A stretch of 64,000 nt of DNA from Kalaharituber pfeilii (taxonomy: Eukaryota; Ascomycota; Pezizomycetes; Pezizales; Pezizaceae), in the NCBI GenBank assembly GCA_015179045.1, contig WHUZ01000078.1:62001-126000 (forward strand). Direction: 5' to 3'. Position numbers and translations under genes: made by a program. The notes beneath the pieces are model-generated. The model was given only the letters and a program-made list of their open reading frames with translations. It made no database searches and was not told the origin of the DNA. Each line of letters begins with the position of its first letter. Position 1 is the first letter of the stretch. This document shows positions 1 to 64,000 of the stretch, in pieces.

Positions 1-1956
1 GCCTGCCTGTCCCAATACGATACTGAAGCAAAGACTCTTCGCCCCATTGCGTTTTATAGCCGAAAGCTACTCCCCGCAGAAGCGAACTATGAGATACATG
101 ATAAGGAGCTATTAGCTATAGTTGCCGCCCTCAGAGAATGGAGAGTTTATTTAGAAGGGGCTAAGCATCAGATACAGATCTACTCTGACCACCAGAACCT
201 TCAGTCATTTACCTCCACGAAAGTCTTGAATCGAAGACAGGCCCGCTGGTCAGAAATGCTAGCCTCATATGATTTTGTTATTGTCCATCGCCCTGGTGCG
301 GCTAACTCGCAAGCAGATGCACTATCCCGACGACCCGACTACCAAGATCCTACCGCGAAGCAAGAGCACTGTTTGCTTAAACCCCATCAGCTTATACTTG
401 CTGCGGTTGAGCTGAGGAATACTGCGGTTGAAAAGGATAGTAGTATACTGCAGAAAATTAAGGAAGCATATGAGCAGGACCCATCTTGTGCTAAGTTAAA
501 GTCAGAGCTCACCTCAGGCACAGCACCTAAGTTTCGACTGCGTGCATACTCTCTACGTGATGATCTTATTCTCTTTAATGGGCTAATCTTTGTGCCAGAT
601 AATAAGGGCCTAAAGGTAGAAATTGTTCGGATGCACCATGATACACCTACAGCAGGACACCCAGGCCAAGCGAAGACACTAGAACTGATCTCCAGAAACT
701 TCTTTTTCCCCCGTATGAGACAGTTCGTGGAAACGTACATTCGAACATGCGAGACTTGTGGAAGATGCAAGGCATCAAGACAGCAACCCTTTGGTCAGTT
801 GCAATCTCTTTCTGTTCCTCCACACCCCTGGCATTCAGTATCAATGGATTTCATAGTCAAGCTTCCCCTATCTAAAGACCCGTCATTATCTCCTTCTCCA
901 TCCTTCGATTCCATACTCGTTGTAGTTGATCGACTCACGAAAATGGCATATTTCATTCCCTGTAGCGAGACCGTCACAGCCCCGGAGCTAGCTCAACTCT
1001 ACCTCAAGCATGTATTCGTTCATCACGGTATTCCGAAAGAGATCGTTACAGATCGTGGAGCAGTATTCGCCTCGAACTTTACTCGCTCACTATGTCAAGC
1101 CGCCAATATCGACCAGCAACTCTCAACAGCTTATCATCCACAAACCGATGGTCAGACCGAGCGTGTGAATCAGATTCTCGAGCAGTACCTTCGAGCATAC
1201 TGCAACTATCAGCAAGACAATTGGGTTGAACTCCTACCATTAGCTCAGTTTGCCTACAATAATGCTGAACAAAGCAGTATCAAATGCTCACCCTTTTACG
1301 CGAACTACGGCTACCACCCAACTCTCAACGTCTCGTTGGAAGCATCTGCGAAATCTCCTGCAGTCGATGAACGGGTTCAAGAGTTACGTTCCCTACATTG
1401 CCTCTTACAGCACGAAATGAAGTTTGCCCAGCAACTGCAAGCCCAGTACTACAATCGCGATGTACGCCCAGAGCCTGAAATCAAAGAAGGTGATCGAGTT
1501 TGGCTTATTCGAAGGCACATAAAAACGAACCGACCCTCCGAGAAGCTCGACTATAAGAAATTAGGACCATTCGAAGTGGAAAAGGTGATCAGCCCAGTAG
1601 CCTACAAGTTAAGACTACCCTCATCAATGCACATTCATCCAGTCTTTCATGTCTCGCTGCTGGAAAAGGCTACCACTGATAATACACTCAGAGAAGAACA
1701 ACCTGCACCACCGCCTATCATCATTGAGGGTGAAGCATACTGGGAAGTTGAAGAGGTGGTCAACAGCCGCAGACGTGGGAAGAAGCTGGAGTATGAGGTT
1801 AAGTGGAAAGGTTACCCACATCATGACAACACTTGGGAACCGGCTCAAGGCCTTAAGAGCATACAAGGAATGATTAACCAATTCCACGAGAAGTACCCTG
1901 ACAAGCCCGGCCCCACGAAGCCAAAAAGGGGGGGGAAAGGCTCCGCCGCTCAGTGA
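1..1956 (+). CDS. Ty3/gypsy chromovirus Pol polyprotein, 3' part (RNase H, integrase, chromodomain)
   Basis: The frame is open from the first base, so the true start lies upstream and the reverse transcriptase is outside the window. In order it shows the end of an RT-linked RNase H domain ([20 protein letters not shown] near residue 18), an H2C2 integrase zinc finger ([11 protein letters not shown], then CETCGRCK, residues about 211-260), an integrase core (MDFIVKLP near 283, TDRGAVFAS near 350, [10 protein letters not shown] near 383) and a C-terminal chromodomain ([17 protein letters not shown], residues about 581-630). The chromodomain places it in the chromovirus branch, where it is known to steer integration to particular chromatin. 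No frameshift or stop is visible in the 652 codons present, so this copy may be young. A purine tract and an LTR follow. Confidence 0.93.
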
Positions 1957-2139
1957 TAACCTGTCTTTTCTTGTCGTCTGTTACCCTGAATTTGTGCTAT
2001 TACGAGTGTTCTTGTTTACTTATTGCATGTCATTCGCTCATGTGTTTTCTATGCTCCATCGTCATGTCATTCTCTTGTGTATTTCCTATATTCTACACCA
2101 CGGCCTGATCAGGAGCTCAGGCTAGAAGAGGGGAGATAC

Positions 2140-2534
2140 TGTCATGCCGCAATAGGAAATAACAGGGATTAGTTCTTGGTAACAACCATGCAGTGATCGA
2201 CCCGAACCACAGAATGCTCTCGAACCGCCGCCATAGCTCTAGATCATTCTATATCATTCTACAGCATTCTACAAGCACTCTTCTATGTCGTCATGTATGT
2301 TTCTATTTCCATCTGTCTTCTTCTATGTCGTCATGTCCAAGTTCATGCAATACTCGTACTTGCTACTTCTGTTCACTCTCTCTCGTCTATATATACCTCT
2401 TCTACCCGCCTGTATGTAGTCTCCACTGGTCAACGTACGCTCATTCTCTCTTCCACCTCGTCCCTCTCTGTCCCTACTGTCTCGTAGCACCCGCGATCGT
2501 GCCTTCGCCTACTGATCCCAGCATCGCCCTTACA
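2140..2534 (+). repeat. Probable 3' LTR of the chromovirus
   Basis: A purine-rich tract (AGAAGAGGGGAGA, about 2124-2136) lies just upstream of TGTCATGCC, the usual place for the plus-strand primer and LTR start. The interval contains a TATA-like TATATATACC near 2388. The end is set at CCCTTACA, giving a TG...CA element of about 395 bp. The right edge is inferred, because the partner LTR is outside the window. Confidence 0.55.
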
Positions 2535-2682
2535 CGACGACCATGTAAATTACAGTACCGGTACGCAATGTTACGGTCAGAGGGTCTGCGCAACCAGACT
2601 ACAATGTGATCAATAACTGACTCCACTAGTATCTATATAAACAAGACCATAAGGCCTGCCGACCATAACTGTAATGCCTTTT

Positions 2683-2790
2683 TATTTTTCATTTAATTTT
2701 TTGTAACCATGTAACCTCACTTGCAGCTATTTACCTTAGCAGGTTTCATGGACCGAAATCTTTACAGCCCGCAGACAGGCATCTACAGAG
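2683..2790 (-). repeat. Degenerate LINE tail-B copy
   Basis: A T-rich run is followed by GTAACCTCACTTGCAGCT and a diverged GCAGG...GGACCGAA stretch. This matches, with many differences, the minus-strand tail-B copy at 63668-63764. No target-site duplication is recognisable, so it is an old insertion. Confidence 0.5.
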
Positions 2791-2845
2791 AGACCGCAGC
2801 GACTACCAACAACTTCGCCTTTTCCTCCAGTTTCATCCTATCCCT

Positions 2846-3243
2846 ATATCGTAGAGGCCACTACGCAGACTAGGCAATAGGGTCGCAACGCTAGCTGGCA
2901 TCCTTGGAGGCAAGGGCCTCCGGCGCTGGAAATTCAAGGTCGGCACAGCTGACAGCCCGGAATGCCGGTGGTGCGGCGAGGCTGAAGAAACGACCCATTA
3001 CATATTGTCCCAATGTAGAGTCTGGAAGCAGAGATGCCCAAGGGGTGAGGATGGATTGTGCAGACCCTTGGATGACCAAGATGAAGGGGAGGGCCTTCGG
3101 GGAGTGATAGGAATCTTGGAATGGGCGAGGGGTTAGCCCTGGGGGATTTACTTCTATTTTTCCGTACTTGTACTTTGTTTTGATGTAACTAGACCTCGCC
3201 ATAGCCCATAGGGCGGCACGCGAGTAATGATAAAAAAAAAAAA
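2846..3243 (+). mobile_element. 5'-truncated Tad-type LINE (lineage A) with 14-bp target-site duplication
   Basis: The 398-bp insert is flanked by the perfect duplication TTCATCCTATCCCT (2832-2845 and 3244-3257) and ends in the lineage-A hairpin CTCGCCATAGCCCATAGGGC plus poly(A). It carries the last codons of ORF2 up to TAG at 3134-3136. The frame reads VATLAGILGGKGLRRWKF then CRWCGEAEETTH with a following C, the zinc-finger-like C-terminus of the polymerase protein. Everything upstream was lost at integration. Similar C-termini occur at 39547, 61526 and 62668. Confidence 0.9.
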
Positions 3244-3257
3244 TTCATCCTATCCCT

Positions 3258-4052
3258 GTTTGGCAGCGTAATTACCAATCTCAATTGGTAACGAAATCTG
3301 GATTGGTTCGTTTCAGGCAAGATTTCGAAATTCAGCGTGACTTCATTGTCAGATTCTATCTCATAGTTCGGACGCCCTGTCATGCTTGTTGCATTCTGCC
3401 GGGGAGAATTTCGAGCTCGCGAACCAACTAGCCTGCTTGCGACTAGACTATCTTCGTGGGAACCCCATATGCTCTTCACCAACACAGCCTAGCCACACGC
3501 AACTAGTCTGGTGCAGAACATGAATGTACCTCCATGCACGTAGCTATATGTATATGCTTATTTTTCTGCGCTTAATGAAGATGCTTGGTGTCAACAGTCC
3601 CTATCACCTCCAGGACAGGAACATTGAACAGCACCTGAAATGGTGGAGGATTCCGGATATTTCTGCCTGTAAAGGTAACACTCGGAAACTTTGGTCAGAG
3701 AAAATAAAAAATACCTGGAGCACATCTGGTAATGTTCCAAGAATTTTTCTATTGATAATAACATATTTATGATCACAAGTCTCCATTCTCGACATGGAAA
3801 TCTAAGCAGCACCACAACTAGAATTGATTATGCTATCTACATTAAATTCTAATAAGTGCGCTAATAGTAGCGATTTGCCAGGGTCAGAAGGATCGCGGTC
3901 AGTGCAGTATCCCAGCAACAATTATGCTCTACCGACAGTTTGAAGCTCAGGGGGACTTTGTTATGCATAGCAGTCAGTAAGTGGTTCATAAATCATACCA
4001 ACTGCAGTAGCACATTAGCATATACTCATGTCTACTGGCAGATAGAAGTACC
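3258..4052. other. Stretch without a recognised gene
   Basis: The short reading frames on both strands (for example 3524-3772) have no recognisable motif and no upstream start context. I see no tail, TIR or LTR here. Confidence 0.5.
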
Positions 4053-4065
4053 AAGTGGTACTTGC

Positions 4066-4124
4066 TTCCCTGCCATGGCGAACAGCTACGAGCGGGGTCA
4101 CGTGAAAAAAAAAAAAAAAAAAAA
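4066..4124 (+). mobile_element. Hairpin-only retroposon, tail B
   Basis: The insert is only TTCCCTGCCATGGCGAAC... to GCGGGGTCACGTG (39 nt) plus about 20 A. It is flanked by AAGTGGTACTTGC at 4053-4065 and 4125-4137. The 5' end is 2 nt before the stem CCCTGC, which pairs with GCGGGG. It is the 3' end of a lineage-B LINE and nothing else. Confidence 0.88.
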
Positions 4125-4137
4125 AAGTGGTACTTGC

Positions 4138-5029
4138 CTTGAGTGGGTTGGTCTGTTCGAATGGGCCGATCTGCTCAAGAATTTGCCTATTCGAGAACAG
4201 GCCAGTCGGTTCCTGAACCAGATATGTTCGCCGGCAGACTGCAACATGTGGATATGCACATCAGAGCTTCCATAAGATACCCTTCTGCAGGTGATGCTAT
4301 CAAGCCAAGTCCTCACAGGGTACTGTTGTGGTTGTAACCACGGTACCGATGGAAAGCATAAGGCTAAACGCGGGCCGGAACGCCACTCATCGGTAGGGCT
4401 ATATGATGATGCGTATATATGGTAAGTAAGCGAGCTCATATTTAGCAAGCGAGATCTGGATGTATAGGATCAGTTGGAAGGAGAAGGTGGTCTATAAATT
4501 GATGTAGATAGGACTGTATGGGCAAGCAAGCAAGCAGCAACAGACATGGATGCGCAGATATGGATAGATCAGACAGACCAGACACGCACAGAAGACAATT
4601 GAAGGCCCTTTCCTTGACATTTGACCATTGAGACCGCCCTTGAGACTTCGTTCCGCCAGCTCTAGATAACGGTACCCGTGCGAAACAGTGGATGCTGTTG
4701 AGCCGTCATCACACTGCCTGTTGGGCATTTGAAGGTGTTCTGCCCGAGTGGCAGTGCCACCATCACTGATCCCGTGTCACGTCTCTGGAACATACCAGAC
4801 AACGTAAAATCTAAAGTCACGTGACCAGCCTGACGCTAGTACATTTTTGCTGATGAAGTTGCCGTATCGGCAAACCGTTCAACAATGGCATATTACTGTA
4901 CCATGCATCTCATTCAGCCGAACGATACCTGTTAAATAATACTAACCATAGCCCCGTTCGAATGATCGACCAATACATTGGTAAGCGAGTCTTTCGGGTT
5001 CAGTAGCCATCCGCCGGTACGAGGATGGC
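4138..5029. other. Stretch without a recognised gene; weak TTCG-type repeat at its start
   Basis: From 4140 to about 4235 the sequence (GTTCGAATGGGCCGATC, TATTCGAGAACAGGCCAG, GTTCGCCGGCAG) resembles, at a distance, the TTCGCGAA-rich repeats at 53868-53990 and 55396-55536. The rest holds no motif-bearing frame. Confidence 0.35.
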
Positions 5030-6294
5030 ATGCGCCACGGCTCGCAAAATGTGAAACGCGCTTATGCAGTTTCTACTCTTTGTACAACACTAGTCAAAGA
5101 CAATAGCATTGTGTGAGGATGCACCAGATCGTATTTTGTTAGTTGGGAACCGTACGTATTATGATGTAACATCGTAGGAAAATTAGATGACATTGACATA
5201 AATCGCATGATTTGAGGGTAGCTAGTGTCGGAATAGCCGTCGTATCATAGAGTAGGCATAGCGCTATTTACAGTACTTTCTAAGCGCAAGTCCCCAGCAC
5301 GGGAGCGCTATCCACCGATCTGCATCCCCCACCTCCACGTTTCGTCACGGGTAAAAATTAATGGTTCAAATATTAACATCAACGCGGTTTTCTCGGCTAC
5401 CCCATGCATAATTTAGGCTTCGGAAATCACCGAGCAAGGCATAATGAACGCATAATAAGAGGGCACATCTATTTAAGGTTACCTGTGTTCCCCTGCATCG
5501 GATCTGAAATCCATGGTACTCTCCAGCTGTTACGAGATTGGATGTTACACACGTGTGACAGATCAGACGAAGGTTTTGAAGTGCCATTATAGGCCATACT
5601 ATAGAGCGAGTGCGTTATCAATGGGTTTCAGCTTGGTATAAGTAGTTCAAGTAGTGCATCGGTACATAGCTGTCAATGTTGCCGTGCATACGCCCTGGGC
5701 GCGAACGGACGGGTGTCTCAATGAGATTCAAGCTCCGATGTGTTAACCTTTGCTCCAAGGAGCTCTACAAGGCATGTCGTGGATATTCGCGGTATGCGAT
5801 TGAATACGACATGTTTGCAAATACGAGCCATTGTCAATGCGCTAATGCACCTTGCAAATTAGAGATTGATTGTTGATTTCTTCACGGCTTCCCTGCAGGG
5901 CCAGTGATGTTAATCGGCATTGCCGTGGGAGCAGCAGCCAGATACAGGTCTCAGTCTTGGAACGCATAATCATACCTAGTTTACATTACCGAACTCAGAC
6001 TGAATGATGCAAACAAGATTTCATGCAAATGCGGAAGTCAAACAGTTGTCGAATTGCATCGATCCCGGTTTGTTGCAACCACTTTCACTGAAAATAAACT
6101 TCACGATCTTGTGTTCATGACCGGAGATGCGCGAGGTGAGCTTGATAGATGCCGAAGATGCCGATCTTCATGTTATACCGCACATCTGTTCTGAGCAGCT
6201 GTCCCTTCCTTGACCAAAATGCTATTGTATTGTATCAGACTGATAGGTGTCGCTGTCTTTATCAATGCTCACTCAATCAATGGCCCTGGAACAA

Positions 6295-6302
6295 CTATAA
6301 AG
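6295..6302 (+). promoter_or_regulatory. TATA-like box of precursor gene 1
   Basis: CTATAAAG lies about 200 bp before the ATG and is followed by a pyrimidine-rich leader. The same position is CTATATAG before copy 2 (minus strand, near 15719-15726) and CTATAAGG before copy 3 (19120-19127), so the box is kept although the flanks have diverged. Confidence 0.45.
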
Positions 6303-6504
6303 AGACTAACTTCCCTCAGTCAATCCGTTCCTTCTTTCCTCACCACCCACCGGTCAATCCTCTCTTCACATCATCCTTCCTCCTGGGCAACTTCATTTTA
6401 ATATCAACTACGCAGCTTTAGCTTCGAAAGCCTCTTAGTCTCCAACCCTTGGAACAAGCCTTTCTTCAAGCACCTACCTACTTCAAATCTAAAGCACGTT
6501 CAAA

Positions 6505-7161
6505 ATGAAGTTCACCACAGCCTTTCTCACTCTTGCTTTCTCCGCCATCGCTGTCAGTGCACTTGTCATCCCAGCAGCTGAGGTCAACGCCCGCAATATC
6601 CAAGCTGCAGACTCAACTCTTACTAAACGCGATGCGGCCCCAGCACCTGTTGCAGTCCCTGAACCTGCTGCATCCTCTGTGGCCCCAATCAAGGATGATG
6701 ATGAAGATGTCCCTGAGGTCCCAGAGGATGACAGTGATGCTGTTAAGCTCGCTGACCCTGAGGAAGAGGAATTCCTCCGCAGCATTGCCAATCTCCCAGA
6801 AGAGGATGGTGATAGTGATGGTGATGATACTGGACTTGACAGACGTGACTACATTGAGAGACGTGGGATTATTGACAAGATTATCAAGATCCTCCTCAAG
6901 AAGATCAGCAAGACCTCTCTTGGCAAGAAGGTCTGGAATGCAGTTGGTGGTGGTCTACGAAAGTCCATCGTAAAGTACCTCAAGAGCCAGGCCAAGACTC
7001 TCAGCAAGATCACCAAGGCACACAGGAATTGGCTCAAGAACAAGATCAAGGGTGCTTTGAAGAAGGTCTTGAAGAGCATTATTGGTGGCTGGGCAGCTGG
7101 TAAGGTGGTGGGGATTGTTGCACCATGGGTGGTAGAAGTTATACTCAAGATTATCTACTAA
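6505..7161 (+). CDS. Secreted precursor of a cationic amphipathic peptide, copy 1
   Basis: The 218-residue precursor begins with a clear signal peptide (MKFTTAFLTLAFSAIAVSA, cleavage likely after residue 19). Dibasic Kex2-type sites follow at KR 41-42, RR 113-114 and RR 119-120. Residues 60-112 are strongly acidic (23 D/E). The 98 residues after RR 119-120 carry 23 K/R and only 2 D/E, start GIIDKIIKILLKK and consist of probable amphipathic helices with a more hydrophobic, Trp-containing end (GGWAAGK, VAPWVV). Signal peptide, acidic pro-part and cationic peptide suggest export and maturation in the Golgi into a membrane-active peptide, but I recognise no named family. The ATG context CAAAATGAAG is the same in copy 2. 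Antimicrobial, signalling or toxin-like roles are all inference. Confidence 0.8.
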   Translation: MKFTTAFLTLAFSAIAVSALVIPAAEVNARNIQAADSTLTKRDAAPAPVAVPEPAASSVAPIKDDDEDVPEVPEDDSDAVKLADPEEEEFLRSIANLPEEDGDSDGDDTGLDRRDYIERRGIIDKIIKILLKKISKTSLGKKVWNAVGGGLRKSIVKYLKSQAKTLSKITKAHRNWLKNKIKGALKKVLKSIIGGWAAGKVVGIVAPWVVEVILKIIY

Positions 7162-7773
7162 ATGCAATGTCAGATTAGGGGCAGTAAGTTAACATTAATG
7201 CAGCCGGACCTATTTGGAATGAAACTGATTTTAGAATGCTAGGACATGCAACGCTCAACGGGGAAGTACATAATTGTACAATCGTAAATCAACTGATGAA
7301 GGCGGGGATGGAATGTAGCCAACCACATAGTCCGCAATGGACTTGAGCTTTCCCATTCTTTATTTAATGAGTTTAAGTTATTTCAAATGTTCTGGGAGTA
7401 TATACAAAAAGGGATGGCATACTGGTTTGGGTTTCATTTGGATCTGGGATTTAGTTTGTGCTGGTTCTTGGTTGCCTTTCTCCTTAATTTTACTGCATTT
7501 TTGCCGCTTTCAGCGGAATTTTTGCTGTAGTTGAGGATTTCGGTTATGTCGTACTAGGAGAATAATATTATGAATTGGGAGGGAATTTTGGTGTCCTACA
7601 CAGTTGTTAGTTTTTATCTATCTAGTCAAATTTGAAGCCTTTGCCGGGAAATGCAGGTACTCTCATATTTAGCTATTTGAATGCGTAATTGATGATAGCA
7701 ATTATCTGTGACTGATGGCAAGGAGCACAAACAAAAGGGGTCTTAGTGCCTCTTGATAGTTCATTAGGGCTGC
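7162..7773. other. 3' flank of precursor gene 1
   Basis: This is the downstream part of duplicon 1. It shares the CACATAGTCCGCAATGGACT block with the flank of copy 3. The 65-codon frame at 7337-7534 is not convincing. No terminator motif was identified. Confidence 0.45.
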
Positions 7774-7835
7774 TTATCTCGCCGTAGCCCACAGGGCGGT
7801 GTGCGAGTGATGACATTAAAAAAAAAAAAGAAAAG
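7774..7835 (+). mobile_element. Hairpin-only retroposon, tail A
   Basis: The insert is TTAT plus the hairpin CTCGCCGTAGCCCACAGGGC...GCGAGTGATGACATT and an A-rich tail. It is flanked by TAGGGCTGC at 7765-7773 and 7836-7844. The 5' end is 4 nt before the stem CTCGC/GCGAG. Confidence 0.78.
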
Positions 7836-7844
7836 TAGGGCTGC

Positions 7845-8172
7845 ATACGAGTAATGAGGCAAGAATGGCAAAAAACAAACTGAACGTAGATTTCCTGATT
7901 CCCTTATATTACTAGAGTATTATAGTCCATCTTGTTTAATTTAGTTTATTGGACAATACTCTTCCCGAGCTCGAATCGTCAATTCCACATTTCGCCAATG
8001 CCTTCCTTATTGTTACCTCTATCATACCACTCTACCAAGTTATGCGTCAGTCCGAAAAGAATTATGCGACTCCCCTGCTCTAGTACTCGTCGCTTCTCCC
8101 ACCACTTTTCTCACCATCTCCGCTTTACGCCTCTCCCATCGCTCTCCCATCGCCTTTTCCATTGCCTCCTGC
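7845..8172. other. Stretch without a recognised gene
   Basis: The pyrimidine-rich upper strand gives short frames with no motif. No TIR, LTR or tail is seen. Confidence 0.4.
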
Positions 8173-8185
8173 AAGCGCGCTTCCC

Positions 8186-8225
8186 TGCCCTGCCTTGGCG
8201 AGCAGCTGCGCGCGGGGTCACGTGA

Positions 8226-8258
<33 letters not shown>
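8186..8258 (+). mobile_element. Hairpin-only retroposon, tail B
   Basis: TGCCCTGCCTTGGCGAGCAG...GCGCGGGGTCACGTGAC plus about 32 A is flanked by AAGCGCGCTTCCC at 8173-8185 and 8259-8271. The 5' end is 2 nt before the stem. The loop differs from other tail-B copies while the outer stem is kept. Confidence 0.87.
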
Positions 8259-8261
<3 letters not shown>

Positions 8262-8496
8262 CGCGCTTCCCGACCTCCGCCGCTTCTTCACCCCCGCCTA
8301 TAGGGCGTCACCTTCTGCAGCCCCCTTCCCTGCATCACCCCTTCTCTCCCCTCCTTGAAGATCTCGCATGGGCTCTCCTGTCGTTTCTGCCTTTACTGTT
8401 ATCATCTCTCCTACTTCCACTTCTCCTGCCGCCTCTGGGGGTACCTCCGACAGCACCACCGATACCTTCCACCAACCTCTGTTGCCGCCTCTCTCA

Positions 8497-8566
8497 CCTC
8501 CGCCTATATAACGTCCGCTTATGCCACCTCCGCTTATGCCATCCCCGCCTATGCAACGCTCGCCTC
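8497..8566 (+). repeat. 15-bp minisatellite
   Basis: About four to five imperfect copies of a 15-bp unit of the type CCTCCGCTTATGCCA lie within a C/T-rich stretch (about 8270-8770). The long frame through it (8162-8683) is an effect of composition, not a gene. Confidence 0.6.
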
Positions 8567-9267
8567 AAGGTCTGGGAAGATGAGACCGTCGTGACAGTGA
8601 CAGCATATGATAGGCCTGACAAAGCTCAGCTCTCACAACCACTTCTCCATCTCCATCTCCATCACTTCCGGCTCTCTTGTTGACTCCCCTGGCGCCTTTC
8701 CCGCTTCTGCCTCCAGCGATAATGCAGACTCTTGCATAGCTGCCTTTTCCCCTGCGCCTCCTTTATTAGAGTGCAAATTACCCCTTTGAATAGTATATTT
8801 CCAAAGCATACCAAAGTAAGCATCTGTTTGTTATAAAAACATAAGAGGGCCGGGTCCTTGTATAAAATAAAGCATATTTTGGTTGCTTCTAAAGGGACTG
8901 CATCCATGTAGTAATTGTCTGAACAGAGCTGCACGTCGCCGGAGAATTAATACGCATAACTTACACAATCCCTGCTGTACAGACATTACTGTTACTGTAC
9001 TCGGTATCAAGGGTAAGTCTTCAGAAGCGCGAGAAGTTGCATACATTGTAGCAGGGATAGTTGCTAGCTAGGATGGAGTCCACTTGTTTCTTATGTAATA
9101 CTTGTTACTCTACAGGCATTTCCTACCCGCTTCACAATAGCTACATGCGCAATGTTTGTTTTCAACCAACTCACAACTCCGTTTCCAATATGCAGCTGTT
9201 CGCCAAGGCAGGGCCTCAAACCCACCCATTGAAACCTCATACAATAGCGAAATGAAATGCACAATTG
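8567..9267. other. Stretch without a recognised gene
   Basis: This lies between the minisatellite and the LINE target site. It has short frames only. The long frame that crosses 9156-10343 belongs to the LINE from 9282 onward, and its first 42 codons are flanking DNA. Confidence 0.5.
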
Positions 9268-9281
9268 AGGAACTACTTGAA

Positions 9282-10917
9282 GTGCCATCGTATGTTGACG
9301 ACCTGGCAGCAACGATCCTAGACTGGCACGGGTACTGGGATATGGGGCGGCTCAGGGAGAAGGTGAAGGTGGCGATGGCGGAGGTGGCGGAGGAAGACCA
9401 GATCCCGCTGGAGGAGTCGAAGTGGGAGATGATAACCTTCGGGGTGGGAAGGAGGTGGAAGAAAGAGGGGGAGATGCTAAAGTGGTTAGGGGTCATCTTC
9501 GATGAGAACTTGACCTTTGGCGCACATTGGCGAAACAGGCTGAGCCGAGCGCGGAGGCTGGCGGGGGCTCTCTCGGGACTGGGCAACCGGAACTGGGGGA
9601 TGTCTCCACGCAGCTGGAGGCAAGCCTACATGGGGATGGTGAGGGCGGTTGCAATGTGGGGAAGCGAGATCGGGTGGAGGGGACAGAAGGAATGGAGGAA
9701 GGAGATGGAGAGAGTCCAGCTGCAGGTGTTGAAGAAGGCGGCTGGAGGAGGGAGAGGAGCGGGGGTAGGAGGGGTGAGTGCGGTGTGTGGAGTGGAGGAC
9801 GTGGAGACGGTCCTGGATGGCGCGCAAGCGAGGGCGATCGTCCGGGAGGTGGAGGCGCCGTCAGAGCTGGCGGAGCTTTGCACGGGCGACTTCGGAGGGA
9901 GTGAGGAGAGAGAGGAGGAGGCGAGAAACTGGAGAGACTGGGGGTGCAGTGGGCGGTGGTCGAGAATGAGGGGTATGAAGCAGTGCTGGACCGCTGGCAA
10001 GGTCAGTGGGCGAGGTTCTCGGAGGAGGGGGAGGAGATCTCGTGGGGAGGGGGGTGTGAGAAGGTGGAGGTGGAAGTGGTGGAGAGGCGGAAAGGAGAAG
10101 TGGAGACGAGGGGGAGTGGGAAGCCGCGATCGGGGAAGCCGGAAGAAAAAGGGCAGTCCTTTTCTCCGACGGCAGCAAGATCGAGGACAGCAAGGTGGGA
10201 GCAGGGGTGTGGGGGAGGTCGGCAGCCGTGGCGGAGGTGGTGGGGAGAACGGCGACGGTGTTCGATGGGGAGGTGAGGGGAGTGAGAAAGGCGCTGGAGA
10301 GTGTGGAGGAGGAGGTCCCTGTACTGATCTGTTTAGATTCTGAGGCTGCCGTCATGGCGATCCAGAAGGCAGGCAGGGAGGGAAAGGGGAAAACCGAGGA
10401 TGTGAGGAGAGTGGTGGATGCCGTAGCGAGGAGGAAGAAGAAGGGAGGGGATGCGAAGCTGATGTGGGTCAAGGCTCACATCGGAATCGCAGGAAATGAG
10501 AAGGCGGATGAGTGGGCGAAGAAGGGGACGGTGATACAGGGGAAGGAGGTGGCCACCGGAAGTGGGGTGCGCCAGAGGGTGAAGGCGTGGAGGAAGGAGA
10601 AGAGAGAAGTGGACGGCTTTGGAGGAGGAAAGGTCATGGAGTGGAATAGGATAGCAGTATCCAATTTCACTGCCTTGCGCCTGGAGAGAGGGAGGTGTGC
10701 GGTGTGGTTGAAGAGGATAGGGGCAGCTGAGTCGGATAAGTGCAGGTGCGGGGAGGTGCAAACCGGGGAACACCTCGCTTTCCGATGCAGAAGTCAGAAA
10801 AACCGCCCAGAAGGTTTTGAGAGGTGGAGCGACATGGGAAAGGATTGGAAAAGAAAGGCGGAGAATGGGGAGGAGTATGACGTTTTAGAGAATTTCTTCG
10901 CTGGGGTTAAGTTCTAG
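9282..10917 (+). pseudogene. LINE-B ORF2 fragment: end of RT, RNase H, C-terminal zinc finger
   Basis: The frame opens at YVDD, the RT catalytic box, then LGVIFDENLTFGAHWRNRL and SGLGNRNWGMSPRSWRQAY, both shared with the intact LINE-C ORF2. Two frame changes are evident. After ARNWRDWG near 9950 homology moves to the frame reading MQWAVVENEGYEAVLDRWQ, and near 10100 it moves to the frame reading AVLFSDGSKIEDSKVGAG, the start of RNase H. From there the frame is open to the stop at 10917, with RNase H motifs LDSEAAVMAIQKAG and WVKAHIGIAGNEKADEWAKK and a CRCG...H...C finger. It lacks endonuclease and most of RT, so it cannot move by itself. Confidence 0.87.
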
Positions 10918-11040
10918 AAGCTAGGAGAGTGGGGTGACGGTGTGTGGGGTCATGTACGTAGAGAGTTAGTTTAGCCTGTCTCCGGGCTATGAGGGCTTGC
11001 CCAGGACCCTGCCATGGCTTAGTGCTACAAGCGGGGTTAT

Positions 11041-11072
<32 letters not shown>
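9282..11072 (+). mobile_element. 5'-truncated Tad-type LINE (lineage B), 1.8 kb
   Basis: The insert is flanked by the perfect 14-bp duplication AGGAACTACTTGAA (9268-9281 and 11073-11086). Truncation occurred within the reverse transcriptase just before the catalytic motif (VPSYVDDLAATI). It ends with the lineage-B tail CCCTGCCATGGCTTAGTGC...GCGGGGTTATGTGATTT and poly(A). A shorter copy of the same lineage is at 58559-59279. Confidence 0.93.
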
Positions 11073-11074
<2 letters not shown>

Positions 11075-11086
11075 GAACTACTTGAA

Positions 11087-11633
11087 TTGAGCATGTCCGA
11101 ATTATTACTTTACGTTATGAATGCACAAATGGAGTGGAAAAACTTCAAGAAGAGTGGGATAAAATGATAAAAGAAAGACTCCTGTCATTAGTTAGAAGTG
11201 TGCCAATTGGCTTTGCTGCTACTGTATGGTAGTCAAATGGAATTATGCAACACTTTATTAAATTGTATGCAGAGAAAAAATGTGTGTCATAATTTTGTGT
11301 GTAAATCCCATACGGGTACTTTTCGACAGAAGTCATATGGTGGAGTGCACCTAGAAGGAACCACTTACAACTACCACGTTTGAAGACCTTCTACATTACC
11401 AAACCACACCTGATTGAAGCCTAAAGGACATTGATATGTAGTATTCTGTCTGCTCAACAATTCTATGTCCTCTACTTTGGAAAAAAAAAAAAAAAATTAA
11501 GGAGTGAGTGGAAGTAGATTGAAATGGGGGTACTTTGTATGGGAAAGCCAAAAAATGCAATGTGCCAAGAATGCTAAATTGGTACTAGTACAGGAAGACA
11601 CTTACTATGTTTGGGAATGATCTACATATTCCT
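11087..11633. other. Stretch without a recognised gene
   Basis: AT-rich sequence with a 15-A run near 11482-11496. Short frames (11145-11336 and 11198-11383) have no motif. Confidence 0.45.
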
Positions 11634-11647
11634 CTGTCACAGCCATG

Positions 11648-11704
11648 TTTTTTTTTTTTTTTTGTATCACATGACCCCGCTTGTAGCTGTTCGCCATGGC
11701 AGGG
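11648..11704 (-). mobile_element. Hairpin-only retroposon, tail B, reverse
   Basis: A T run followed by GTATCACATGACCCCGC...CCATGGCAGGG is flanked by CTGTCACAGCCATG at 11634-11647 and 11705-11718 (14 bp). On the minus strand the element starts exactly at CCCTGCC, the first base of the stem. Confidence 0.9.
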
Positions 11705-11737
11705 CTGTCACAGCCATGTGGATATGCGTGCATAGTA

Positions 11738-12485
11738 GCGGTGGTCATCAATTATCTACAGTAAAGTAAATGGAACATTTGTACATTTCATATCACTGTA
11801 CGTCTAGCCATTTGTGGCCTGCAATTGATGACCGGTCCAAAATGAAAAAAAGCTAAAGCTTGTACTCTGTAATTGTAGTCTCATTCACCCCTACTCCGCA
11901 TATCAACACAACTACAGATTCGCAATGCCTCGTATAAGCCAGAAGGCGTCAATACAGAAGAAAATAGATGCTGAAATCGATGTTTTGATGACAGCAATGG
12001 AGTATGATTCAGATTCGAAGTTTGACTCAGAATATAGTTCAGAGGAAGAAGAGGAGGACTTAGAGGAGCTTGAGGAGCTAATAGATAGGAGTGATTATAT
12101 TGCGGCTGATCGATATTTCAACCGTGGCAAAAACTCTGCCGGAAGGCAAGACTCAAATATTCTATCAAATTTGATTAATGAATATCCAGATCCAGCATTT
12201 CTTGCTATTTTTCAGATGCAAAGAGCCTCCTTTTGGTGCCGTGCGGTGCGGTGTGGTGTGGGGTTGCGCTGAGTGGGAGCGGTTCGTAGCAAATCTAAAG
12301 TAAAGTAAATGTTTTTCCAAAAGTAACAGGACTATTTCGTGCTGTAGATTTTTCAGAAATGTACTGTGATAGTGTACCTTACTTTACATTTCAGGGCGGA
12401 ACATAGCCAATGGGCATTGTTGCCAAGACGCGAAAAATGTACAAATGTTCCATTTACTTTACTGTAGATAATTGATGACCACCGC
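11738..12485 (+). mobile_element. TIR DNA transposon, internally deleted (PIF/Harbinger-like or related)
   Basis: Both ends carry the same inverted repeat of about 49 bp (outer part GCGGTGGTCATCAATTATC, inner part AGTAAATGGAACATTTGTAC). Each end is bordered by TA, a possible 2-bp target duplication. The motif GTAAAGTAAATG or its complement occurs at both TIRs and again near 12299 and 12374, which suggests transposase-binding subterminal repeats. The 748-bp body carries only the N-terminus of a transposase, so this is a deletion derivative on its way to a MITE. Confidence 0.8.
11925..12272 (+). pseudogene. N-terminal fragment of a DDE-type transposase
   Basis: The 115-codon frame begins MPRISQKASIQKKIDAEIDV, has an acidic block (YDSDSKFDSEYSSEEEEED), then NILSNLINEYPDPAFLAIFQ and MQRASFW. 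In fungal Harbinger-like transposases such a leader precedes the catalytic domain, with FR..FRM.R..FW at the border. Here the homology stops right after RASFW, and the remaining 16 residues come from a GTGCGGTGTGG-rich junction. The catalytic DDE part is missing. Its position inside matched TIRs supports the call; the superfamily is tentative. Confidence 0.55.
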
Positions 12486-12805
12486 TAATAGGTAATCAAA
12501 TTGATCGATTGTAATATCAGACACAGACTCAAGACTACATGGAATTGTCAATTGTGATGCTCCGAGGTCAGGAGGACTACTCCCACATGTTTTTCTTTTT
12601 TATTCTCTATTGTTTTCGCTTTTTGTCTAATAATAACTTATTGTTGTTCTATTTCCTTACACTGTTGGTCAATATCTGGAGGTTTATACCAAAGGCATGC
12701 GGGTAAAGGTAACGGAGGTGGGTGCCGGAGGGGGTTACTTCACAGGGTGGAGAGGTGAAACTACTGTAGATGCGATAGATGTAGCAATTTCGCTTTTTCC
12801 CCTTC

Positions 12806-13230
12806 CAAGACAGACAGACCCCCTGCTGCATCAGTCATCAAACCCCCCCCACCAAACCCACTTCCGGCACCCCCCATCTGGGGCAAAAGAAGCGACGAGG
12901 AGAAAAACCTGGATCCACCCCCCGACAAAGCCAGCCAAGCCCACCCCCGCCACCAACACCTCAAGGTACGGGATAGTGGTTCACGGCGTAGCCCTGAGGA
13001 AGAACTTAGGGAACGTCCAAAAATGGCTGGAATCAGCCAACAAAGACCTGGGCAAAATCTCTGGGATCCGGTGGTTGAGGAAAAAGGATATCCTCGTGGA
13101 GGAGGGGAAGCTCACCAGCTCGGTGGTGGTGTACCTTGAGGAACGGATCGAACCAACACTGGACAGAGTGAGACTGGGAGGGAAATGTTTAAAGTCATGC
13201 AAGTATGAATGGGACAGGAGACGGACTTGA
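12806..13230 (+). pseudogene. ORF1 C-terminal domain of a Tad-type LINE
   Basis: A proline-rich part is followed by a conserved block reading GIVVHGVALRKNLGNVQKWL, then KISGIRWLRKKDILVEEG, TSSVVVYLEE and DRVRLGGKCLK, with a stop at 13230. The same block is in the frames at 43121 and 54690, always ending in R(L/S)G(G/R)K and a short basic tail. It looks like a compact RNA-binding fold of the retroelement nucleocapsid protein; this is by resemblance to ORF1 proteins, not by a named motif. The original ATG is not included. Confidence 0.6.
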
Positions 13231-13416
13231 ACCTTTTCTTTTCATTAGCCTGTAACTCAGAAACAATCACGGGCAATATCCTTTCTTTTTCTGCGGTAAA
13301 TTGTTACTTCCCCGCCACACAGGAGGATCCGGGGATATCGACTATACTCTTTTCTTTCCTTTATTTCATATGTAACTAAACATCGCCATAGCCCTTAGGG
13401 CGGCACGCGATTCATG

Positions 13417-13450
<34 letters not shown>
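12806..13450 (+). mobile_element. Half-LINE: ORF1 C-terminus joined to tail A
   Basis: The insert runs from an ORF1 fragment straight into a 3' UTR and the hairpin ATCGCCATAGCCCTTAGGGC...GCGAT with poly(A); no ORF2 sequence is present. A 9-bp duplication TTCCCCTTC (12797-12805 and 13451-13459) marks the ends, though it is short and low in complexity. Two more elements, at 43046-43784 and 54690-55067, have the same ORF1-to-tail layout. Confidence 0.72.
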
Positions 13451-13452
<2 letters not shown>

Positions 13453-13459
13453 CCCCTTC

Positions 13460-14067
13460 ATATTTAGATTCAGCGCAGTTAGTGTAGCCCATAACTAATT
13501 CATCGGACATAGAGATATATTTGTAAGTTATTCCTTGCAAAAACAGGATAACTCCATGGTAAGGAGCCAAGGCGCCGGTTCGTTACCTCTCTAGGACTGG
13601 CAGGTGGGACTATAAGCATAATCCATTACCGAGAATGTAGAGAGCGCTTATGCAATCACTGACCCTCTTCGTGTAACGTGAAATACAATAGAATTGTCTG
13701 AAGTTGCGTCTCTTGTATTTTGTTACTAATGTGGCCCCACTACCTTTACGAAAGTTAGTCAGAGTTTTGCTGTTTGCAAGTCGGATCCAGTGCGAAGGAT
13801 ATTGTACATGTTTTCCACTATTGAGATATTTTATATTTGTTGAGAAAGTCAACGTTATGCAGGGAAATGGCTGTTGTCAGTGAGGCGTCACTTACCCGTA
13901 CTAAGTTCTGCGCCTATACCTGTCGACGTTGGCGAGGAACTGCTTCTATCCATTGCATCAAAAGCCAGGTGATGACGGGGATGGAACAGGACATGTACTC
14001 ATCATTATTTTTCAACTATTTCTTTTTCCTTTTCTCTTTTCCATACTTTATCTCCTATGTAACTAAA
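13460..14067. other. Intergenic stretch with faint duplicon similarity
   Basis: Sequence near 13640-13760 (GAGCGCTTATGCAATCACTG... to TCTTGTATTTTGTTACTAATG) resembles the outer upstream part of duplicons 1 and 3 (about 5060-5140 and 17460-17550). It may be a fourth, eroded piece. No peptide gene is attached to it. Confidence 0.35.
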
Positions 14068-14136
14068 TCGCCATAGCCCCGAGGGCGGCACGCGATCACT
14101 GATATTAAAAGAAAAAAAAAAAAAAAAAAAAAAAAG
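14068..14136 (+). mobile_element. LINE tail A with poly(A), 5' limit unclear
   Basis: ATCGCCATAGCCCCGAGGGC...GCGATCACTGATATT is followed by an A-rich tail. The A-U outer pair replaces the C-G pair of most tail-A copies on both sides of the stem. The 3' UTR part upstream (CCTATGTAACTAA) suggests the copy begins earlier, but I found no target duplication. Confidence 0.7.
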
Positions 14137-14857
14137 GTCAGCCGCGATACTTCCCCGCTGTTGCGATTCTTGGAGGTGTTCCATGACTGTTCCACCACTG
14201 GCGATCACTGGCTCGCGCTACTTCCCCGGGCTCTCCTCCGACACTCCGAGATCCGCTCCACCTGTCCGTCCTACTGGATATGGTAGATAGTTAATGTACT
14301 CTTCTGCTGCAGTTCCATATGGCAAAGCAAAGTCAGTTCTTGAGGAAGGCCTTCAAATTTGACTAATAACTACAACTAACAATCAGGTACCACAGCAAAA
14401 CATCTTGCAACTCCATGGAATTATTCCCCTCGTTCTGACCCAACCCAAATCCTCAACAGTAGGAATCCTGCTTCTGAGACGCAAGCAAAGGCGAAGAAAA
14501 GGTAGGAAAACGAAGTTAAATCAGAAAGAAAAAGAACCAAAAGCTGCCGCAAACCAAATTACACATCCAAATTACATCCAAACCAGCATACCATCTCTTT
14601 TTCTCTATATATACCCCGGAAGAAGTGAAAATTGGAATGGAAAACTTTAAGGCCATAGAACAATGAATAGAAAAGCTTGAGCCCATTGTGGACTAGATAG
14701 TTGTCTGCATTCCAATACCGCCCTTCATCTTGAGAAAATTGTTTGCGATTTGTACAACGATGCATATGCAGGTTGAACTGTTATCTGTCGTCAGCATTTT
14801 TGTCCAATGAACCCGGTGAATGAATAGCAACTTACCATCCACAACCTTGCATCACAT

Positions 14858-15514
14858 TTAGTAAATAATCTTAAGTATAACTTCTACCACCCATGGTGCA
14901 ACAATCCCCACCACCTTACCAGCTGCCCAGCCACCAATAATGCTCTTCAAGACCTTCTTCAAAGCACCCTTGATCTTGTTCTTGAGCCAATTCCTGTGTG
15001 CCTTGGTGATCTTGCTGAGAGTCTTGGCCTGGCTCTTGAGGTACTTTACGATGGACTTTCGTAGACCACCACCAACTGCATTCCAGACCTTCTTGCCAAG
15101 AGAGGTCTTGCTGATCTTCTTGAGGAGGATCTTGATAATCTTGTCAATAATCCCACGTCTCTCAATGTAGTCACGTCTGTCAAGTCCAGTATCATCACCA
15201 TCACTATCACCATCCTCTTCTGGGAGATTGGCAATGCTGCGGAGGAATTCCTCTTCCTCAGGGTCAGCGAGCTTAACAGCATCACTGTCATCCTCTGGGA
15301 CCTCAGGGACATCTTCATCATCATCCTTGATTGGGGCCACAGAGGATGCAGCAGGTTCAGGGACTGCAACAGGTGCTGGGGCCGCATCGCGTTTAGTAAG
15401 AGTTGAGTCTGCAGCTTGGATATTGCGGGCGTTGACCTCAGCTGCTGGGATGACAAGTGCACTGACAGCGATGGCGGAGAAAGCAAGAGTGAGAAAGGCT
15501 GTGGTGAACTTCAT
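14858..15514 (-). CDS. Secreted precursor of a cationic amphipathic peptide, copy 2
   Basis: This encodes exactly the same 218 residues as the gene at 6505-7161, in opposite orientation about 7.7 kb away. Signal peptide, dibasic sites (41-42, 113-114, 119-120), acidic pro-part and 98-residue cationic end are as in copy 1. Alternative-frame translations over the first three quarters are also identical, so identity is at nucleotide level and not only from protein selection. Small differences appear in the last codons (CTTAAGATTATTTAC against CTCAAGATTATCTAC) and rise sharply after the stop. Expression is plausible because its own TATA-like box and leader are kept. Function unknown, as for copy 1. 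Confidence 0.8.
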   Translation of the reverse strand: MKFTTAFLTLAFSAIAVSALVIPAAEVNARNIQAADSTLTKRDAAPAPVAVPEPAASSVAPIKDDDEDVPEVPEDDSDAVKLADPEEEEFLRSIANLPEEDGDSDGDDTGLDRRDYIERRGIIDKIIKILLKKISKTSLGKKVWNAVGGGLRKSIVKYLKSQAKTLSKITKAHRNWLKNKIKGALKKVLKSIIGGWAAGKVVGIVAPWVVEVILKIIY

Positions 15515-15531
15515 TTTGAACGTGCTTTAGA

Positions 15532-16473
15532 TTTGAAGTAGGTAGGTGCTTGAAGAAAGGCTTGTTCCAAGGGTTGGAGACTAAGAGGCTTTCGAAGCTA
15601 AAGCTGCGTAGTTGATATTAAAATGAAGTTGCCTAGAAGGAAGGACGATGAGAAGGGAGGATTGATTGTTGGGTGGGTGATGAGGAAAGAAGGAAGCGAT
15701 TGATGAGGGAAGTCAGTCTCTATATAGATGTTTGAGAGCCATTGACTGAGTGAACTTTCATCAAGGCATAAACATTTTATCAGTCTATTGTAGGCACTAC
15801 AATACAAGAGAATTTCTGTGACGAAAGAGGCTTCGGTTCGGATCAGATGTTCGTAACATGCAGATCATCAGCGTAGTCATCTCTAATCTCGCGTATCTCC
15901 GTAAATTTGGGAGGCTGAGCACAAGTTCGTCTGGCTCATTTTCGACCTCTTCCTACGAACCGGGGTCGATGCACTTTGACAACTGTTACACTGCCGCCTT
16001 TGCATACAATCTTCAAGTTGCTTGCATTACTCAGTCTGAGTTGGGTAAAAGTTAAGCTATGTGCTTCCAACGTTGCACCAAGCCTAGGACGGGTCATATC
16101 CACCGCGCCCACGGGAATACCGAATGTCATTACAGATATTGCGACTAAGCCATGAAGACATCACCAATCAGCATCTGTTTTTCATCGTATATTCGCAGTT
16201 GACAATGGCTCATATTTGCAACCATGCTGAAATATTGTCATGTCCAACCCATGCCTTGTGAAACCCCTCATTAGAAAACCTACAAGACTCACGTCCATTG
16301 GCGCCTTTGCACAGCAGCATTGACAGCAACTTGTGTATCACTTGTTGGTCTGTGTCAAGCTGAGATCAAAAGATTCCGAAAAACGAACTGCCCTGTGGAA
16401 CGTAGAATTTTACAGTTCAATGGCTGTCTCTATTACTCCATCTCCAATCAAGTGACAGCTGCACATCTCACAT
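15532..16473. other. Upstream flank of precursor gene 2
   Basis: It holds the leader and TATA-like CTATATAG (about 15719-15726, read on the minus strand) and then diverged duplicon sequence. The short frames at 15858-16055 and 15936-16130 are not convincing genes. Confidence 0.45.
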
Positions 16474-16485
16474 GTAACCAGGGAT

Positions 16486-16487
<2 letters not shown>

Positions 16488-16523
<36 letters not shown>

Positions 16524-16560
16524 CATTACTCGCATGCCGCCTTGTAGGCTATGGCGAGGG
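16488..16560 (-). mobile_element. Hairpin-only retroposon, tail A, reverse
   Basis: A run of about 32 T, then ATGTCATTACTCGCATGCCG...GGCTATGGCGAGGG, is flanked by GTAACCAGGGATAA at 16474-16487 and 16561-16574 (14 bp, perfect). Read on the minus strand the element starts 2 nt before CTCGCC. Confidence 0.92.
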
Positions 16561-16930
16561 GTAACCAGGGATAAGGCTGTGTGGGAGCCAGGACCCTGAC
16601 ATGGATCTCAGATGTGATACAGGGGATTAACGTTCATTTCTCTAAAAATATAAATGCACCGTCTTACCATGCGTTCGTTACGCCTTCCTCGGTCCATTTC
16701 CGTAGTGTAAATCATGCAAGAAGCAGCCGAGAAAACCAAATTAACCTTAATTCTGAAACCTTAACTTTACCTTTGGCCGGGGAGACATGTTATGCATACA
16801 TCAGGGCATGTAGAATGGTGGCTATCGCTGCCGTGCTACGCACATGTACCTATACTACGGCCATGATTAACCTGGAAACCAAGCCTGGTTGCACTATCTC
16901 CCAAAGAGGAGTTGCATTATTCCGATAGGG

Positions 16931-17430
16931 TAATTAACTAGTTGCAGTATAGCAAGGCTGTCTGAACAAGAACAGAACAGGAATTGACATTTAGAATTGT
17001 TTCTAATTCAGTTCCTCATCACCCTAGCCGTATTCAAATCATGACTGCCTTCTTGTCATCACGAATGCCACATCCGAGTTCTGAGAAAAAACAAACGTAG
17101 TAGAAAATCGCAAATCAAGGAAATAGAAGGAACAAAAATAAAGCAAAATAGCAACCGCGATGAGAATCACAACCTTTATCACCGCCTGTATGTTTGCAAC
17201 ACACAATTTCCTAGGCATTTGGTTATCGCTCACCGTTTGGTCAAACATGATCGTACGGGAAAGCGCTCAAATGTTACTCCGAGATGGAACAGCTACACCA
17301 ACATCAGCCCCGCACATGTTATGCGATTCATCTTATTGTGCTGCAACGTTACACCATACTACATTCCCAAGTCACAGCAAATTGAGTTGCTTGATGCGCA
17401 ACGGCTAGGTGGGGTCCAACGGGGGTTCCG
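16931..17430. other. Stretch without a recognised gene
   Basis: Between duplicons 2 and 3. Overlapping short frames near 17160-17408 carry no motif. Confidence 0.4.
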
Positions 17431-19119
17431 TTGCCTCACCCTGTGTCTCGCAACAGTGAAATGGGCTTATGTATTATGCCGAGACTCTTGTGCAACGTTG
17501 CTGATAGACAATAGCACTGGATGAAGCTGTGCCACCTCGTATTTTTCCACTTTGAAAATATATTGGGTGTAACATCGCAGCAAATTGTTATGACATTTGA
17601 CTTGAGATTGCATGACATGGGGCATTTAACGTGAACCGCTGTCCTAAAGAAAATTTGAATTGCGCGGTTGACAAACATTTGCTAGGTATCTGCTGCACAC
17701 ACAGAGTGGAGAGTAAATATTTTATTTCTCGGCATATTATGTACTTTTTTTCACTAGCATTTCGATGTAACTTCCGTAACGGGAAGAAAGCAGGCACCAG
17801 TTGAGAACACAGGAGATCGGCTGAATTAGGAAAAATTCTAGAATGGTAAATAGTCTTGTTGAGATTTGCCTTGCTGTTTAGCTGACACTAGGTAATCGTG
17901 GTAGTACGCTAGGGTGTACCTAAGTGCCTACTAGTTTAATGCCAAGACCCTAGTGCTACGGTAGTAGCACCGCAGCACTAGCCGCATCTCCCATACGACG
18001 TTTATAGGCCAACGTTCAAAATTACAGTAACATTAACCTTACTTTTGTCCCCTGTCCTGTTCTCATACCCATCCGCTGCCCCTTGAATAATCAACACCCG
18101 GAAAACACCGAACAAATCATAACAAATGCTTATAGTAGAGCCTCTCATATTCGACCAGCACGGGGCCGCACTCATATCCAATATTTCCAAATATCCACTT
18201 AAAGACGTCGCCTTATGAGAAGGAAATTTGGGGCTCGTGGATTGATCCAATACTCCGTGCAGGATAGCCAGTTATAGTGGATCCAAGATGACAGGTTCGC
18301 CTGTGCTACGATGACGGCAGCCACATCTGTAGAGTACAGAATATTCTCCCCTGCACCAAAATCTGAGGTCCACAGTATGGTTCCTTGCTCGCACACAGAC
18401 TTGTGCCTAGTTATCCTGTTATGGGATGTACAGCTCACTTGATTGGTGTGAAGTAATAGGCATGATATTGAATTGTCGAATTACATGGTGTGCAGGGCAC
18501 GCCCGTGTTTTATGAATCGCTTAACCCTAAAAGTGGTTACACAAGTAGCTGTCAATGGTGCCACGCATAAGCGACATGAGTCTTAAGATAAACCATTCGG
18601 GATGAGGGATAATCACCTTATGTGTGTAGAGTCGACAATGTTTCAACATGTTTGCAAATATGAGCCACTGTCAATCTCTAATGCGCTGTGAAATTAAACG
18701 CTGATTGGTCGTTTCTTCACGGGCAAGCCGCAGTACTTGTAATGACGTTCGGCATTCCCGGGGAGCAAGGGGTAGCCGAGCAGGAGGGCTTAGCTTAACC
18801 CTAGTTTCAATTACCTAATTCGAACAGAGCAATGCAACAAGACTTCAACGACGAATGCAGTAGTCACACAATCCCCGAATTGCATTGACCATGGTTTGCT
18901 GAACCAGTCTCACCGACAATGTGCCTCGCGAACTTGTGCTCAACTGAACAATCGCACGGAGATGCGCGAGATGTGAGATTTCTATGCTGCCATCGATCTG
19001 CATGTTACACTCGCACAATCTGGTCTGAGCAGTCCTGCTCTTCGCCAGGGCTATGAGTACAGCATACCGCTATGATGTTTCTTTAGGAATATCACACAAA
19101 ATCATTAGCCTTGGGGCGT

Positions 19120-19127
19120 CTATAAGG
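19120..19127 (+). promoter_or_regulatory. TATA-like box of precursor gene 3
   Basis: CTATAAGG lies about 200 bp before the ATG, at the same spacing as CTATAAAG before gene 1, and is followed by a similar C/T-rich leader (CACCACCCACCG). Confidence 0.45.
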
Positions 19128-19320
19128 AGGCCTCAAGTTCCCTCCTCAACTGCTTCCTTCTCCCCTCACCACCCACCGAAAAATCAACCCGCCCTTCACA
19201 TCACATCATTCTTCCCTCCTCCCCACTTCATTTGAGTATCAAATCCACAGCTTTAATTCGAGCGAGTTTGAAATATTTTCTCTATCAATTCCCTACCTCG
19301 AATCCCAAAGCATATTCAGA

Positions 19321-20106
19321 ATGAAGTACACCACTGCCTTCCTCGCTATTTCTTTCTCAGTCATTGCCGTTAATGCCCTAGTCATCCCGGCAGTCGAGAT
19401 CAATGCCCGCGATATCCAGGTTGCAGACTCAACTCTCGCCAAACGTGAGCCCGCTCCAGCTGCAGTGCCAGAGCCTGCAGTCCCAGTTGAGGAAGACGAT
19501 AAAGACGTCCCTGCCATTCCAGAGGATGAGAATGATGTTGTGAAGCTCGCCGATCCGGAGGAAGAAGAATTCCTCCGCAGCCTTCTCAATCTCCCGGAAG
19601 AGGATGATGATGATGGCGATGCCACCCTCGAGCGCCGTGACGAGAACGATAACGATATCCCAGAGATCCCAGAGGATGATAACGATGCTGTGAAGCTTGC
19701 AGACCCTGAGGAGGAGGAATTCCTCCGCGGCCTTCTCGATCTCCCAGAAGAGGACGATGGTAATGTTGATGATGCAGCACTTGAGCGCCGTGACTACATT
19801 GAGAGACGTGGGATTATTGACAAGATCATTAAGATCCTCCTCAAGAAGATTAGCAAGTCATCCCTTGCCAAGAAAGTCTGGAATGCAGTTGGTGGTGCTC
19901 TGCGAAGGTCCATCGTCAAGTACCTCAAGAGCCAGGCCAAGACTCTCAGCAAGATTACCAAGGCACACAGGAATTGGCTCAAGAACAAGATCAAGGGTGC
20001 TTTGAAGAAGGTCTTGAAGAGCATCATTGGTGGCTGGGCAGCTGGCAAAGTGTTGGAAATTGTTGCACCATGGGTGGTGGATCTCATCCTTAAAATTATC
20101 TACTAA
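19321..20106 (+). CDS. Secreted precursor of a cationic amphipathic peptide, copy 3 with doubled acidic unit
   Basis: This 261-residue paralogue has the same plan: signal peptide (MKYTTAFLAISFSVIAVNA), KR 41-42, acidic pro-part, RR 105-106, RR 156-157 and RR 162-163, then a 98-residue cationic end starting GIIDKIIKILLKK. The extra length comes from duplication of an acidic unit of about 51 residues (VKLADPEEEEFLRSLL near 74-89 and VKLADPEEEEFLRGLL near 124-139), each unit ending in LERRD. The cationic part differs from copy 1 at only a few positions, while the pro-part has changed much more, so selection seems strongest on the C-terminal peptide. Function is inferred only from layout. Confidence 0.8.
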   Translation: MKYTTAFLAISFSVIAVNALVIPAVEINARDIQVADSTLAKREPAPAAVPEPAVPVEEDDKDVPAIPEDENDVVKLADPEEEEFLRSLLNLPEEDDDDGDATLERRDENDNDIPEIPEDDNDAVKLADPEEEEFLRGLLDLPEEDDGNVDDAALERRDYIERRGIIDKIIKILLKKISKSSLAKKVWNAVGGALRRSIVKYLKSQAKTLSKITKAHRNWLKNKIKGALKKVLKSIIGGWAAGKVLEIVAPWVVDLILKIIY

Positions 20107-21014
20107 ACGCGATGTGACGTTGTGTGTGGTAAGCTATAATCAATCCAGAAAGCCTTCGTTAAATAAAATGCTGACTTTTAAATGACAGGGTATGACAAGC
20201 CATGAAGAGATACTCATTTTACCTGCCAATGCTCAATTGTCCAATCGCAAATAATGTTCTCAAGATAAAGTCAATATTGGAATGCAGACAACCACATAGT
20301 CCGCAATGGACTCCAGCATTCCGCTCTTCCTTTTAGGGTTTATAGTTTTTTATTCAAATTATCACTTGCTCCGGTGGATATAGAAAGAGGGGATGGTACT
20401 CGTATCGTGGTGTGGATTTAATTTTAATTTTGGATGTGGTTTTGCTGTAGCTCGTTTCCTTCTTTCAATGCATTTTTCTCCATTCCCTTGTGGTAGTCTC
20501 TCAGATTTGGCATTGGAATTCCCACTGTTGAGGATTTTGGTTCGATGGTAATCGGGGGATAATTTCATGGATTGGAGGAAGCATTGCTGCAATAATTCGT
20601 TAATTAGTTACAATTGCATTCTTTTCCCCGGAAATTGAATTTGCGGTCATATTTAGCGTTGTGCCGTTCATGATATCAATGATCTACCACTGACGGCCAG
20701 AGCAGAAAAAGAAGGGCCTAAGTGTGTTGTCCGTAGTCCAGCCTTGCGGCATGCGAGTAGTGAAACCATGAAATGGAAAGTATAATCCTCCATGCATGCC
20801 ATTACCAACTTGAAATGTGAGGCTCTTCTTCCCTGGGCGTGGTGTGCAACTCCGTCGTGCGGATCAAACAATTGTTGACGGAGACATGCTACGACGAAGT
20901 ATAACCTTTGATGACCACTCCCTAAATTATACTATGTTTCATAACTAAAATATTTGGAAACATACTGTACTCAGTTATTATAAACATCGATCCTCTCGAA
21001 TTTTGAATTGCATC
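20107..21014. other. 3' flank of precursor gene 3 and beyond
   Basis: The first 650 bp are duplicon sequence. The remainder to the tail-B target site has no motif-bearing frame. Confidence 0.45.
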
Positions 21015-21028
21015 GTGCCATCCTAGGT

Positions 21029-21087
21029 GCCCTGCCATGGCGAACAGCTGCATGCGGGGTCACGTGAAAGGGAGGAAAAAAAAAAAA
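21029..21087 (+). mobile_element. Hairpin-only retroposon, tail B
   Basis: GCCCTGCCATGGCGAACAG...GCGGGGTCACGTG plus an A/G-rich tail is flanked by GTGCCATCCTAGGT (21015-21028) and GTGCCATACTAGGT (21088-21101), one mismatch in 14. The 5' end is 1 nt before the stem. The impure A tract (AAAGGGAGGA) and the mismatch point to some age. Confidence 0.82.
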
Positions 21088-21101
21088 GTGCCATACTAGG
21101 T

Positions 21102-21367
21102 TGTTTCAAAAGTATCCTGACACCTGACTAATGCATATTTGCGCTATGCAGAATGCGGTAGGCACTATCCTACTTCGAGGTACCCGGTACTTCGCAGTCC
21201 CTTTGGCCACCCTGTACCGCAGAACATAGTCTGCATTATTCAAAGGGCAATTCTGGAGGAAAATAGCTATACAGTATAACAAATCATGTAACTAGATACC
21301 TAATAATAATGGGGATGGCTGTCTGGATTCTGGAACGGGTACAAAAGCAGTTGTCCAAACAGGTGTG
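21102..21367. other. Short stretch without a gene
   Basis: No frame with a recognisable motif. The sequence leads into an ACAGCTTCC-rich low-complexity zone that took two insertions. Confidence 0.4.
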
Positions 21368-21381
21368 AAATGACAGCTTCC

Positions 21382-21445
21382 ACCCTGCCATGGCCAAGTG
21401 CTACAAGCGGGGTTATGTGATTAAAAAAAAAAAAAAAAAAAAAAA
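21382..21445 (+). mobile_element. Hairpin-only retroposon, tail B (LINE-B subtype)
   Basis: ACCCTGCCATGGCCAAGTG...GCGGGGTTATGTGATT plus poly(A) is flanked by AAATGACAGCTTCC at 21368-21381 and 21446-21459. The loop and TTATGTGATT match the tail of the LINE copies at 9282 and 58559. The 5' end is 1 nt before the stem. Confidence 0.92.
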
Positions 21446-21524
21446 AAATGACAGCTTCCGAAACGATCGTCAAAACAGCTTCCTTATAAATGACGGTCAA
21501 AACAGCTCCCGAAATGGCTCTCAA

Positions 21525-21578
21525 AAATTTTTTTTTTTGTCACGTGACCCCGCGCGCAGCTGCTCGCCAAGGCAGGGC
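21525..21578 (-). mobile_element. Hairpin-only retroposon, tail B, reverse
   Basis: A T run, then GTCACGTGACCCCGCGCG...CCAAGGCAGGGC, is flanked by ATGGCTCTCAA at 21514-21524 and 21579-21589. It lies 80 bp from the forward copy at 21382. Read on the minus strand the element begins 1 nt before CCCTGCC. Confidence 0.87.
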
Positions 21579-21589
21579 ATGGCTCTCAA

Positions 21590-22097
21590 GATGGTTGTTG
21601 AAATTAGGATCAACAAGCAGCCGAAATGTCTGCCAAACGGCTGCTACATAGCTGTCAAAATACCTGATGCAATTAGTGTCAAATAACTATCTATAAGGGT
21701 ATAAAAGCCAAGCCTACGGAACTGTCTGCAGGTATGATATTCATAACCGGTTATCAGCTTTGCCTCACGTAACTGAGGTAACATGACATAAGCAAAAGCT
21801 CTTATTGGCTGATTTCGTTACGTGAACAGCCGATTTTCGTTATGTAGATCACGTAAGCCAAATCGTTGCGTTACCACCATAACACAAGGATATGCATGGT
21901 GCATATGCATAAGAGGTCTTAATTCTACCACTCATGAGCATACCCAATTTACACATGAAAAGCTCTCCAGTTTCTACCATCATGAGCCATTTAAGAGCTC
22001 ATAGTCATCTGAATCTGAATCTGAATCAAGTAGCATAGATATAGCATGAGTCTCAATTGGCTTTGGAGGTGCTACAGTATTTAAGCTGGTCGCAGGA
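21590..22097. other. Stretch without a recognised gene
   Basis: It has repeated CACGTAA-like words near 21760-21860 and a short CTGAAT microsatellite near 22012-22025. No TIR pair or motif-bearing frame is seen. Confidence 0.4.
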
Positions 22098-22165
22098 TTT
22101 TTTTTTTTTTTTTTTTTTTCTGGGTCACGTAACCCCGCATAGAGGCTACTGGCCTATGGCAGGGA
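22098..22165 (-). mobile_element. LINE tail C, reverse
   Basis: A T run, then GGGTCACGTAACCCCGC, ATAGAGGCTACTGGCCTATG and GCAGGGA, matches the 3' end of the intact LINE at 23548. The inner stem GGCT...GGCC and the outer stem are kept. I found no clear target duplication, so it is an older or rearranged copy. Confidence 0.65.
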
Positions 22166-22773
22166 AAAACAACAGGAAATGACGGGGGCTCACCCATGTT
22201 AATTGGAAAGTATTTTTGGAGATGCTGGCTGAAGAGGATAGAGAAGGAGACAGGGCAGACTGCAATCCGTAACGAGATGTGTCAAGTGTTTTCTGAATTT
22301 TTTGGCTAAGAATTTTGAAAAGAGAATGACCCTTGAGGAGACCGCGGCTCACTGGATGGGCACGTTGCTGCGATGGCGGAGGTGGCTGGGCCGAGTACCG
22401 CGACGCAGGACGAACAGAAGAGGCTGCCGGCGCAGAAGGAAGGACAGGTGGATAGAATCACGAGGTTTGTGTAGGCTGTGCCAGAGTTCCTGGGCAGAGA
22501 GACGCAGGGACCCAGGAGAGGCGCCGCTAGGGGGAGCAGACGAGAGGGAGGGCCTAGGGAGGACGTACTGTACGTTGAACCTCGAGAGAAATTCTGCTCC
22601 TGCCCACACTATTATTTGCGTCGTCTATGTGTATAGTTCCGGCCTATTCACGCATGTTATGCGTACCTCGTCATTGTCCAGCAGAGTTGAACCAACAAAA
22701 AAAGACAAAGTAGAATTTACGAAATCCACTGATTCTTGGAGTAAGCACACACACCCGGGTGGGATATACAGGT
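22166..22773. other. Possible coding remnant, unrecognised
   Basis: From about 22366 to 22620 one plus-strand frame reads AMAEVAGPSTATQDEQKRLP and, after a stop, AVPEFLGRETQGPRRG. Composition is coding-like but I recognise no domain. The overlapping Arg-rich frame at 22302-22823 is probably its shadow. Confidence 0.25.
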
Positions 22774-22787
22774 ACAGTACTTCGTAT

Positions 22788-22850
22788 CTCGCCATAGCCC
22801 TTGGCATGCGAGTACTGATGTGAAAAAAAAAAAAAAAAATAGAAATAAAA
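22788..22850 (+). mobile_element. Hairpin-only retroposon, tail A
   Basis: The insert starts exactly at CTCGCCATAGCCC, reaches GCGAGTACTGATGTG and ends in an A-rich tail. It is flanked by ACAGTACTTCGTAT at 22774-22787 and 22851-22864 (14 bp, perfect). Confidence 0.93.
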
Positions 22851-23039
22851 ACAGTACTTCGTATACGGTTTTCCATCATATAATGCGCGCTACCGAAAAT
22901 TGCGCACCACCAGGGATATTGGGCACTCTCCGGATGCGGAACCTCTCCGGACAGGCAGATTCTGCCTGCCGCTCCCGGACCTCATCAGACGATAAACTTT
23001 ACGCCATGACACTGTGACACAGGTACCAACATTGTGGGG

Positions 23040-23533
23040 TAGGTATGATCAATTGTTGGTACAGGCATATGGCAAGACAAGTTTTAAAGTGGACTAGTGA
23101 CGTAAGTGCGTACCGTGCCCACTGGCTACCAAATGTCGGCCCATGCTGTGATCTACTAGTTTGAATGCATGATTACTCAATTAAGTAAAAAATGAAAAAT
23201 GGAAAAATAGATCTGAATTAATGAGCAGATGAATAAACAAAAATGAAATTTTGGGTTTCCTGTAGTACCTCACTCTGTCATATTACTTGCTCATCAGTTC
23301 CGGTCACTGCTGGTAGGCTTCGTCTTGCGCTGTCTCGTGCTCGTAGGATGTTACATTTGGAGTACACTACTCCAGATGCACAAGAGCTTATTCATTTGCA
23401 GTGCAGAGCATTCTGAGGGTGTGCAATTGAGGTGCAGGTGTATGTAGTAAAAGCTTCAGGATATCCTGCAAAGCCTGACAATTTTGAAACTGCTGGATGG
23501 GCTACGCTGCTTTACAGGCTTGAATTCTTCGCT
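23040..23533. other. Interior of MULE-like element 3, left part
   Basis: No frame with a known motif. It ends at the target site of LINE-C. Confidence 0.45.
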
Positions 23534-23569
23534 AGAAAGATTGGCATTTTTTTTTTTTTTTTTTTTATT

Positions 23570-23610
23570 CACGTAACCCCGCATACAGGCTACCAGCCTA
23601 TGGCAGGGAC
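23570..23610 (-). other. 3' hairpin (tail C) of LINE-C
   Basis: On the minus strand the outer stem CCCTGC pairs with GCGGGG. An inner stem is formed by ATAGGCT and AGCCTGTAT around a GGT loop. The same outer stem is used by tail B with different inner sequence. It lies directly before the poly(A), the place where LINE reverse transcriptases engage their template. Confidence 0.75.
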
Positions 23611-23699
23611 CCATATACCCGGGTCAGGTTTGAGACAACTAACTACGGAATCTACATACACCCTTGAGCACCCAGTGCCCTCCGTCCCCCGGTCCCCGG

Positions 23700-26600
23700 C
23701 TACCCCAGATCGAGGCAGGCAAACCAGTACTCGACCGGGTCACCTTCCACGCCTTCTTGCTTCCATCCTTTCTCCTCTAGGTCCTCCCAGGACTGCCAGG
23801 TGACATGTGCCCCATTTTTGTTCTTCCTCTGGGGCCGCTCCAGTTCTGTGCATCTGAACACCACATGCTCAGCACTCCATGCCTCACCACATGTGCATTG
23901 TACCTCCTCGCCACTGACCATCCTCCTCCACATAGCTCCGCCTTTTCCAGTCCGCAGCCATGTGTAATTTGTGAGTGCTCTCCTGCCCCACTTTACGAAT
24001 TTGCCCTTCCCAAACCCTGCACGCCCCCTCTCCTCTTTTCTTTTTCGAACTAACTCTTGACGCAGCCCACCCTCAGTGGCCTGCCCATCATACCTCATGC
24101 CCTTGGCCCCCTCTTTGGCCAACTCATCCGCCTTCTCATTGCCTTCAATCCCCACGTGGGCTTTGACCCATGCCAGCTTCACTGCATCCGCCTTCCTTAG
24201 CCTCCGCCGCCTCTCTGCAATCAGCTCTATCACCCGCGCTAGGTCTGCGGTTCTTGCCTTGCCAGTTTTTCCTGCTTTCTGGACTGCACTGATAGCTGCC
24301 TGAGAGTCTGCGAGTAGTAGTACTTTTGCACTGCCATCAACTGCTTCAAGGGCACCCCTCATTCCTGAGACCTCACCGTCCCACACAGTTGCCTTTGTGC
24401 CTACCCACCGGGACCCCTCTGACTCACCTGCTACCACCTGCCTCCAGCACCATCCGCCACCAACACCGCCTTCCTCACTGCGGCTGCCGTCTGTAAAAAT
24501 AGCCACCGAGTCACCCTTAGCCTCATTGATGGCCTTTTCCCATTTGGCTGGGGCGTCTTCCTTGCACAACTTGAGGTCAATGACCTCAACGCCTGTCTGT
24601 GGTAGGTGTACATCTCGCCCCCAGGACACTCTCTCCTCCTCATTGACCTCGAGAGTGCTGGCAATCTTTCCAGCTACTGACTCAAACCCATCATTTTTGT
24701 CTGTAGCATAACTCAAGCTAAAGTCTCTCCAGTCCCTCCCCCTTTCACCCTCTCTGTCTGGGTCTGGGGCTACCATTCCAGTGAAGCTTTCCGGCCATAA
24801 ATCTCCAACTCCTGTAGGGTCCCTCACTGATCTTAGTGCATATCTTGCTTGGCCTTGATCGAGAATCGTCGTTACACTCTCTACTCCAGCAATGGCCTCG
24901 ACCTTTACTCTCGCTGCCCCTCGGACTGCACCAGTGCATTTGCGAAGTGCTTGATACTGCAACTTCTCAAACTCCTCTCTCCACTGCTTCTGGCCTCTCC
25001 ACCCAATTTCGGACCCCCAAAGGGCCACTGCCCTTACCATGCCTGTATAAGCCTTTCTCCATGAGATAGGACTCATACCCCATTGAGAGTTGCCTAGCCC
25101 AGACAGCGCGCCCATGAGTTTCCTGGCTTTCTCGATCCGGCTTTTCCAGTGGAGGTCGAAATCAAGAGTGCTATCACAAATCACCCCTAGCCACTTGCAC
25201 CTCTCAACATCTGCCCTTCTCTTGGTCTTCTTACCCATGACTAGGACCTCCTCCTTTGAGGTCTCCAGTGGTAGATCGTGAGCTTCAGCAACCTCCCTGA
25301 GTACTCCTGCAATTCTCTCCCCAATTCTCCTCATATCCTTTCCTCCTTCCCAATCCAGAATAACACAGTTCATATCATCTACAAATGAGGGCAGCTCCAC
25401 TTCACAGTCTCTCACTGTTGTAGCTACCTTTGTTTCCATCTCTTCTAGAATTGGTGCCATGTATATGAGGAACACAACTGGGGATAAAGGCGAGCCCTGC
25501 GGCACGCCTACATTCGATCTGCCATTGCCCCTCACCTGTCCATCCCATTCCACCTCAAACTCTCGCTCCCGGAAGAAGGTTTCTAACCAGGGTAACCATT
25601 TCTCAGCTTTAGAACCCTGTACTCGGTGCTTGACCATATCCCATCGTGTGTTCCCAAAGCCTCCCTTGACATCCTCCATAATCCACACTGCCCCACCGCC
25701 ACGTGCCAGGGCTCTCTGGCTCTTCACAACTGCCCGAAATAAGGCATCAATTGCAGACCTTCCTCTCACTCCTCCAAACTGCCCATGGTGGAATAGTCCA
25801 GCTTCTTGCAAGTCATCAGCAACCACCTTCTCCATCAGTTTTCCCACACAATTGATGAGTTGAATAGGCCTCCAGCTCTTTGCTTGCGTAAGGTCCCTGC
25901 CAGACTTCGGGATCATGATCACCTTGCTGAATTGCCAATCCTTCGGCATCCTGGCTGCAGCCAGCTCAGCAGCCAGCTCCTTTATTAACTGCCCTCCTAG
26001 CACTGTTTTATTGACCAGCTTGATGAATCTATAGCTGATGCCATCAGGCCCTGGAGCTGAACGGCTCGAGGTGCCTGCAAGTGCCTTGCATAGCCTCTCA
26101 GTCAGCTTTTTTACATTGGAGGTCCATTCGTCTGTCATGCTCTGCGGGCCCGAGTTCACTGGTAGGTCCAATGTTGTCAGGGAAATTGATGCCGCCTGTA
26201 AATTCGACGCCGCCAGCGAATTCGACACTACTGGTGAATTCGGCACTGCCGGCGAATTCGACACCGCTCGCGAATTCGATGCCGCTGGCGAATTCGATAC
26301 CGCCGGCAAATTTGGATTTGACATTGCCGGTGAATTTGATACTGCCAGTGAAGTTAATGCCGCTGGCGAGGTTGGCACTGCTGGCGGATCCGACGTCGCC
26401 TGATATTTGAAGTTTCTCTGTACCAGGCCTCTCACCTTCTCCTCGTCTGTCCTCCATATATCACCATTGTCACCTACAAGGTCACCCATTTTTCCTCTTA
26501 ACTTCCAAGGGTCCTTTGCTACTCGGATCACATCCCATGGGTCCTTAGAGCTGTTTTCCTCTGTAAACTGTTCCCAGCACTCCTTTTTCTTTCGTCTTAT

Positions 26601-27617
26601 GATATACTTGAGGGTCTTAACCCGCTCTTTCCACCGTAGGAGTCTGGCTCTCTCCCATGCTTTGGCTCCCTGTCCCTTCCCCCCTCGGCCCTCCTTCCTC
26701 ACTGCCTTCGCTGCCTCTTCTACCTTCTTATCCCACCACAACTTACTTCTTGATGATGCACGTATCTCCCTCTTCAGACTCTCTCGAAGCTTGCAGGTCT
26801 TCTCATATGCAGTCCCTCCTTCAAGGCTTCGGTACCACTCCCATTGTTCTGAAGCCTTCTTTTGCATGATTTCTTGGATCAAATCCTCTGCCTTATCCCA
26901 ATCCACTCCTCTTCTTATTTCAGTTTTGCCTTGGCTGCTACTACAAGTCCCCCAGACTACTGCATGGTCTCCACATAACCACTCTGGATCTTCGTTTTGC
27001 CATCCAAATTCCCCATACTTCCAGACTAGATCTAGAACACTCTCTCTGACCTGCCCTTCAACTTCTCTTGCCCATGTTGAAACCCCTTTCCTTGTTTCCA
27101 GAAGCCAGCCTGTGCCTTCCAAACCCTCTTTGAGTGCCCTTCCCCTTGGGTCAGGCCCTCTGTCTAGTTTGGACCATGCTGGATGGTGTGCGTTAAAGTC
27201 CCCCAGTAGTACTGTGCTAGACTGCAGGCCTCCTGGGCCTCTCAGCCTTCCCCATCTGTCCATCCAATCCTCCAAGGTCTCCAAATTCGTATCTGGATGG
27301 ATATATACTCCTCCCGCTCTGCCACCTCCTTCTACCTCACACCAGACCCACCCTTTCGTCTCTTCAATCACTTTCCACTCCTGGGTCCCTTTCCTTGCAT
27401 GAGCCACTACCCTCTTGCCACTTTCAACTCGGCTGATGACCTCATAAGCTGGATGCCTTGTTGTGACCCACTCTCCTCCTTTCTCTGCAACCCATGCTTC
27501 TCCTATAAAGATCACATCTACTTTCTCTCTATTTGCCCATTCCAGAATAATATCACTATTTCTGAGAGAACCTCCAACATTCTGGAATGCCACCTTCATC
27601 CTCTGTTCAGTAACCAT
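23700..27617 (-). CDS. LINE-C ORF2: endonuclease, reverse transcriptase, RNase H
   Basis: This 1305-residue polymerase makes the element's DNA copy at a nick it cuts itself. The N-terminal APE-type endonuclease shows FQNVGG at 11, E40 in IGEAW, LLGDFNAHH (D140, N142) and CGDHAVVWG (D217, H218). A linker with a six-residue repeat (about 405-475) precedes the RT: PKSGRD, SWRPIQLINCVGKLMEKVV, QFGGVRGRSAIDALFRAVV, GVPQGSPLSPVVF and the catalytic FVDD near 746 (F where most LINEs have Y). RNase H follows (IFTDGSRSEEGG near 1040; VKAHVGIEGNEKADELAK near 1155), then a CTCG...H...C finger near 1245. Domain order is that of the Tad1 clade. The ATG lies inside the ORF1 stop region; a second Met is at residue 7. 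Confidence 0.94.
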   Translation of the reverse strand: MVTEQRMKVAFQNVGGSLRNSDIILEWANREKVDVIFIGEAWVAEKGGEWVTTRHPAYEVISRVESGKRVVAHARKGTQEWKVIEETKGWVWCEVEGGGRAGGVYIHPDTNLETLEDWMDRWGRLRGPGGLQSSTVLLGDFNAHHPAWSKLDRGPDPRGRALKEGLEGTGWLLETRKGVSTWAREVEGQVRESVLDLVWKYGEFGWQNEDPEWLCGDHAVVWGTCSSSQGKTEIRRGVDWDKAEDLIQEIMQKKASEQWEWYRSLEGGTAYEKTCKLRESLKREIRASSRSKLWWDKKVEEAAKAVRKEGRGGKGQGAKAWERARLLRWKERVKTLKYIIRRKKKECWEQFTEENSSKDPWDVIRVAKDPWKLRGKMGDLVGDNGDIWRTDEEKVRGLVQRNFKYQATSDPPAVPTSPAALTSLAVSNSPAMSNPNLPAVSNSPAASNSRAVSNSPAVPNSPVVSNSLAASNLQAASISLTTLDLPVNSGPQSMTDEWTSNVKKLTERLCKALAGTSSRSAPGPDGISYRFIKLVNKTVLGGQLIKELAAELAAARMPKDWQFSKVIMIPKSGRDLTQAKSWRPIQLINCVGKLMEKVVADDLQEAGLFHHGQFGGVRGRSAIDALFRAVVKSQRALARGGGAVWIMEDVKGGFGNTRWDMVKHRVQGSKAEKWLPWLETFFREREFEVEWDGQVRGNGRSNVGVPQGSPLSPVVFLIYMAPILEEMETKVATTVRDCEVELPSFVDDMNCVILDWEGGKDMRRIGERIAGVLREVAEAHDLPLETSKEEVLVMGKKTKRRADVERCKWLGVICDSTLDFDLHWKSRIEKARKLMGALSGLGNSQWGMSPISWRKAYTGMVRAVALWGSEIGWRGQKQWREEFEKLQYQALRKCTGAVRGAARVKVEAIAGVESVTTILDQGQARYALRSVRDPTGVGDLWPESFTGMVAPDPDREGERGRDWRDFSLSYATDKNDGFESVAGKIASTLEVNEEERVSWGRDVHLPQTGVEVIDLKLCKEDAPAKWEKAINEAKGDSVAIFTDGSRSEEGGVGGGWCWRQVVAGESEGSRWVGTKATVWDGEVSGMRGALEAVDGSAKVLLLADSQAAISAVQKAGKTGKARTADLARVIELIAERRRRLRKADAVKLAWVKAHVGIEGNEKADELAKEGAKGMRYDGQATEGGLRQELVRKRKEERGRAGFGKGKFVKWGRRALTNYTWLRTGKGGAMWRRMVSGEEVQCTCGEAWSAEHVVFRCTELERPQRKNKNGAHVTWQSWEDLEEKGWKQEGVEGDPVEYWFACLDLG
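26190..26403 (-). repeat. 18-bp in-frame minisatellite in LINE-C ORF2
   Basis: About ten to eleven imperfect 18-bp units (type GCCGGCGAATTCGACACC on the plus strand) translate on the minus strand to repeats such as SNSPAV, SNSPAA, PNSPVV and SNSLAA. They lie between endonuclease and RT. The unit is a multiple of three, so changes in copy number keep the frame. Confidence 0.85.
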
Positions 27618-29562
27618 TACGTCGGAACCGCTTCCCTGCTGGCATATAGCTCGCCAGCTCTGGCCCTAGCCCTGGCCTCTTCAAAGAGTCTCTAGTAGAT
27701 ACAGTTGCACACTCCCTTCGCTGGTGCCCCATACCACCACACTGCCAGCACGTCCTACTGGCTGCTTTGACTCCCTGTTGTTTCTGACTTTGGTAGGCCC
27801 TCGGCGGCTGGTGTGTGCACTCTCTCTGCTGATGTCCCTTCCTGCCACACTGCCAGCATGTTCTTTCGAAGGCTGCTGCTGGTACTGATACTGGTGTTGC
27901 TACTGGTACTAGTAGAGAGCTTGCATTTACTCCTCCTTTAGCGGGTGCAGACCCTCTCACTGCTAGTGGCTTGTAAACTTCTACCTTTCGGAGGTCATTT
28001 CCAAGCTTCACTCCCTCTTTAACTAGTCTTTCTGCTTCCTGTACACTGGTTACCTCAAACTTAACTGCTGTAGTTCTCATTGTTTGCCATGCGTTTGGGC
28101 CAACTCTCTCCGGCCATCTCGCTCCGAAAATGCCCCTAGTAGTTATGTTTTCTGCTGCAAGGGCCTCATGCAGCTGTCTTCTATTAGAGAGCCCCTCTAC
28201 AGGAACTCCCTTCGCGATTAGGGGAACTGTTCCTGATTGCTCAGCCCAAACATTCAGTAGGTCCCCTCCAAACACAGCCTCCAGCTGACACTGTAGTATT
28301 CTTATAACTTCTGCTTCTTTCATCTCCCAGGGTGCTTCAATGATACGCCATCTCCTCTCATACCTCGAAACCATAGCATTCTCCTTGATACCTACTACTC
28401 GGAAAAGCCTTCTCTTCTCCCCTCGTTCTAATGCTCGAAGGGCTGTATTTGCTGCTTCTAATTGTTTCTGTTTTGCTTCCTCTGTTGTACCTACTGATAC
28501 CTCCTTGTGTAGTGAAATCATCACCCACTTGCGCATCTTAGTAGTGCCAACTACCTGCCAGGAACTACCCTCGGCTCTGGTTGTACCTGTTTCTGCATGT
28601 TCTGCAGCCACTCTGGCCTCCGAAGCCTTTGTAGCAGCTTCCTGCGCCTCCTCTTCTGCTTTCTTTATCTCTGCGGCTGTGCTACTTTTCTTCTTTATAT
28701 CATAGACTGCGAGCTCTTTTCTCTTGAGTTCCACATCTGCTTCATCAGCTGCAATTCTCGCAGCCTGCACTATGTCCAATCTTTGTTTTTCTCGATCTGC
28801 TGCCTCTTGAGCATCCTTTTCTGACTTCTTTCGTTGGGCCTGATCCTTTTCTTCCAGAGCTTTCGCTTTTGCTAAGGCCTTCTCAGCTGCTCTTCTTGCC
28901 TCAACCTCACGGTTCCTCTTCTTGACTTCCTCCTCCTTCCGTTTTGCTGCATCCTTTTCCTCAATGGAGGCAACTCCTAGCTTGACAACTACACTTGCAA
29001 GACTCTCTTCCAGCCTTCTCAGTCTTTGATTGATTGCCCTTGTTTCTCTTGCCTTCTGGTTTTCCTTTTCCTTCTTCCACCACTTTTCACACTCCCGAAG
29101 TGCCTTAACTTTATCTTCATGCTGGTTTTCAATTCTCAAGAAGTCTTCTACTTCTCTCCACCCTTTGCCATCAGCTCCTTTTCGATTCTCAATAATGTCA
29201 CCTAATCGAGCTGCTGCATCGCCAACCCCTGATGCGCTTCGTGCTGCTCCTGCTCCCTTACGCTTTTCCCATGCTTCCTTGAGAATCTTGAGGTCATGTA
29301 GCAATCGTAGAACTTGGATTGCATCTGCTCCTTCAAGCTCCTCAGGTTCCTCTGCTTCTACTTCTTCTGTTTCTTCTACTTCCTCTGCTTCCTCCACTTC
29401 GCTGCTGTCCTTCAATTCAAGAGTCTCTCTCGCTAGCTGATCTCTAGCCAACTCACTATCACGTTTCCGTTTCCTGGTACCATCTGCTGTGATGTGGGTC
29501 TCAAAGTCTACCTCCATCTGCTCACTGCTTCCAGTTTCCTGCTGGTCGAGAAAGATTGGCAT
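27607..29562 (-). CDS. LINE-C ORF1: nucleocapsid-like protein with coiled coil and two CCHC knuckles
   Basis: The 651-residue frame has an acidic segment (EEAEEVEETEEVEAEEPEEL, about 57-76), a long charged coiled coil rich in A/E/K/R (about 190-335), a region that may hold an RRM-like fold (about 390-560) and two zinc knuckles, CWQCGRKGHQQREC (569-582) and CWQCGGMGHQRREC (605-618). Such ORF1 proteins coat element RNA and are known to form the RNP with ORF2. The first ATG (29560-29562) lies in the target-site duplication. The element's own start is more likely Met16 (MEVDFETH, 29517). The stop TGA overlaps the ORF2 start in ATGGTTACTGA. Confidence 0.9.
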   Translation of the reverse strand: MPIFLDQQETGSSEQMEVDFETHITADGTRKRKRDSELARDQLARETLELKDSSEVEEAEEVEETEEVEAEEPEELEGADAIQVLRLLHDLKILKEAWEKRKGAGAARSASGVGDAAARLGDIIENRKGADGKGWREVEDFLRIENQHEDKVKALRECEKWWKKEKENQKARETRAINQRLRRLEESLASVVVKLGVASIEEKDAAKRKEEEVKKRNREVEARRAAEKALAKAKALEEKDQAQRKKSEKDAQEAADREKQRLDIVQAARIAADEADVELKRKELAVYDIKKKSSTAAEIKKAEEEAQEAATKASEARVAAEHAETGTTRAEGSSWQVVGTTKMRKWVMISLHKEVSVGTTEEAKQKQLEAANTALRALERGEKRRLFRVVGIKENAMVSRYERRWRIIEAPWEMKEAEVIRILQCQLEAVFGGDLLNVWAEQSGTVPLIAKGVPVEGLSNRRQLHEALAAENITTRGIFGARWPERVGPNAWQTMRTTAVKFEVTSVQEAERLVKEGVKLGNDLRKVEVYKPLAVRGSAPAKGGVNASSLLVPVATPVSVPAAAFERTCWQCGRKGHQQRECTHQPPRAYQSQKQQGVKAASRTCWQCGGMGHQRRECATVSTRDSLKRPGLGPELASYMPAGKRFRRNGY

Positions 29563-29589
29563 GACATTGCTCTGTTTAAATAATTTTGT

Positions 29590-29626
29590 TCCGCATACAA
29601 GCTACAATCCTATGGCAGAGACAAAA
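29590..29626 (-). repeat. Degenerate tail C
   Basis: TTCCGCATACAAGCTACAAT and CCTATGGCAGAGAC resemble the tail-C hairpin of LINE-C in the same orientation, with several changes. It lies just outside LINE-C's target duplication and so comes from an older, separate insertion. Confidence 0.5.
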
Positions 29627-29778
29627 AAAAAATAGGTTACCTCACTACAATATGTGAAGTTGAGAATCCAGCTGGCGCCGTTTGGCCATGGGTCAATATT
29701 CCAGCCGTTCGCAATGATCACAATCTGGCAGCTTGAGACATTGACGCTGTAGGTTCGGTTGATGTAGTTAATAGCCAT
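29600..29778 (-). pseudogene. Short unrecognised coding remnant
   Basis: From ATG at 29778 the frame reads MAINYINRTYSVNVSSCQIV, then IIANGWNIDPWPNGASW and ILNFTYC. It then runs into the degenerate tail and stops. Composition is protein-like but no family is recognised. It may be gene DNA captured inside MULE-like element 3, which would be a Pack-MULE-like event (inference). Confidence 0.3.
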
Positions 29779-30473
29779 CTAGGATGAATTAAAGTGATTG
29801 GAATTGGTGTCTGCAATTCAAACAATGGTCCAAGCTTGTTGTGACATGGAAGCGTGTATTGGTACAGTAAGTAATACTACTCATTACCAGCATTTGTTGC
29901 TGTAATAGCATGCGTTGGTTGAAAGGCTGTAGCTACATTGCTATTTACCCAGGCCCCCAAGAGAAACGCTGCTGTTTTCCCTACAAAACTGTCCTCTCAA
30001 CAGAGAAGATACCCTGTTGCCACACCAGGTCAATGACCTCTCGCACGGACTATGCCCAGCCTCTATTTTGCATCACTAAATGCTGGTAACAAGTACCAAC
30101 ATTTGATCTACCTGCCCCACAATGTTGGTACCTGTGTCACAGTGTCATGGCGTAAAGTTTATCGTCTGATGAGGTCCGGGAGCGGCAGGCAGAATCTGCC
30201 TGTCCGGAGAGGTTCCGCTCCGGATGCGACAACAAAAAAAAACACTATGAGTGCAAATTATTCTCAAGTGGGGTAAAATTGAACCCGGAGCATGAAGAAA
30301 TACATTATTCTTTGAACATTTTCTATGCCGATTTGGTAATGAGCTCTTTGGTATATATAGAATCCTACTGTATGCTGGACAGACTTCAAGTCACCGTATG
30401 TCAATGATGCTACCTACGATCTTCTTGATGTCAATGTATACTCTCTTGCATATTCCCAGAAATTATAGCATGT

Positions 30474-30570
30474 GGTTTTTTTTTTGTTTTTATTTCACGT
30501 GACCCCGCTTGTAGCTGTTCGCCATGGCAGGGCCCCTGGGTCTGAACCCTCAAAGCCCGGAGGCAGGCTT
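30474..30570 (-). mobile_element. Short LINE tail B with some 3' UTR, reverse
   Basis: T-rich run, TTTCACGTGACCCCGCTTG, hairpin and about 40 nt of 3' UTR (CTGGGTCTGAACCCTC, AAAGCCCGGAGGCAGG). The flanking word TAGCATGT occurs on both sides. The paralogous site in D copy 1 near 37300 lacks the insert and continues directly to GTTTGGTGGTGCTCAGG, which confirms the boundaries. Confidence 0.8.
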
Positions 30571-30651
30571 TAGCATGTTTGGTGATGCTCAGGATAATAT
30601 GTACCGAATGGCACTGTCATACATCATTGGTTGTGCATACGCATAGGAATA

Positions 30652-30658
<7 letters not shown>

Positions 30659-30683
<25 letters not shown>

Positions 30684-30724
30684 ATTTCATTACTCGCATG
30701 CCGCCCTATGGGCTATGGTGAGGG
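30659..30724 (-). mobile_element. Hairpin-only retroposon, tail A, reverse
   Basis: T run, then ATTTCATTACTCGCATGCCG...GGCTATGGTGAGGG, flanked by GGAATACTGGGAT at 30646-30658 and 30725-30737. D copy 1 has no insert at this point (about 37380). On the minus strand it begins 2 nt before the stem. Confidence 0.9.
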
Positions 30725-30890
30725 GGAATACTGGGATATTAGCAATGGAAAAGTATTGTAGAGAGACACTCTAAAGCTATAAAATAGATACATATATAGT
30801 AAGATGGTTTTCGGAAACTGCTGGCAGCACTAGCTGGTGGATACATGCCATTAGATACTGTTAGTAAGATTATGCATGTGCGAAAGCGAT

Positions 30891-31571
30891 ATGTATGCGC
30901 ACTTTTACATAGTGCAGGTATCAGCCATCTGTGTATGCAATATGTGTGCCAAGATAACAGGAACCGGATGCGTTGTAACAATCGGTAGGTTACGGTTCGG
31001 GCGCCGAGCAATACATTGCAGCCCGACTCTTGCTCTCATGCATATGTTCGCACATTTATTTTTTTCTCTTTTTTTTGTTCGGTACTTTTTTTTCCGCTGT
31101 CGTTTCCGACTAAGATAGAATATCCTCCTTGCTTAATATCCATGAGCTTCTGTGTCCTAGCTAAAGTCACAGTGTAGAATGACGGTACGATTTGTCTTCA
31201 TTGGATGGATGCCTCTTGCCACACAAATTCATGTGCACATCGCTTTTCTGCTGTATGATAATTGTGTAGGCAGACTGCGTGCAAACATTCAAGCCTCTTA
31301 TAAATTTAGCGGCTGTTGCTTGTATCGATACATTTTCATGCAGCTACTAGCCTCATGCCAAGCCCTGCACCCACTGGAACGGCTGAGTGAACATCATTAT
31401 CTATTCTTAGCAGAGGAGAAGGCCTGAGCTGTCAACCTAGCAACCGCATCGTCATCGCTTCCCGAACCTTTGTTGCGCCCACGCCACTATTGACATCAAT
31501 CTCAACGTACCCCCAATCTTCTGCCGTACCTGCAAGCCCTTTTGATCTCCACCTCCGCGTGTCGCTCAAAA
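30891..31571. other. Upstream region of the beta-trefoil gene
   Basis: No recognised feature. T-rich runs near 31058-31092 are not followed by a LINE hairpin. The promoter of the next gene should lie here but I cannot define its elements. Confidence 0.4.
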
Positions 31572-32580
31572 ATGAGGAATAATAATTCAAGCTCAGCGCG
31601 ACCTCCGTCTGCAATGCACGAAGCACGTGATCGAGACCTTCTCTCATCCGACACCTATCTCACTGACACGGCGCTTGACCAGTTGTGGGATTGGTTTTGC
31701 AATGCCAATATGAAACAGATGGATCCTCAATTCATCTTTGTCAAGCTTGTCAATACGGTAAGGAGCTACGTCGTCGCTGCTTGTGGTTATGAGAAAGCAA
31801 ATGTAACTAATGGGTATGTTGTGGTGGCCCCAAAAATAGGCGCGAAATCCTTATAAGGATCAACTAGAGTCACGGCCTTTCGGAGCTGGAAGTAGCTACG
31901 CCCCAAGCGAGAGCGTGGCCTGTGCAACCGAGGACACCGCGTCCACTGTCGCACCTGATGAGGTGTTAATCGACCTTGACGAGGTGCTGCGAAATTCGCA
32001 GGCACAGGAGAAACACACCGATAACATTGGAGCGTGCGACTGTGGAGCTTCACAAGCTAAGGATACCAGCACTGCAAATGCCAATACTACGCCTGAAGGG
32101 TTTAGCCGCCCTCTACCAATATCTCCAACGCGCGTGGCAATAAAGTCTTCAGCATTTCCCAACAGCTATGTGCAGCTAAACGGAGAGTTCGTCGATTCAT
32201 ATGTCAGCGGTGGCGCAGGCACTGTACGGGTCTCTGGGGAGGTTTCGGCAAGAGAAGCTTTTGAGTTGGAGCGACACACTGATGGTACAGTCGCTTTTAA
32301 GTCGACTAGTTTTCCTAATGTCTATCTTCGCGCTGATGCACTGGGCCTTGCGGAAGGAAATTGGCGTTGGTTTGGCGGAGGGGTTATTAATTGTCAATAC
32401 TCTTGCGGTGCAAATGAAAAGTTCCGGATTCACAAGATTGGCAGCGGCGGGGAGGTGGCGATCGAGCCGGCTGCCTTCCCTGGCAGGTATCTGAGAGTCA
32501 ATGGAATGAATCCGGAGGGAATCAATCTTCAAGCTGTAAGGACTGGATGGGAAAAATTCTTCCTTGTTTTAGTGCTGTGA
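31572..32580 (+). CDS. Two-exon protein with a C-terminal beta-trefoil-like domain
   Basis: Exon 1 (31572-31757) starts at ATGAGGAAT and reads MRNNNSSSARPPSAMHEARD to FIFVKLVNT. Exon 2 (31858-32580) reads on from DQLESRPFGAGSSYAPSES. The proposed intron is GTAAGG...ATAAG, 100 nt, phase 0; an alternative is retention with no protein. The predicted protein has 302 residues. From about residue 140 it has three similar strands: KSSAFPNSYVQLNGEFV, KSTSFPNVYLRADAL and EPAAFPGRYLRVNGMN. This spacing is that of beta-trefoil folds such as the arabinofuranosidase AbfB-type sugar-binding domain or fascin-like proteins. No catalytic domain is seen, so a binding role is likely. There is no signal peptide, which suggests an intracellular place. 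Confidence 0.68.
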
Positions 32581-32854
32581 TGGATAGTTCGAACAATGTG
32601 TGCATACAGATATTTTCCTGTCTTAGGATGGCCAATATTTTGGTGCGATACAATTTTCTTCTTTAAGCTAGTTACGTTCCTCTAGCACTTAGTGACCTTG
32701 CGAATAAAGCCTTCTCCCTGATTATCGTACTGCGCACGCAATGGTACATCGCAATTCATGTGGTCTCTTGATTCTGTTACGGTGCCTACCATAGTCTAGC
32801 TAGTATGAGATGTTCCCTCACATTGTATCATAGAGACAGGTTTCAAACGGCTCC

Positions 32855-33589
32855 TCACTCCAGGGCTGCATTTGCCAACCTATCTGCCTCCTGGACCCAC
32901 TCCCTGCTAACCCTCCAGAACTTAACATCAATGCCGTCTTCCGTAACTTCTTCAATTCTGTCATGCAGCCTCTGTAACAAACCCGCATTCACCACCGGCC
33001 TCCCATTTTCCGCCACCCATCCGTTCTCCATCCATCCAAACACCCATTCACTCATGGACTTTGCAAGATATTCCGAGTCCGTAACGAGCACTACATCCGG
33101 TACAATTCTCCGCTCTTGAAGGAGATTATCCAGCACCGGTTTCACTATGTTTATTGCATTGATAGCCGCCAGGATCTCTGCCACTTGGCTTGTCTGCGCG
33201 TGGGACTGTGCGACACGGCCGTTTGAGTTGTATCTGGATCCTGGGCCAAAGTAGGCACCCCACGCGGCTTTGGCGTGGGGAGTGCCGTTACCATGACAAG
33301 AGCCGTCGATTTTTATGGCAATGCCATGGCCAGGGAGCATTGTTGTCGGATTGTGGATGGCACTAAACATCAGGCGAGATAGCTGCAGGTCGGGCTCATA
33401 GCGGGTGATATTAGGAGGGTCAAAGGGGCCTGGCCAGCTGGTGCCTTCATCCGGATAAAACGTGCGGGGTGGCGTGACTCGTATGCCGCTGGCGCTGCAG
33501 GATACGCTTCCGCCGGGCAGGGAGGCGAGGTATGCGTCGTGGGGGTCCTGGATGGTGAATGAAAAGCCGTCGCGGAAGTTGTAAGTCAT
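32855..33589 (-). CDS. RNase H-like protein (cellular type)
   Basis: The 244-residue frame starts MTYNFRDGFSFTIQDPHDAY and is single-exon. The RNase H fold is visible from residue 90: IKIDGSCHGNG (first Asp), SQVAEILAAINAI (Glu), LVTDSEYLAKSM (second Asp) and VKFWRVSREWVQEADRLANA (last Asp), all four catalytic positions in order. Spacing resembles RNase H1-like proteins common as expanded families in filamentous fungi, and it lacks any RT part, so it is probably not a LINE fragment. It converges on the gene at 31572-32580 with about 275 bp between the stops. Role in RNA-DNA hybrid removal is known for the fold and inferred for this protein. Confidence 0.83.
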   Translation of the reverse strand: MTYNFRDGFSFTIQDPHDAYLASLPGGSVSCSASGIRVTPPRTFYPDEGTSWPGPFDPPNITRYEPDLQLSRLMFSAIHNPTTMLPGHGIAIKIDGSCHGNGTPHAKAAWGAYFGPGSRYNSNGRVAQSHAQTSQVAEILAAINAINIVKPVLDNLLQERRIVPDVVLVTDSEYLAKSMSEWVFGWMENGWVAENGRPVVNAGLLQRLHDRIEEVTEDGIDVKFWRVSREWVQEADRLANAALE

Positions 33590-35961
33590 GTTAGGACTTC
33601 TCTTCTTATGCTTTTTGGGAGGAATGGCATGATGATTAGCTCAAGCAAGGTGGGAAAACGGAGTCAATCAACGTGATGGGTGCGGGAGAAACATGGGCAG
33701 GCAGGTCGTACTGACAGTTGAGGGCAGACAAGCAGGCGGGAGGAGTTGCTGACTATGCTTATAGACTCGGAAGCAAGGGAAGAAGGGAAGGGTGCAAAGA
33801 CGGAGGACGGGAGCAGGGCGGAAAAGAGGGAGATAGGAGAGGCGAGAGGAGAAAGAGCGTGAAGGGAGGACAGAAGAGGAGCAGAGAGAAAAGAGGGGAG
33901 AAGATCGTGGGGCAGGGGCATATGCGAGGCAACGAGCATGAAATTACCGTAATAGGAAATCCCCACGTCAGGCCACCAAGGAGGATGCAGCCATTGGAGG
34001 CTTGGCACGGGTCATGGTGATGTAGGTGTTGGTCTTAGGGGTTAGTAAGTGTCTGATTAACTTTGCCACGCGCTTTTTACACGCCGACGGAATGGGAGGC
34101 CCAACATCGGAACAGCAATGCACGCCGATTGCCTGGCTCAGGATGGGCCGGATGTAAATTAGGTCTCATGTGCACGATTGCCGCCATGAAGACATGTATG
34201 CAGATTACATATGTATAGCCGGTGTCAGGACCTACCCGCCAAAGGAGATATATTCACCCTGGTCAATCTGTAAAGCTGCTGGCAATGCCAACATTTCTGC
34301 CAGATCAACTGATGGCTCCAGCATACATCGAGACAAGGCTCGAGGCGCGCATATGTATCAGAAGGACCATCGGCTTTGACGCCGAAGCAAACAAGTCGTC
34401 GAGCCGTCAGATATGAGCTCTCGGATAACAGCCAAGGATTATGTGTGCTTGCGTAGGCCTAGCAGCGGAGATAGACTAACGTATATTACCGAGGATATTG
34501 TGCACTCCGGGATCACTACAAAATGGCATCCTAAAATTCAGATACTCATTCGATTGACTTCAAATCAAGTACAAGGCATCTAGATGCAAGTAGAACCCTG
34601 TTCCGTGCCTTCGTTTACTGTCTCAAAATTTCCAAGATCGGTGAATGTTGTTGGCCTTGCTGGTGATATACATGGGGGAAGGTCGGACACTTGACGATCT
34701 AACTTTTGCAGAATCATTTTCTTCGTTCAAGGGACAATGCAGGAGACGCTCTAGTGGGTATAGATGATGACCCAGAAGTGGGCAAAAGATCGCATCTCGT
34801 GGTGTCTGACTGAATCCGGTGCCTAAATAGCTTCTGAGAAAGTGTCAAATGTGAGGACGGTTAACGCTTGATCTTGGCATATGCTAGCTGCTCTGTTCGC
34901 ATTCAATAGTGTCAAAGTTTCAACTGACGTTGCATAAATGCAGGCATTTGAAAATTCAGCAATGCGACGAATTACTGAATACGGCTGCTGTCTGCTATAT
35001 ACCGGTATATTCAAGACTATACAAGACTATAACTACTTTTAATCTTGTGGTACATCTACTCGTGAGTAGCACTGTTAGACTTATGACGAGGAATGGCTGA
35101 TGTGCATGCCAAGAAAATTCCGCTGACTCATCCGCTCCTGTCCCCGTCCACGACTCTACTATCATAGGCGGATTTTGCGCAAGCTTCCAGGGATGACCAC
35201 GCCACACGCTAGAAAATCAATCGGAAGATATATGGTTGGGGACATCTGTACGCGGAGTAAATTGCACCTCAACTTAAACGCTCTAAAGCGCAACTAAAAT
35301 AAATAGATAAAATTAGTTTCGTGTTGTAACATGATAGACAAGACAATGAAAAATAAAGTTACGAAGCGATATCTATTTATTTGATTCTTTGTTATAGTGT
35401 TTCATAGAGTTAAAGATCAGGAGTTTTATATGAAGAGGGGTCATAAATGTCGTCCTTTAGTAATCACCAATATAGCATAGTATATAGTAGTACAACTAGC
35501 ACAGATAGGCTAGGATATGTAGAGTGTGACAGAGTGATCGGGCGGTAGGAGCAGTAACAGTAGTGCGAAGTAGCAGTAGTGCGAGCAGTAGGAGTAGTAG
35601 AGTGGTAGAAGCGGTAAGGGTACATTTCCACCGCAAGCAGGGGGTAGTTTCTCTAAGCACTTGGATGTGAGTAAATAATAAACTTTTTATTATGCAGACA
35701 TTTACACCTTAAATACAGAAATTATAAGCCAGTGAACGAGGTGTTGATCTACTACAAAAGACAGCATGAACTCTCAAGCTCCAAGAGAGGGCACTAGGTT
35801 TTAAGAAACAGCAGTCAAGTTCTGCCGGCACTAGATAGCAGTCAGGTATCAATGTATCCAAAAGGTGAAAGAGTAGAGGAGGCTGAACTCTCGGAGTAAA
35901 AATTTTCCAAGAACGCATTACTGGATATTACATATGCAAGCAGGAATAGGTGCAAATAATA
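33590..35961. other. Long stretch without a gene
   Basis: It contains a G/A-rich strand (about 33760-33910), a remnant of a dispersed repeat at 34503-34750 and a GTAG/AGTAGC-type trinucleotide-rich piece near 35545-35620. Frames at 33664-34020 are effects of purine bias. No coding motif found. Confidence 0.45.
34503..34750. repeat. Dispersed repeat G, copy 1 (diverged)
   Basis: The order of blocks GATATTGTGCACTCCGG, TACAAGGCATCTAGATGCAA and GGTCGGACACT matches, with many changes, 47583-47800 (ATTATGCACTG, TACAAAACATCTAGGTAC, GGGCGGGACACT). The TTGTGCAC word recalls the termini of element D. Confidence 0.4.
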
Positions 35962-36515
35962 TGTTACGGCTGAGAGACTTACTCGTTAAGAGGAACGCTT
36001 ACCCTGAACCATTAGTAAGACCAATGCTAATAGAGCGGACTGATCACCCGTTAGGCTTGGCAGAAGGTTCTTCGTCTTATGAATAGGGTAGTGCTAAGGA
36101 AGTGTCAGACATGCAGTGCACTCTTGTGAAGCTTGACTAATATGCGCATATGCATTAGTACATATCATTATCTTGCGTCTGTACTATCTTTGCATGTTTC
36201 TGTTACGTTTACCTGTTACTGTAACAGATATATTGGCATTGATAAGGAATTGTCATTTGCTAACTAGTCATGTGTGACGCGCTCAAGTCTATATAAGCGC
36301 TGGCAATAGCATAGTTACATAGAAGAATCAAGACACTAGCGGTGTTCTAAGTTTCTCTATAAACTCTGAAACCTATCGTTTCCATTTTTACGCCCGTGAA
36401 CCGCTCCGCTCTGCTGCTCGCTCTACGCCCCTTCCGGCCCGCCGTACATATACCCCCTTAGCCGTCACATCCAGTTCCAGCGCTCGGCGAAGCCTAGCCC
36501 CTCACGCTCGTAACA
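35962..36515 (+). repeat. Solo LTR, TGTTACG family
   Basis: It begins TGTTACGGCTGAGAG and ends CACGCTCGTAACA, an inverted 7-bp terminus. Flanks TAATA and TAATG are a near-perfect 5-bp duplication. It shares GGACTGATCACCCGTTAGGC and TATATAAGCGC with the LTRs at 37587 and 61676. One copy of the 33-bp GGCCCGCCGTA unit is present. Confidence 0.82.
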
Positions 36516-36990
36516 TAATGCAAATGTGAATTTAAATATCCTCTATATGGTATAGTTATTATAGACTATGCTACTTCAGCAGTAGTGTACTATAACTAAC
36601 TGCGTTTGGAATTTATTGTTTATTGTTTATTCAAGTGAGTATTTTGAAAAAAGGGGGGGTACCCCTCTTTCAAAAAATTGTTTCGAACGCTCTACCAAAC
36701 AATAAAATAGGGATACGGACCCCGGTTTTATTTCAAAGCCAGGGTTTGAATTTCACACAAATCCTTAGGGGAAGGCACCATACCTCATAAACCCTCTCAC
36801 TTACTGGTTCGGAAGTTTTGGAACGCTGCATAAAACCTATGCGCTATTCGCCTTTTGGAATAGTGCGAAGTGGCGTGAATTTGCCCTATATCCAAAGAGC
36901 AAATAGCGCGTACAATTTATGCAGCGTTCCAATATATACGTTCCGAACCAGCCTCCGGAACCCCAGGCAGATGGATGGTATTTGTGTGGC
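36516..36990. other. Short stretch without a gene
   Basis: Includes AAAAGGGGGGGTACCCCTCTTT near 36646, a local inverted repeat, and a pair of inverted words near 36820-36935 (GGAACGCTGCATAAA and its complement), possibly a small foldback. Confidence 0.4.
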
Positions 36991-37586
36991 GTAATGCACG
37001 CTACCGGGATATTGCGCACTACCGGGATATTGCGCACTTCCGGATACCACAACAAAAAGTTACTATGAGTGCAAATGGCCCTCAAGTGGGCTCAAATTGA
37101 AGCCAGAGCATGGGAGAGTATGTTAAATTATCCTTTATATATTTCCTAGGCTTATTTGTAGCACATAAGTGATGACTTATTTGGTACATACAAAATCTTA
37201 TGCTGGACATCTTTCAAGCTGCCATGTGTTAATGATTCTATCCTGGGACCTTATTGACCTCACTGTATACTCTGCTGTCTATTCCCATGAAGTATAGGAT
37301 GTTTGGTGGTGCTCAGGCTATTCTGTAAAGAATTGCACTATCATATTTATGCATATATCTTTCCTTATGCATATACACGGCAATTCTGGGCTACTATACA
37401 GCATAAAAGCATTGTGTGGAGAATCTCTGAGGCTATAAATTAGAAACACATATATAATAAGGTACTTGCTGAACTGCTTGCAGTACTAGCTGATGGATTT
37501 GAGCCATTAGGTACTATTACGTGAATTTTATGCATAAAGCATTTCAAGAATACTCACCAGCTCTCTATGTAGCTCTGTGGTATTTG

Positions 37587-38313
37587 TGTTACGGCTAAGG
37601 TGAGACTTACCCGACCAGGGGAACACTTACCCTGAACCCTCAGTAAGGCCAGTGCTGCTAGACCGGACTGATCACCCGTTAGGCTTGGCAGAAGGTTCTT
37701 TGTCTTCCGAATAGGGTAGTGCTAAGGAAGTGTGTGTCACCGTTGATTGTAAGGTCTTTAGGCCTGGCACTCGGTTTATGAAGCTAATATGCGCACATGC
37801 CCTAGTACATGTTATTATCTAGCATCTGTACTACGTTGCATGTTTCTTTGTTACGATTATTGGCATTGTTGAATTGCCGTTTCTTTATTTGCTTGCCTAG
37901 TCATGTATGATGTGCTCAGTCTATTTAAGCACAGGCGATAGCACAGTTGAAGAATCAAGACACAAGCGGTGTTCTAAGTTCTCTATTACTCTGAAACCTA
38001 TCGTTTCCTCATTACGCCCGTGAATCGCTCCGCTCCGCTGCGCGCTCCACGCAAAACAGCTGCCCTTCCGGCCCGCCGTATATACGCCTCCGTAGCCTTT
38101 CCGGCCCGCAGTATATACGCCTCCGTAGCCTCTCCGGCCCGCAGCATATACGCCTCTGTAGCCACTCCGGCCCGCAGCATATACACCTCCGTAGCCGGCC
38201 CGCCGTATATACGCCTCCGTAGCGACTCCGGCCTGCCGAATACGCACCTCCGTAGCCGTAACATCCAGTGCCTTCCAGCGCCCACCGGAGCCTAGCCCCT
38301 CACGCCCGTAACA
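37587..38313 (+). repeat. Solo LTR inside element D, TGTTACG family
   Basis: TGTTACGGCTAAGGTGAG to CACGCCCGTAACA, 727 bp, flanked by the perfect 5-bp duplication ATTTG (37582-37586 and 38314-38318). It contains a TATTTAAGC box near 37921 and the six-copy 33-bp tandem array described separately. Confidence 0.92.
38060..38262 (+). repeat. 33-bp tandem array in the solo LTR
   Basis: Six imperfect units of the type TCCGGCCCGCAGTATATACG followed by CCTCCGTAGCC. It is the cause of the long Arg/Tyr/Gly-rich frames on both strands here, which are not genes. The related LTR at 61676 has about three units and that at 35962 has one. Confidence 0.88.
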
Positions 38314-38962
38314 ATTTGCAACTATGGTGCCTGTTACTGCTATTACTTACCTCATTACCTATTATCATCTATATCTAATGTATATACAGATTAGTATGCT
38401 AATATCACTACATCCTGCATACCTCTCCACTCAAGTGGCTATATAACATCTAAATTCATTAGCTGGTGCTGCCAGCAGTTCAGCAAGTACCTTATTATAT
38501 ATGTGTTTCTATTTTATAGCCTCAGAGATTCTCCACACAATACTTTTAGGCTGTATAGTAGCCCAGAATTGCCGTGTATATGCATAAGGAAAGATATATG
38601 CATAAATATGATAGTGCAATTCTTTACAGAATAGCCTGAGCACCACCAAACATCCTATACTTCATGGAAATAGACAGCAGAGTATACAGTGAGGTCAATA
38701 AGGTCCCAGGATAGAATCATTAACACATGGCAGCTTGAAAGATGTCCAGCATAAGATTTTGTATGTACCAAATAAGTCATCACTTATGTGCTACAAATAA
38801 GCCTAGGAAATATATAAAGGATAATTTAACATACTCTCCCATGCTCTGGCTTCAATTTAAGCCCACTTGAGGGCCATTTGCACTCATAGTAACTTTTTGT
38901 TGTGGTATCCGGAAAATGCGCAATATCCCGGTAGTGCGCAATATCCCGGTAGCATGCGTTAC

Positions 38963-39521
38963 AGATTGCCGCACGAGTCATAGGCGAATGTATGGATAAG
39001 GTAAGACATTAGTTTATTCTTTCACAAACGATAGATAGCAGGGTAAGGATAGCTTTAGCTTGTTCAACTTGGAGCATAATAACCTACTATTTATCCTCAT
39101 CCAGACTTAAGCCGGATTTACTGCAGGTTCTTCCTAGCACTGTGGGTGGAGTGACCTAGCTGGCACGCGAATCCAGTCCTTTAGCGCATTAAGCCGTCCG
39201 CGCGAATAACAGTATTGGAAACGGTTTTCAATTTTTTTTTTGTTATCAGTTGCAAATGAATTGTGTGAATACGTTTTTGAGTGGAGAAAGGCTGAAGGCT
39301 TCCTGTTTCTTCTGCCTTCTGCATTTCTGTAGCTCCGTGGTCTAGTAAGAGCGTTCCAATTGGCTCTTGGTGCGGGGTTGATTTGTTAGGCAACTTGAGG
39401 CTCTTTGCAAGTAATAATCACAACAGCGACGGTGATACCAACTTCACACTATCGACATTGATCTTGCAATAATGCAGTCTTACTGTCACCAGCGTATTAA
39501 ATTAACTACAGTACTGCCTTC
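38963..39521. other. Upstream flank of the NLR pseudogene
   Basis: No coding motif. A TAATAATCACAAC stretch near 39412 and a pyrimidine leader lie before the ATG at 39522; no clear TATA box. Confidence 0.4.
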
Positions 39522-39546
39522 ATGGATCCCTTCACAATCGCGACCG

Positions 39547-39985
39547 TTCCCCTGACAAGGCTCGGAAGACGAAACTTAGCAACGCTGGCGGGAGACTGGG
39601 CGGCAAATCGTTACGGAAATGACAAATCGATATTGGGAAAACAGACAGCCCAGAGTGCAGGTGGTGTCGGGAGGAGGAGGAAACCACCGAACATGTACTC
39701 ACTAGATGCAAAACCTGGAAACGAAAATGGCCGGGGGCATGCAGGACTTGGTAACCCCCCCAAAGAACAAGGACAAAGACCCACTGCGAGACATATTGGA
39801 ATGGGCAGGGGCGTAGAAGCGGCAGCCTTTCCTTTTCCCTTCTCTTTCCTTTTATTTATCTTTATCTAGGACACAGGGACGATGGACCTCTCATTTTTCT
39901 TTTACTTTCTCCTTCCATGTACTTATCCTCGTCATAGCCCACAGGGCGGCACGCGAGTAATGTTATAAAAAAAAAAAAAAAAAAA
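39547..39985 (+). mobile_element. 5'-truncated LINE (lineage A) in codon 8 of the NLR gene
   Basis: Flanked by AATCGCGACCG (39536-39546 and 39986-39996). It carries ORF2's last part (frame-shifted pieces RNLATLAGDW, SPECRWCREEEETTEH) and tail A with poly(A). The host codons before and after the insert join in the expected MDPFTIAT-G order. Confidence 0.9.
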
Positions 39986-40300
39986 AATCGCGACCGGAAT
40001 ATCGGGCTTGCTCTCTCACTTGCTCTTGATATCACAAAAATTCTCACAGAATACACCAGCCAAGTCCAATCTGCCCCGAAGGATGCTCAAACGTTGCTAG
40101 TCGAGATCAGCGCTTTGAGCCATGTTCTTAGACAGCTAACTACATTCCTGACAAAGGAAGATAAGAAGGGGACTTTTCAACCCACTTCGATCCTATGCAA
40201 TGTCGTTGTTATCTGCAAGGGCAAAATCGAACATTTACACTCAACCCTCACCAAGTTTCAGTCCGCGGGTTTCAAAGACCGGCAGGTGGCCTTTTCATAA

Positions 40301-40355
40301 TTTTTTTTTTTTTTTTATATCATTAATCGCGTGCCGCCCTAAGGGCTATGGCGAG
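40301..40355 (-). mobile_element. Hairpin-only retroposon, tail A, in the NLR pseudogene
   Basis: T run, ATATCATTAATCGCGTGCCG...GGCTATGGCGAG, flanked by GCCTTTTCATAA (40289-40300 and 40356-40367). On the minus strand the insert starts exactly at CTCGCC. Confidence 0.92.
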
Positions 40356-41308
40356 GCCTTTTCATAAGCAAGAATACCTTGAGGTTGCCTCGACCTTACA
40401 TAATTGCGCTCAAATAATCGAATTTTCGCTTACTATTGCGAATTGGTACGCTTTATACTATAAACCATTCTAAACCTAGCAACTAATATTCCATAGTGAA
40501 TTACTTTCAAAAACCTCCGAGGAAGTAATGATGGCACTATCAGAGCGAAAAGAGAAGATCGATTCTCTGCTGCCATTGTTGGATGCGTCCGTTGCAGCTG
40601 CCGCTGAGATGAAGAAAATGAGCGCCAACATAGGGGAGGTTTTGGGCTTTGTATTGAAAATTGACAAGTTAGCTACGGAGCTGCAGAAAATCAAGAGTGG
40701 GGTTCAGACGTTCTGCTCTTCACTACCTCCAGGACTTTATGCAGCATATGATGCAACCATAGCCAGGATGCAGGGTTCACAGAGTCAATCCCGATATGAC
40801 CTAGGCATGAGAGCGCTCATGTGGGTATATCTAGCTGAGCGACCATTGGAGGTCATAGAGCTCTCCCATGCACTCTCGGTTGAAGATGGGCATAAGGCTC
40901 TGAATTGCAACAACATTCCCGCTCCAAACATAATACTGCGCTGCTGCTGTGGGCTAGTGACTATAGATGATGAAACGTCAACAGTTCGTCTAGTGCACTA
41001 CACGCTCCAAGAGTATTTCAAATGTTACTACGAGAAATACTTTCCAACTGGCCATAACCTGATTGCAAGGACTTGTATTACCTACCTGGACTTCTCCAAC
41101 CTTACTACCTACTATTCTATAGATGAGGGCGACTCAACAACCTACTATGGTTCAGCTAAGACGGACCGGATGCTATACAAGGACTACGCTTTGTTCAAGT
41201 ACGCATGTTCTCAATGGGGCCATCATGCGCGAAAGCAGTGTGATGGAACATTCTGTTTCTTTTACATTCAATATACACACACCTCTACAACCTCCTCGGG
41301 CCACGTTT

Positions 41309-41401
41309 TTTTTTTTTTTTTTTTTATATCATTACTCGCAGACCGCCCAATGGGCTATGGCGAGGTATTTAAAGAAAGAAAAGAGTAACCATCCCTAACT
41401 A
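41309..41401 (-). mobile_element. Short LINE tail A with 3' UTR, reverse
   Basis: T run, tail-A hairpin and about 40 nt of 3' UTR, flanked by CTCGGGCCACGTTT (41295-41308 and 41402-41415). It sits at the junction between NLR debris and LINE ORF1 sequence. Confidence 0.9.
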
Positions 41402-41576
41402 CTCGGGCCACGTTTGACATCACGTGACCGAGGCCGTATCTCGACTCACAGAATAGCCAGCGACAAACGGACACCGACAAACGACGCCCCTCGGCCCGAC
41501 GGTCACGGGATCTCCAAACATTCACAAGAAATGACTATATAGACAGCTTCCCCCAGAGAAACAACTATCAGCTCCC

Positions 41577-42995
41577 TTGGAACGTCGTTCAGAACCCTCA
41601 CAACCTCCTCAGAACTCACACCTCCCACTTTCAGCTCACACAATCGCAGGCGGAACTGACGACACAGAATACAACATCCCAGTCAGGGAGATCACCCTAG
41701 AGGACATACTAAGAGGCGACGTACAAACCCAGCAGATAATCGACTTCATCGAGAAGAGCAAAGCCATGGACTCTCGAGCGCCAGATGACCAGATGGATGA
41801 GACCATAACCGTCAAACAATTCGTACCCAACACCCTCGACAATGAGTCATACGTGGCGAACTCGACCTATACCCCCACATGGGAAAGGGAGGACGAGAGC
41901 GACAACGAAAGCGACACATCCGTTAGGACAGTGATCTACATACCGGTAACACAACTAGGTCCACAAGGGGAGACCAAGACGTTTGGGGACCCACACTTTA
42001 GAGACGACGAAGGGTATACCACACCACACCAAGCCACGAGACCCCCCACCCCGGACAGACCCACCACGCCTGACCTGGACGAGAGCCAACACGAGGAGGC
42101 ATACATGATCGAGACGGCACTGGCAGCAGTCAGACAAGTCAGGGAGTGGGAGAGCAAGACAGCACAAGGCAAGATGAAGCTGGAAACAGCCAGATATATC
42201 GGGGCCTCAGCTGCGGAGGCATTACGGGGTCTGGAGAAGCGCTTCGGGCTGGCAAACTGGAACAAACAGGTCGATCAAGACACAAGAGAATGGACAAACA
42301 AGATGACCAGGGAATACTGGGAATGGAGAGCACAGGAGGACAGGCGCGACCTGGAAGAAGACTCGAAGGCCGAGATCAAGGCACTCATAACCGTAGAACT
42401 GAAGGAGGCCACAAGGATCCTGTTAAACGGACTGACAAACTCAATAAAAGGGAAACTGGAAACCATGTCAACCTCAATAAACAGGAATCTAGAAACCATA
42501 GCAGACTACATAGGGAATATACAGAAGGAACTCGCCTACCACGGGGGACACACGACCGTCCGCTTCGACGCGGTAAACCAACAGCTACAAGAGATCCGAA
42601 AGAGCCTCGAAGAAAGCCCGACCCCAACCCCATCGACATCAACACCAGTGGCCCCGTCTAAGGCGGCAGGTCCCCAAGAGACAGCGGCGACAACAAAGAA
42701 GGACACCGACAAGATGGATTACCAGCCTAACGACTCCTCCATGAATGGGAGCCAACATGCACACGAAGGGAAACAAATCACAACGGAAAAGCCGAGAAAA
42801 CAAACTACAACGTCAAGACGATGTAGCTCAGTGCCCCCAGCAGAGGACAGACGCACAACCGAACAGGGAGGGGACAGGATGGACCTCACCTTCTCCAATA
42901 CCGCACTAGAGGATAGCAAACACGCAGCCGAAGCCAAGAGGCAGCTCTCGGAAAACGACACACCAATGCCAGACACAAGCGACACAACCTGCTAA
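41577..42995 (+). CDS. LINE ORF1-like protein (probably lineage A), 3' end truncated
   Basis: The ATG-like start of the open frame is a TTG at 41577 (ERRSEPSQPP); the first true ATG in frame is M64 at 41766. The product has an acidic N-terminal half (EREDESDNESDTSVR), a helical middle (WEWRAQEDRRDLEEDSKAEI, then STSINRNLETIADYIGNIQK) and a basic Ser/Thr/Pro-rich end. It resembles LINE nucleocapsid proteins because a second copy of the VRFDAVN(Q/K)QLQE segment occurs at 43810 among LINE debris, and PMPD near its end recurs at 44712. It stops at DTSDTTC where sequence jumps to another LINE fragment. No zinc knuckle remains. Confidence 0.55.
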   Translation: MERRSEPSQPPQNSHLPLSAHTIAGGTDDTEYNIPVREITLEDILRGDVQTQQIIDFIEKSKAMDSRAPDDQMDETITVKQFVPNTLDNESYVANSTYTPTWEREDESDNESDTSVRTVIYIPVTQLGPQGETKTFGDPHFRDDEGYTTPHQATRPPTPDRPTTPDLDESQHEEAYMIETALAAVRQVREWESKTAQGKMKLETARYIGASAAEALRGLEKRFGLANWNKQVDQDTREWTNKMTREYWEWRAQEDRRDLEEDSKAEIKALITVELKEATRILLNGLTNSIKGKLETMSTSINRNLETIADYIGNIQKELAYHGGHTTVRFDAVNQQLQEIRKSLEESPTPTPSTSTPVAPSKAAGPQETAATTKKDTDKMDYQPNDSSMNGSQHAHEGKQITTEKPRKQTTTSRRCSSVPPAEDRRTTEQGGDRMDLTFSNTALEDSKHAAEAKRQLSENDTPMPDTSDTTC

Positions 42996-43045
42996 ACAAG
43001 AATCTAGCAACTATCGCGGACTACCTAGGGAACATCCACAGAGAT
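42996..43045 (+). repeat. Second LINE ORF1 fragment, left piece
   Basis: AAGAATCTAGCAACTATCGC...GGGAACATCCACAGAG repeats the segment of 42482-42533 (NLATIADYLGNIHRE). Its continuation lies beyond the half-LINE insertion, from 43785. Confidence 0.65.
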
Positions 43046-43784
43046 TTTTTTTTTTTTTTTTTTTTTTTGATTTTTTACAACACCCCCACCCCCTCTCGCT
43101 CCAAGAAAAGGAAGGGGAAGATGCCAGCTCCCAACCAGCCGTATGACATCAAGCGCCAACTCAGCGATGAGGAGGCAAAGAAGATTGCAGTATCACCGGG
43201 AGTACCACCACAGCCATCGCCATCACCGGATCCACCGGCGTCGGGACCACCGCCATCAAAGACACCCACACCTCCACCAAAACCCTCCAACAGCTCAAAG
43301 GGAAAAAGAAAGCTTCCGTCCCAAGAAGAAGCTTATCGGCGCCACCGGGAAGCCACTCGGAAGGGCCCCGCCACCACCACCTCTCCACCAACCACACCCG
43401 ATGCCACCACTAAGGGAAAAGCCGGCATCGTGATACACGGTATCGCACTGAGGAAAGACCTGGGAAAGGTCAAACAGTGGTTGGAAGCCTCGAACAAGGA
43501 GTTAGGGAAGATAAGGGGGATTCGCTGGCTAAGGAAGAGGGACGTGTTGGAGGAGGAAGGCAAGAAAACCAGTTCGGTGGTGATTTACCTGGGAAAAGAG
43601 ATGGATGCCGAGAAGGTGAGGCTGAGTGGACGGAAGTAGGGGATCATACTGGGCGCCACCCGCATCATGGAGGAGTCCGCGGGCATCACATGTATTTAGG
43701 TTGTAAGGTTGTTAGTTGTCTTTTTCTTTCTTTCCTTAATAAAGACCCTCGCCATAGCCCTATCGGGCGGCCTGCGAGTATTGA
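43046..43784 (+). mobile_element. Half-LINE with an odd 5' poly(T)
   Basis: It begins with a run of about 24 T, then GATTTTTTACAACACCCCC, an ORF1 fragment, a 3' UTR and the tail-A hairpin CTCGCCATAGCCCTATCGGG...GCGAG, but no poly(A). The short word ACAGAGA occurs at both edges. Poly(T) at the ORF side and none at the tail suggests inversion during integration or two events at one site. Confidence 0.65.
43121..43639 (+). CDS. ORF1 C-terminal domain protein of a half-LINE
   Basis: From ATG 43121 a 172-residue frame reads MPAPNQPYDIKRQLSDEEAK, a Pro-rich linker (PQPSPSPDPPASGPPPSKTP), a basic stretch, then the conserved block GIVIHGIALRKDLGKVKQWL, IRGIRWLRKRDVLEEEGKK, TSSVVIYLGKEMD and a stop after RLSGRK. 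It is the only one of the three half-LINEs with a complete start, so it might be translated. If so, a small RNA-binding protein could bind the RNA that encodes it (inference). In longer LINE ORF1 proteins this block would be followed by other sequence. Confidence 0.55.
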   Translation: MPAPNQPYDIKRQLSDEEAKKIAVSPGVPPQPSPSPDPPASGPPPSKTPTPPPKPSNSSKGKRKLPSQEEAYRRHREATRKGPATTTSPPTTPDATTKGKAGIVIHGIALRKDLGKVKQWLEASNKELGKIRGIRWLRKRDVLEEEGKKTSSVVIYLGKEMDAEKVRLSGRK

Positions 43785-44085
43785 TACAGAGAGCTAGCCC
43801 ACCATGCAGCATACGACGGTCCGATTCGATGCCGTAAACAAACAACTGCAGGAGCTCCAAGAGAGGCTCGACGAGACTCCAACTCCAACCCCAGTAGTAG
43901 AACCGATACTGGAAACCTCACCCCCAGACACTCCCGCCATCCCAAACCCAGCAACACAACCAACCTCATCTCCAAACCCAATGAACATTACTTTAGGCCA
44001 CACTACCACTCCCGCCCTCCCGAACTTGGTACCACAACCAATTATTATAGCACCTGTCCAAGAGAAGATGGAGGAAGTCACATAT
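43785..44085 (+). pseudogene. LINE ORF1 fragment, right piece
   Basis: Reads HTTVRFDAVNKQLQELQERL and DETPTPTP, parallel to the ORF1 at 42548-42640, then a Pro-rich part (SPPDTPAIPNPATQPTSSPN). It joins at about 44085 to sequence of another origin. Confidence 0.6.
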
Positions 44086-44690
44086 ACACACACTAAGCTG
44101 GGAGACGAGGTATATGTTGCGGTCACCGCATTGTTGGCAGCCATACTGCATCCAGAATCAAAAGTCAGTTGGAAGAATCAACCGATTCTCATGCTTATAT
44201 ATGGATGATTCTCAAATTGCTTGCTATGTCCTACTAACAACAATATAGTACATTAAGCTGCCTATTCCACGCATACACTCAAGTATGTTTATTATTGCCT
44301 TATGACTCGTGTATCAACATCGCACTTGCGGAAGAAGAGGACCTAGAAAACGTAGGTTGTAAAACAATCATCCTACAGACCTATGAAAGCCTGGATGAAA
44401 CAGAGCTTCACAAATTTTCATGGGGCGCGATTATTGTTAACAACTGTCATCTCGTACAAGATTTGTCATCGCCAGTGTAACAACTTTTTGAGAAGCGTCA
44501 GGAGCAATTTGCTCCTGGGAACTTCAGCAACCCCGTTCCCAGATGGCACCCAAAGTGTTGTTGCCCTGTTTTGCCTTTTCAATCCACGCTTGCCAACACA
44601 GAGATTGAAAACTGTGTTGGCAAATGTCAAGAGCACAACTGACAACCTGAGACCATACTTGTTACCTTGGGTGTATAGAGAAGGAGAATT
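44086..44690 (+). pseudogene. Remnant resembling a SNF2-type helicase
   Basis: One frame reads DSCINIALAEEEDLENVGCK, TIILQTYESLDETELHKFSW and GAIIVNNCHLVQD. After a one-base shift it reads SNLLLGTSATPFPDGTQSV and ALFCLFNPRLPTQ. This matches the order of SNF2 motifs Ia to III, where the DEAH box would stand at NNCH and LLLTGTP at LLLGTSATP. With the box lost and a frameshift it is not active. It sits between two blocks of LINE ORF1 sequence. Confidence 0.45.
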
Positions 44691-45545
44691 AGGGCTGAAA
44701 AGGACATACCCATGCCAGACTTCGACACACTAAACACAAGGGAACAGACCAGAATGGAAGAGACACCAAGAACCATGTTACAGCTAAGGTAGGACACACG
44801 GAAATGGTTCCGGAAGCACCGCCAGTAAACATGTGGCTGATCACCACTAGGCAACGTCCGGGTACCAGTAAACAGCGGCTGCCTACTGAAATGTGTGTTG
44901 AAGTAAATCCTATAGACTAATGATTGCACATGGCCTACCAATATGCGCACATGCATTTCCTACTAATACGGACCTTCCTAAGGCATGTTTTCTATTACGT
45001 TCATGCATTTCCTACCACTGCGGACCTTCCCAATGCATGTTTTCTGTTACGTCTCTCTGTCTGTATGTCTTAGCATGTTTATCGTCATGTTACTGTCAAT
45101 TGACTAGTCATGTATGACGGCCGGAAGTCTATATAAACGAGCCGGACAGATGGCTAGAAGAAATTAAGACACTAGCAGTGTTCTAAGTCTCTCACTTGAA
45201 ACGCTCTCGCGTAACCTTTGCCGTCCGCTTCGCTGCTTTTGCGAACCCAGAGCCGTATCCGCGAGCCCAGCGACGCCTACGCTGACAAACCATTAACTTT
45301 AGAAGCCATAAGAGGGAGTCCCCAGAGGGTCCGTGGGAGAGGATATAAAGGCCATGGCGGAAGATACCAAGACAATACCAGGAGGATGAAAGACCCGGCT
45401 ATGAAGGAAATTACCACACCGGCAAAAACACAAACTCCAAGCAATACTGAGACAGCACGAGGTACCATCAAGACGGCCATAACTGGATCGTACGCAGACG
45501 CAGCCAAGAAGATGAAGAACACATCGACAGAGCCGACAGACAATC
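44691..45545 (+). pseudogene. LINE ORF1 C-terminal remnant, split by a solo LTR
   Basis: One frame reads AEKDIPMPDFDTLNTREQTR to MEETPRT at 44775. It resumes after the LTR with RGRGYKGHGGRYQDNTRR and TIKTAITGSYADAAKKMKN. RGG-like and SYADAAK segments are common in Tad-type ORF1 proteins. Sequence after 45545 is of different origin. Confidence 0.6.
44776..45287 (+). repeat. Solo LTR, diverged TGTTAC family
   Basis: TGTTACAGCTAAGG to GCCTACGCTGACA, 512 bp, flanked by the perfect 5-bp duplication AACCA (44771-44775 and 45288-45292). It has TATATAAACG near 45131 and the AAGACACTAGCAGTGTTCTA stretch shared with the other solo LTRs. Confidence 0.88.
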
Positions 45546-45900
45546 GTTGCGCCCCCTTTGTCGGGCGCTATCCGTGTGAGCCTGTGTTGCGCGTCGACGC
45601 GTTGTCGGCGTTTAGCCTTGGCATTGTTTTAGCAACTTTAGGGTATTGTGGCACGCTGTTGTGGAAAATGCTTGAGTGCGGGTTCCAGTTCAGGAACGGG
45701 CAAGGGTACATGCGTGAGTCAAGGGAGATAATGTGTATAATGGAGTTGCTGATTGTGTTATCATCAAGTACGAAGGGGGCCACGACGCCATGAATGTGGT
45801 TATTGTCTATGCATACCTAATAATCGAAAGTGCGCTCTTCTGGGTTGTGTGGGAAGTGCACAACGAGTGGTTCGGATGATTATCCTCTACCCCGACACCG
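45546..45900. other. Stretch of unknown nature
   Basis: A frame continuing from the LINE remnant reads RVDALSAFSLGIVLATLGYC then LLWKMLECGFQFRNGQGY and stops at 45793. It has a hydrophobic segment but no known motif; it may be a chance frame. Confidence 0.3.
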
Positions 45901-46360
45901 AATGAACTGGCTTCTATTGCCGGGCTCGGACAAGACAGCACTCCGCTCCACAGCCTTCGACGGCAACTACGACGTTTTCTGCGCCCTACTGGAGCTTTCC
46001 TGAGCAGACGTGCTGCAGATGGTCCCCGACGTGGACCTGCGCGCACGCGACCACTACGGCTCAAGTGGGCCGCACGAGTGGTATCGTTAGTGTACTGGAC
46101 CTGCTGCGGGAGCACGCGCGCGTGCGGGGCCAGGGGCTCCCGATCGACGAAGAAGCGTCTGACATATCGGAAAGGGCGCCACTACGCTGGTGCTGGTGAC
46201 TGTGCGCTATGGTCAGCAGAGCTTGAATGCGTTCAGTGGCTACTGCTGCGGCGCGGTGCAAGCCCGCACTGGGTGGACACTACGGTCGGGGGGTCGGTGC
46301 AACCAGACTACTTGCACAACCCTAGTATGGTTAGGGACGGGATAGAGGACTTTCCGTAGG
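45901..46360 (+). pseudogene. Ankyrin-repeat gene remnant
   Basis: Pieces in different frames read GSDKTALRSTAFDGNYDVFC, ALLELS, DVDLRARDHYGSSGPHEW and ECVQWLLLRRGASPHW with SVQPDYLHNPSM. TAL...A..G..DV..LLE and LL.RGASP are ankyrin-repeat signatures. Several stops and shifts interrupt it. It may be the lost C-terminal part of an NLR like that at 39522. Confidence 0.45.
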
Positions 46361-46740
46361 CAATGGAGTTTTGAGGCCGTTAATGCAAGAAAGTTTGGGT
46401 TGCTTTGCTTGATAGCAGAGTTGAGGGTGGAGTCCACCATGAGTTTGACATGAGAGGATACTGTAAGTATTCAGCCTTTTTTCTTTTTCGTCCTCGAGAT
46501 TTATCCCCAGATACCAAATCAAATACCTTGACGATGTAAAAGCATATCTGAAAAGGTTGCATACAACAAAAAAGTATTCGGGGGTTGAGAGGAAGTGACA
46601 TTTTGAGTGTGCATCATGTCCAGTCACACATGCGCGAAGATGGCCAGGTAGTTACACTCCGTGTCCGCGCATCATATAGCTGAAGGGCCGGAGGGTACGT
46701 TGTGTACCAAGCGTGTACGTAGTGTAGATAGGCAGCTGCT
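46361..46740. other. Stretch without a recognised gene
   Basis: Minus-strand frames (46331-46627) lack motifs. The last 60 bp lead into a LINE tail. Confidence 0.4.
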
Positions 46741-46848
46741 TTAACCTGACCCGGGTATACGGGTCCCTGCCATAGGCTGGTAGCCTGTATGCGGGCCCTG
46801 CCATGGCGAACAGCCGCATGCGGGGGTCACGTGACAAAAAAAAAAATA
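46741..46848 (+). mobile_element. Chimeric LINE end: tail C joined to tail B
   Basis: AACCTGACCCGGGTATACGG and the tail-C hairpin (GTCCCTGCCATAGGCTGGTA to GTATGCGG) match LINE-C's 3' end. Within the outer stem the sequence changes to a complete tail-B hairpin (GCCCTGCCATGGCGAACAG to GCGGGGGTCACGTGAC) and a short poly(A). No target duplication was found. Confidence 0.72.
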
Positions 46849-47269
46849 TTGCGATTGGAGGGTTAGTAGGCACGTGGGCCTGCTAGCCCATAAGCTACAA
46901 AATGCTGACAAAATTTCTACATTCAAAATGGTATGCCAGTAAATAGTATTCTATGACGAGGTATCTGTGATCTAAGGTCTGGATGTAGCTCGACAGAAAC
47001 ACACTAGAGTTGTGCAGGATGAGGTATTAATATTGCTGCAGAACTACTAGCGTGCGTGTGAAGAGATAGCGAAAACTTTATTTGGAGCGTTACAGGGTTA
47101 TAACAGGCTGTACTAGATAGATTGAAGGATATAATCGATACACCTCAAGTCGTATTTGAGGACGGCAGCGACTTTCTTTCTGACATCTTTTCCCCATACT
47201 TCTGTGGAACAACCTAGTCCAAGCAGGTTATCAACTTATCATCGGAATCAGGCTTGGAGGACGAACGAA
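46849..47269. other. Stretch without a recognised gene
   Basis: AT-rich; no motif-bearing frame, tail or TIR. Confidence 0.4.
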
Positions 47270-47430
47270 CAAGATAGGTCACAAGGGCATCCCCGGAAAC
47301 GAGGCAGCGGACGAGGCGGCTAGAGTAGGCACGGCGCTAGAGGATGAACCAGAGTTGATAACGGAAGCGGGACTGAGACAAGGGGGCAGGAGAGAGAGAG
47401 AGCCAGGGAGAGGAGCCGGCTGGCGAGACT
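47270..47430 (+). pseudogene. LINE RNase H fragment
   Basis: The frame reads HKGIPGNEAADEAARVGTAL then DEPELITEAGLRQGGRRERA, matching the RNase H end and following linker of the lineage-A copy at 62668-63199 (GNEAADRAASLGTALQ, VTEAGMRQTGRRERA). No tail is attached, so it is an internal fragment left by deletion. Confidence 0.72.
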
Positions 47431-48674
47431 AGGGTATCTATTGCTTGGCATGAAGTTAAGTTGAACGTCATGGGATGAGACTTATCTAGATGCTTGACCT
47501 TTCTCCACACAGTACTGTTGACCTTTGTTCATAGCAAATCCGGCTTGACTAATTAACGTAAATCACTAGGATATATTGCGCACACCGGACATATTATGCA
47601 CTGTAAGGCGACTTGATAATGACTTTTTGAAATTCAGGAACTTATTTAATTACTATTAGTTACGTACAAAACATCTAGGTACATGTAGAAAGCTGATCCG
47701 CACCTTGGTGTAGCATATCAAAATTAGGTCAGGTAGAGTGATGTTTGTGATATACCGTGTTGGGATTCTTGGGAAGGGCGGGACACTAGAAATTGTGACC
47801 TTGCACAATGGTTTAGAGACACTGTAGTATGCACGCTACTAGGTCTGCTGATGTCACTGATGTGCGCAAGTGTGGAAGCGCCGATGTCTCATTGGAGGCT
47901 GTATGTGGTATACCACTCATAGCAATTGCGAACGCATCGAAAGTACTGTACTATGCATTATACAAGAATCATGGTGACACTGAGAACTTCTAGCTTGCTT
48001 TAACAATACGTGAAGATGATTGATGCTTTACTATACTGTGTAACTGCGATTTCGACGGCCTGTTTTCCGTTGTATAGTATATGGTAAAATCTAACAGTGT
48101 ATTGGAGGTACATTCCCTATGATGGAACACATTAATTCTTCCCCAAAGAAACGACGAAAAAAATGGACTCAATTAGCTACAGCGGCACCCCGCGTTAGCG
48201 CAGCGCATACATGAACGAAACCAAGGTTGAGAATGCAGCAATTTCATTGGATGATTGCCGACCGATGCATGGCCAGAAATTGCATAGCCGCAGGGTAGGC
48301 AACTCTGCGCTTAGGTTTTCTGAGCCATTCGGGATCCTCTCTTACGGCGAATGGAACGGCAAGTAGATCGTTAGTTGAAGAGTCCAACTCCCAATAATAT
48401 TCCGATCCAAACTTCCTGGTCCTCAAATGCAGCTCGCTTGATAAGCCGTTGAATTAAGATGTCTCTCCCGCACACCCTTGAAAATCTTGCCCCGCATTTC
48501 GCGAATCGCCGACATAAGTGACTATGGTTACATGTTTGAAAAAATTTCCCCATTCGCAGAGATAAGAGGAGATTCGAGCAAGAGAGAAAATCTAAAACTA
48601 AAGCAAAATGAACAAAGCAAAATGAACAACAAAGCAAAAATGCACAACAACAAGCAACAACAGCCGTGTGCGGG
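47431..48674. other. Stretch without a recognised gene, with repeat G copy 2
   Basis: 47583-47800 is the partner of repeat G at 34503-34750, preceded by ATATTGCGCACACCGG, reminiscent of element D termini. Frames at 47990-48637 on the minus strand have no motif. Confidence 0.4.
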
Positions 48675-48745
48675 GCGGGAGACGCGGCATAGAGGGGTAA
48701 ATAAAATAGGGCGGGAGAGGCGGCATAGAGGGGTAAATAAAATAG
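48675..48745 (+). repeat. 36-bp direct repeat, two copies
   Basis: GCGGGAGACGCGGCATAGAG and GCGGGAGAGGCGGCATAGAG start two adjoining units that both continue GGGTAAATAAAATAG. Confidence 0.85.
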
Positions 48746-49036
48746 TTGAGTATGTAGGGTACCCTGTACATAAACTTGTGCTTCTCCTCTTACACACTAC
48801 TAGTACAGTACGCCCAGCTCTGCTGGCATTGATAAGGTTCCTTAATTATCGTATTAACAAACCATTACCTCAAGGGGCAAGTATTCCCGTAACGAGCTCC
48901 GCAAGTAGTTGGGGTTATGTGGGTGAGCTCATGCAGAAGAGCTCATGTGACATCGATGAGTACATTCAACAAACTTCCTCGATTTTCAACGAATTCTTTT
49001 TTACCCTGGGGCCTGCTCGGCGATTTACTATCTTTT
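48746..49036. other. Short stretch without a recognised gene
   Basis: The long frame 48478-49221 spans repeats and a LINE tail and is not a gene. No other signal. Confidence 0.4.
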
Positions 49037-49215
49037 TATTTTTTTTTTTTTATATCAATACTCGCGTGCCGCCCTATGGGCTATGGCGAGGTCTAGTTAC
49101 ATCAACAAAGTACAAGTACGGAAAACTAGAAGTAAATCCCCCGGGGCCAACCCCTCGCCCATTCCAAAATTCCTATCACTCCCTGAAGGCCCTCCCCTTC
49201 ATCTTGCTATCAGTG
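49037..49215 (-). mobile_element. LINE lineage-A 3' end, reverse
   Basis: T-rich run, ATATCAATACTCGCGTGCCG...GGCTATGGCGAGG, then 3' UTR and the end of ORF2 much like that at 3060-3180 (GGGGAGGGCCTTC read on the minus strand). Only a weak CTATC match flanks it, so edges are approximate. Confidence 0.7.
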
Positions 49216-49617
49216 ATATAAGCTTCTCCTGTGGGGATCACAATTCCTTGGGAACTGGACGTATCTTTGAGATTTTTTCTCTTGGGAATAATTGGGTTTA
49301 GCGTTACAATTTAAGCTGTGAGTTGCAATATCGGAAATTGGATAGGAATCATCCGGTAATCGACGACCAACCTCATGAGCTGACGATAAATCTCCAGAAT
49401 TCTGTTGTTCTCGGGGCCATGAGAAGAGAAATATAGATAACTGTACACAATCGCACAGGATTACTGTTCCCTGTGACGGTGTGAAATATTAACAACAATT
49501 CGCCCACTGTACGCCCTGTACTACCAAAACTCAGCTTCTTGATATTCGCAGAAGCAGGTACTTATCGTTACCAATAAATTGCAATTGGCGGAAAGCAAAT
49601 CTAAATTGCGCGCTACT
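49216..49617. promoter_or_regulatory. Upstream region of the sugar transporter gene
   Basis: About 400 bp between the LINE end and the ATG at 49618. I cannot define a TATA box or a specific operator. The insertion close upstream could have altered regulation (inference). Confidence 0.35.
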
Positions 49618-51330
49618 ATGGATCCCGAGAAACCCCCCCTCACCGAACTCGTCAATACCGAAACCACGGTCTCTGAGCCCACAATTTCCGGCAATTGCAC
49701 CCCCACCTCCCAGAAACCTCCGGTATCACAATTCACAACCTCCGCGCCTCCTGCCGGCTCTTCCGCTCCGCTGCCACCCCTCCTCCTCCTCTACTCCCTC
49801 CTCGCCTGCTCCGGCGCATCATACTTTGGCTACACGTCCGCAATGATCGGCGGCTGTATCGAGCTTCCCTCTTTCCAGCGCACATTTTCTCTCTCTCTAA
49901 ACACCAACACTATCCCCTCCAATATCCTCTCCTTCATCTACATCGGCACTCTCCCCGGTAGCCTCTTCATTCTTCCCCTCTCAAACGTCCTCGGACCCCT
50001 CCATTCCCTGTCCATTTCGTCCCTGGTCTACATCGTCGGTTGTCTACTCCAGCTCTTCTCAAACGGGTCCATACCCCTCCTATACACAGGGCGCATCCTC
50101 TCCGGTCTTGGAATGGGGGCTTCCGTGTCCATTGCCCCAATGTACATCTCGGAGATCTCCCCCTCCGCCGTCCGCGGGCGCCTCGTAGGTCTCCACGAAA
50201 TCTCATTCCAGCTCACTGCGGTGCTCGGCTTCTGGATCAATTACGGCACCAAACGGGGAATTTCCGACGACAACGCCGCGCAATGGATGGTGCCCATGGG
50301 CCTCCAACTTGTACCTGCTGCCACTCTCCTCCTCTCCGCCCTGTTTCTCTTACCACAATCACCCCGTTTCCTCGTGCGTCGCGGAGCACACGACTTGGCA
50401 CTCCAAACCCTCTCCCACATCCGCCAGCTTCCGCCCACACACCCGAGCGTCGCCACCGAGCTCTCCGAAATCGTCACCGACCACCACAACATCATGTCCA
50501 GACTCCACAACAACAGCGAACCTGCGCCGCGGTGGCTCCCCGGTGCTCTACGCCCACTGCATACCCTCTTCACCGTACCGCCGTACCCCTCCCTTCTCTT
50601 GCTTGGCTCCCTCATGATGCTCTTCTTCGACTTTACTGGCACCATCGCACTACTCGCTTATTCGCCCCGCATCTACCGCGGTCTTGGCTTCAGTTCCGAC
50701 ACCCCACTGCTCCTCACTGGAGTTTTTGGCGCTTGCAAGGGGCTGTCATCGATCCTCTCTTCGTTCTTTCTTATTGATCGCTGGGGGCGCAGGCCCCTTC
50801 TCATCTGGGGCCCCGTCGGCTGTTCCCTAACCATGTTCTACATTGGCGGATATCAGCTTCTATCCGCATCCCAAACCCCCACTGCCACTGCAACACATGA
50901 AGCCGACCTCACCCCCCCACGAATCCTCGCCCTCGTCGCCACCTATCTCTTTGCCGCCTTCTTCTGCCTCTCCTCCCAAGTTCCCTGGATCTACTGCGCC
51001 GAAATTTTCCCCACCCACCTCCGCACCCTCGGTGTCTGCATCACCACAGCCGTCCAGTTCGGCGCCGAGCTCATCCAGGCTAAAGCGGTGCCGTACATGC
51101 TATCGACTATGGGTAGGGGTGGCGGAGGCGCGTTTTTGTTTCATGGAGCATGTGCGGCAACTATGGTCGCGTGGGTGTTCTGCTGCGTGCCGGAGACGAA
51201 GGAGGTGAGCTTGGAGGAGATGCAGGGGAGGTTCCGCGGAGGGAGCATGTGGCTGTGGGGTTTGAAAGGGAGGGCTGCGGACAGGGGTAGCAGTAGCGAA
51301 GGCGCGGGGGAAGGTGCAGCAGCTGGGTGA
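49618..51330 (+). CDS. MFS sugar transporter (sugar porter family)
   Basis: The 570-residue protein starts at ATGGATCCC (49618); the open frame extends 13 codons upstream without an ATG. After a polar N-terminus of about 55 residues it has some 12 hydrophobic segments. Family signs: GYTSAMIGG in helix 1, GRILSGLGMGASVSIAPMYI, SEISPSAVRGRLVGLHE, PQSPRFLVRRG (usually PESPR) before the central loop, DRWGRRPLLIWG, then FCLSSQVPWIYCAEIFPTHL, RTLGVC and the C-terminal VPETKEVSLEEM. These are the conserved motifs of fungal hexose or related sugar uptake proteins in the plasma membrane. The sugar cannot be read from sequence. The gene is a single exon, intact, with GC-rich third positions, unlike the repeats around it. 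Confidence 0.92.
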   Translation: MDPEKPPLTELVNTETTVSEPTISGNCTPTSQKPPVSQFTTSAPPAGSSAPLPPLLLLYSLLACSGASYFGYTSAMIGGCIELPSFQRTFSLSLNTNTIPSNILSFIYIGTLPGSLFILPLSNVLGPLHSLSISSLVYIVGCLLQLFSNGSIPLLYTGRILSGLGMGASVSIAPMYISEISPSAVRGRLVGLHEISFQLTAVLGFWINYGTKRGISDDNAAQWMVPMGLQLVPAATLLLSALFLLPQSPRFLVRRGAHDLALQTLSHIRQLPPTHPSVATELSEIVTDHHNIMSRLHNNSEPAPRWLPGALRPLHTLFTVPPYPSLLLLGSLMMLFFDFTGTIALLAYSPRIYRGLGFSSDTPLLLTGVFGACKGLSSILSSFFLIDRWGRRPLLIWGPVGCSLTMFYIGGYQLLSASQTPTATATHEADLTPPRILALVATYLFAAFFCLSSQVPWIYCAEIFPTHLRTLGVCITTAVQFGAELIQAKAVPYMLSTMGRGGGGAFLFHGACAATMVAWVFCCVPETKEVSLEEMQGRFRGGSMWLWGLKGRAADRGSSSEGAGEGAAAG

Positions 51331-52352
51331 AGAGAAGACGAGAGGAGGGGGAGATGAGATTAGAGGAGATGTACCCAAGTAAGGAGGCATCATATGTGGA
51401 CTGGAAGTCAGACAAGTGTCTTCATTAGATGGTACATGATATCCATAATATGACTGATATGAACTTACGTTCTGAGCTCTATCCACGAGCTAACCTCTTC
51501 CCCTTCCTAATTCTCTACCGCTTTGAAAAACCTTAGAGCTGCACCCCTTCCCCCCACCTCCTGTGAAATAGAAAACCACAATCGCGTCCACGCCATTGGC
51601 AGACAGCACCAACCCCTCGTATGGCATACCACCGGTAACACTACAATTAAATCCGTTTTTTCCCCTTTCGCCTTTTATTTTTATTATTCTCTTTTCCCCC
51701 CCCTGAAGCAATATAGAGCGACTTCGCCGATTGTGCGGTGGACAGTAATCGTGATCAAAAGGTTTTCCGCACACGAAACTAATCTCCAAACTGACAACAC
51801 CAACATTATCTCCACCACTATGTCTGACAAGTATTATGCAGAGGGAACGGCATATTGCGGCTCTTCAATCACTGACACGGGTGGCAGTTTAACACCGCGG
51901 AGCAATACGTACAGTACCCTCAACTAAACCTCCGTCAGGAAAACCTCACGGGATGGAAATATGAGACAAACTGGCATGCGCCGCAAGGCTCGGAGATGAT
52001 CACATCTTATCATGGTGATATGCATCAATAAGGGACCCGAGTAAGCCGAAATGATGGGCTTAAAGTTGAGACTCTATCTTGTCACCCAACCAGACCTGAT
52101 TGAAATGTAAATATCATAGATATGTACTATTTCATCTGCTCTGCAATTTGATTATGTCTGATTTGAAAAATATGAAGGTGTCATTGAGTAATAGGGTTTT
52201 GGAAAACTTATACTTTGTATAAGAAGTTCTTGAAATGCGACATGCCAAGATAGCCAAGATTTTAGAAATAGTGCTAGCGTCAGTAGAACATTAACTAAAT
52301 ACGGAAATGATCTTCTTCATTCCTCGGTGACTTTTGATTCAAGAAAAAGAGT
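51331..52352. other. 3' flank of the transporter; nothing firm
   Basis: A 35-codon frame at 51820-51927 (MSDKYYAEGTAYCGSSITDT) has a fair start context but no known homology pattern. The rest is AT-rich. Confidence 0.4.
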
Positions 52353-52774
52353 ACTGTCGCTTACCTATTAGTGACCGAGCACCTATTAGTGACCGATCTC
52401 TTGGCACTCCTCCTCATACAACTTCCACATGCAATATCTTCGGCGTCAGGCATGCTAGCAACATGAGGTAAGTTGCGGAATATACAGCAGGTGCACCTGA
52501 ATATTGGGAGGATATTTGATGGCCACACTATATATACACCTTTTGTAATTCAATGATATGCAGAGAAAGTATAGCATTCTGACCCCCCCTTGCATAGCGA
52601 AGAATAGCATACACTAAATACTACATGACTATCCTTAACTACAGCTCTTTGCACTCTCAAGTGACTATAGAAGAAGATAGCTAACTTAAATGGTGATAGA
52701 ATAAGGCTGCTCTGGATTTCGTTCGCTTCAAAGCAGTTACCAAAATGGCCAAAAGTACCGGAAGTGCTAAAAAC

Positions 52775-53522
52775 TGCCAATATACTCTCCTATTACTTGC
52801 AACAAGCAACTGCATATACTAAAAATAATAGGATTAATAGCTATAAGACTACTCTTATGATTACAATGGTCTGTAATATAATTGGAAGTGTTGGCTACTA
52901 GGAAGACATTCTCAAGAATACTATAGTATATTGCAAGACTGACAGTATACATTGCTAGGAAAAATGCTCTCATGAGTGCGACAGCCTCTAGTAGGATAAC
53001 AGGATTGGTAGACCTGATAGGTATCTATATCAACAATAGTATATAGCTACAGAATTAGCTAGTATGGAAGCACCCTCATAGCCATAATAGTTGTTATAGG
53101 CTTACCGCAACCGTAGGTGGGGCGGTCAGTAGATGCAGTCAATAAACGACAACCAAGGCATCACAGTCACATAAAATGTGCTATATGAGCTATAAAGACT
53201 AGCAAGTATTGCTGGTCATGGCCTGGCAGACGGTAACTCTCTGCATTTACTACCTCCGTGACAATAGTATATGCCTAGCTAACATGATTAATAGATGAGA
53301 TAAACTTCTTACTATAATGGTCTTACAGGTACCATAATAATTAGCTGGAAGAAATTCTATCAGGGCGATCAGTATCTAGCAATAGTATTGAAGTAGTGTG
53401 CTGGAATGAATTATATAAGCAGGCTAAGGATACCTATTATTTCTATATTGCTGAGAATAATAAGGACACTTAAGATACTTACAATACTAGAATATTAGTA
53501 CATTTAGGGTATGTAGAGTACT
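52775..53522. other. Interior of element F, left
   Basis: AT-rich sequence without any frame of note. It connects, across MULE 1, with 56740-56950. Confidence 0.5.
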
Positions 53523-53749
53523 CAGGGCAAGCGGGATGTCTCCGGACAGTCCTTTTGGACTGTCCTGACTGTCCTGACTGTCCCGAAGGTTGCATAACTG
53601 ACTGTCCCATCTTGCATATGGTGCGGCTGAGCTGCCTGTCTCAAACTTGGCCACTAGCGAGAATTCATTAAAAAAGCGAAGTACCTAAATACATGATTGT
53701 ACGAAATACAGAATGATACATCATAGTGATGCAGTAGAAGATACAGTGA

Positions 53750-53870
53750 TACAATCTTGAGTCTTATTACGCTCCACACTCTCTGTCGAGCCCACTTTCG
53801 CTGCCTTTCTGCCATTTCAGCTCCCGTCAAGGTACGACCAGCTGCTTTTTCTTTATTTTTACGTTGGGGC
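53750..53870 (-). pseudogene. Probable C-terminal piece of the MULE 1 transposase
   Basis: The minus-strand frame reads PEQPQRKNKEKAAGRTLTGA and EMAERQRKWARQRV. A parallel piece in MULE 2 (63213-63400) reads QKKTKGKAKAHSITSAELAE. Shared position near the TIR and shared S/T-x-AE pattern support a common origin. Confidence 0.5.
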
Positions 53871-53990
53871 TGTTCTGGCCTACCGACGAACATTGCGGTT
53901 CGCGAACCGGCCAGGCCCATTCGCGAATCGGCCAATTCGTCGGTGGGCTGGCTGATTCGCGAATGGGCCAGCCCACCGACGAACACTGGT
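53868..53990. repeat. TTCGCGAA-rich repeat, copy 1
   Basis: CTGTTCTGGCCTACCGACGA and CCAGCCCACCGACGAACA border several words such as GGTTCGCGAACCGGCC and GATTCGCGAATGGGCC. Each word is a palindrome around TTCGCGAA. The same outer sequence occurs inverted at 55536, so the two copies face each other inside MULE 1. Confidence 0.72.
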
Positions 53991-54689
53991 TTAGTACAAG
54001 TACCACTAGGTACCTCTACGTACTACCAGTGATTGAGTATAGAGAAACATTCTGCTACCAGCGTTAATTGAGAAGCCAGTTACTGTGTGCTAGCACAGCC
54101 CTATTGCCACTGACAAGTTGCCACCTACAAGTTGCCACTTGAAAGTTGCTGTCGGTGATAAGTTGCTACTTCTTACCCACATACTAGAAGATAATACAGA
54201 CAGTTTAATTAATAATTCACTACGCTTCTAGACTGCTATAGTTAAGAATACCAATTTGTAATCATAACTTAATTATTGTTAACCGAAACACTAGAAGAAA
54301 ATTACTAAATATGCTTCTAGTATTCTTCTTACTCTAAGCGAAATTTTGGAGTGTTATCTTCATAGGTAGAGATTTCCGGAATCCTCCGCCATTCTGGTAT
54401 TATATTGTAGCAGTAACAGGGATTGCGTTGATGCCAAGAATGAAAAGTTTGGTGGTTGTATTACCAGAAACAGTAGATAATAAGAGCCCTGCAAGTGCCA
54501 AGTACCCACTTTAAGCAACCTCATCATGATAAAACTTGTCAAGACAAAATTTCATGTTCTTGTCTAGGTACCTGTTCTTCTCTTCGTTGTACATGCATAT
54601 GTCAAAAGGTTAAATGTTCTTATTCTTGTAATAAAAGCAATGCTGGTCAATGTACTAACCAGGAGAATGAGAGTGAACATAGTGATGTA

Positions 54690-55067
54690 TATTTAGGGAA
54701 GGTCCGGAAATGGTTGGAGTCCGGGAATGATAGGCTAGGCAAGACCGTGGGGATAAGGTGGCTGAGACGAAAGACCGCGCTACTGGAAGAAGGAAAAAAG
54801 ACCAGCTCGGTCGTGGTGTACTTGGAGGCAGCGACGGGCGTAGACAGAGTTAGGTTAGGTGGGAAATGGTTGAGGACCACTCAATACGAGCCGGACAGAC
54901 GGAGGAAATAGGCTGTATTGACCAGTGTGTACATTCTACCCGCACCATGTATGAGTATTGCGGGCACCACATGTATTTAGTGACGGTTAATTTTCTTTCT
55001 TTAATAAATACCTCGCCATAGCCCATACTGCGGCATGCGAGTAATGATAAAAAAAAAAAAAAAAAAA
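54690..55067 (+). mobile_element. Half-LINE fragment in MULE 1
   Basis: From LGKVRKWLESGNDRLGK the ORF1 block runs through VGIRWLRRKTALLEEGKK, TSSVVVYLEA and a TAG at 54909-54911. A 3' UTR and the tail-A hairpin with poly(A) follow. There is no ORF2 sequence. The 5' limit is set by loss of homology; I found no convincing duplication. Confidence 0.68.
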
Positions 55068-55177
55068 GTACTATTGTTTGTACATAGATGACTGCATAGG
55101 GGGATAGGAGACTGTGGAAATTGCTTAGCTGGCTGTATGATAGATCACTATTACATTAAATCATAAGCGAGTATATA

Positions 55178-55354
55178 GGGGGGGGAGAGAACGTTGGCGG
55201 AGGTGATGGACTGGGCGGCGGAGTAACCGGTCATATTTTCACTTTATCTCCTTATCTGTTACTTATTTCTCCGTTGATTATCATTCATGTATCTAAACCC
55301 TCGCCATAGCCTGCAAGGCGGCATGCGAGTAATGATATAAAAAAAAAAAAAATC
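55178..55354 (+). mobile_element. 5'-truncated LINE end, lineage A
   Basis: Insert of 177 bp with 3' UTR, CTCGCCATAGCCTGCAAGGC...GCGAG and poly(A), flanked by AGCGAGTATATA (55166-55177 and 55355-55366). Confidence 0.85.
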
Positions 55355-55395
55355 AGCGAGTATATATATTACATATAGGTACATCGAGGTACATT

Positions 55396-55536
55396 CATGT
55401 TCGCCGCTGGGCCAGGTGTTCGTGGCTGGGCTGGCCCCGTGAAAAACACCATATGTTTTCACGGGGCCGGCCGGTTCACGAATCGGCTGGCCGGTTCGCG
55501 AACCGGAAAATGTTCGTCGGTGGGCCAGAACAGGGC
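55396..55536. repeat. TTCGCGAA-rich repeat, copy 2, opposite to copy 1
   Basis: GGTTCGCGAACCGGAAAATG, TTCGTCGGTGGGCCAGAACA and an inner stem CCCCGTGAAAA...TTTTCACGGGG. The right edge is the complement of the left edge of copy 1. It cuts into the MULE 1 transposase frame. Confidence 0.7.
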
Positions 55537-56352
55537 AATATGCTGGAAGATACGACTGGTGCAAAGTGATGAGGTACTGTTGGTACTGTGAAATGATCAG
55601 TGATATGACAACCAGCTGTTGTTAGTTCTCTTAATATCCGATTGATTCTTTCCTCAACAGTAATAGGAATTTTACTGCTATGACGGCTGTTATAGTATGC
55701 TTTAGGATTCAACTGCATTCCTTCTTCTGTACGAAGGTGTAAGGACATATTGTAACTCAATCCTGCTCACCTATACTGTATAGCATCTCCTACTGCTTGC
55801 TGATAATCAGTATTGCGACGTTTATGCTGGATATATATTAATGGATTTGGTGCCAAAGGATGAGTATGGATTTTATCTGATATCGCAAGCACCCAAGTAT
55901 CTGTTCCACTATCTATATCTACTCGCAAATTGATAGATATTGCCCATAGACATAGACATTCTTGGGCTTGTGTGTTGGTCTGGTGTCTGCGCTGTACTAT
56001 ATATATATTAGTACATAAGTCTTAATTGACATACCTTCAGAATTCTCTGCATCCAGTTTTCAAGTATCTCGGGCTTGCCATGATGTACACATCCATAGCG
56101 GATACGACCTTTCTTTTCAGACCCACTCAAAGTCACCACAGCGAAGCCTTTGGTAAATGCATAGTCCTGGAGTCTATCTAAAGCCATATTTGGCCATGCA
56201 TATTGCTCGCCATCCATGGGGTCTTCACAATGTAATTCAGGCATCTCTTCTACAACCTTTATTACTACCGAAACAAGCGCCTTTGGAAGGCTCGGGTGTG
56301 GAGTCCAGGTCTGTTTCGCACTCAAGGTACTGGTTGCAGTGGAGAGTGACAT
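55500..56352 (-). pseudogene. MULE 1 transposase, N-terminal part (FAR1-type DNA-binding region)
   Basis: Met at 56352 starts MSLSTATSTLSAKQTW. Then LDRLQDYAFTKGFAVVTLSG, SEKKGRIRYGCVHHGKP (a Cys/His finger typical of fungal MULE proteins) and EILENWMQRILK. A GTATGT...ACCAG intron of 55 nt (56034-55980) leads to TNTQAQECLCLWAISINLRV and THPLAPNPLIYIQHKRRNTD. A TGA follows YQQAVGDAIQYR, after which the frame reads on as SYNMSLHLRTEEGMQLNPKA and RINRILRELTTAGCHI. The catalytic DDE part is absent. So the protein is broken by a stop and by loss of its core. An intact relative elsewhere would be needed to move it. Confidence 0.78.
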
Positions 56353-56964
56353 TTTAGTGAGCGCAAAGCAAGTATAGGGCAGAAAAATTAAATAAGGACT
56401 CGCGAGTACTATATGAATATATGTATCGGCTGGAAAATATCTGGGATGTAAAGTGCGTGAAGCCTTTGTAACTGTGTTGGAGTCTTGCAAAAATGAAAAT
56501 CTCAAAACCAGTAGCTACAGTGCGAATTATCAAAGAAAAATTTCCCAGTTCGGAGAGTTAGGCGCCACTGATTACCCTGCACCGAAAATATCTGCCGCAC
56601 CAAGACAGTCTGCCACACCAAGACAGTGAGCTCAGCCGCACCATATGCAAGACGGGACAGTCAGTTATGCAACCTTCGGGACAGTCAGGACAGTCAGGAC
56701 AGTCCAAAAGGACTGTCCGGAGACATCCCGCAGGGCAAGGTCTATAGAGAGTAATGGTACTCTGGTATTAAGGTAGTAGCAATTGGTATAAATTTATGCT
56801 TGCTGATAGAATAAAGCAATTAAAGAATTGGCTCATCATATACTTACTACTTTGGTGTATATTTGCTATACAAAACACTAGTGATTATATTAAGAACATA
56901 GAAATGCTGCTTATAGAGTAGTATATTAACTACAGTGAGGTATATTATGTGTACGGTAGAATAT

Positions 56965-57023
56965 TTTTTTTTTTTTTTTTTTTTATATCATTACTCGCGT
57001 GCCGCCCTAGGGGCTATGGCGAG
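56965..57023 (-). mobile_element. Hairpin-only retroposon, tail A, in element F
   Basis: T run, ATATCATTACTCGCGTGCCG...GGCTATGGCGAG, flanked by ACGGTAGAATAT (56953-56964 and 57024-57035). On the minus strand it starts exactly at CTCGCC. Confidence 0.92.
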
Positions 57024-57849
57024 ACGGTAGAATATATTGGCAGCTTTGGCACTTCCGGCACTTTTGGATATTTTGATAACTGCTTTTGAGGCTACAGAAA
57101 TCGATAGTGACCTTATCTTACCATCATTTAAGTGAGCTATCCTTCTTCTATAGTCACTTGAGAGTACAAAGAGCTGTAGTTGAGGATAGTTATATAGTAT
57201 TTAGTGTATGCTATCTTTCGCTATGCAAGTGGGGGGTAGAATGCTATACTTTCTCTGCATATCATTGAATTACAAAAGGTGTATATATAGTGTGGCCATC
57301 ACAATATCCTCCAAATATTCAGGTGCACCTGCTGTATATTCCGCAACTTACCTCATATTGCTAGCATGCCTGACGCCGAAGATATTGCATGTGGAAGTTG
57401 TATGAGGAGGAGTGCCAAGAGATCGGTCACTAATAGGTGCTCGGTCACTAATAGGTAAGCGACAGTAGAGTGCTTCACCTAGAAACCGATCATCACTGGG
57501 AAACCGATCAAGTCCATTAACTTACATACAGAGTTGCTGTGAATGCAAATGACACTCAAGTGACCTCAAATCAAAGCCAGAGCATAGGAGAACATAGTAA
57601 ATTATTTTCTGCACTCTCTTATCCCAGCTTATCGCACCTGAGGGGTGACATATACTGGAATATATGCAACCCTATTCTAGCATATACTTTTGAGTCACCA
57701 TATATGAATGAGATTACCTGAGGCCTTTGCATCTCAATATATCCTCTATTGCTTATGCTAAGTAAGTATACTAAGTTTTGTGATCATTGGACCTATCAGT
57801 ACAGAGTTACTGCCATGTCAAAAAATACATTTTCGCTTACTTAGATTGA

Positions 57850-58544
57850 TAAAATCCTAACTTCCTCACATAGTACGTAGCAGTGTATGCCCAATATGAT
57901 TCACTAGAGGTTTAGAAACATGCCTCAGCACTGTCATACTATTGCTTGTAAGCCTATATAGGATATACATGGCTCCATTAGATCCTATAGGACTACTATA
58001 ACCGCACCAGTGAGTAAGTATCGAATGTATATTATAAGCAATGAATAATATACATATTGTACTTATAGGACTAATACCTATGAGATACATGGCAATGGAA
58101 ATAAGTTTACTAGTCAAGTCTTATATTGTCCTTGATACAATATAATTCCGTATGGTATAGACCCTTATTAGTATAGAAATGAATACTTCAATAGCATAAG
58201 TAATAAAGATAGTACGCACAGAGAATTAACCTCTACTAGGTGAAAAAGAAACTTAACTAGCAATTCTAACTAGTTCTTCTTAGCAGTTCATATCACTTTT
58301 ACGATAGCAGTACATTTTACTGCTGTCATATAGCGCATGCATGGTATATACATATGCATATATATTCGATATGTTTATTCTGAGTCAGCCCTTTAGCACC
58401 CCATCGAGTGGTAGCAGTGCCGGTGATAGTATATGAAGCTAGCAAACTATGTTTCCGAACCTCTAGTGACCCATATTGGCATATACTGCTACGTACTATG
58501 TGAGGAAGTTAGGGTTTTACACATATGTATATCTTGTAGTGCTC
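57850..58544. other. Interior of element E
   Basis: AT-rich, no coding signal; TACTATGTGAGGAAGTTAGG near 58494 repeats a word seen inverted near 57862, marking the inner end of a second inverted pair. Confidence 0.45.
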
Positions 58545-58558
58545 AACTGCCCCGACTA

Positions 58559-59249
58559 AGGGAAAGACGGAGGATGTGAGAAGGGTGGTGAATGCAGTGG
58601 CGAGAAGAAAGAGGAAGGGGGGGATGCGAAACTGTTGTGGGTAAAAGCTCACATCGGAATCGCAGGCAATGAGAAGGCGGATGAGTGGGCGAAGAAGGGG
58701 ACGGTGATGCAGGGGAAGGAGGTGGCCACCGGAAGTGGGGTGCGCCAGAGGGTGAAGGCGTGGAGGAAGGAGAAGAGAGAAGTGGAGGGCTTTGGAGGAG
58801 GAAAGGTCATGGAGTGGAATAGGATAGCAGTATCCAATTTCACGGCCTTGCGCCTGGAGAGAGGGAGGTGTGCAGTGTGGTTGAAGAAGCTAGGGGTGGC
58901 GGAATCGGATAGGTGCAGGTGTGGGGAGGTGCAAACGGGGGAGCATCTCGCTTTCCGATGCAGAAGTCAGGAGAACCGCCCAGAAGGCTTTGAGAGGTGG
59001 GGCGACATGGAAAAGAATTGGAAGAGAAAGGCGGAGAATGGGGAGGAGTATGACGTTTTAGAGAATTTCTTCGCTGGGGTCAAGTTCTAGAAGGTAGGAG
59101 AATGCGGGGTCAAGTTCTAGAAGCTAGGAGAGCGGGGGCGACGGCGCGTGGGGGCCATGTACGTAGAGAGTTAGTTTAGCCTGTCTCCGGGCTATGAGGG
59201 CTTGCCCAGGGACCCTGCCATGGCCAAGTGCTACAAGCGGGGTTATGTG

Positions 59250-59279
<30 letters not shown>
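58559..59279 (+). mobile_element. 5'-truncated LINE, lineage B, with ORF2 C-terminus
   Basis: Flanked by AACTGCCCCGACTA (58545-58558 and 59280-59293). It codes for the end of RNase H and the zinc finger. The true frame begins TEDVRRVVNAVARRK at 58565, shifts by one base in a G run near 58620 and continues LLWVKAHIGIAGNEKADEWA to the stop at 59090. The tail equals that of the copy at 9282, with a duplicated GGTCAAGTTCTAGAAG unit just after the stop. Confidence 0.92.
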
Positions 59280-59283
<4 letters not shown>

Positions 59284-59789
59284 GCCCCGACTATTTGTCA
59301 ATGCTGCAATCTATTCAGAAAACATTTCCCTATGCATGTATTACAATTATATAGCTTTACAGAGTCTCTGTGCATCTTTCTCATCAAATAATAGCTCAAT
59401 ACTGCCATCAATCTAAGTAAGCGAAAATGTATTTTTTGACATGGCAATAACTCTGTGCTGATAAGTCTAATGATCACAATACTTGGTATACTTACTTAGC
59501 ATAAGCAATAGAGGATATATTGAGATGCAAAGGCCTCAGGTAATCTCATTCATATATGGTGACTCAAAAGTATATGCTAGAATAGGGTTGCATATATTCC
59601 ATTATATGTCACCCCTCAGGTGCGACAAGCTGGGAAAAGAAAGTGCAGAAAATAATTTACTATATTCTCCCATGCTCTGGCTTTGATTTGAGGCCACTTG
59701 AGTGTCATTTGCATTCACAGTAGCTCTGTATGTAAGTTAATGGACTTGATCGGTTTCCTGGTGATGATCGGTTTCTAGGTGAAGCACTC

Positions 59790-60150
59790 CAATATTAAAA
59801 ATATACGATAGACCTATGGACCATGTTGATTTTTGAGCTCAATAGCAGAAAAGTCCACATCTATTTTATTAACTCCTTATAAACATCTGCTGCCATGCTC
59901 AAATCTTGAATCTCCTGCTCGTCACCTTGTTCCTCCTCTTCTTGATCTGACTCAAATTCATCTTCCAAAGATTCTTCACTTTCGCTATATACAATGGGAG
60001 TATCCACTTCCACCGTAACTGCTATTGCTTACTTCCTGCTAGCAGCAGCATGCAGGCAAGCTCTTCTTCACTCAGTAGAATGAGGCATTTGGGGCACCTG
60101 TTTGGGTGTCACTGTGAATCATACTGCACTGACACCAAATACTGCTATAG
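59790..60150 (-). other. Stretch with an acidic coding-like remnant
   Basis: A minus-strand frame includes ESEESLEDEFESDQEEEEQG, DEQEIQDLSMAADVYKELI and, in another frame, KCLILLSEEELACMLL. Acidic leaders of this type occur in some transposases, but no family can be named. Confidence 0.3.
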
Positions 60151-61003
60151 CGGGATGACTCCGGACAGGTACTTTCTACCTGTCCGCTTAGGGAGAGGTA
60201 GTTCCTTGTACGGTAAGCGGATCGCCAGTGGCGTGCGCTAATATGCAGAGTTTTCAAGGGTGGTGAGCTCACATGTACCCGAGTACAACTTCATGTATAT
60301 CGAAGATATTGGTTGCTACCCACTCACAGCTTTTCCCTTTCACCTCTGCTGTCGCGGAATCTTTTACTAGTTACCACTTGATAGCCAGGACGTGTGGGCT
60401 TTCAACAAAGCCAACTGCCACTACCTCCGAAGTTGGCCATACATCCATTAAGTCTACCAGTAATACAGACCATTTATTATGTACTTGTGTGGTTGCTGCT
60501 TCCTACTATAGTAAATGGCTGAATAATAAGTAAAAAAAAAAGCTGTTACCGCAATTTTGTAAATACTTGGCTGAAAAGCTTTAATAGTATATAAGGCTCT
60601 TGGAAACTGTTCTGGCATATATTTTCTGCTTATTCAATAGCTTGCCATGCCCACTCTCACTCAGCATTACCTAACATTTAGTATTACCGATCATCTCGGT
60701 CTTATTCTTAGCAATCCCTATCTCCTATGCATATCTTTTTATACCTAAATAGGCAATATGGGTGATAGCTATGATATTTCTGAACTTCATTGAAGTACTC
60801 TAATTACTGAAGAGCAGTATGCTTTTATTAATGATGTATTACATCGTCTTCAAGACTATGCACTAGTTACTGGATTTGTAGTTGTGGTTTATGAAAATCA
60901 ACAGATTCCTCTTTAGCTTCTCCATCTACACTGGCAAATCAAATGTCCATTAGCACTCATAAAATAGACAATGACCAACAGAGAAGTACCCATAGATCAA
61001 CCT

Positions 61004-61390
61004 ACAATACCTCAACAGCAGCCACAGGGCCACAGGACCAATATACTAATCAAGGCTGACATCTCCTTTTTTTTTTTTTTTTTAATATCATTAATCGCTG
61101 GCCGCCCTACGGGCTATGGCGATGTGCTATGGATTTATAGAGAAAATAGTAACTAGAATCAGTCCCCTCCTCCCCTGAACGACCATAAACGTAGCTAAAA
61201 GCAAAGGTAACGTCACTCTCCAAGCATCTCCATCAGCCTCATCAGCGGGTCTTCTCTCCCCTCCCCTTCGACCCTCGGTGGTCTCCTCACGTGATTGACA
61301 TCTCCTTCTACAATCATTTACAATACCTCAACAGCAGCCACAAGGCCACAGGACCAATATACTAATCAAGGCTGACATCTCCTTCTACAA
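61004..61390 (+). repeat. Tandem duplication of about 90 bp inside MULE 2, one copy holding a LINE
   Basis: ATACCTCAACAGCAGCCACA ... CAAGGCTGACATCTCC occurs from about 61004 and again from about 61322. The LINE insertion at 61069 lies in the first copy only, so the duplication came first or the insertion is in one product only. Confidence 0.78.
61069..61295 (-). mobile_element. 5'-truncated LINE end, lineage A, reverse
   Basis: T run, ATATCATTAATCGCTGGCCG...GGCTATGGCGATG, then 3' UTR and ORF2 end, flanked by TGACATCTCCTT (61057-61068 and 61296-61307). The stem uses the A-U outer pair (ATCGCC...GCGAT). Confidence 0.9.
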
Positions 61391-61455
61391 TCATTATATG
61401 ACCAAGAACAGCTATATGGTACCCTTACTAGTTAGCAGGCATCGCCACAGCCTCA

Positions 61456-61496
61456 TGGGTGGCAAGCGATCAATGATATTAAAAAAAAAAAAAAAT
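61456..61496 (+). mobile_element. Tail A with poly(A), limits uncertain
   Basis: CATCGCCACAGCCTCATGGG...GCGATCAATGATATT plus 14 A. Both stem sides differ from the common form yet still pair. No firm duplication; only ATGGT occurs nearby on both sides. Confidence 0.6.
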
Positions 61497-61525
61497 GGTG
61501 AGAAGGCAAAGCTTTTTGCATGTTT

Positions 61526-62590
61526 TTTTTTTTTTTTATTTCATTTATCGCATGCCGCCCTATGGGCTAAGGCGATGTTTAGATACATGTAACTGTTATA
61601 ATATAAGGAAATAACTAAACTGCTCGTCCCCTATTCCCTCCCCACCCATTCCAGAATCTCCATCAAGTTCGTTTCTGTTACGGCTAAGGTGAGACTTACG
61701 CGACCCGCGGAACACTTACCCTGAATACCAATGCTGCTTGGGCGGACTGATCACCCGTTAGGCTTGGAATTCATTTTTCGCCCGAATAGGGAAGTGCTAA
61801 GGAAGTCTGTGTCGTCGATTAATGGTATGATCTCCGGATCACCCATGCACCCTGCATGCACTCGGCTTATTAAAACTAATATGCGCACATGCACTAGTAG
61901 TACATATCATTATATTGCGTCTGTACTATTATTGCATGTTTCTGTTACGTTGACCTATTACTACATGTATTGGCATTGATAAGGAATTGCCACGCCGCCA
62001 GTTATTCATTTGTTGACTAGTCATGTATGACTGCGCCGAATTCTATATAAGCGCCGGCTGGTGATAGCATAGTTAGAAGAATCAAGACACTAGCGGTGTT
62101 CTAAGTTCTCTATAACTCTGAACCTATCGTTCCCTCACTACGCCCGTGAACCGCTCCGCTCCGCTGCGCGCCCCACGCCGAGTAGCTGCCCTTTCGGCCC
62201 GTCGTATATACGCCTCCGTAGCCATTTCGGCCCGCAGCCTACACACCTCCGTAGCCCTTTCGGCTCGCCGTATATACACCTTCCGGCCCGCCATATACAC
62301 CCCTTAGCCGTAACACCTGGCCTCCGGGCCCAGCGTAGCCGAGCCCCTCACGCCCGTAACAGTTTCTTTGTCAGCCTGTCTTATTCCCTCCGCCCCCTTC
62401 GTGGTCTTTCTTTGCCATATTTGGCAGTCGTTCCTTATGTGCTCCCAGTTCTCCGGCGCCTTGCCACACCACCTGCATTCCGGAGAGGTGGCCTTTCCTA
62501 TCTTGAATCTCCACTCTTTCAATCCCTTGTTGCCTAGTATCCCTGCCAGGGTGGCCAGAGTCCGGCCGTGGTCTAGTCTGTTGAGTGGAC
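61526..62590 (-). mobile_element. 5'-truncated LINE, lineage A, split by a solo LTR
   Basis: Flanked by TTTTGCATGTTT (61514-61525 and 62591-62602). The minus strand reads LNRLDHGRTLATLAGILGNK, KEWRFKIGKA and CRWCGKAPENWEHIRNDC, then the stop side, tail A and poly(A) at 61526. The LTR at 61676-62361 interrupts it. After removing LTR and duplication the copy is about 374 bp. Confidence 0.87.
61676..62361 (+). repeat. Solo LTR inside a LINE, TGTTACG family
   Basis: TGTTACGGCTAAGGTGAG to CACGCCCGTAACA, 686 bp, with the perfect 5-bp duplication GTTTC (61671-61675 and 62362-62366). It has about three units of the 33-bp array and a TATATAAGCGCC box near 62043. Confidence 0.93.
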
Positions 62591-62667
62591 TTTTGCATGT
62601 TTGTAGCATACTCATACCAGCCACATGCAACGAATGTTCACTAGCACACCTGCTAGTCATGGTGCTC

Positions 62668-63199
62668 TTTTTTTTTTTTTTTTTTATATCAATACTCGCG
62701 TGCCGCCCTAAGGGCTATGGCGAGATTAGTTACATGAGATTAATAACGATAAAAAAGTAGCACTTCCTCCGGAGACTCGACTCATTCCCCAAGCATGTCT
62801 ATCAACTCGCTCAACGGGTCCCTCTCCCCCTCCTTTCCCCGAGGGGGCCGTCTCACATGCTCCTCCCCCCCTGGCCACCTCCGCTTCCACACTCTGCACT
62901 CCTCCAATGAATGACTCGTTGTCTCTTCCTTCTCCCCGCACCACCTGCATTCAGGGCCGTCCCCTTCGCCTATATGCCATCTCCATGCCCTCAACCCTTT
63001 GCCTCCCAACAGGTCCGCCAGTCGTCCTATCCTATTCCCAAGTCTTTCCAGCGGTTTGTATGTCAACCCCAGCCGAGTCCTCTCCTCAGCTCTCTCCCTC
63101 CTCCCCGTTTGTCTCATCCCGGCCTCCGTCACCATCTCCGACTTGTATTGTAGGGCGGTGCCCAGACTCGCTGCCCTGTCTGCCGCTTCGTTACCCGGG
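62668..63199 (-). mobile_element. 5'-truncated LINE, lineage A, reverse, with RNase H end
   Basis: Flanked by AGTCATGGTGCTC (62655-62667 and 63200-63212). The minus-strand frame runs PGNEAADRAASLGTALQYKS, MVTEAGMRQTGRRERAEE, RLADLLGGKGLRAWRWHIGE and CRWCGEKEETTSH with a following C, to the stop at 62782, then tail A. The coding part is intact over its length. Confidence 0.92.
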
Positions 63200-63212
63200 A
63201 GTCATGGTGCTC

Positions 63213-63420
63213 ATAGCCAATTATTCAGCAATTTGTACCACCAGCTTTGAATCAATTTCGTCAGAAAAAGACCAAAGGAAAAGCTAAAGCGCATTCTATA
63301 ACCTCTGCTGAGTTGGCTGAATGAACAGCTGCTGCAAGAAATTCTAGAAAGTGTCATAGGGAAGGTTCCTCAGGTGTAGCTGAGCTTGAAGAGGATACGT
63401 AAGTTACGCAGGATATTATT
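63213..63420 (+). pseudogene. MULE 2 transposase C-terminal remnant
   Basis: Reads VPPALNQFRQKKTKGKAKAH and SITSAELAE, then a stop and NSRKCHREGSSGVAELEEDT. It lies next to the right TIR, as the comparable piece does in MULE 1. The catalytic core between the N- and C-terminal remnants is missing. Confidence 0.45.
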
Positions 63421-63667
63421 CTTGTTGCATCAAGGTCCCATGTATCTTCCACTGCACCTATTTAGATGTTTAGGTATTGTACATAATATCTTGGCTTAGG
63501 TACCTCTGAATCGTAAACCTTGACAACTTCTGCATATTAGCGCACCCCACTGGCGATCCGCTTACCATACAAGGAACTACCTGTCCCTGAGCGGACAGGT
63601 AAAAAGTACCTGTCCGGAGTCATCCTGTCAGAAAACTGAAGTTTTCCATGCTTGTCTGACCAAGGTC

Positions 63668-63764
63668 TTTTTTTTTTTATTTTTTTATTTCACGTAATCT
63701 CGCTTGCAGCTGTTCGCCATGGCAGGGTTCTGGACCGAAGTCCTTATGGCCCCGAAACAGGCAC
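63668..63764 (-). mobile_element. Short LINE tail B with 3' UTR, reverse
   Basis: T-rich run, TTTCACGTAATCTCGCTTGC, CCATGGCAGGG and TCTGGACCGAAGTCCTTATG. Flanks TCTGACCAAGGTC and TCTGATCAAGCTC agree at 11 of 13 positions, a worn duplication. The 3' UTR part matches the degenerate copy at 2683. Confidence 0.62.
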
Positions 63765-63946
63765 CATCTGATCAAGCTCGAGGCACCAGTCCCATGAGGC
63801 AAACCGCTCATTGGTGCATTCATGATAGTCAAAGCAAAAAAGCGTGAAAGGCTGAGCCTACTCCAAAGCCACACAGTCAGTGTCCCAGAACGGCCCTTCT
63901 CTGGCATCTTGGAAGTAAATATAATAGATTGTAATTCGAACGAAGT

Positions 63947-64000
63947 TTTTTTTTTTTTTTTTGAGTGTCACGTGACCCCGCGCGCAGCTGCTCGCCAAGG
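63947..64000 (-). mobile_element. LINE tail B at the window edge, reverse, incomplete
   Basis: A T run, then GAGTGTCACGTGACCCCGCG and AGCTGCTCGCCAAGG, cut by the end of the window before the stem closes. The loop is the GAGCAGCTGCGCG subtype seen at 8186 and 21525. Confidence 0.75.

Follow-up and report, generated by a model that had tools for sequence, protein, structure and literature searches.

Hairpin-only LINE retrocopies with 5' ends at stem bases in Kalaharituber pfeilii

In the genome of Kalaharituber pfeilii, LINE copies reduced to a 3' hairpin and poly(A) have 5' ends that pile up at stem bases in three tail families (A, B and B3), and random 5' truncation, already judged insufficient in a preliminary description of this DNA, therefore cannot explain these ends: as a cause of the pile-up it is rejected in all three families, although it occurs alongside in A. 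The precision behind that claim is a single nucleotide in B and B3, with a second peak one stem further upstream. Judging from the sequence, the inserts are probably retrocopies of discrete 3'-terminal LINE mRNA fragments, with the 5' end set by the stem; the stretch copied in B and B3 starts with the base pair that opens the last stem (or, more rarely, at the base of the next stem) and continues to the poly(A).

The window, the whole stretch of DNA analysed, comprises 64,000 nt (GCA_015179045.1, contig WHUZ01000078.1, positions 62,001-126,000, forward strand), and the LINE 3' hairpin tails are assigned to four families: A, B, B2 and B3. A de novo scan for poly(A) plus repeat recovered ten of the twelve inserts in the window with exact repeats and, for 21029 and 22788, detected the poly(A) tract without an exact repeat, whilst a second script run at the noted places, which tolerated one mismatch and a gap, resolved all twelve (Table 1). 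Each is a LINE 3' hairpin, with 35-47 nt of insert in front of the main A run, which bears out the earlier assignment of all twelve as hairpin plus poly(A) with target duplications, two of them weakly; duplications are present throughout as claimed, but their range is 9-15 bp rather than 9-14 bp, with one mismatch in the repeat of 21029. The repeats score strongly in ten inserts (E <=7.3e-3) and weakly in 7774 (E 2.4) and 22788 (E 0.86), as here the 3' repeat sits 6 and 11 nt beyond the A run, respectively. By eye, the inserts begin 0-4 nt ahead of the first paired base, as described previously, with the exception of 40301..40354: this insert starts at most 1 nt inside the hairpin, and a target C may belong to the insert. 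Longer LINE copies are also present, of which 9282..11047 is the kind of parent whose final hairpin gets copied. The copy at 23567..29548 encodes an ORF1 with a CCHC zinc knuckle and an ORF2 with endonuclease, RT and RNase H (ORFs, Pfam); a homology search with ORF2 gave 7 distant matches among 7998 scored candidates.

Table 1. Hairpin-only inserts and longer LINE copies in the window
Feature	Position	Strand	Repeat
Hairpin-only, tail B, 39 nt + A22	4066..4126	+	5' repeat 4053-4065, 13-bp exact, E 1.6e-5
Hairpin-only, tail A, 44 nt + A12	7774..7829	+	5' repeat 7765-7773, 9-bp exact, 6 nt past A run, weak alone, E 2.4
Hairpin-only, tail B, 41 nt + A34	8186..8260	+	5' repeat 8173-8185, 13-bp exact, E 1.1e-5
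LINE copy, B3-like tail, 1766 nt before poly(A)	9282..11047	+	14-bp repeat AGGAACTACTTGAA
Hairpin-only, tail B, 41 nt + A16	11648..11704	-	5' repeat 11705-11719, 15-bp exact, E 9e-7
Hairpin-only, tail A, 41 nt + A32	16488..16560	-	5' repeat 16561-16574, 14-bp exact, E 4.6e-6
Hairpin-only, tail B, start G then CCCTGCC, hairpin tail, short interrupted stretch, A12	21029..21087	+	5' repeat 21015-21028, 14-bp, one mismatch, E 1.8e-4
Hairpin-only, tail B3, start A then CCCTGCC, 41 nt + A26	21382..21448	+	5' repeat 21368-21381, 14-bp exact, E 4.6e-6
Hairpin-only, tail B, start G then CCCTGCC, 40 nt + A11	21528..21578	-	5' repeat 21579-21589, 11-bp exact, E 7.3e-3
Hairpin-only, tail A, shortened hairpin, 35 nt + A17 + A-rich tail	22788..22839	+	5' repeat 22774-22787, 14-bp exact, 11 nt past first A run, E 0.86 (gap penalty)
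Long LINE copy, B2 tail, 5982 nt; ORFs, Pfam	23567..29548	-	14-bp repeat
Hairpin-only, tail A, 41 nt + A26	30658..30724	-	5' repeat 30725-30737, 13-bp exact, E 1.7e-5
Hairpin-only, tail A, TCGC/GCGA stem, 38 nt + A16	40301..40354	-	5' repeat 40355-40367, 13-bp exact, E 1.9e-5
Hairpin-only, tail A, 39 nt + A21	56964..57023	-	5' repeat 57024-57035, 12-bp exact, E 8.4e-5
LINE copy, B3-like tail, 694 nt before poly(A)	58559..59252	+	14-bp repeat

The pattern extends past the window. From elsewhere in the genome 200 copies were sampled, of which 195 were distinct after dropping 5 segmental duplicates; these were picked via their 3' edge, so that insert length had no influence on sampling. Sampling followed listing (contig) order rather than being random, covering 90 of 436 places for A, 70 of 298 for B, 20 of 253 for B3 and 20 of 157 for B2 (20 of the first 21 places, one on contig C14 being left out); a second tail A subfamily (173 places) lay outside the sample, as did inserts ending before the 3' arm of the stem, part or all of which is included in the search patterns. 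Hairpin-only copies make up 87 of the 195: 54/69 in B, 10/20 in B3, 1/20 in B2 and 22/86 in A, where removal of L121, which has an internal deletion, took the class from 23 to 22. An accepted repeat was absent from 38/86 A, 10/69 B, 6/20 B3 and 19/20 B2 copies. Swapping 3' flanks among the sampled copies yielded false repeats in only 54 of 1939 trials, 21 of them at <60 nt, and chance repeats were rejected as a general cause on this basis. Hairpin-only and other copies have the same median repeat (13 bp) and median poly(A) lengths of 24 and 23, respectively.

In tail B, all 54 hairpin-only calls of the sample fit a single start, G followed by CCCTGCC: 29 are exact (L146 after allowing a 3-nt internal deletion), in 12 the target provides the G, GC or GCC that the insert lacks, and 13 carry extra bases ahead of the start, which in 12 of the 13 differ, taken together, from the LINE sequence (in L139 and L142 the base adjoining the start does match). 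Genome-wide, for one exact B variant we counted 387 copies with G at -1 preceded by a non-G (no LINE base), which omits copies preceded by a G in the target, and 6 copies with another base at -1, the two search patterns differing by one 3' base; a further count gave 43 LINE-attached copies, including those starting at the upstream stem. For the TTGG variant the corresponding numbers are 97 short copies (with the same omission) and 31 LINE-attached copies. All 10 hairpin-only B3 copies of the sample fit a start at A followed by CCCTGCC, and the exact B3 hairpin without that first A has only 11 copies; these genome-wide counts for the B, TTGG and B3 variants are of exact sequences, whether or not repeats flank them. 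Since B3 starts with A, a copied cap G was rejected. The second peak, at the base of the next 7-bp stem upstream, holds 4/69 B and 4/20 B3 copies. Of the B copies resolved at <=110 nt, 52 fall in the zone of the first peak, 4 in that of the second and 2 elsewhere (L060 and L142 under the shortest-repeat rule, both also in the hairpin class), compared with 10, 4 and 0 for B3, and no 5'-end boundary was found at the 3-4 bp stem between the two hairpins. A better-scoring repeat than the hairpin one exists in 5/54 B calls (L083, L131, L132, L142, L157) and 1/10 B3 calls (L176), in which the hairpin repeat was preferred because the targets are repetitive or duplicated. Three of 69 B copies (L075, L140, L156) start within the hairpin by eye, with no accepted repeat there; the repeat accepted for L140, at 293 nt, is weak.

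The ends of tail A are less exact. Among the 86 sampled copies, 22 end at the hairpin, 18 are scattered at >60 nt (19 long copies are listed, of which L020 is also counted among the starts inside the hairpin), 6 lie inside the hairpin and 1 lies at 51 nt. Offsets from the first pair range from -1 to +5 with a mode of +2, the starts lying mostly 0-2 nt outside the stem. An even spread over the last 200 nt, which the preliminary description had named as the outcome that would speak against its proposal, was not seen: of the resolved tail A ends within 14-213 nt, 22/37 fall at 39-45 nt (23/38 including L121). Its second such outcome, short copies arising by later deletion out of longer ones, is argued against by the repeats and was rejected where these abut the hairpin.

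Folding of six tail hairpins gave -12.0 to -18.6 kcal/mol with z of -0.7 to -2.4 against shuffles: the tail hairpins fold only modestly better than chance, and two upstream-stem strands fold no better than shuffles (z 0.06 and 0.34). In tail A, 95.0% of cells are paired compared with a maximum of 93.7% in 500 shuffles, with 12 double changes against a shuffle maximum of 7 (68/86 rows kept, 51 distinct; the shuffles ignore relatedness). In tail B the shuffles were not exceeded (65/69 rows kept, 19 distinct), as the sequences are too uniform. B2 has the hairpin predicted to be most stable (-18.6 kcal/mol) yet the fewest hairpin-only copies (1/20), and a simple model of stem stability is for this reason unsupported; the looser ends of tail A and the copies beginning within the hairpin also speak against such a model.

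For the favoured reading, that of copied 3'-terminal fragments, the following course can be proposed: LINE RNA would be shortened from its 5' side by a 5'-3' exonuclease, or by precise cleavage, and shortening would halt at the folded, probably ORF2-bound stem. The surviving RNA, of some 38-42 nt plus poly(A), would retain the hairpin recognised by the RT and be primed at nicked genomic DNA, with the RT proceeding to the RNA end, sometimes adding a few bases, before this end is joined to the target. Precedents come from Xrn1, reported to halt at the base of P1 in xrRNA-D (PMC6299227), from R2, where stable folds at the template 5' end raise insertion, read by the authors as protection from 5' decay (PMC11331408), and from stringent LINEs, whose ORF2 is reported to bind the 3' stem-loop (PMC4176376). 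That the template RNA really ends at the hairpin, as suggested earlier, fits both the pile-up and the second peak, but the same DNA is expected from RT stopping: decay protection, processing and RT stopping are not separable by DNA alone. If RT stopping were the cause, the RNA would be long and the RT would leave just after copying the ORF2-bound hairpin, its anchor now being an RNA:DNA hybrid, with any copying beyond this point processive. We consider this less likely than an RNA end but a serious alternative: most resolved B copies are hairpin-only and the rest mostly end at the next stem or are long, as a release step predicts, the stem-loop binding reported for the ORF2 of stringent LINEs (PMC4176376) agrees with it, and the low rate of B2 could mean a different ORF2. 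A lost grip should scatter ends over several bases, whereas 387 of the 393 counted B copies share one base, and release would have to recur at the second hairpin. The extra untemplated bases fit run-off at an RNA end, although end joining can add them too; the base before the start (59 T, 29 C and 12 A in a hand count of the first 100 of the 387 B places) does not amount to proof of run-off, since T is not significantly commoner than in long copies (Fisher p 0.08).

The terminal base pair bears on whether the ends could arise at the level of cDNA. In B the start pair is G with U and in B3 A with U; the terminal G.U pair of B is possible in RNA, but becomes a C.A mismatch in cDNA. Trimming or joining of a longer cDNA at the hairpin of its single-stranded form would also be expected to give stem-base ends, and known nucleases trim 3' flaps adjoining a duplex; the mismatched base should then be lost, however, and it is kept in 387 of 393 copies, which makes this explanation very improbable. 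A start fixed to one nucleotide, at a 7-bp stem whose first pair is G.U, would also suit a small self-cleaving RNA, making a delta-like cut at its own 5' edge and releasing a 38-nt RNA, and inspection by eye shows a possible CAU-to-(G/A)UG pairing across the stem in each of the four tails. Against this, the window has two Rfam matches at E up to 5, neither of them a ribozyme; both are sub-threshold, and neither lies at a listed insert. No conserved catalytic C is apparent by eye in the four tails, a nested double pseudoknot as in HDV-like ribozymes was not found, the tail is presumably too short for a delta fold, and the second start site would require a second ribozyme; self-cleavage of this kind is improbable.

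The preliminary description had also considered an independent element of about 40 nt; this would be a short retroposon that has master copies and a promoter of its own, and the excess of unattached over LINE-attached copies of the exact B variant (387 against 43) could be taken to favour it. This proposal does not hold up well and we regard it as the least credible: both counted short variants have LINE-attached counterparts (43 copies, and 31 against 97 short copies for TTGG), short copies occur in four tail families (in B2 as one copy only), those of tail A show many hairpin variants, and in B and B3 the initial base (G and A, respectively) is that of the LINE itself. Moreover, 38 nt would seem to leave no evident room for a promoter, and transcription would have to begin at the stem base in each family. 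A different and considerably likelier proposal, which we put forward tentatively, is that the LINE 3' tail may be an RNA-end-forming module of ~38 nt (exonuclease-stopping or self-processing), with the 38-nt poly(A) RNA as the actual mobile unit.

Several known systems resemble these inserts in part. LINE 5' truncation is usually attributed to RT fall-off or random RNA breakage, and ZfL2, UnaL2 and CR1 are stringent-type LINEs in which the 3' stem-loop is recognised by ORF2. Truncated copies of these elements share with the inserts a 3' hairpin, a 3' repeat or poly(A), target repeats, an APE-type endonuclease and RT; here, in contrast, the ends cluster at the base of the stem, with single-nucleotide exactness in B and B3, and among the sampled B copies the shortest class is more numerous than the others. 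As in 5'-truncated LINEs of TPRT type, a LINE 3' end, poly(A) and target-site duplications are all present, but the ends in B and B3 lie almost only at two stem bases instead of being scattered, with A mixed. A conserved 3' stem-loop of the stringent type is indicated by the folds and the tail A covariation, tail B being uninformative. SINEs with a LINE 3' tail are likewise non-autonomous, with poly(A) and target repeats, but the whole insert here is a LINE hairpin of 38-42 nt, with no tRNA, 5S, 7SL or other small-RNA head carrying an internal pol III promoter. The xrRNA-D of plant viruses is a small RNA, and together with the BNYVV coremin domain it offers a structured RNA with P1 and P2 stems, as here. 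The minimal coremin domain is reported as 43 nt (PMC5869530), and the B and B3 ends coincide with the base of P1, the stop position described for xrRNA-D (PMC6299227); the pseudoknot required in xrRNA-D between the P2 loop and sequence downstream of P1, however, finds no support by eye, the tail A loop varying whilst the downstream sequence is constant. The delta-like ribozyme of R2 likewise provides a retrotransposon RNA with a 5' end that is precise and stably folded, but it lies at the 5' end of the element, whereas the structure here is the 3' tail and has no delta fold. In 3'-truncated snRNA retropseudogenes of L1, truncation points are reported to cluster by RNA secondary structure (PMC4476161); those 3' ends fall in single-stranded segments and are linked to priming, whereas in the present inserts it is the 5' end that is fixed, and at a stem. 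Among the matches listed from the open-access literature, none was found to describe LINE copies of hairpin-only form that share a fixed 5' end, which as an absence is weak.

As the ends fall on a single nucleotide at the stem base, hundreds of times in one family, the choice between an RNA end and an RT stop can be tested directly. If it is an RNA end, retrotransposition would make productive use of stable 3' fragments as template, and a length of ~38 nt with poly(A) would suffice to recruit the whole machinery. Should the 38-nt mobile unit prove true, it would rank with the smallest retroposons that have two fixed ends, and LINE copies would be shaped by the products of RNA decay and not by RT fall-off alone.

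All twelve hairpin-only inserts (a LINE 3' hairpin plus poly(A), flanked by target repeats) listed for the window in the preliminary description could be resolved by a script applied at those places with one mismatch and a gap allowed, two of them weakly; when poly(A) tracts flanked by exact repeats were sought de novo, 10 of the 12 were recovered. The longer copies are LINEs, and the ORF layout of the long copy in the table presumably resembles that of the fungal Tad1 group. Four families of LINE 3' tail were told apart: tail A with the stem CTCGC/GCGAG, tails B and B3 with the stem CCCTGC/GCGGGG and a second 7-bp stem ~35 nt upstream, and tail B2, which has the outer stem of B/B3 and a different inner part.

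Features of the window
Feature	Position	Strand	Remarks
Long LINE copy	23567-29548	minus	ORF1 with CCHC knuckle; ORF2 with endonuclease, RT and RNase H
Integrase- and chromodomain-like coding stretch	1-1960	+	by eye
Open frame with GPI inositol-deacylase winged-helix domain match	40480-41388	+	
Sugar transporter (host protein)	49543-51330	+	

The integrase-like stretch looks, by eye, like part of a Ty3-type LTR retrotransposon. The winged-helix domain is frequent in fungal NLR-like proteins. The best named relatives of the sugar transporter come from fungi of the Pezizales, Kalaharituber pfeilii (46% identity) and Peziza echinospora (44%). At 61453-61565, a plant microRNA family of Rfam matches below threshold (32.2 bits vs a cutoff of 73), most likely by chance.

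In order to avoid selecting short copies, the whole genome (78 Mb, 360 contigs) was queried with the 3' edge of each hairpin plus poly(A), which matched 436 (A), 298 (B), 253 (B3) and 157 (B2) places; the reversed patterns gave zero matches for any of the four tails in this search. Places were taken in listing order (the first 90 A, 70 B and 20 B3, and 20 of the first 21 B2), and removal of five duplicates left 86 A, 69 B, 20 B3 and 20 B2 copies. When flanks were swapped as a control, 54 of 1939 trials produced a false repeat. If a copy had more than one passing repeat, the hairpin-adjacent one was chosen: a better-scoring alternative existed in 5/54 B calls (L083, L131, L132, L142, L157) and 1/10 B3 calls (L176), the targets of these six being repetitive, duplicated or another B copy. 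No accepted repeat lay in reach for 38/86 A, 10/69 B, 6/20 B3 and 19/20 B2 copies; by eye, those of A, B3 and B2 mostly carry LINE sequence 5' of the hairpin, while the ten B copies comprise four that are LINE-attached (L063, L077, L085, L135), four that appear hairpin-only (L071, L153, L155, L158) and two that appear to begin within the hairpin (L075, L156).

Hairpin-only copies made up 22/86 of the A sample (23 minus L121), 54/69 of B, 10/20 of B3 and 1/20 of B2, the remaining 19 B2 copies carrying, by eye, LINE sequence of at least ~105 nt. The 5' ends of tail A are not evenly spread: of the 38 resolved ones in the 14-213 nt range, 23 fall at 39-45 nt (22 of 37 with L121 excluded), where a uniform distribution predicts 3.5% (p = 3e-24 for 23/38). 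Other A copies end at 90 to 666 nt (18 copies), at 51 nt (one) or, with an accepted repeat, within the hairpin (6/86); tail A is scattered truncation and a hairpin class together. In B and B3, almost every resolved end is at one of the two stems, with 4/69 B and 4/20 B3 copies starting at the upstream one.

Several tails were unusual. Two separate tail A inserts, L020 and L111, share the start AGGGCGGC, 25 nt 5' of poly(A) and within the hairpin, which may be a second stop point. At the 3' end of L037, the inner part of a tail A hairpin is split, by eye, by a foreign segment with hairpin-like sequence, as if another sequence had inserted there. L063 combines an A-like beginning (CCTCGCC) with a B-like end (GCGGGGTCACGTG), and is possibly a recombinant or an intermediate of the tail families.

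The B start, a G at position -1 before CCCTGCC, is precise to the nucleotide: the 54 hairpin-only calls comprise 29 exact starts, 12 that are ambiguous in that the target supplies the missing bases, and 13 with extra bases, of which 12, taken whole, mismatch the LINE's own upstream bases. Copies at 36, 37 and, in one case, 35 nt fit the 38-nt start because the last bases of the target repeats are GC, G and GCC; as these repeats supply the missing bases, shorter RNAs were rejected as their source. L146, the other copy at 35 nt, has lost 3 nt internally. Across the genome, 387 copies of the exact ACAAGC variant of B have G at -1 with a different base before it, 43 carry the LINE's GGGG, and 6 have a non-G at -1. 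Of the TTGG...GCATGC variant, 97 copies are unattached and 31 attached. In the first 100 B short copies of the listing, the base preceding the fixed G is T in 59, C in 29 and A in 12, reflecting either target preference or untemplated addition. The exact B3 hairpin lacks its A at -1 in only 11 copies (the pattern has 253 places, with 10/20 sampled copies hairpin-only).

In the RNAfold predictions the -1 base is paired with U, as a G.U pair in B and an A-U pair in B3, so that both ends coincide with the pair that opens the predicted RNA stem; the terminal pair of the B start is present in RNA only. The upstream stem opens with A-U in B and U-A in B3, and copies starting there lie within 0-1 nt of this pair, except L138 (1-2 nt inside). 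The mode of tail A starts is two bases outside the stem. Covariation favours the tail A hairpin, tail B being too uniform to inform, and folding energies show only a modest gain over shuffles.

Three origins of the fixed end were compared: an RNA end, an RT stop and cDNA trimming. The one-nucleotide precision, the like behaviour of the second stem, the extra bases without a template and the G.U pair that only RNA can form speak for an RNA with a stem-defined 5' end; such an end could be made by a nuclease or by RNA self-cutting. The chief rival, in which the RT lets go once it has copied the hairpin that it binds, appears rather unlikely on this evidence, and tail B2 speaks against a model of stem stability alone. 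There are published precedents: in xrRNA-D, Xrn1 halts where P1 begins, at its base (PMC6299227), a 43-nt minimal domain of BNYVV RNA3 stalls Xrn1 (PMC5869530) and a stable fold at the 5' end of R2 templates leads to better insertion (PMC11331408). LINEs of the stringent type are already known, as are their 3' stem-loops (PMC4176376), and in the open-access literature surveyed we met no account of hairpin-only copies whose 5' end is fixed. The suggestion of an independent element of ~40 nt was not borne out; we rate the inserts instead as a variant of LINE-driven retroposition.
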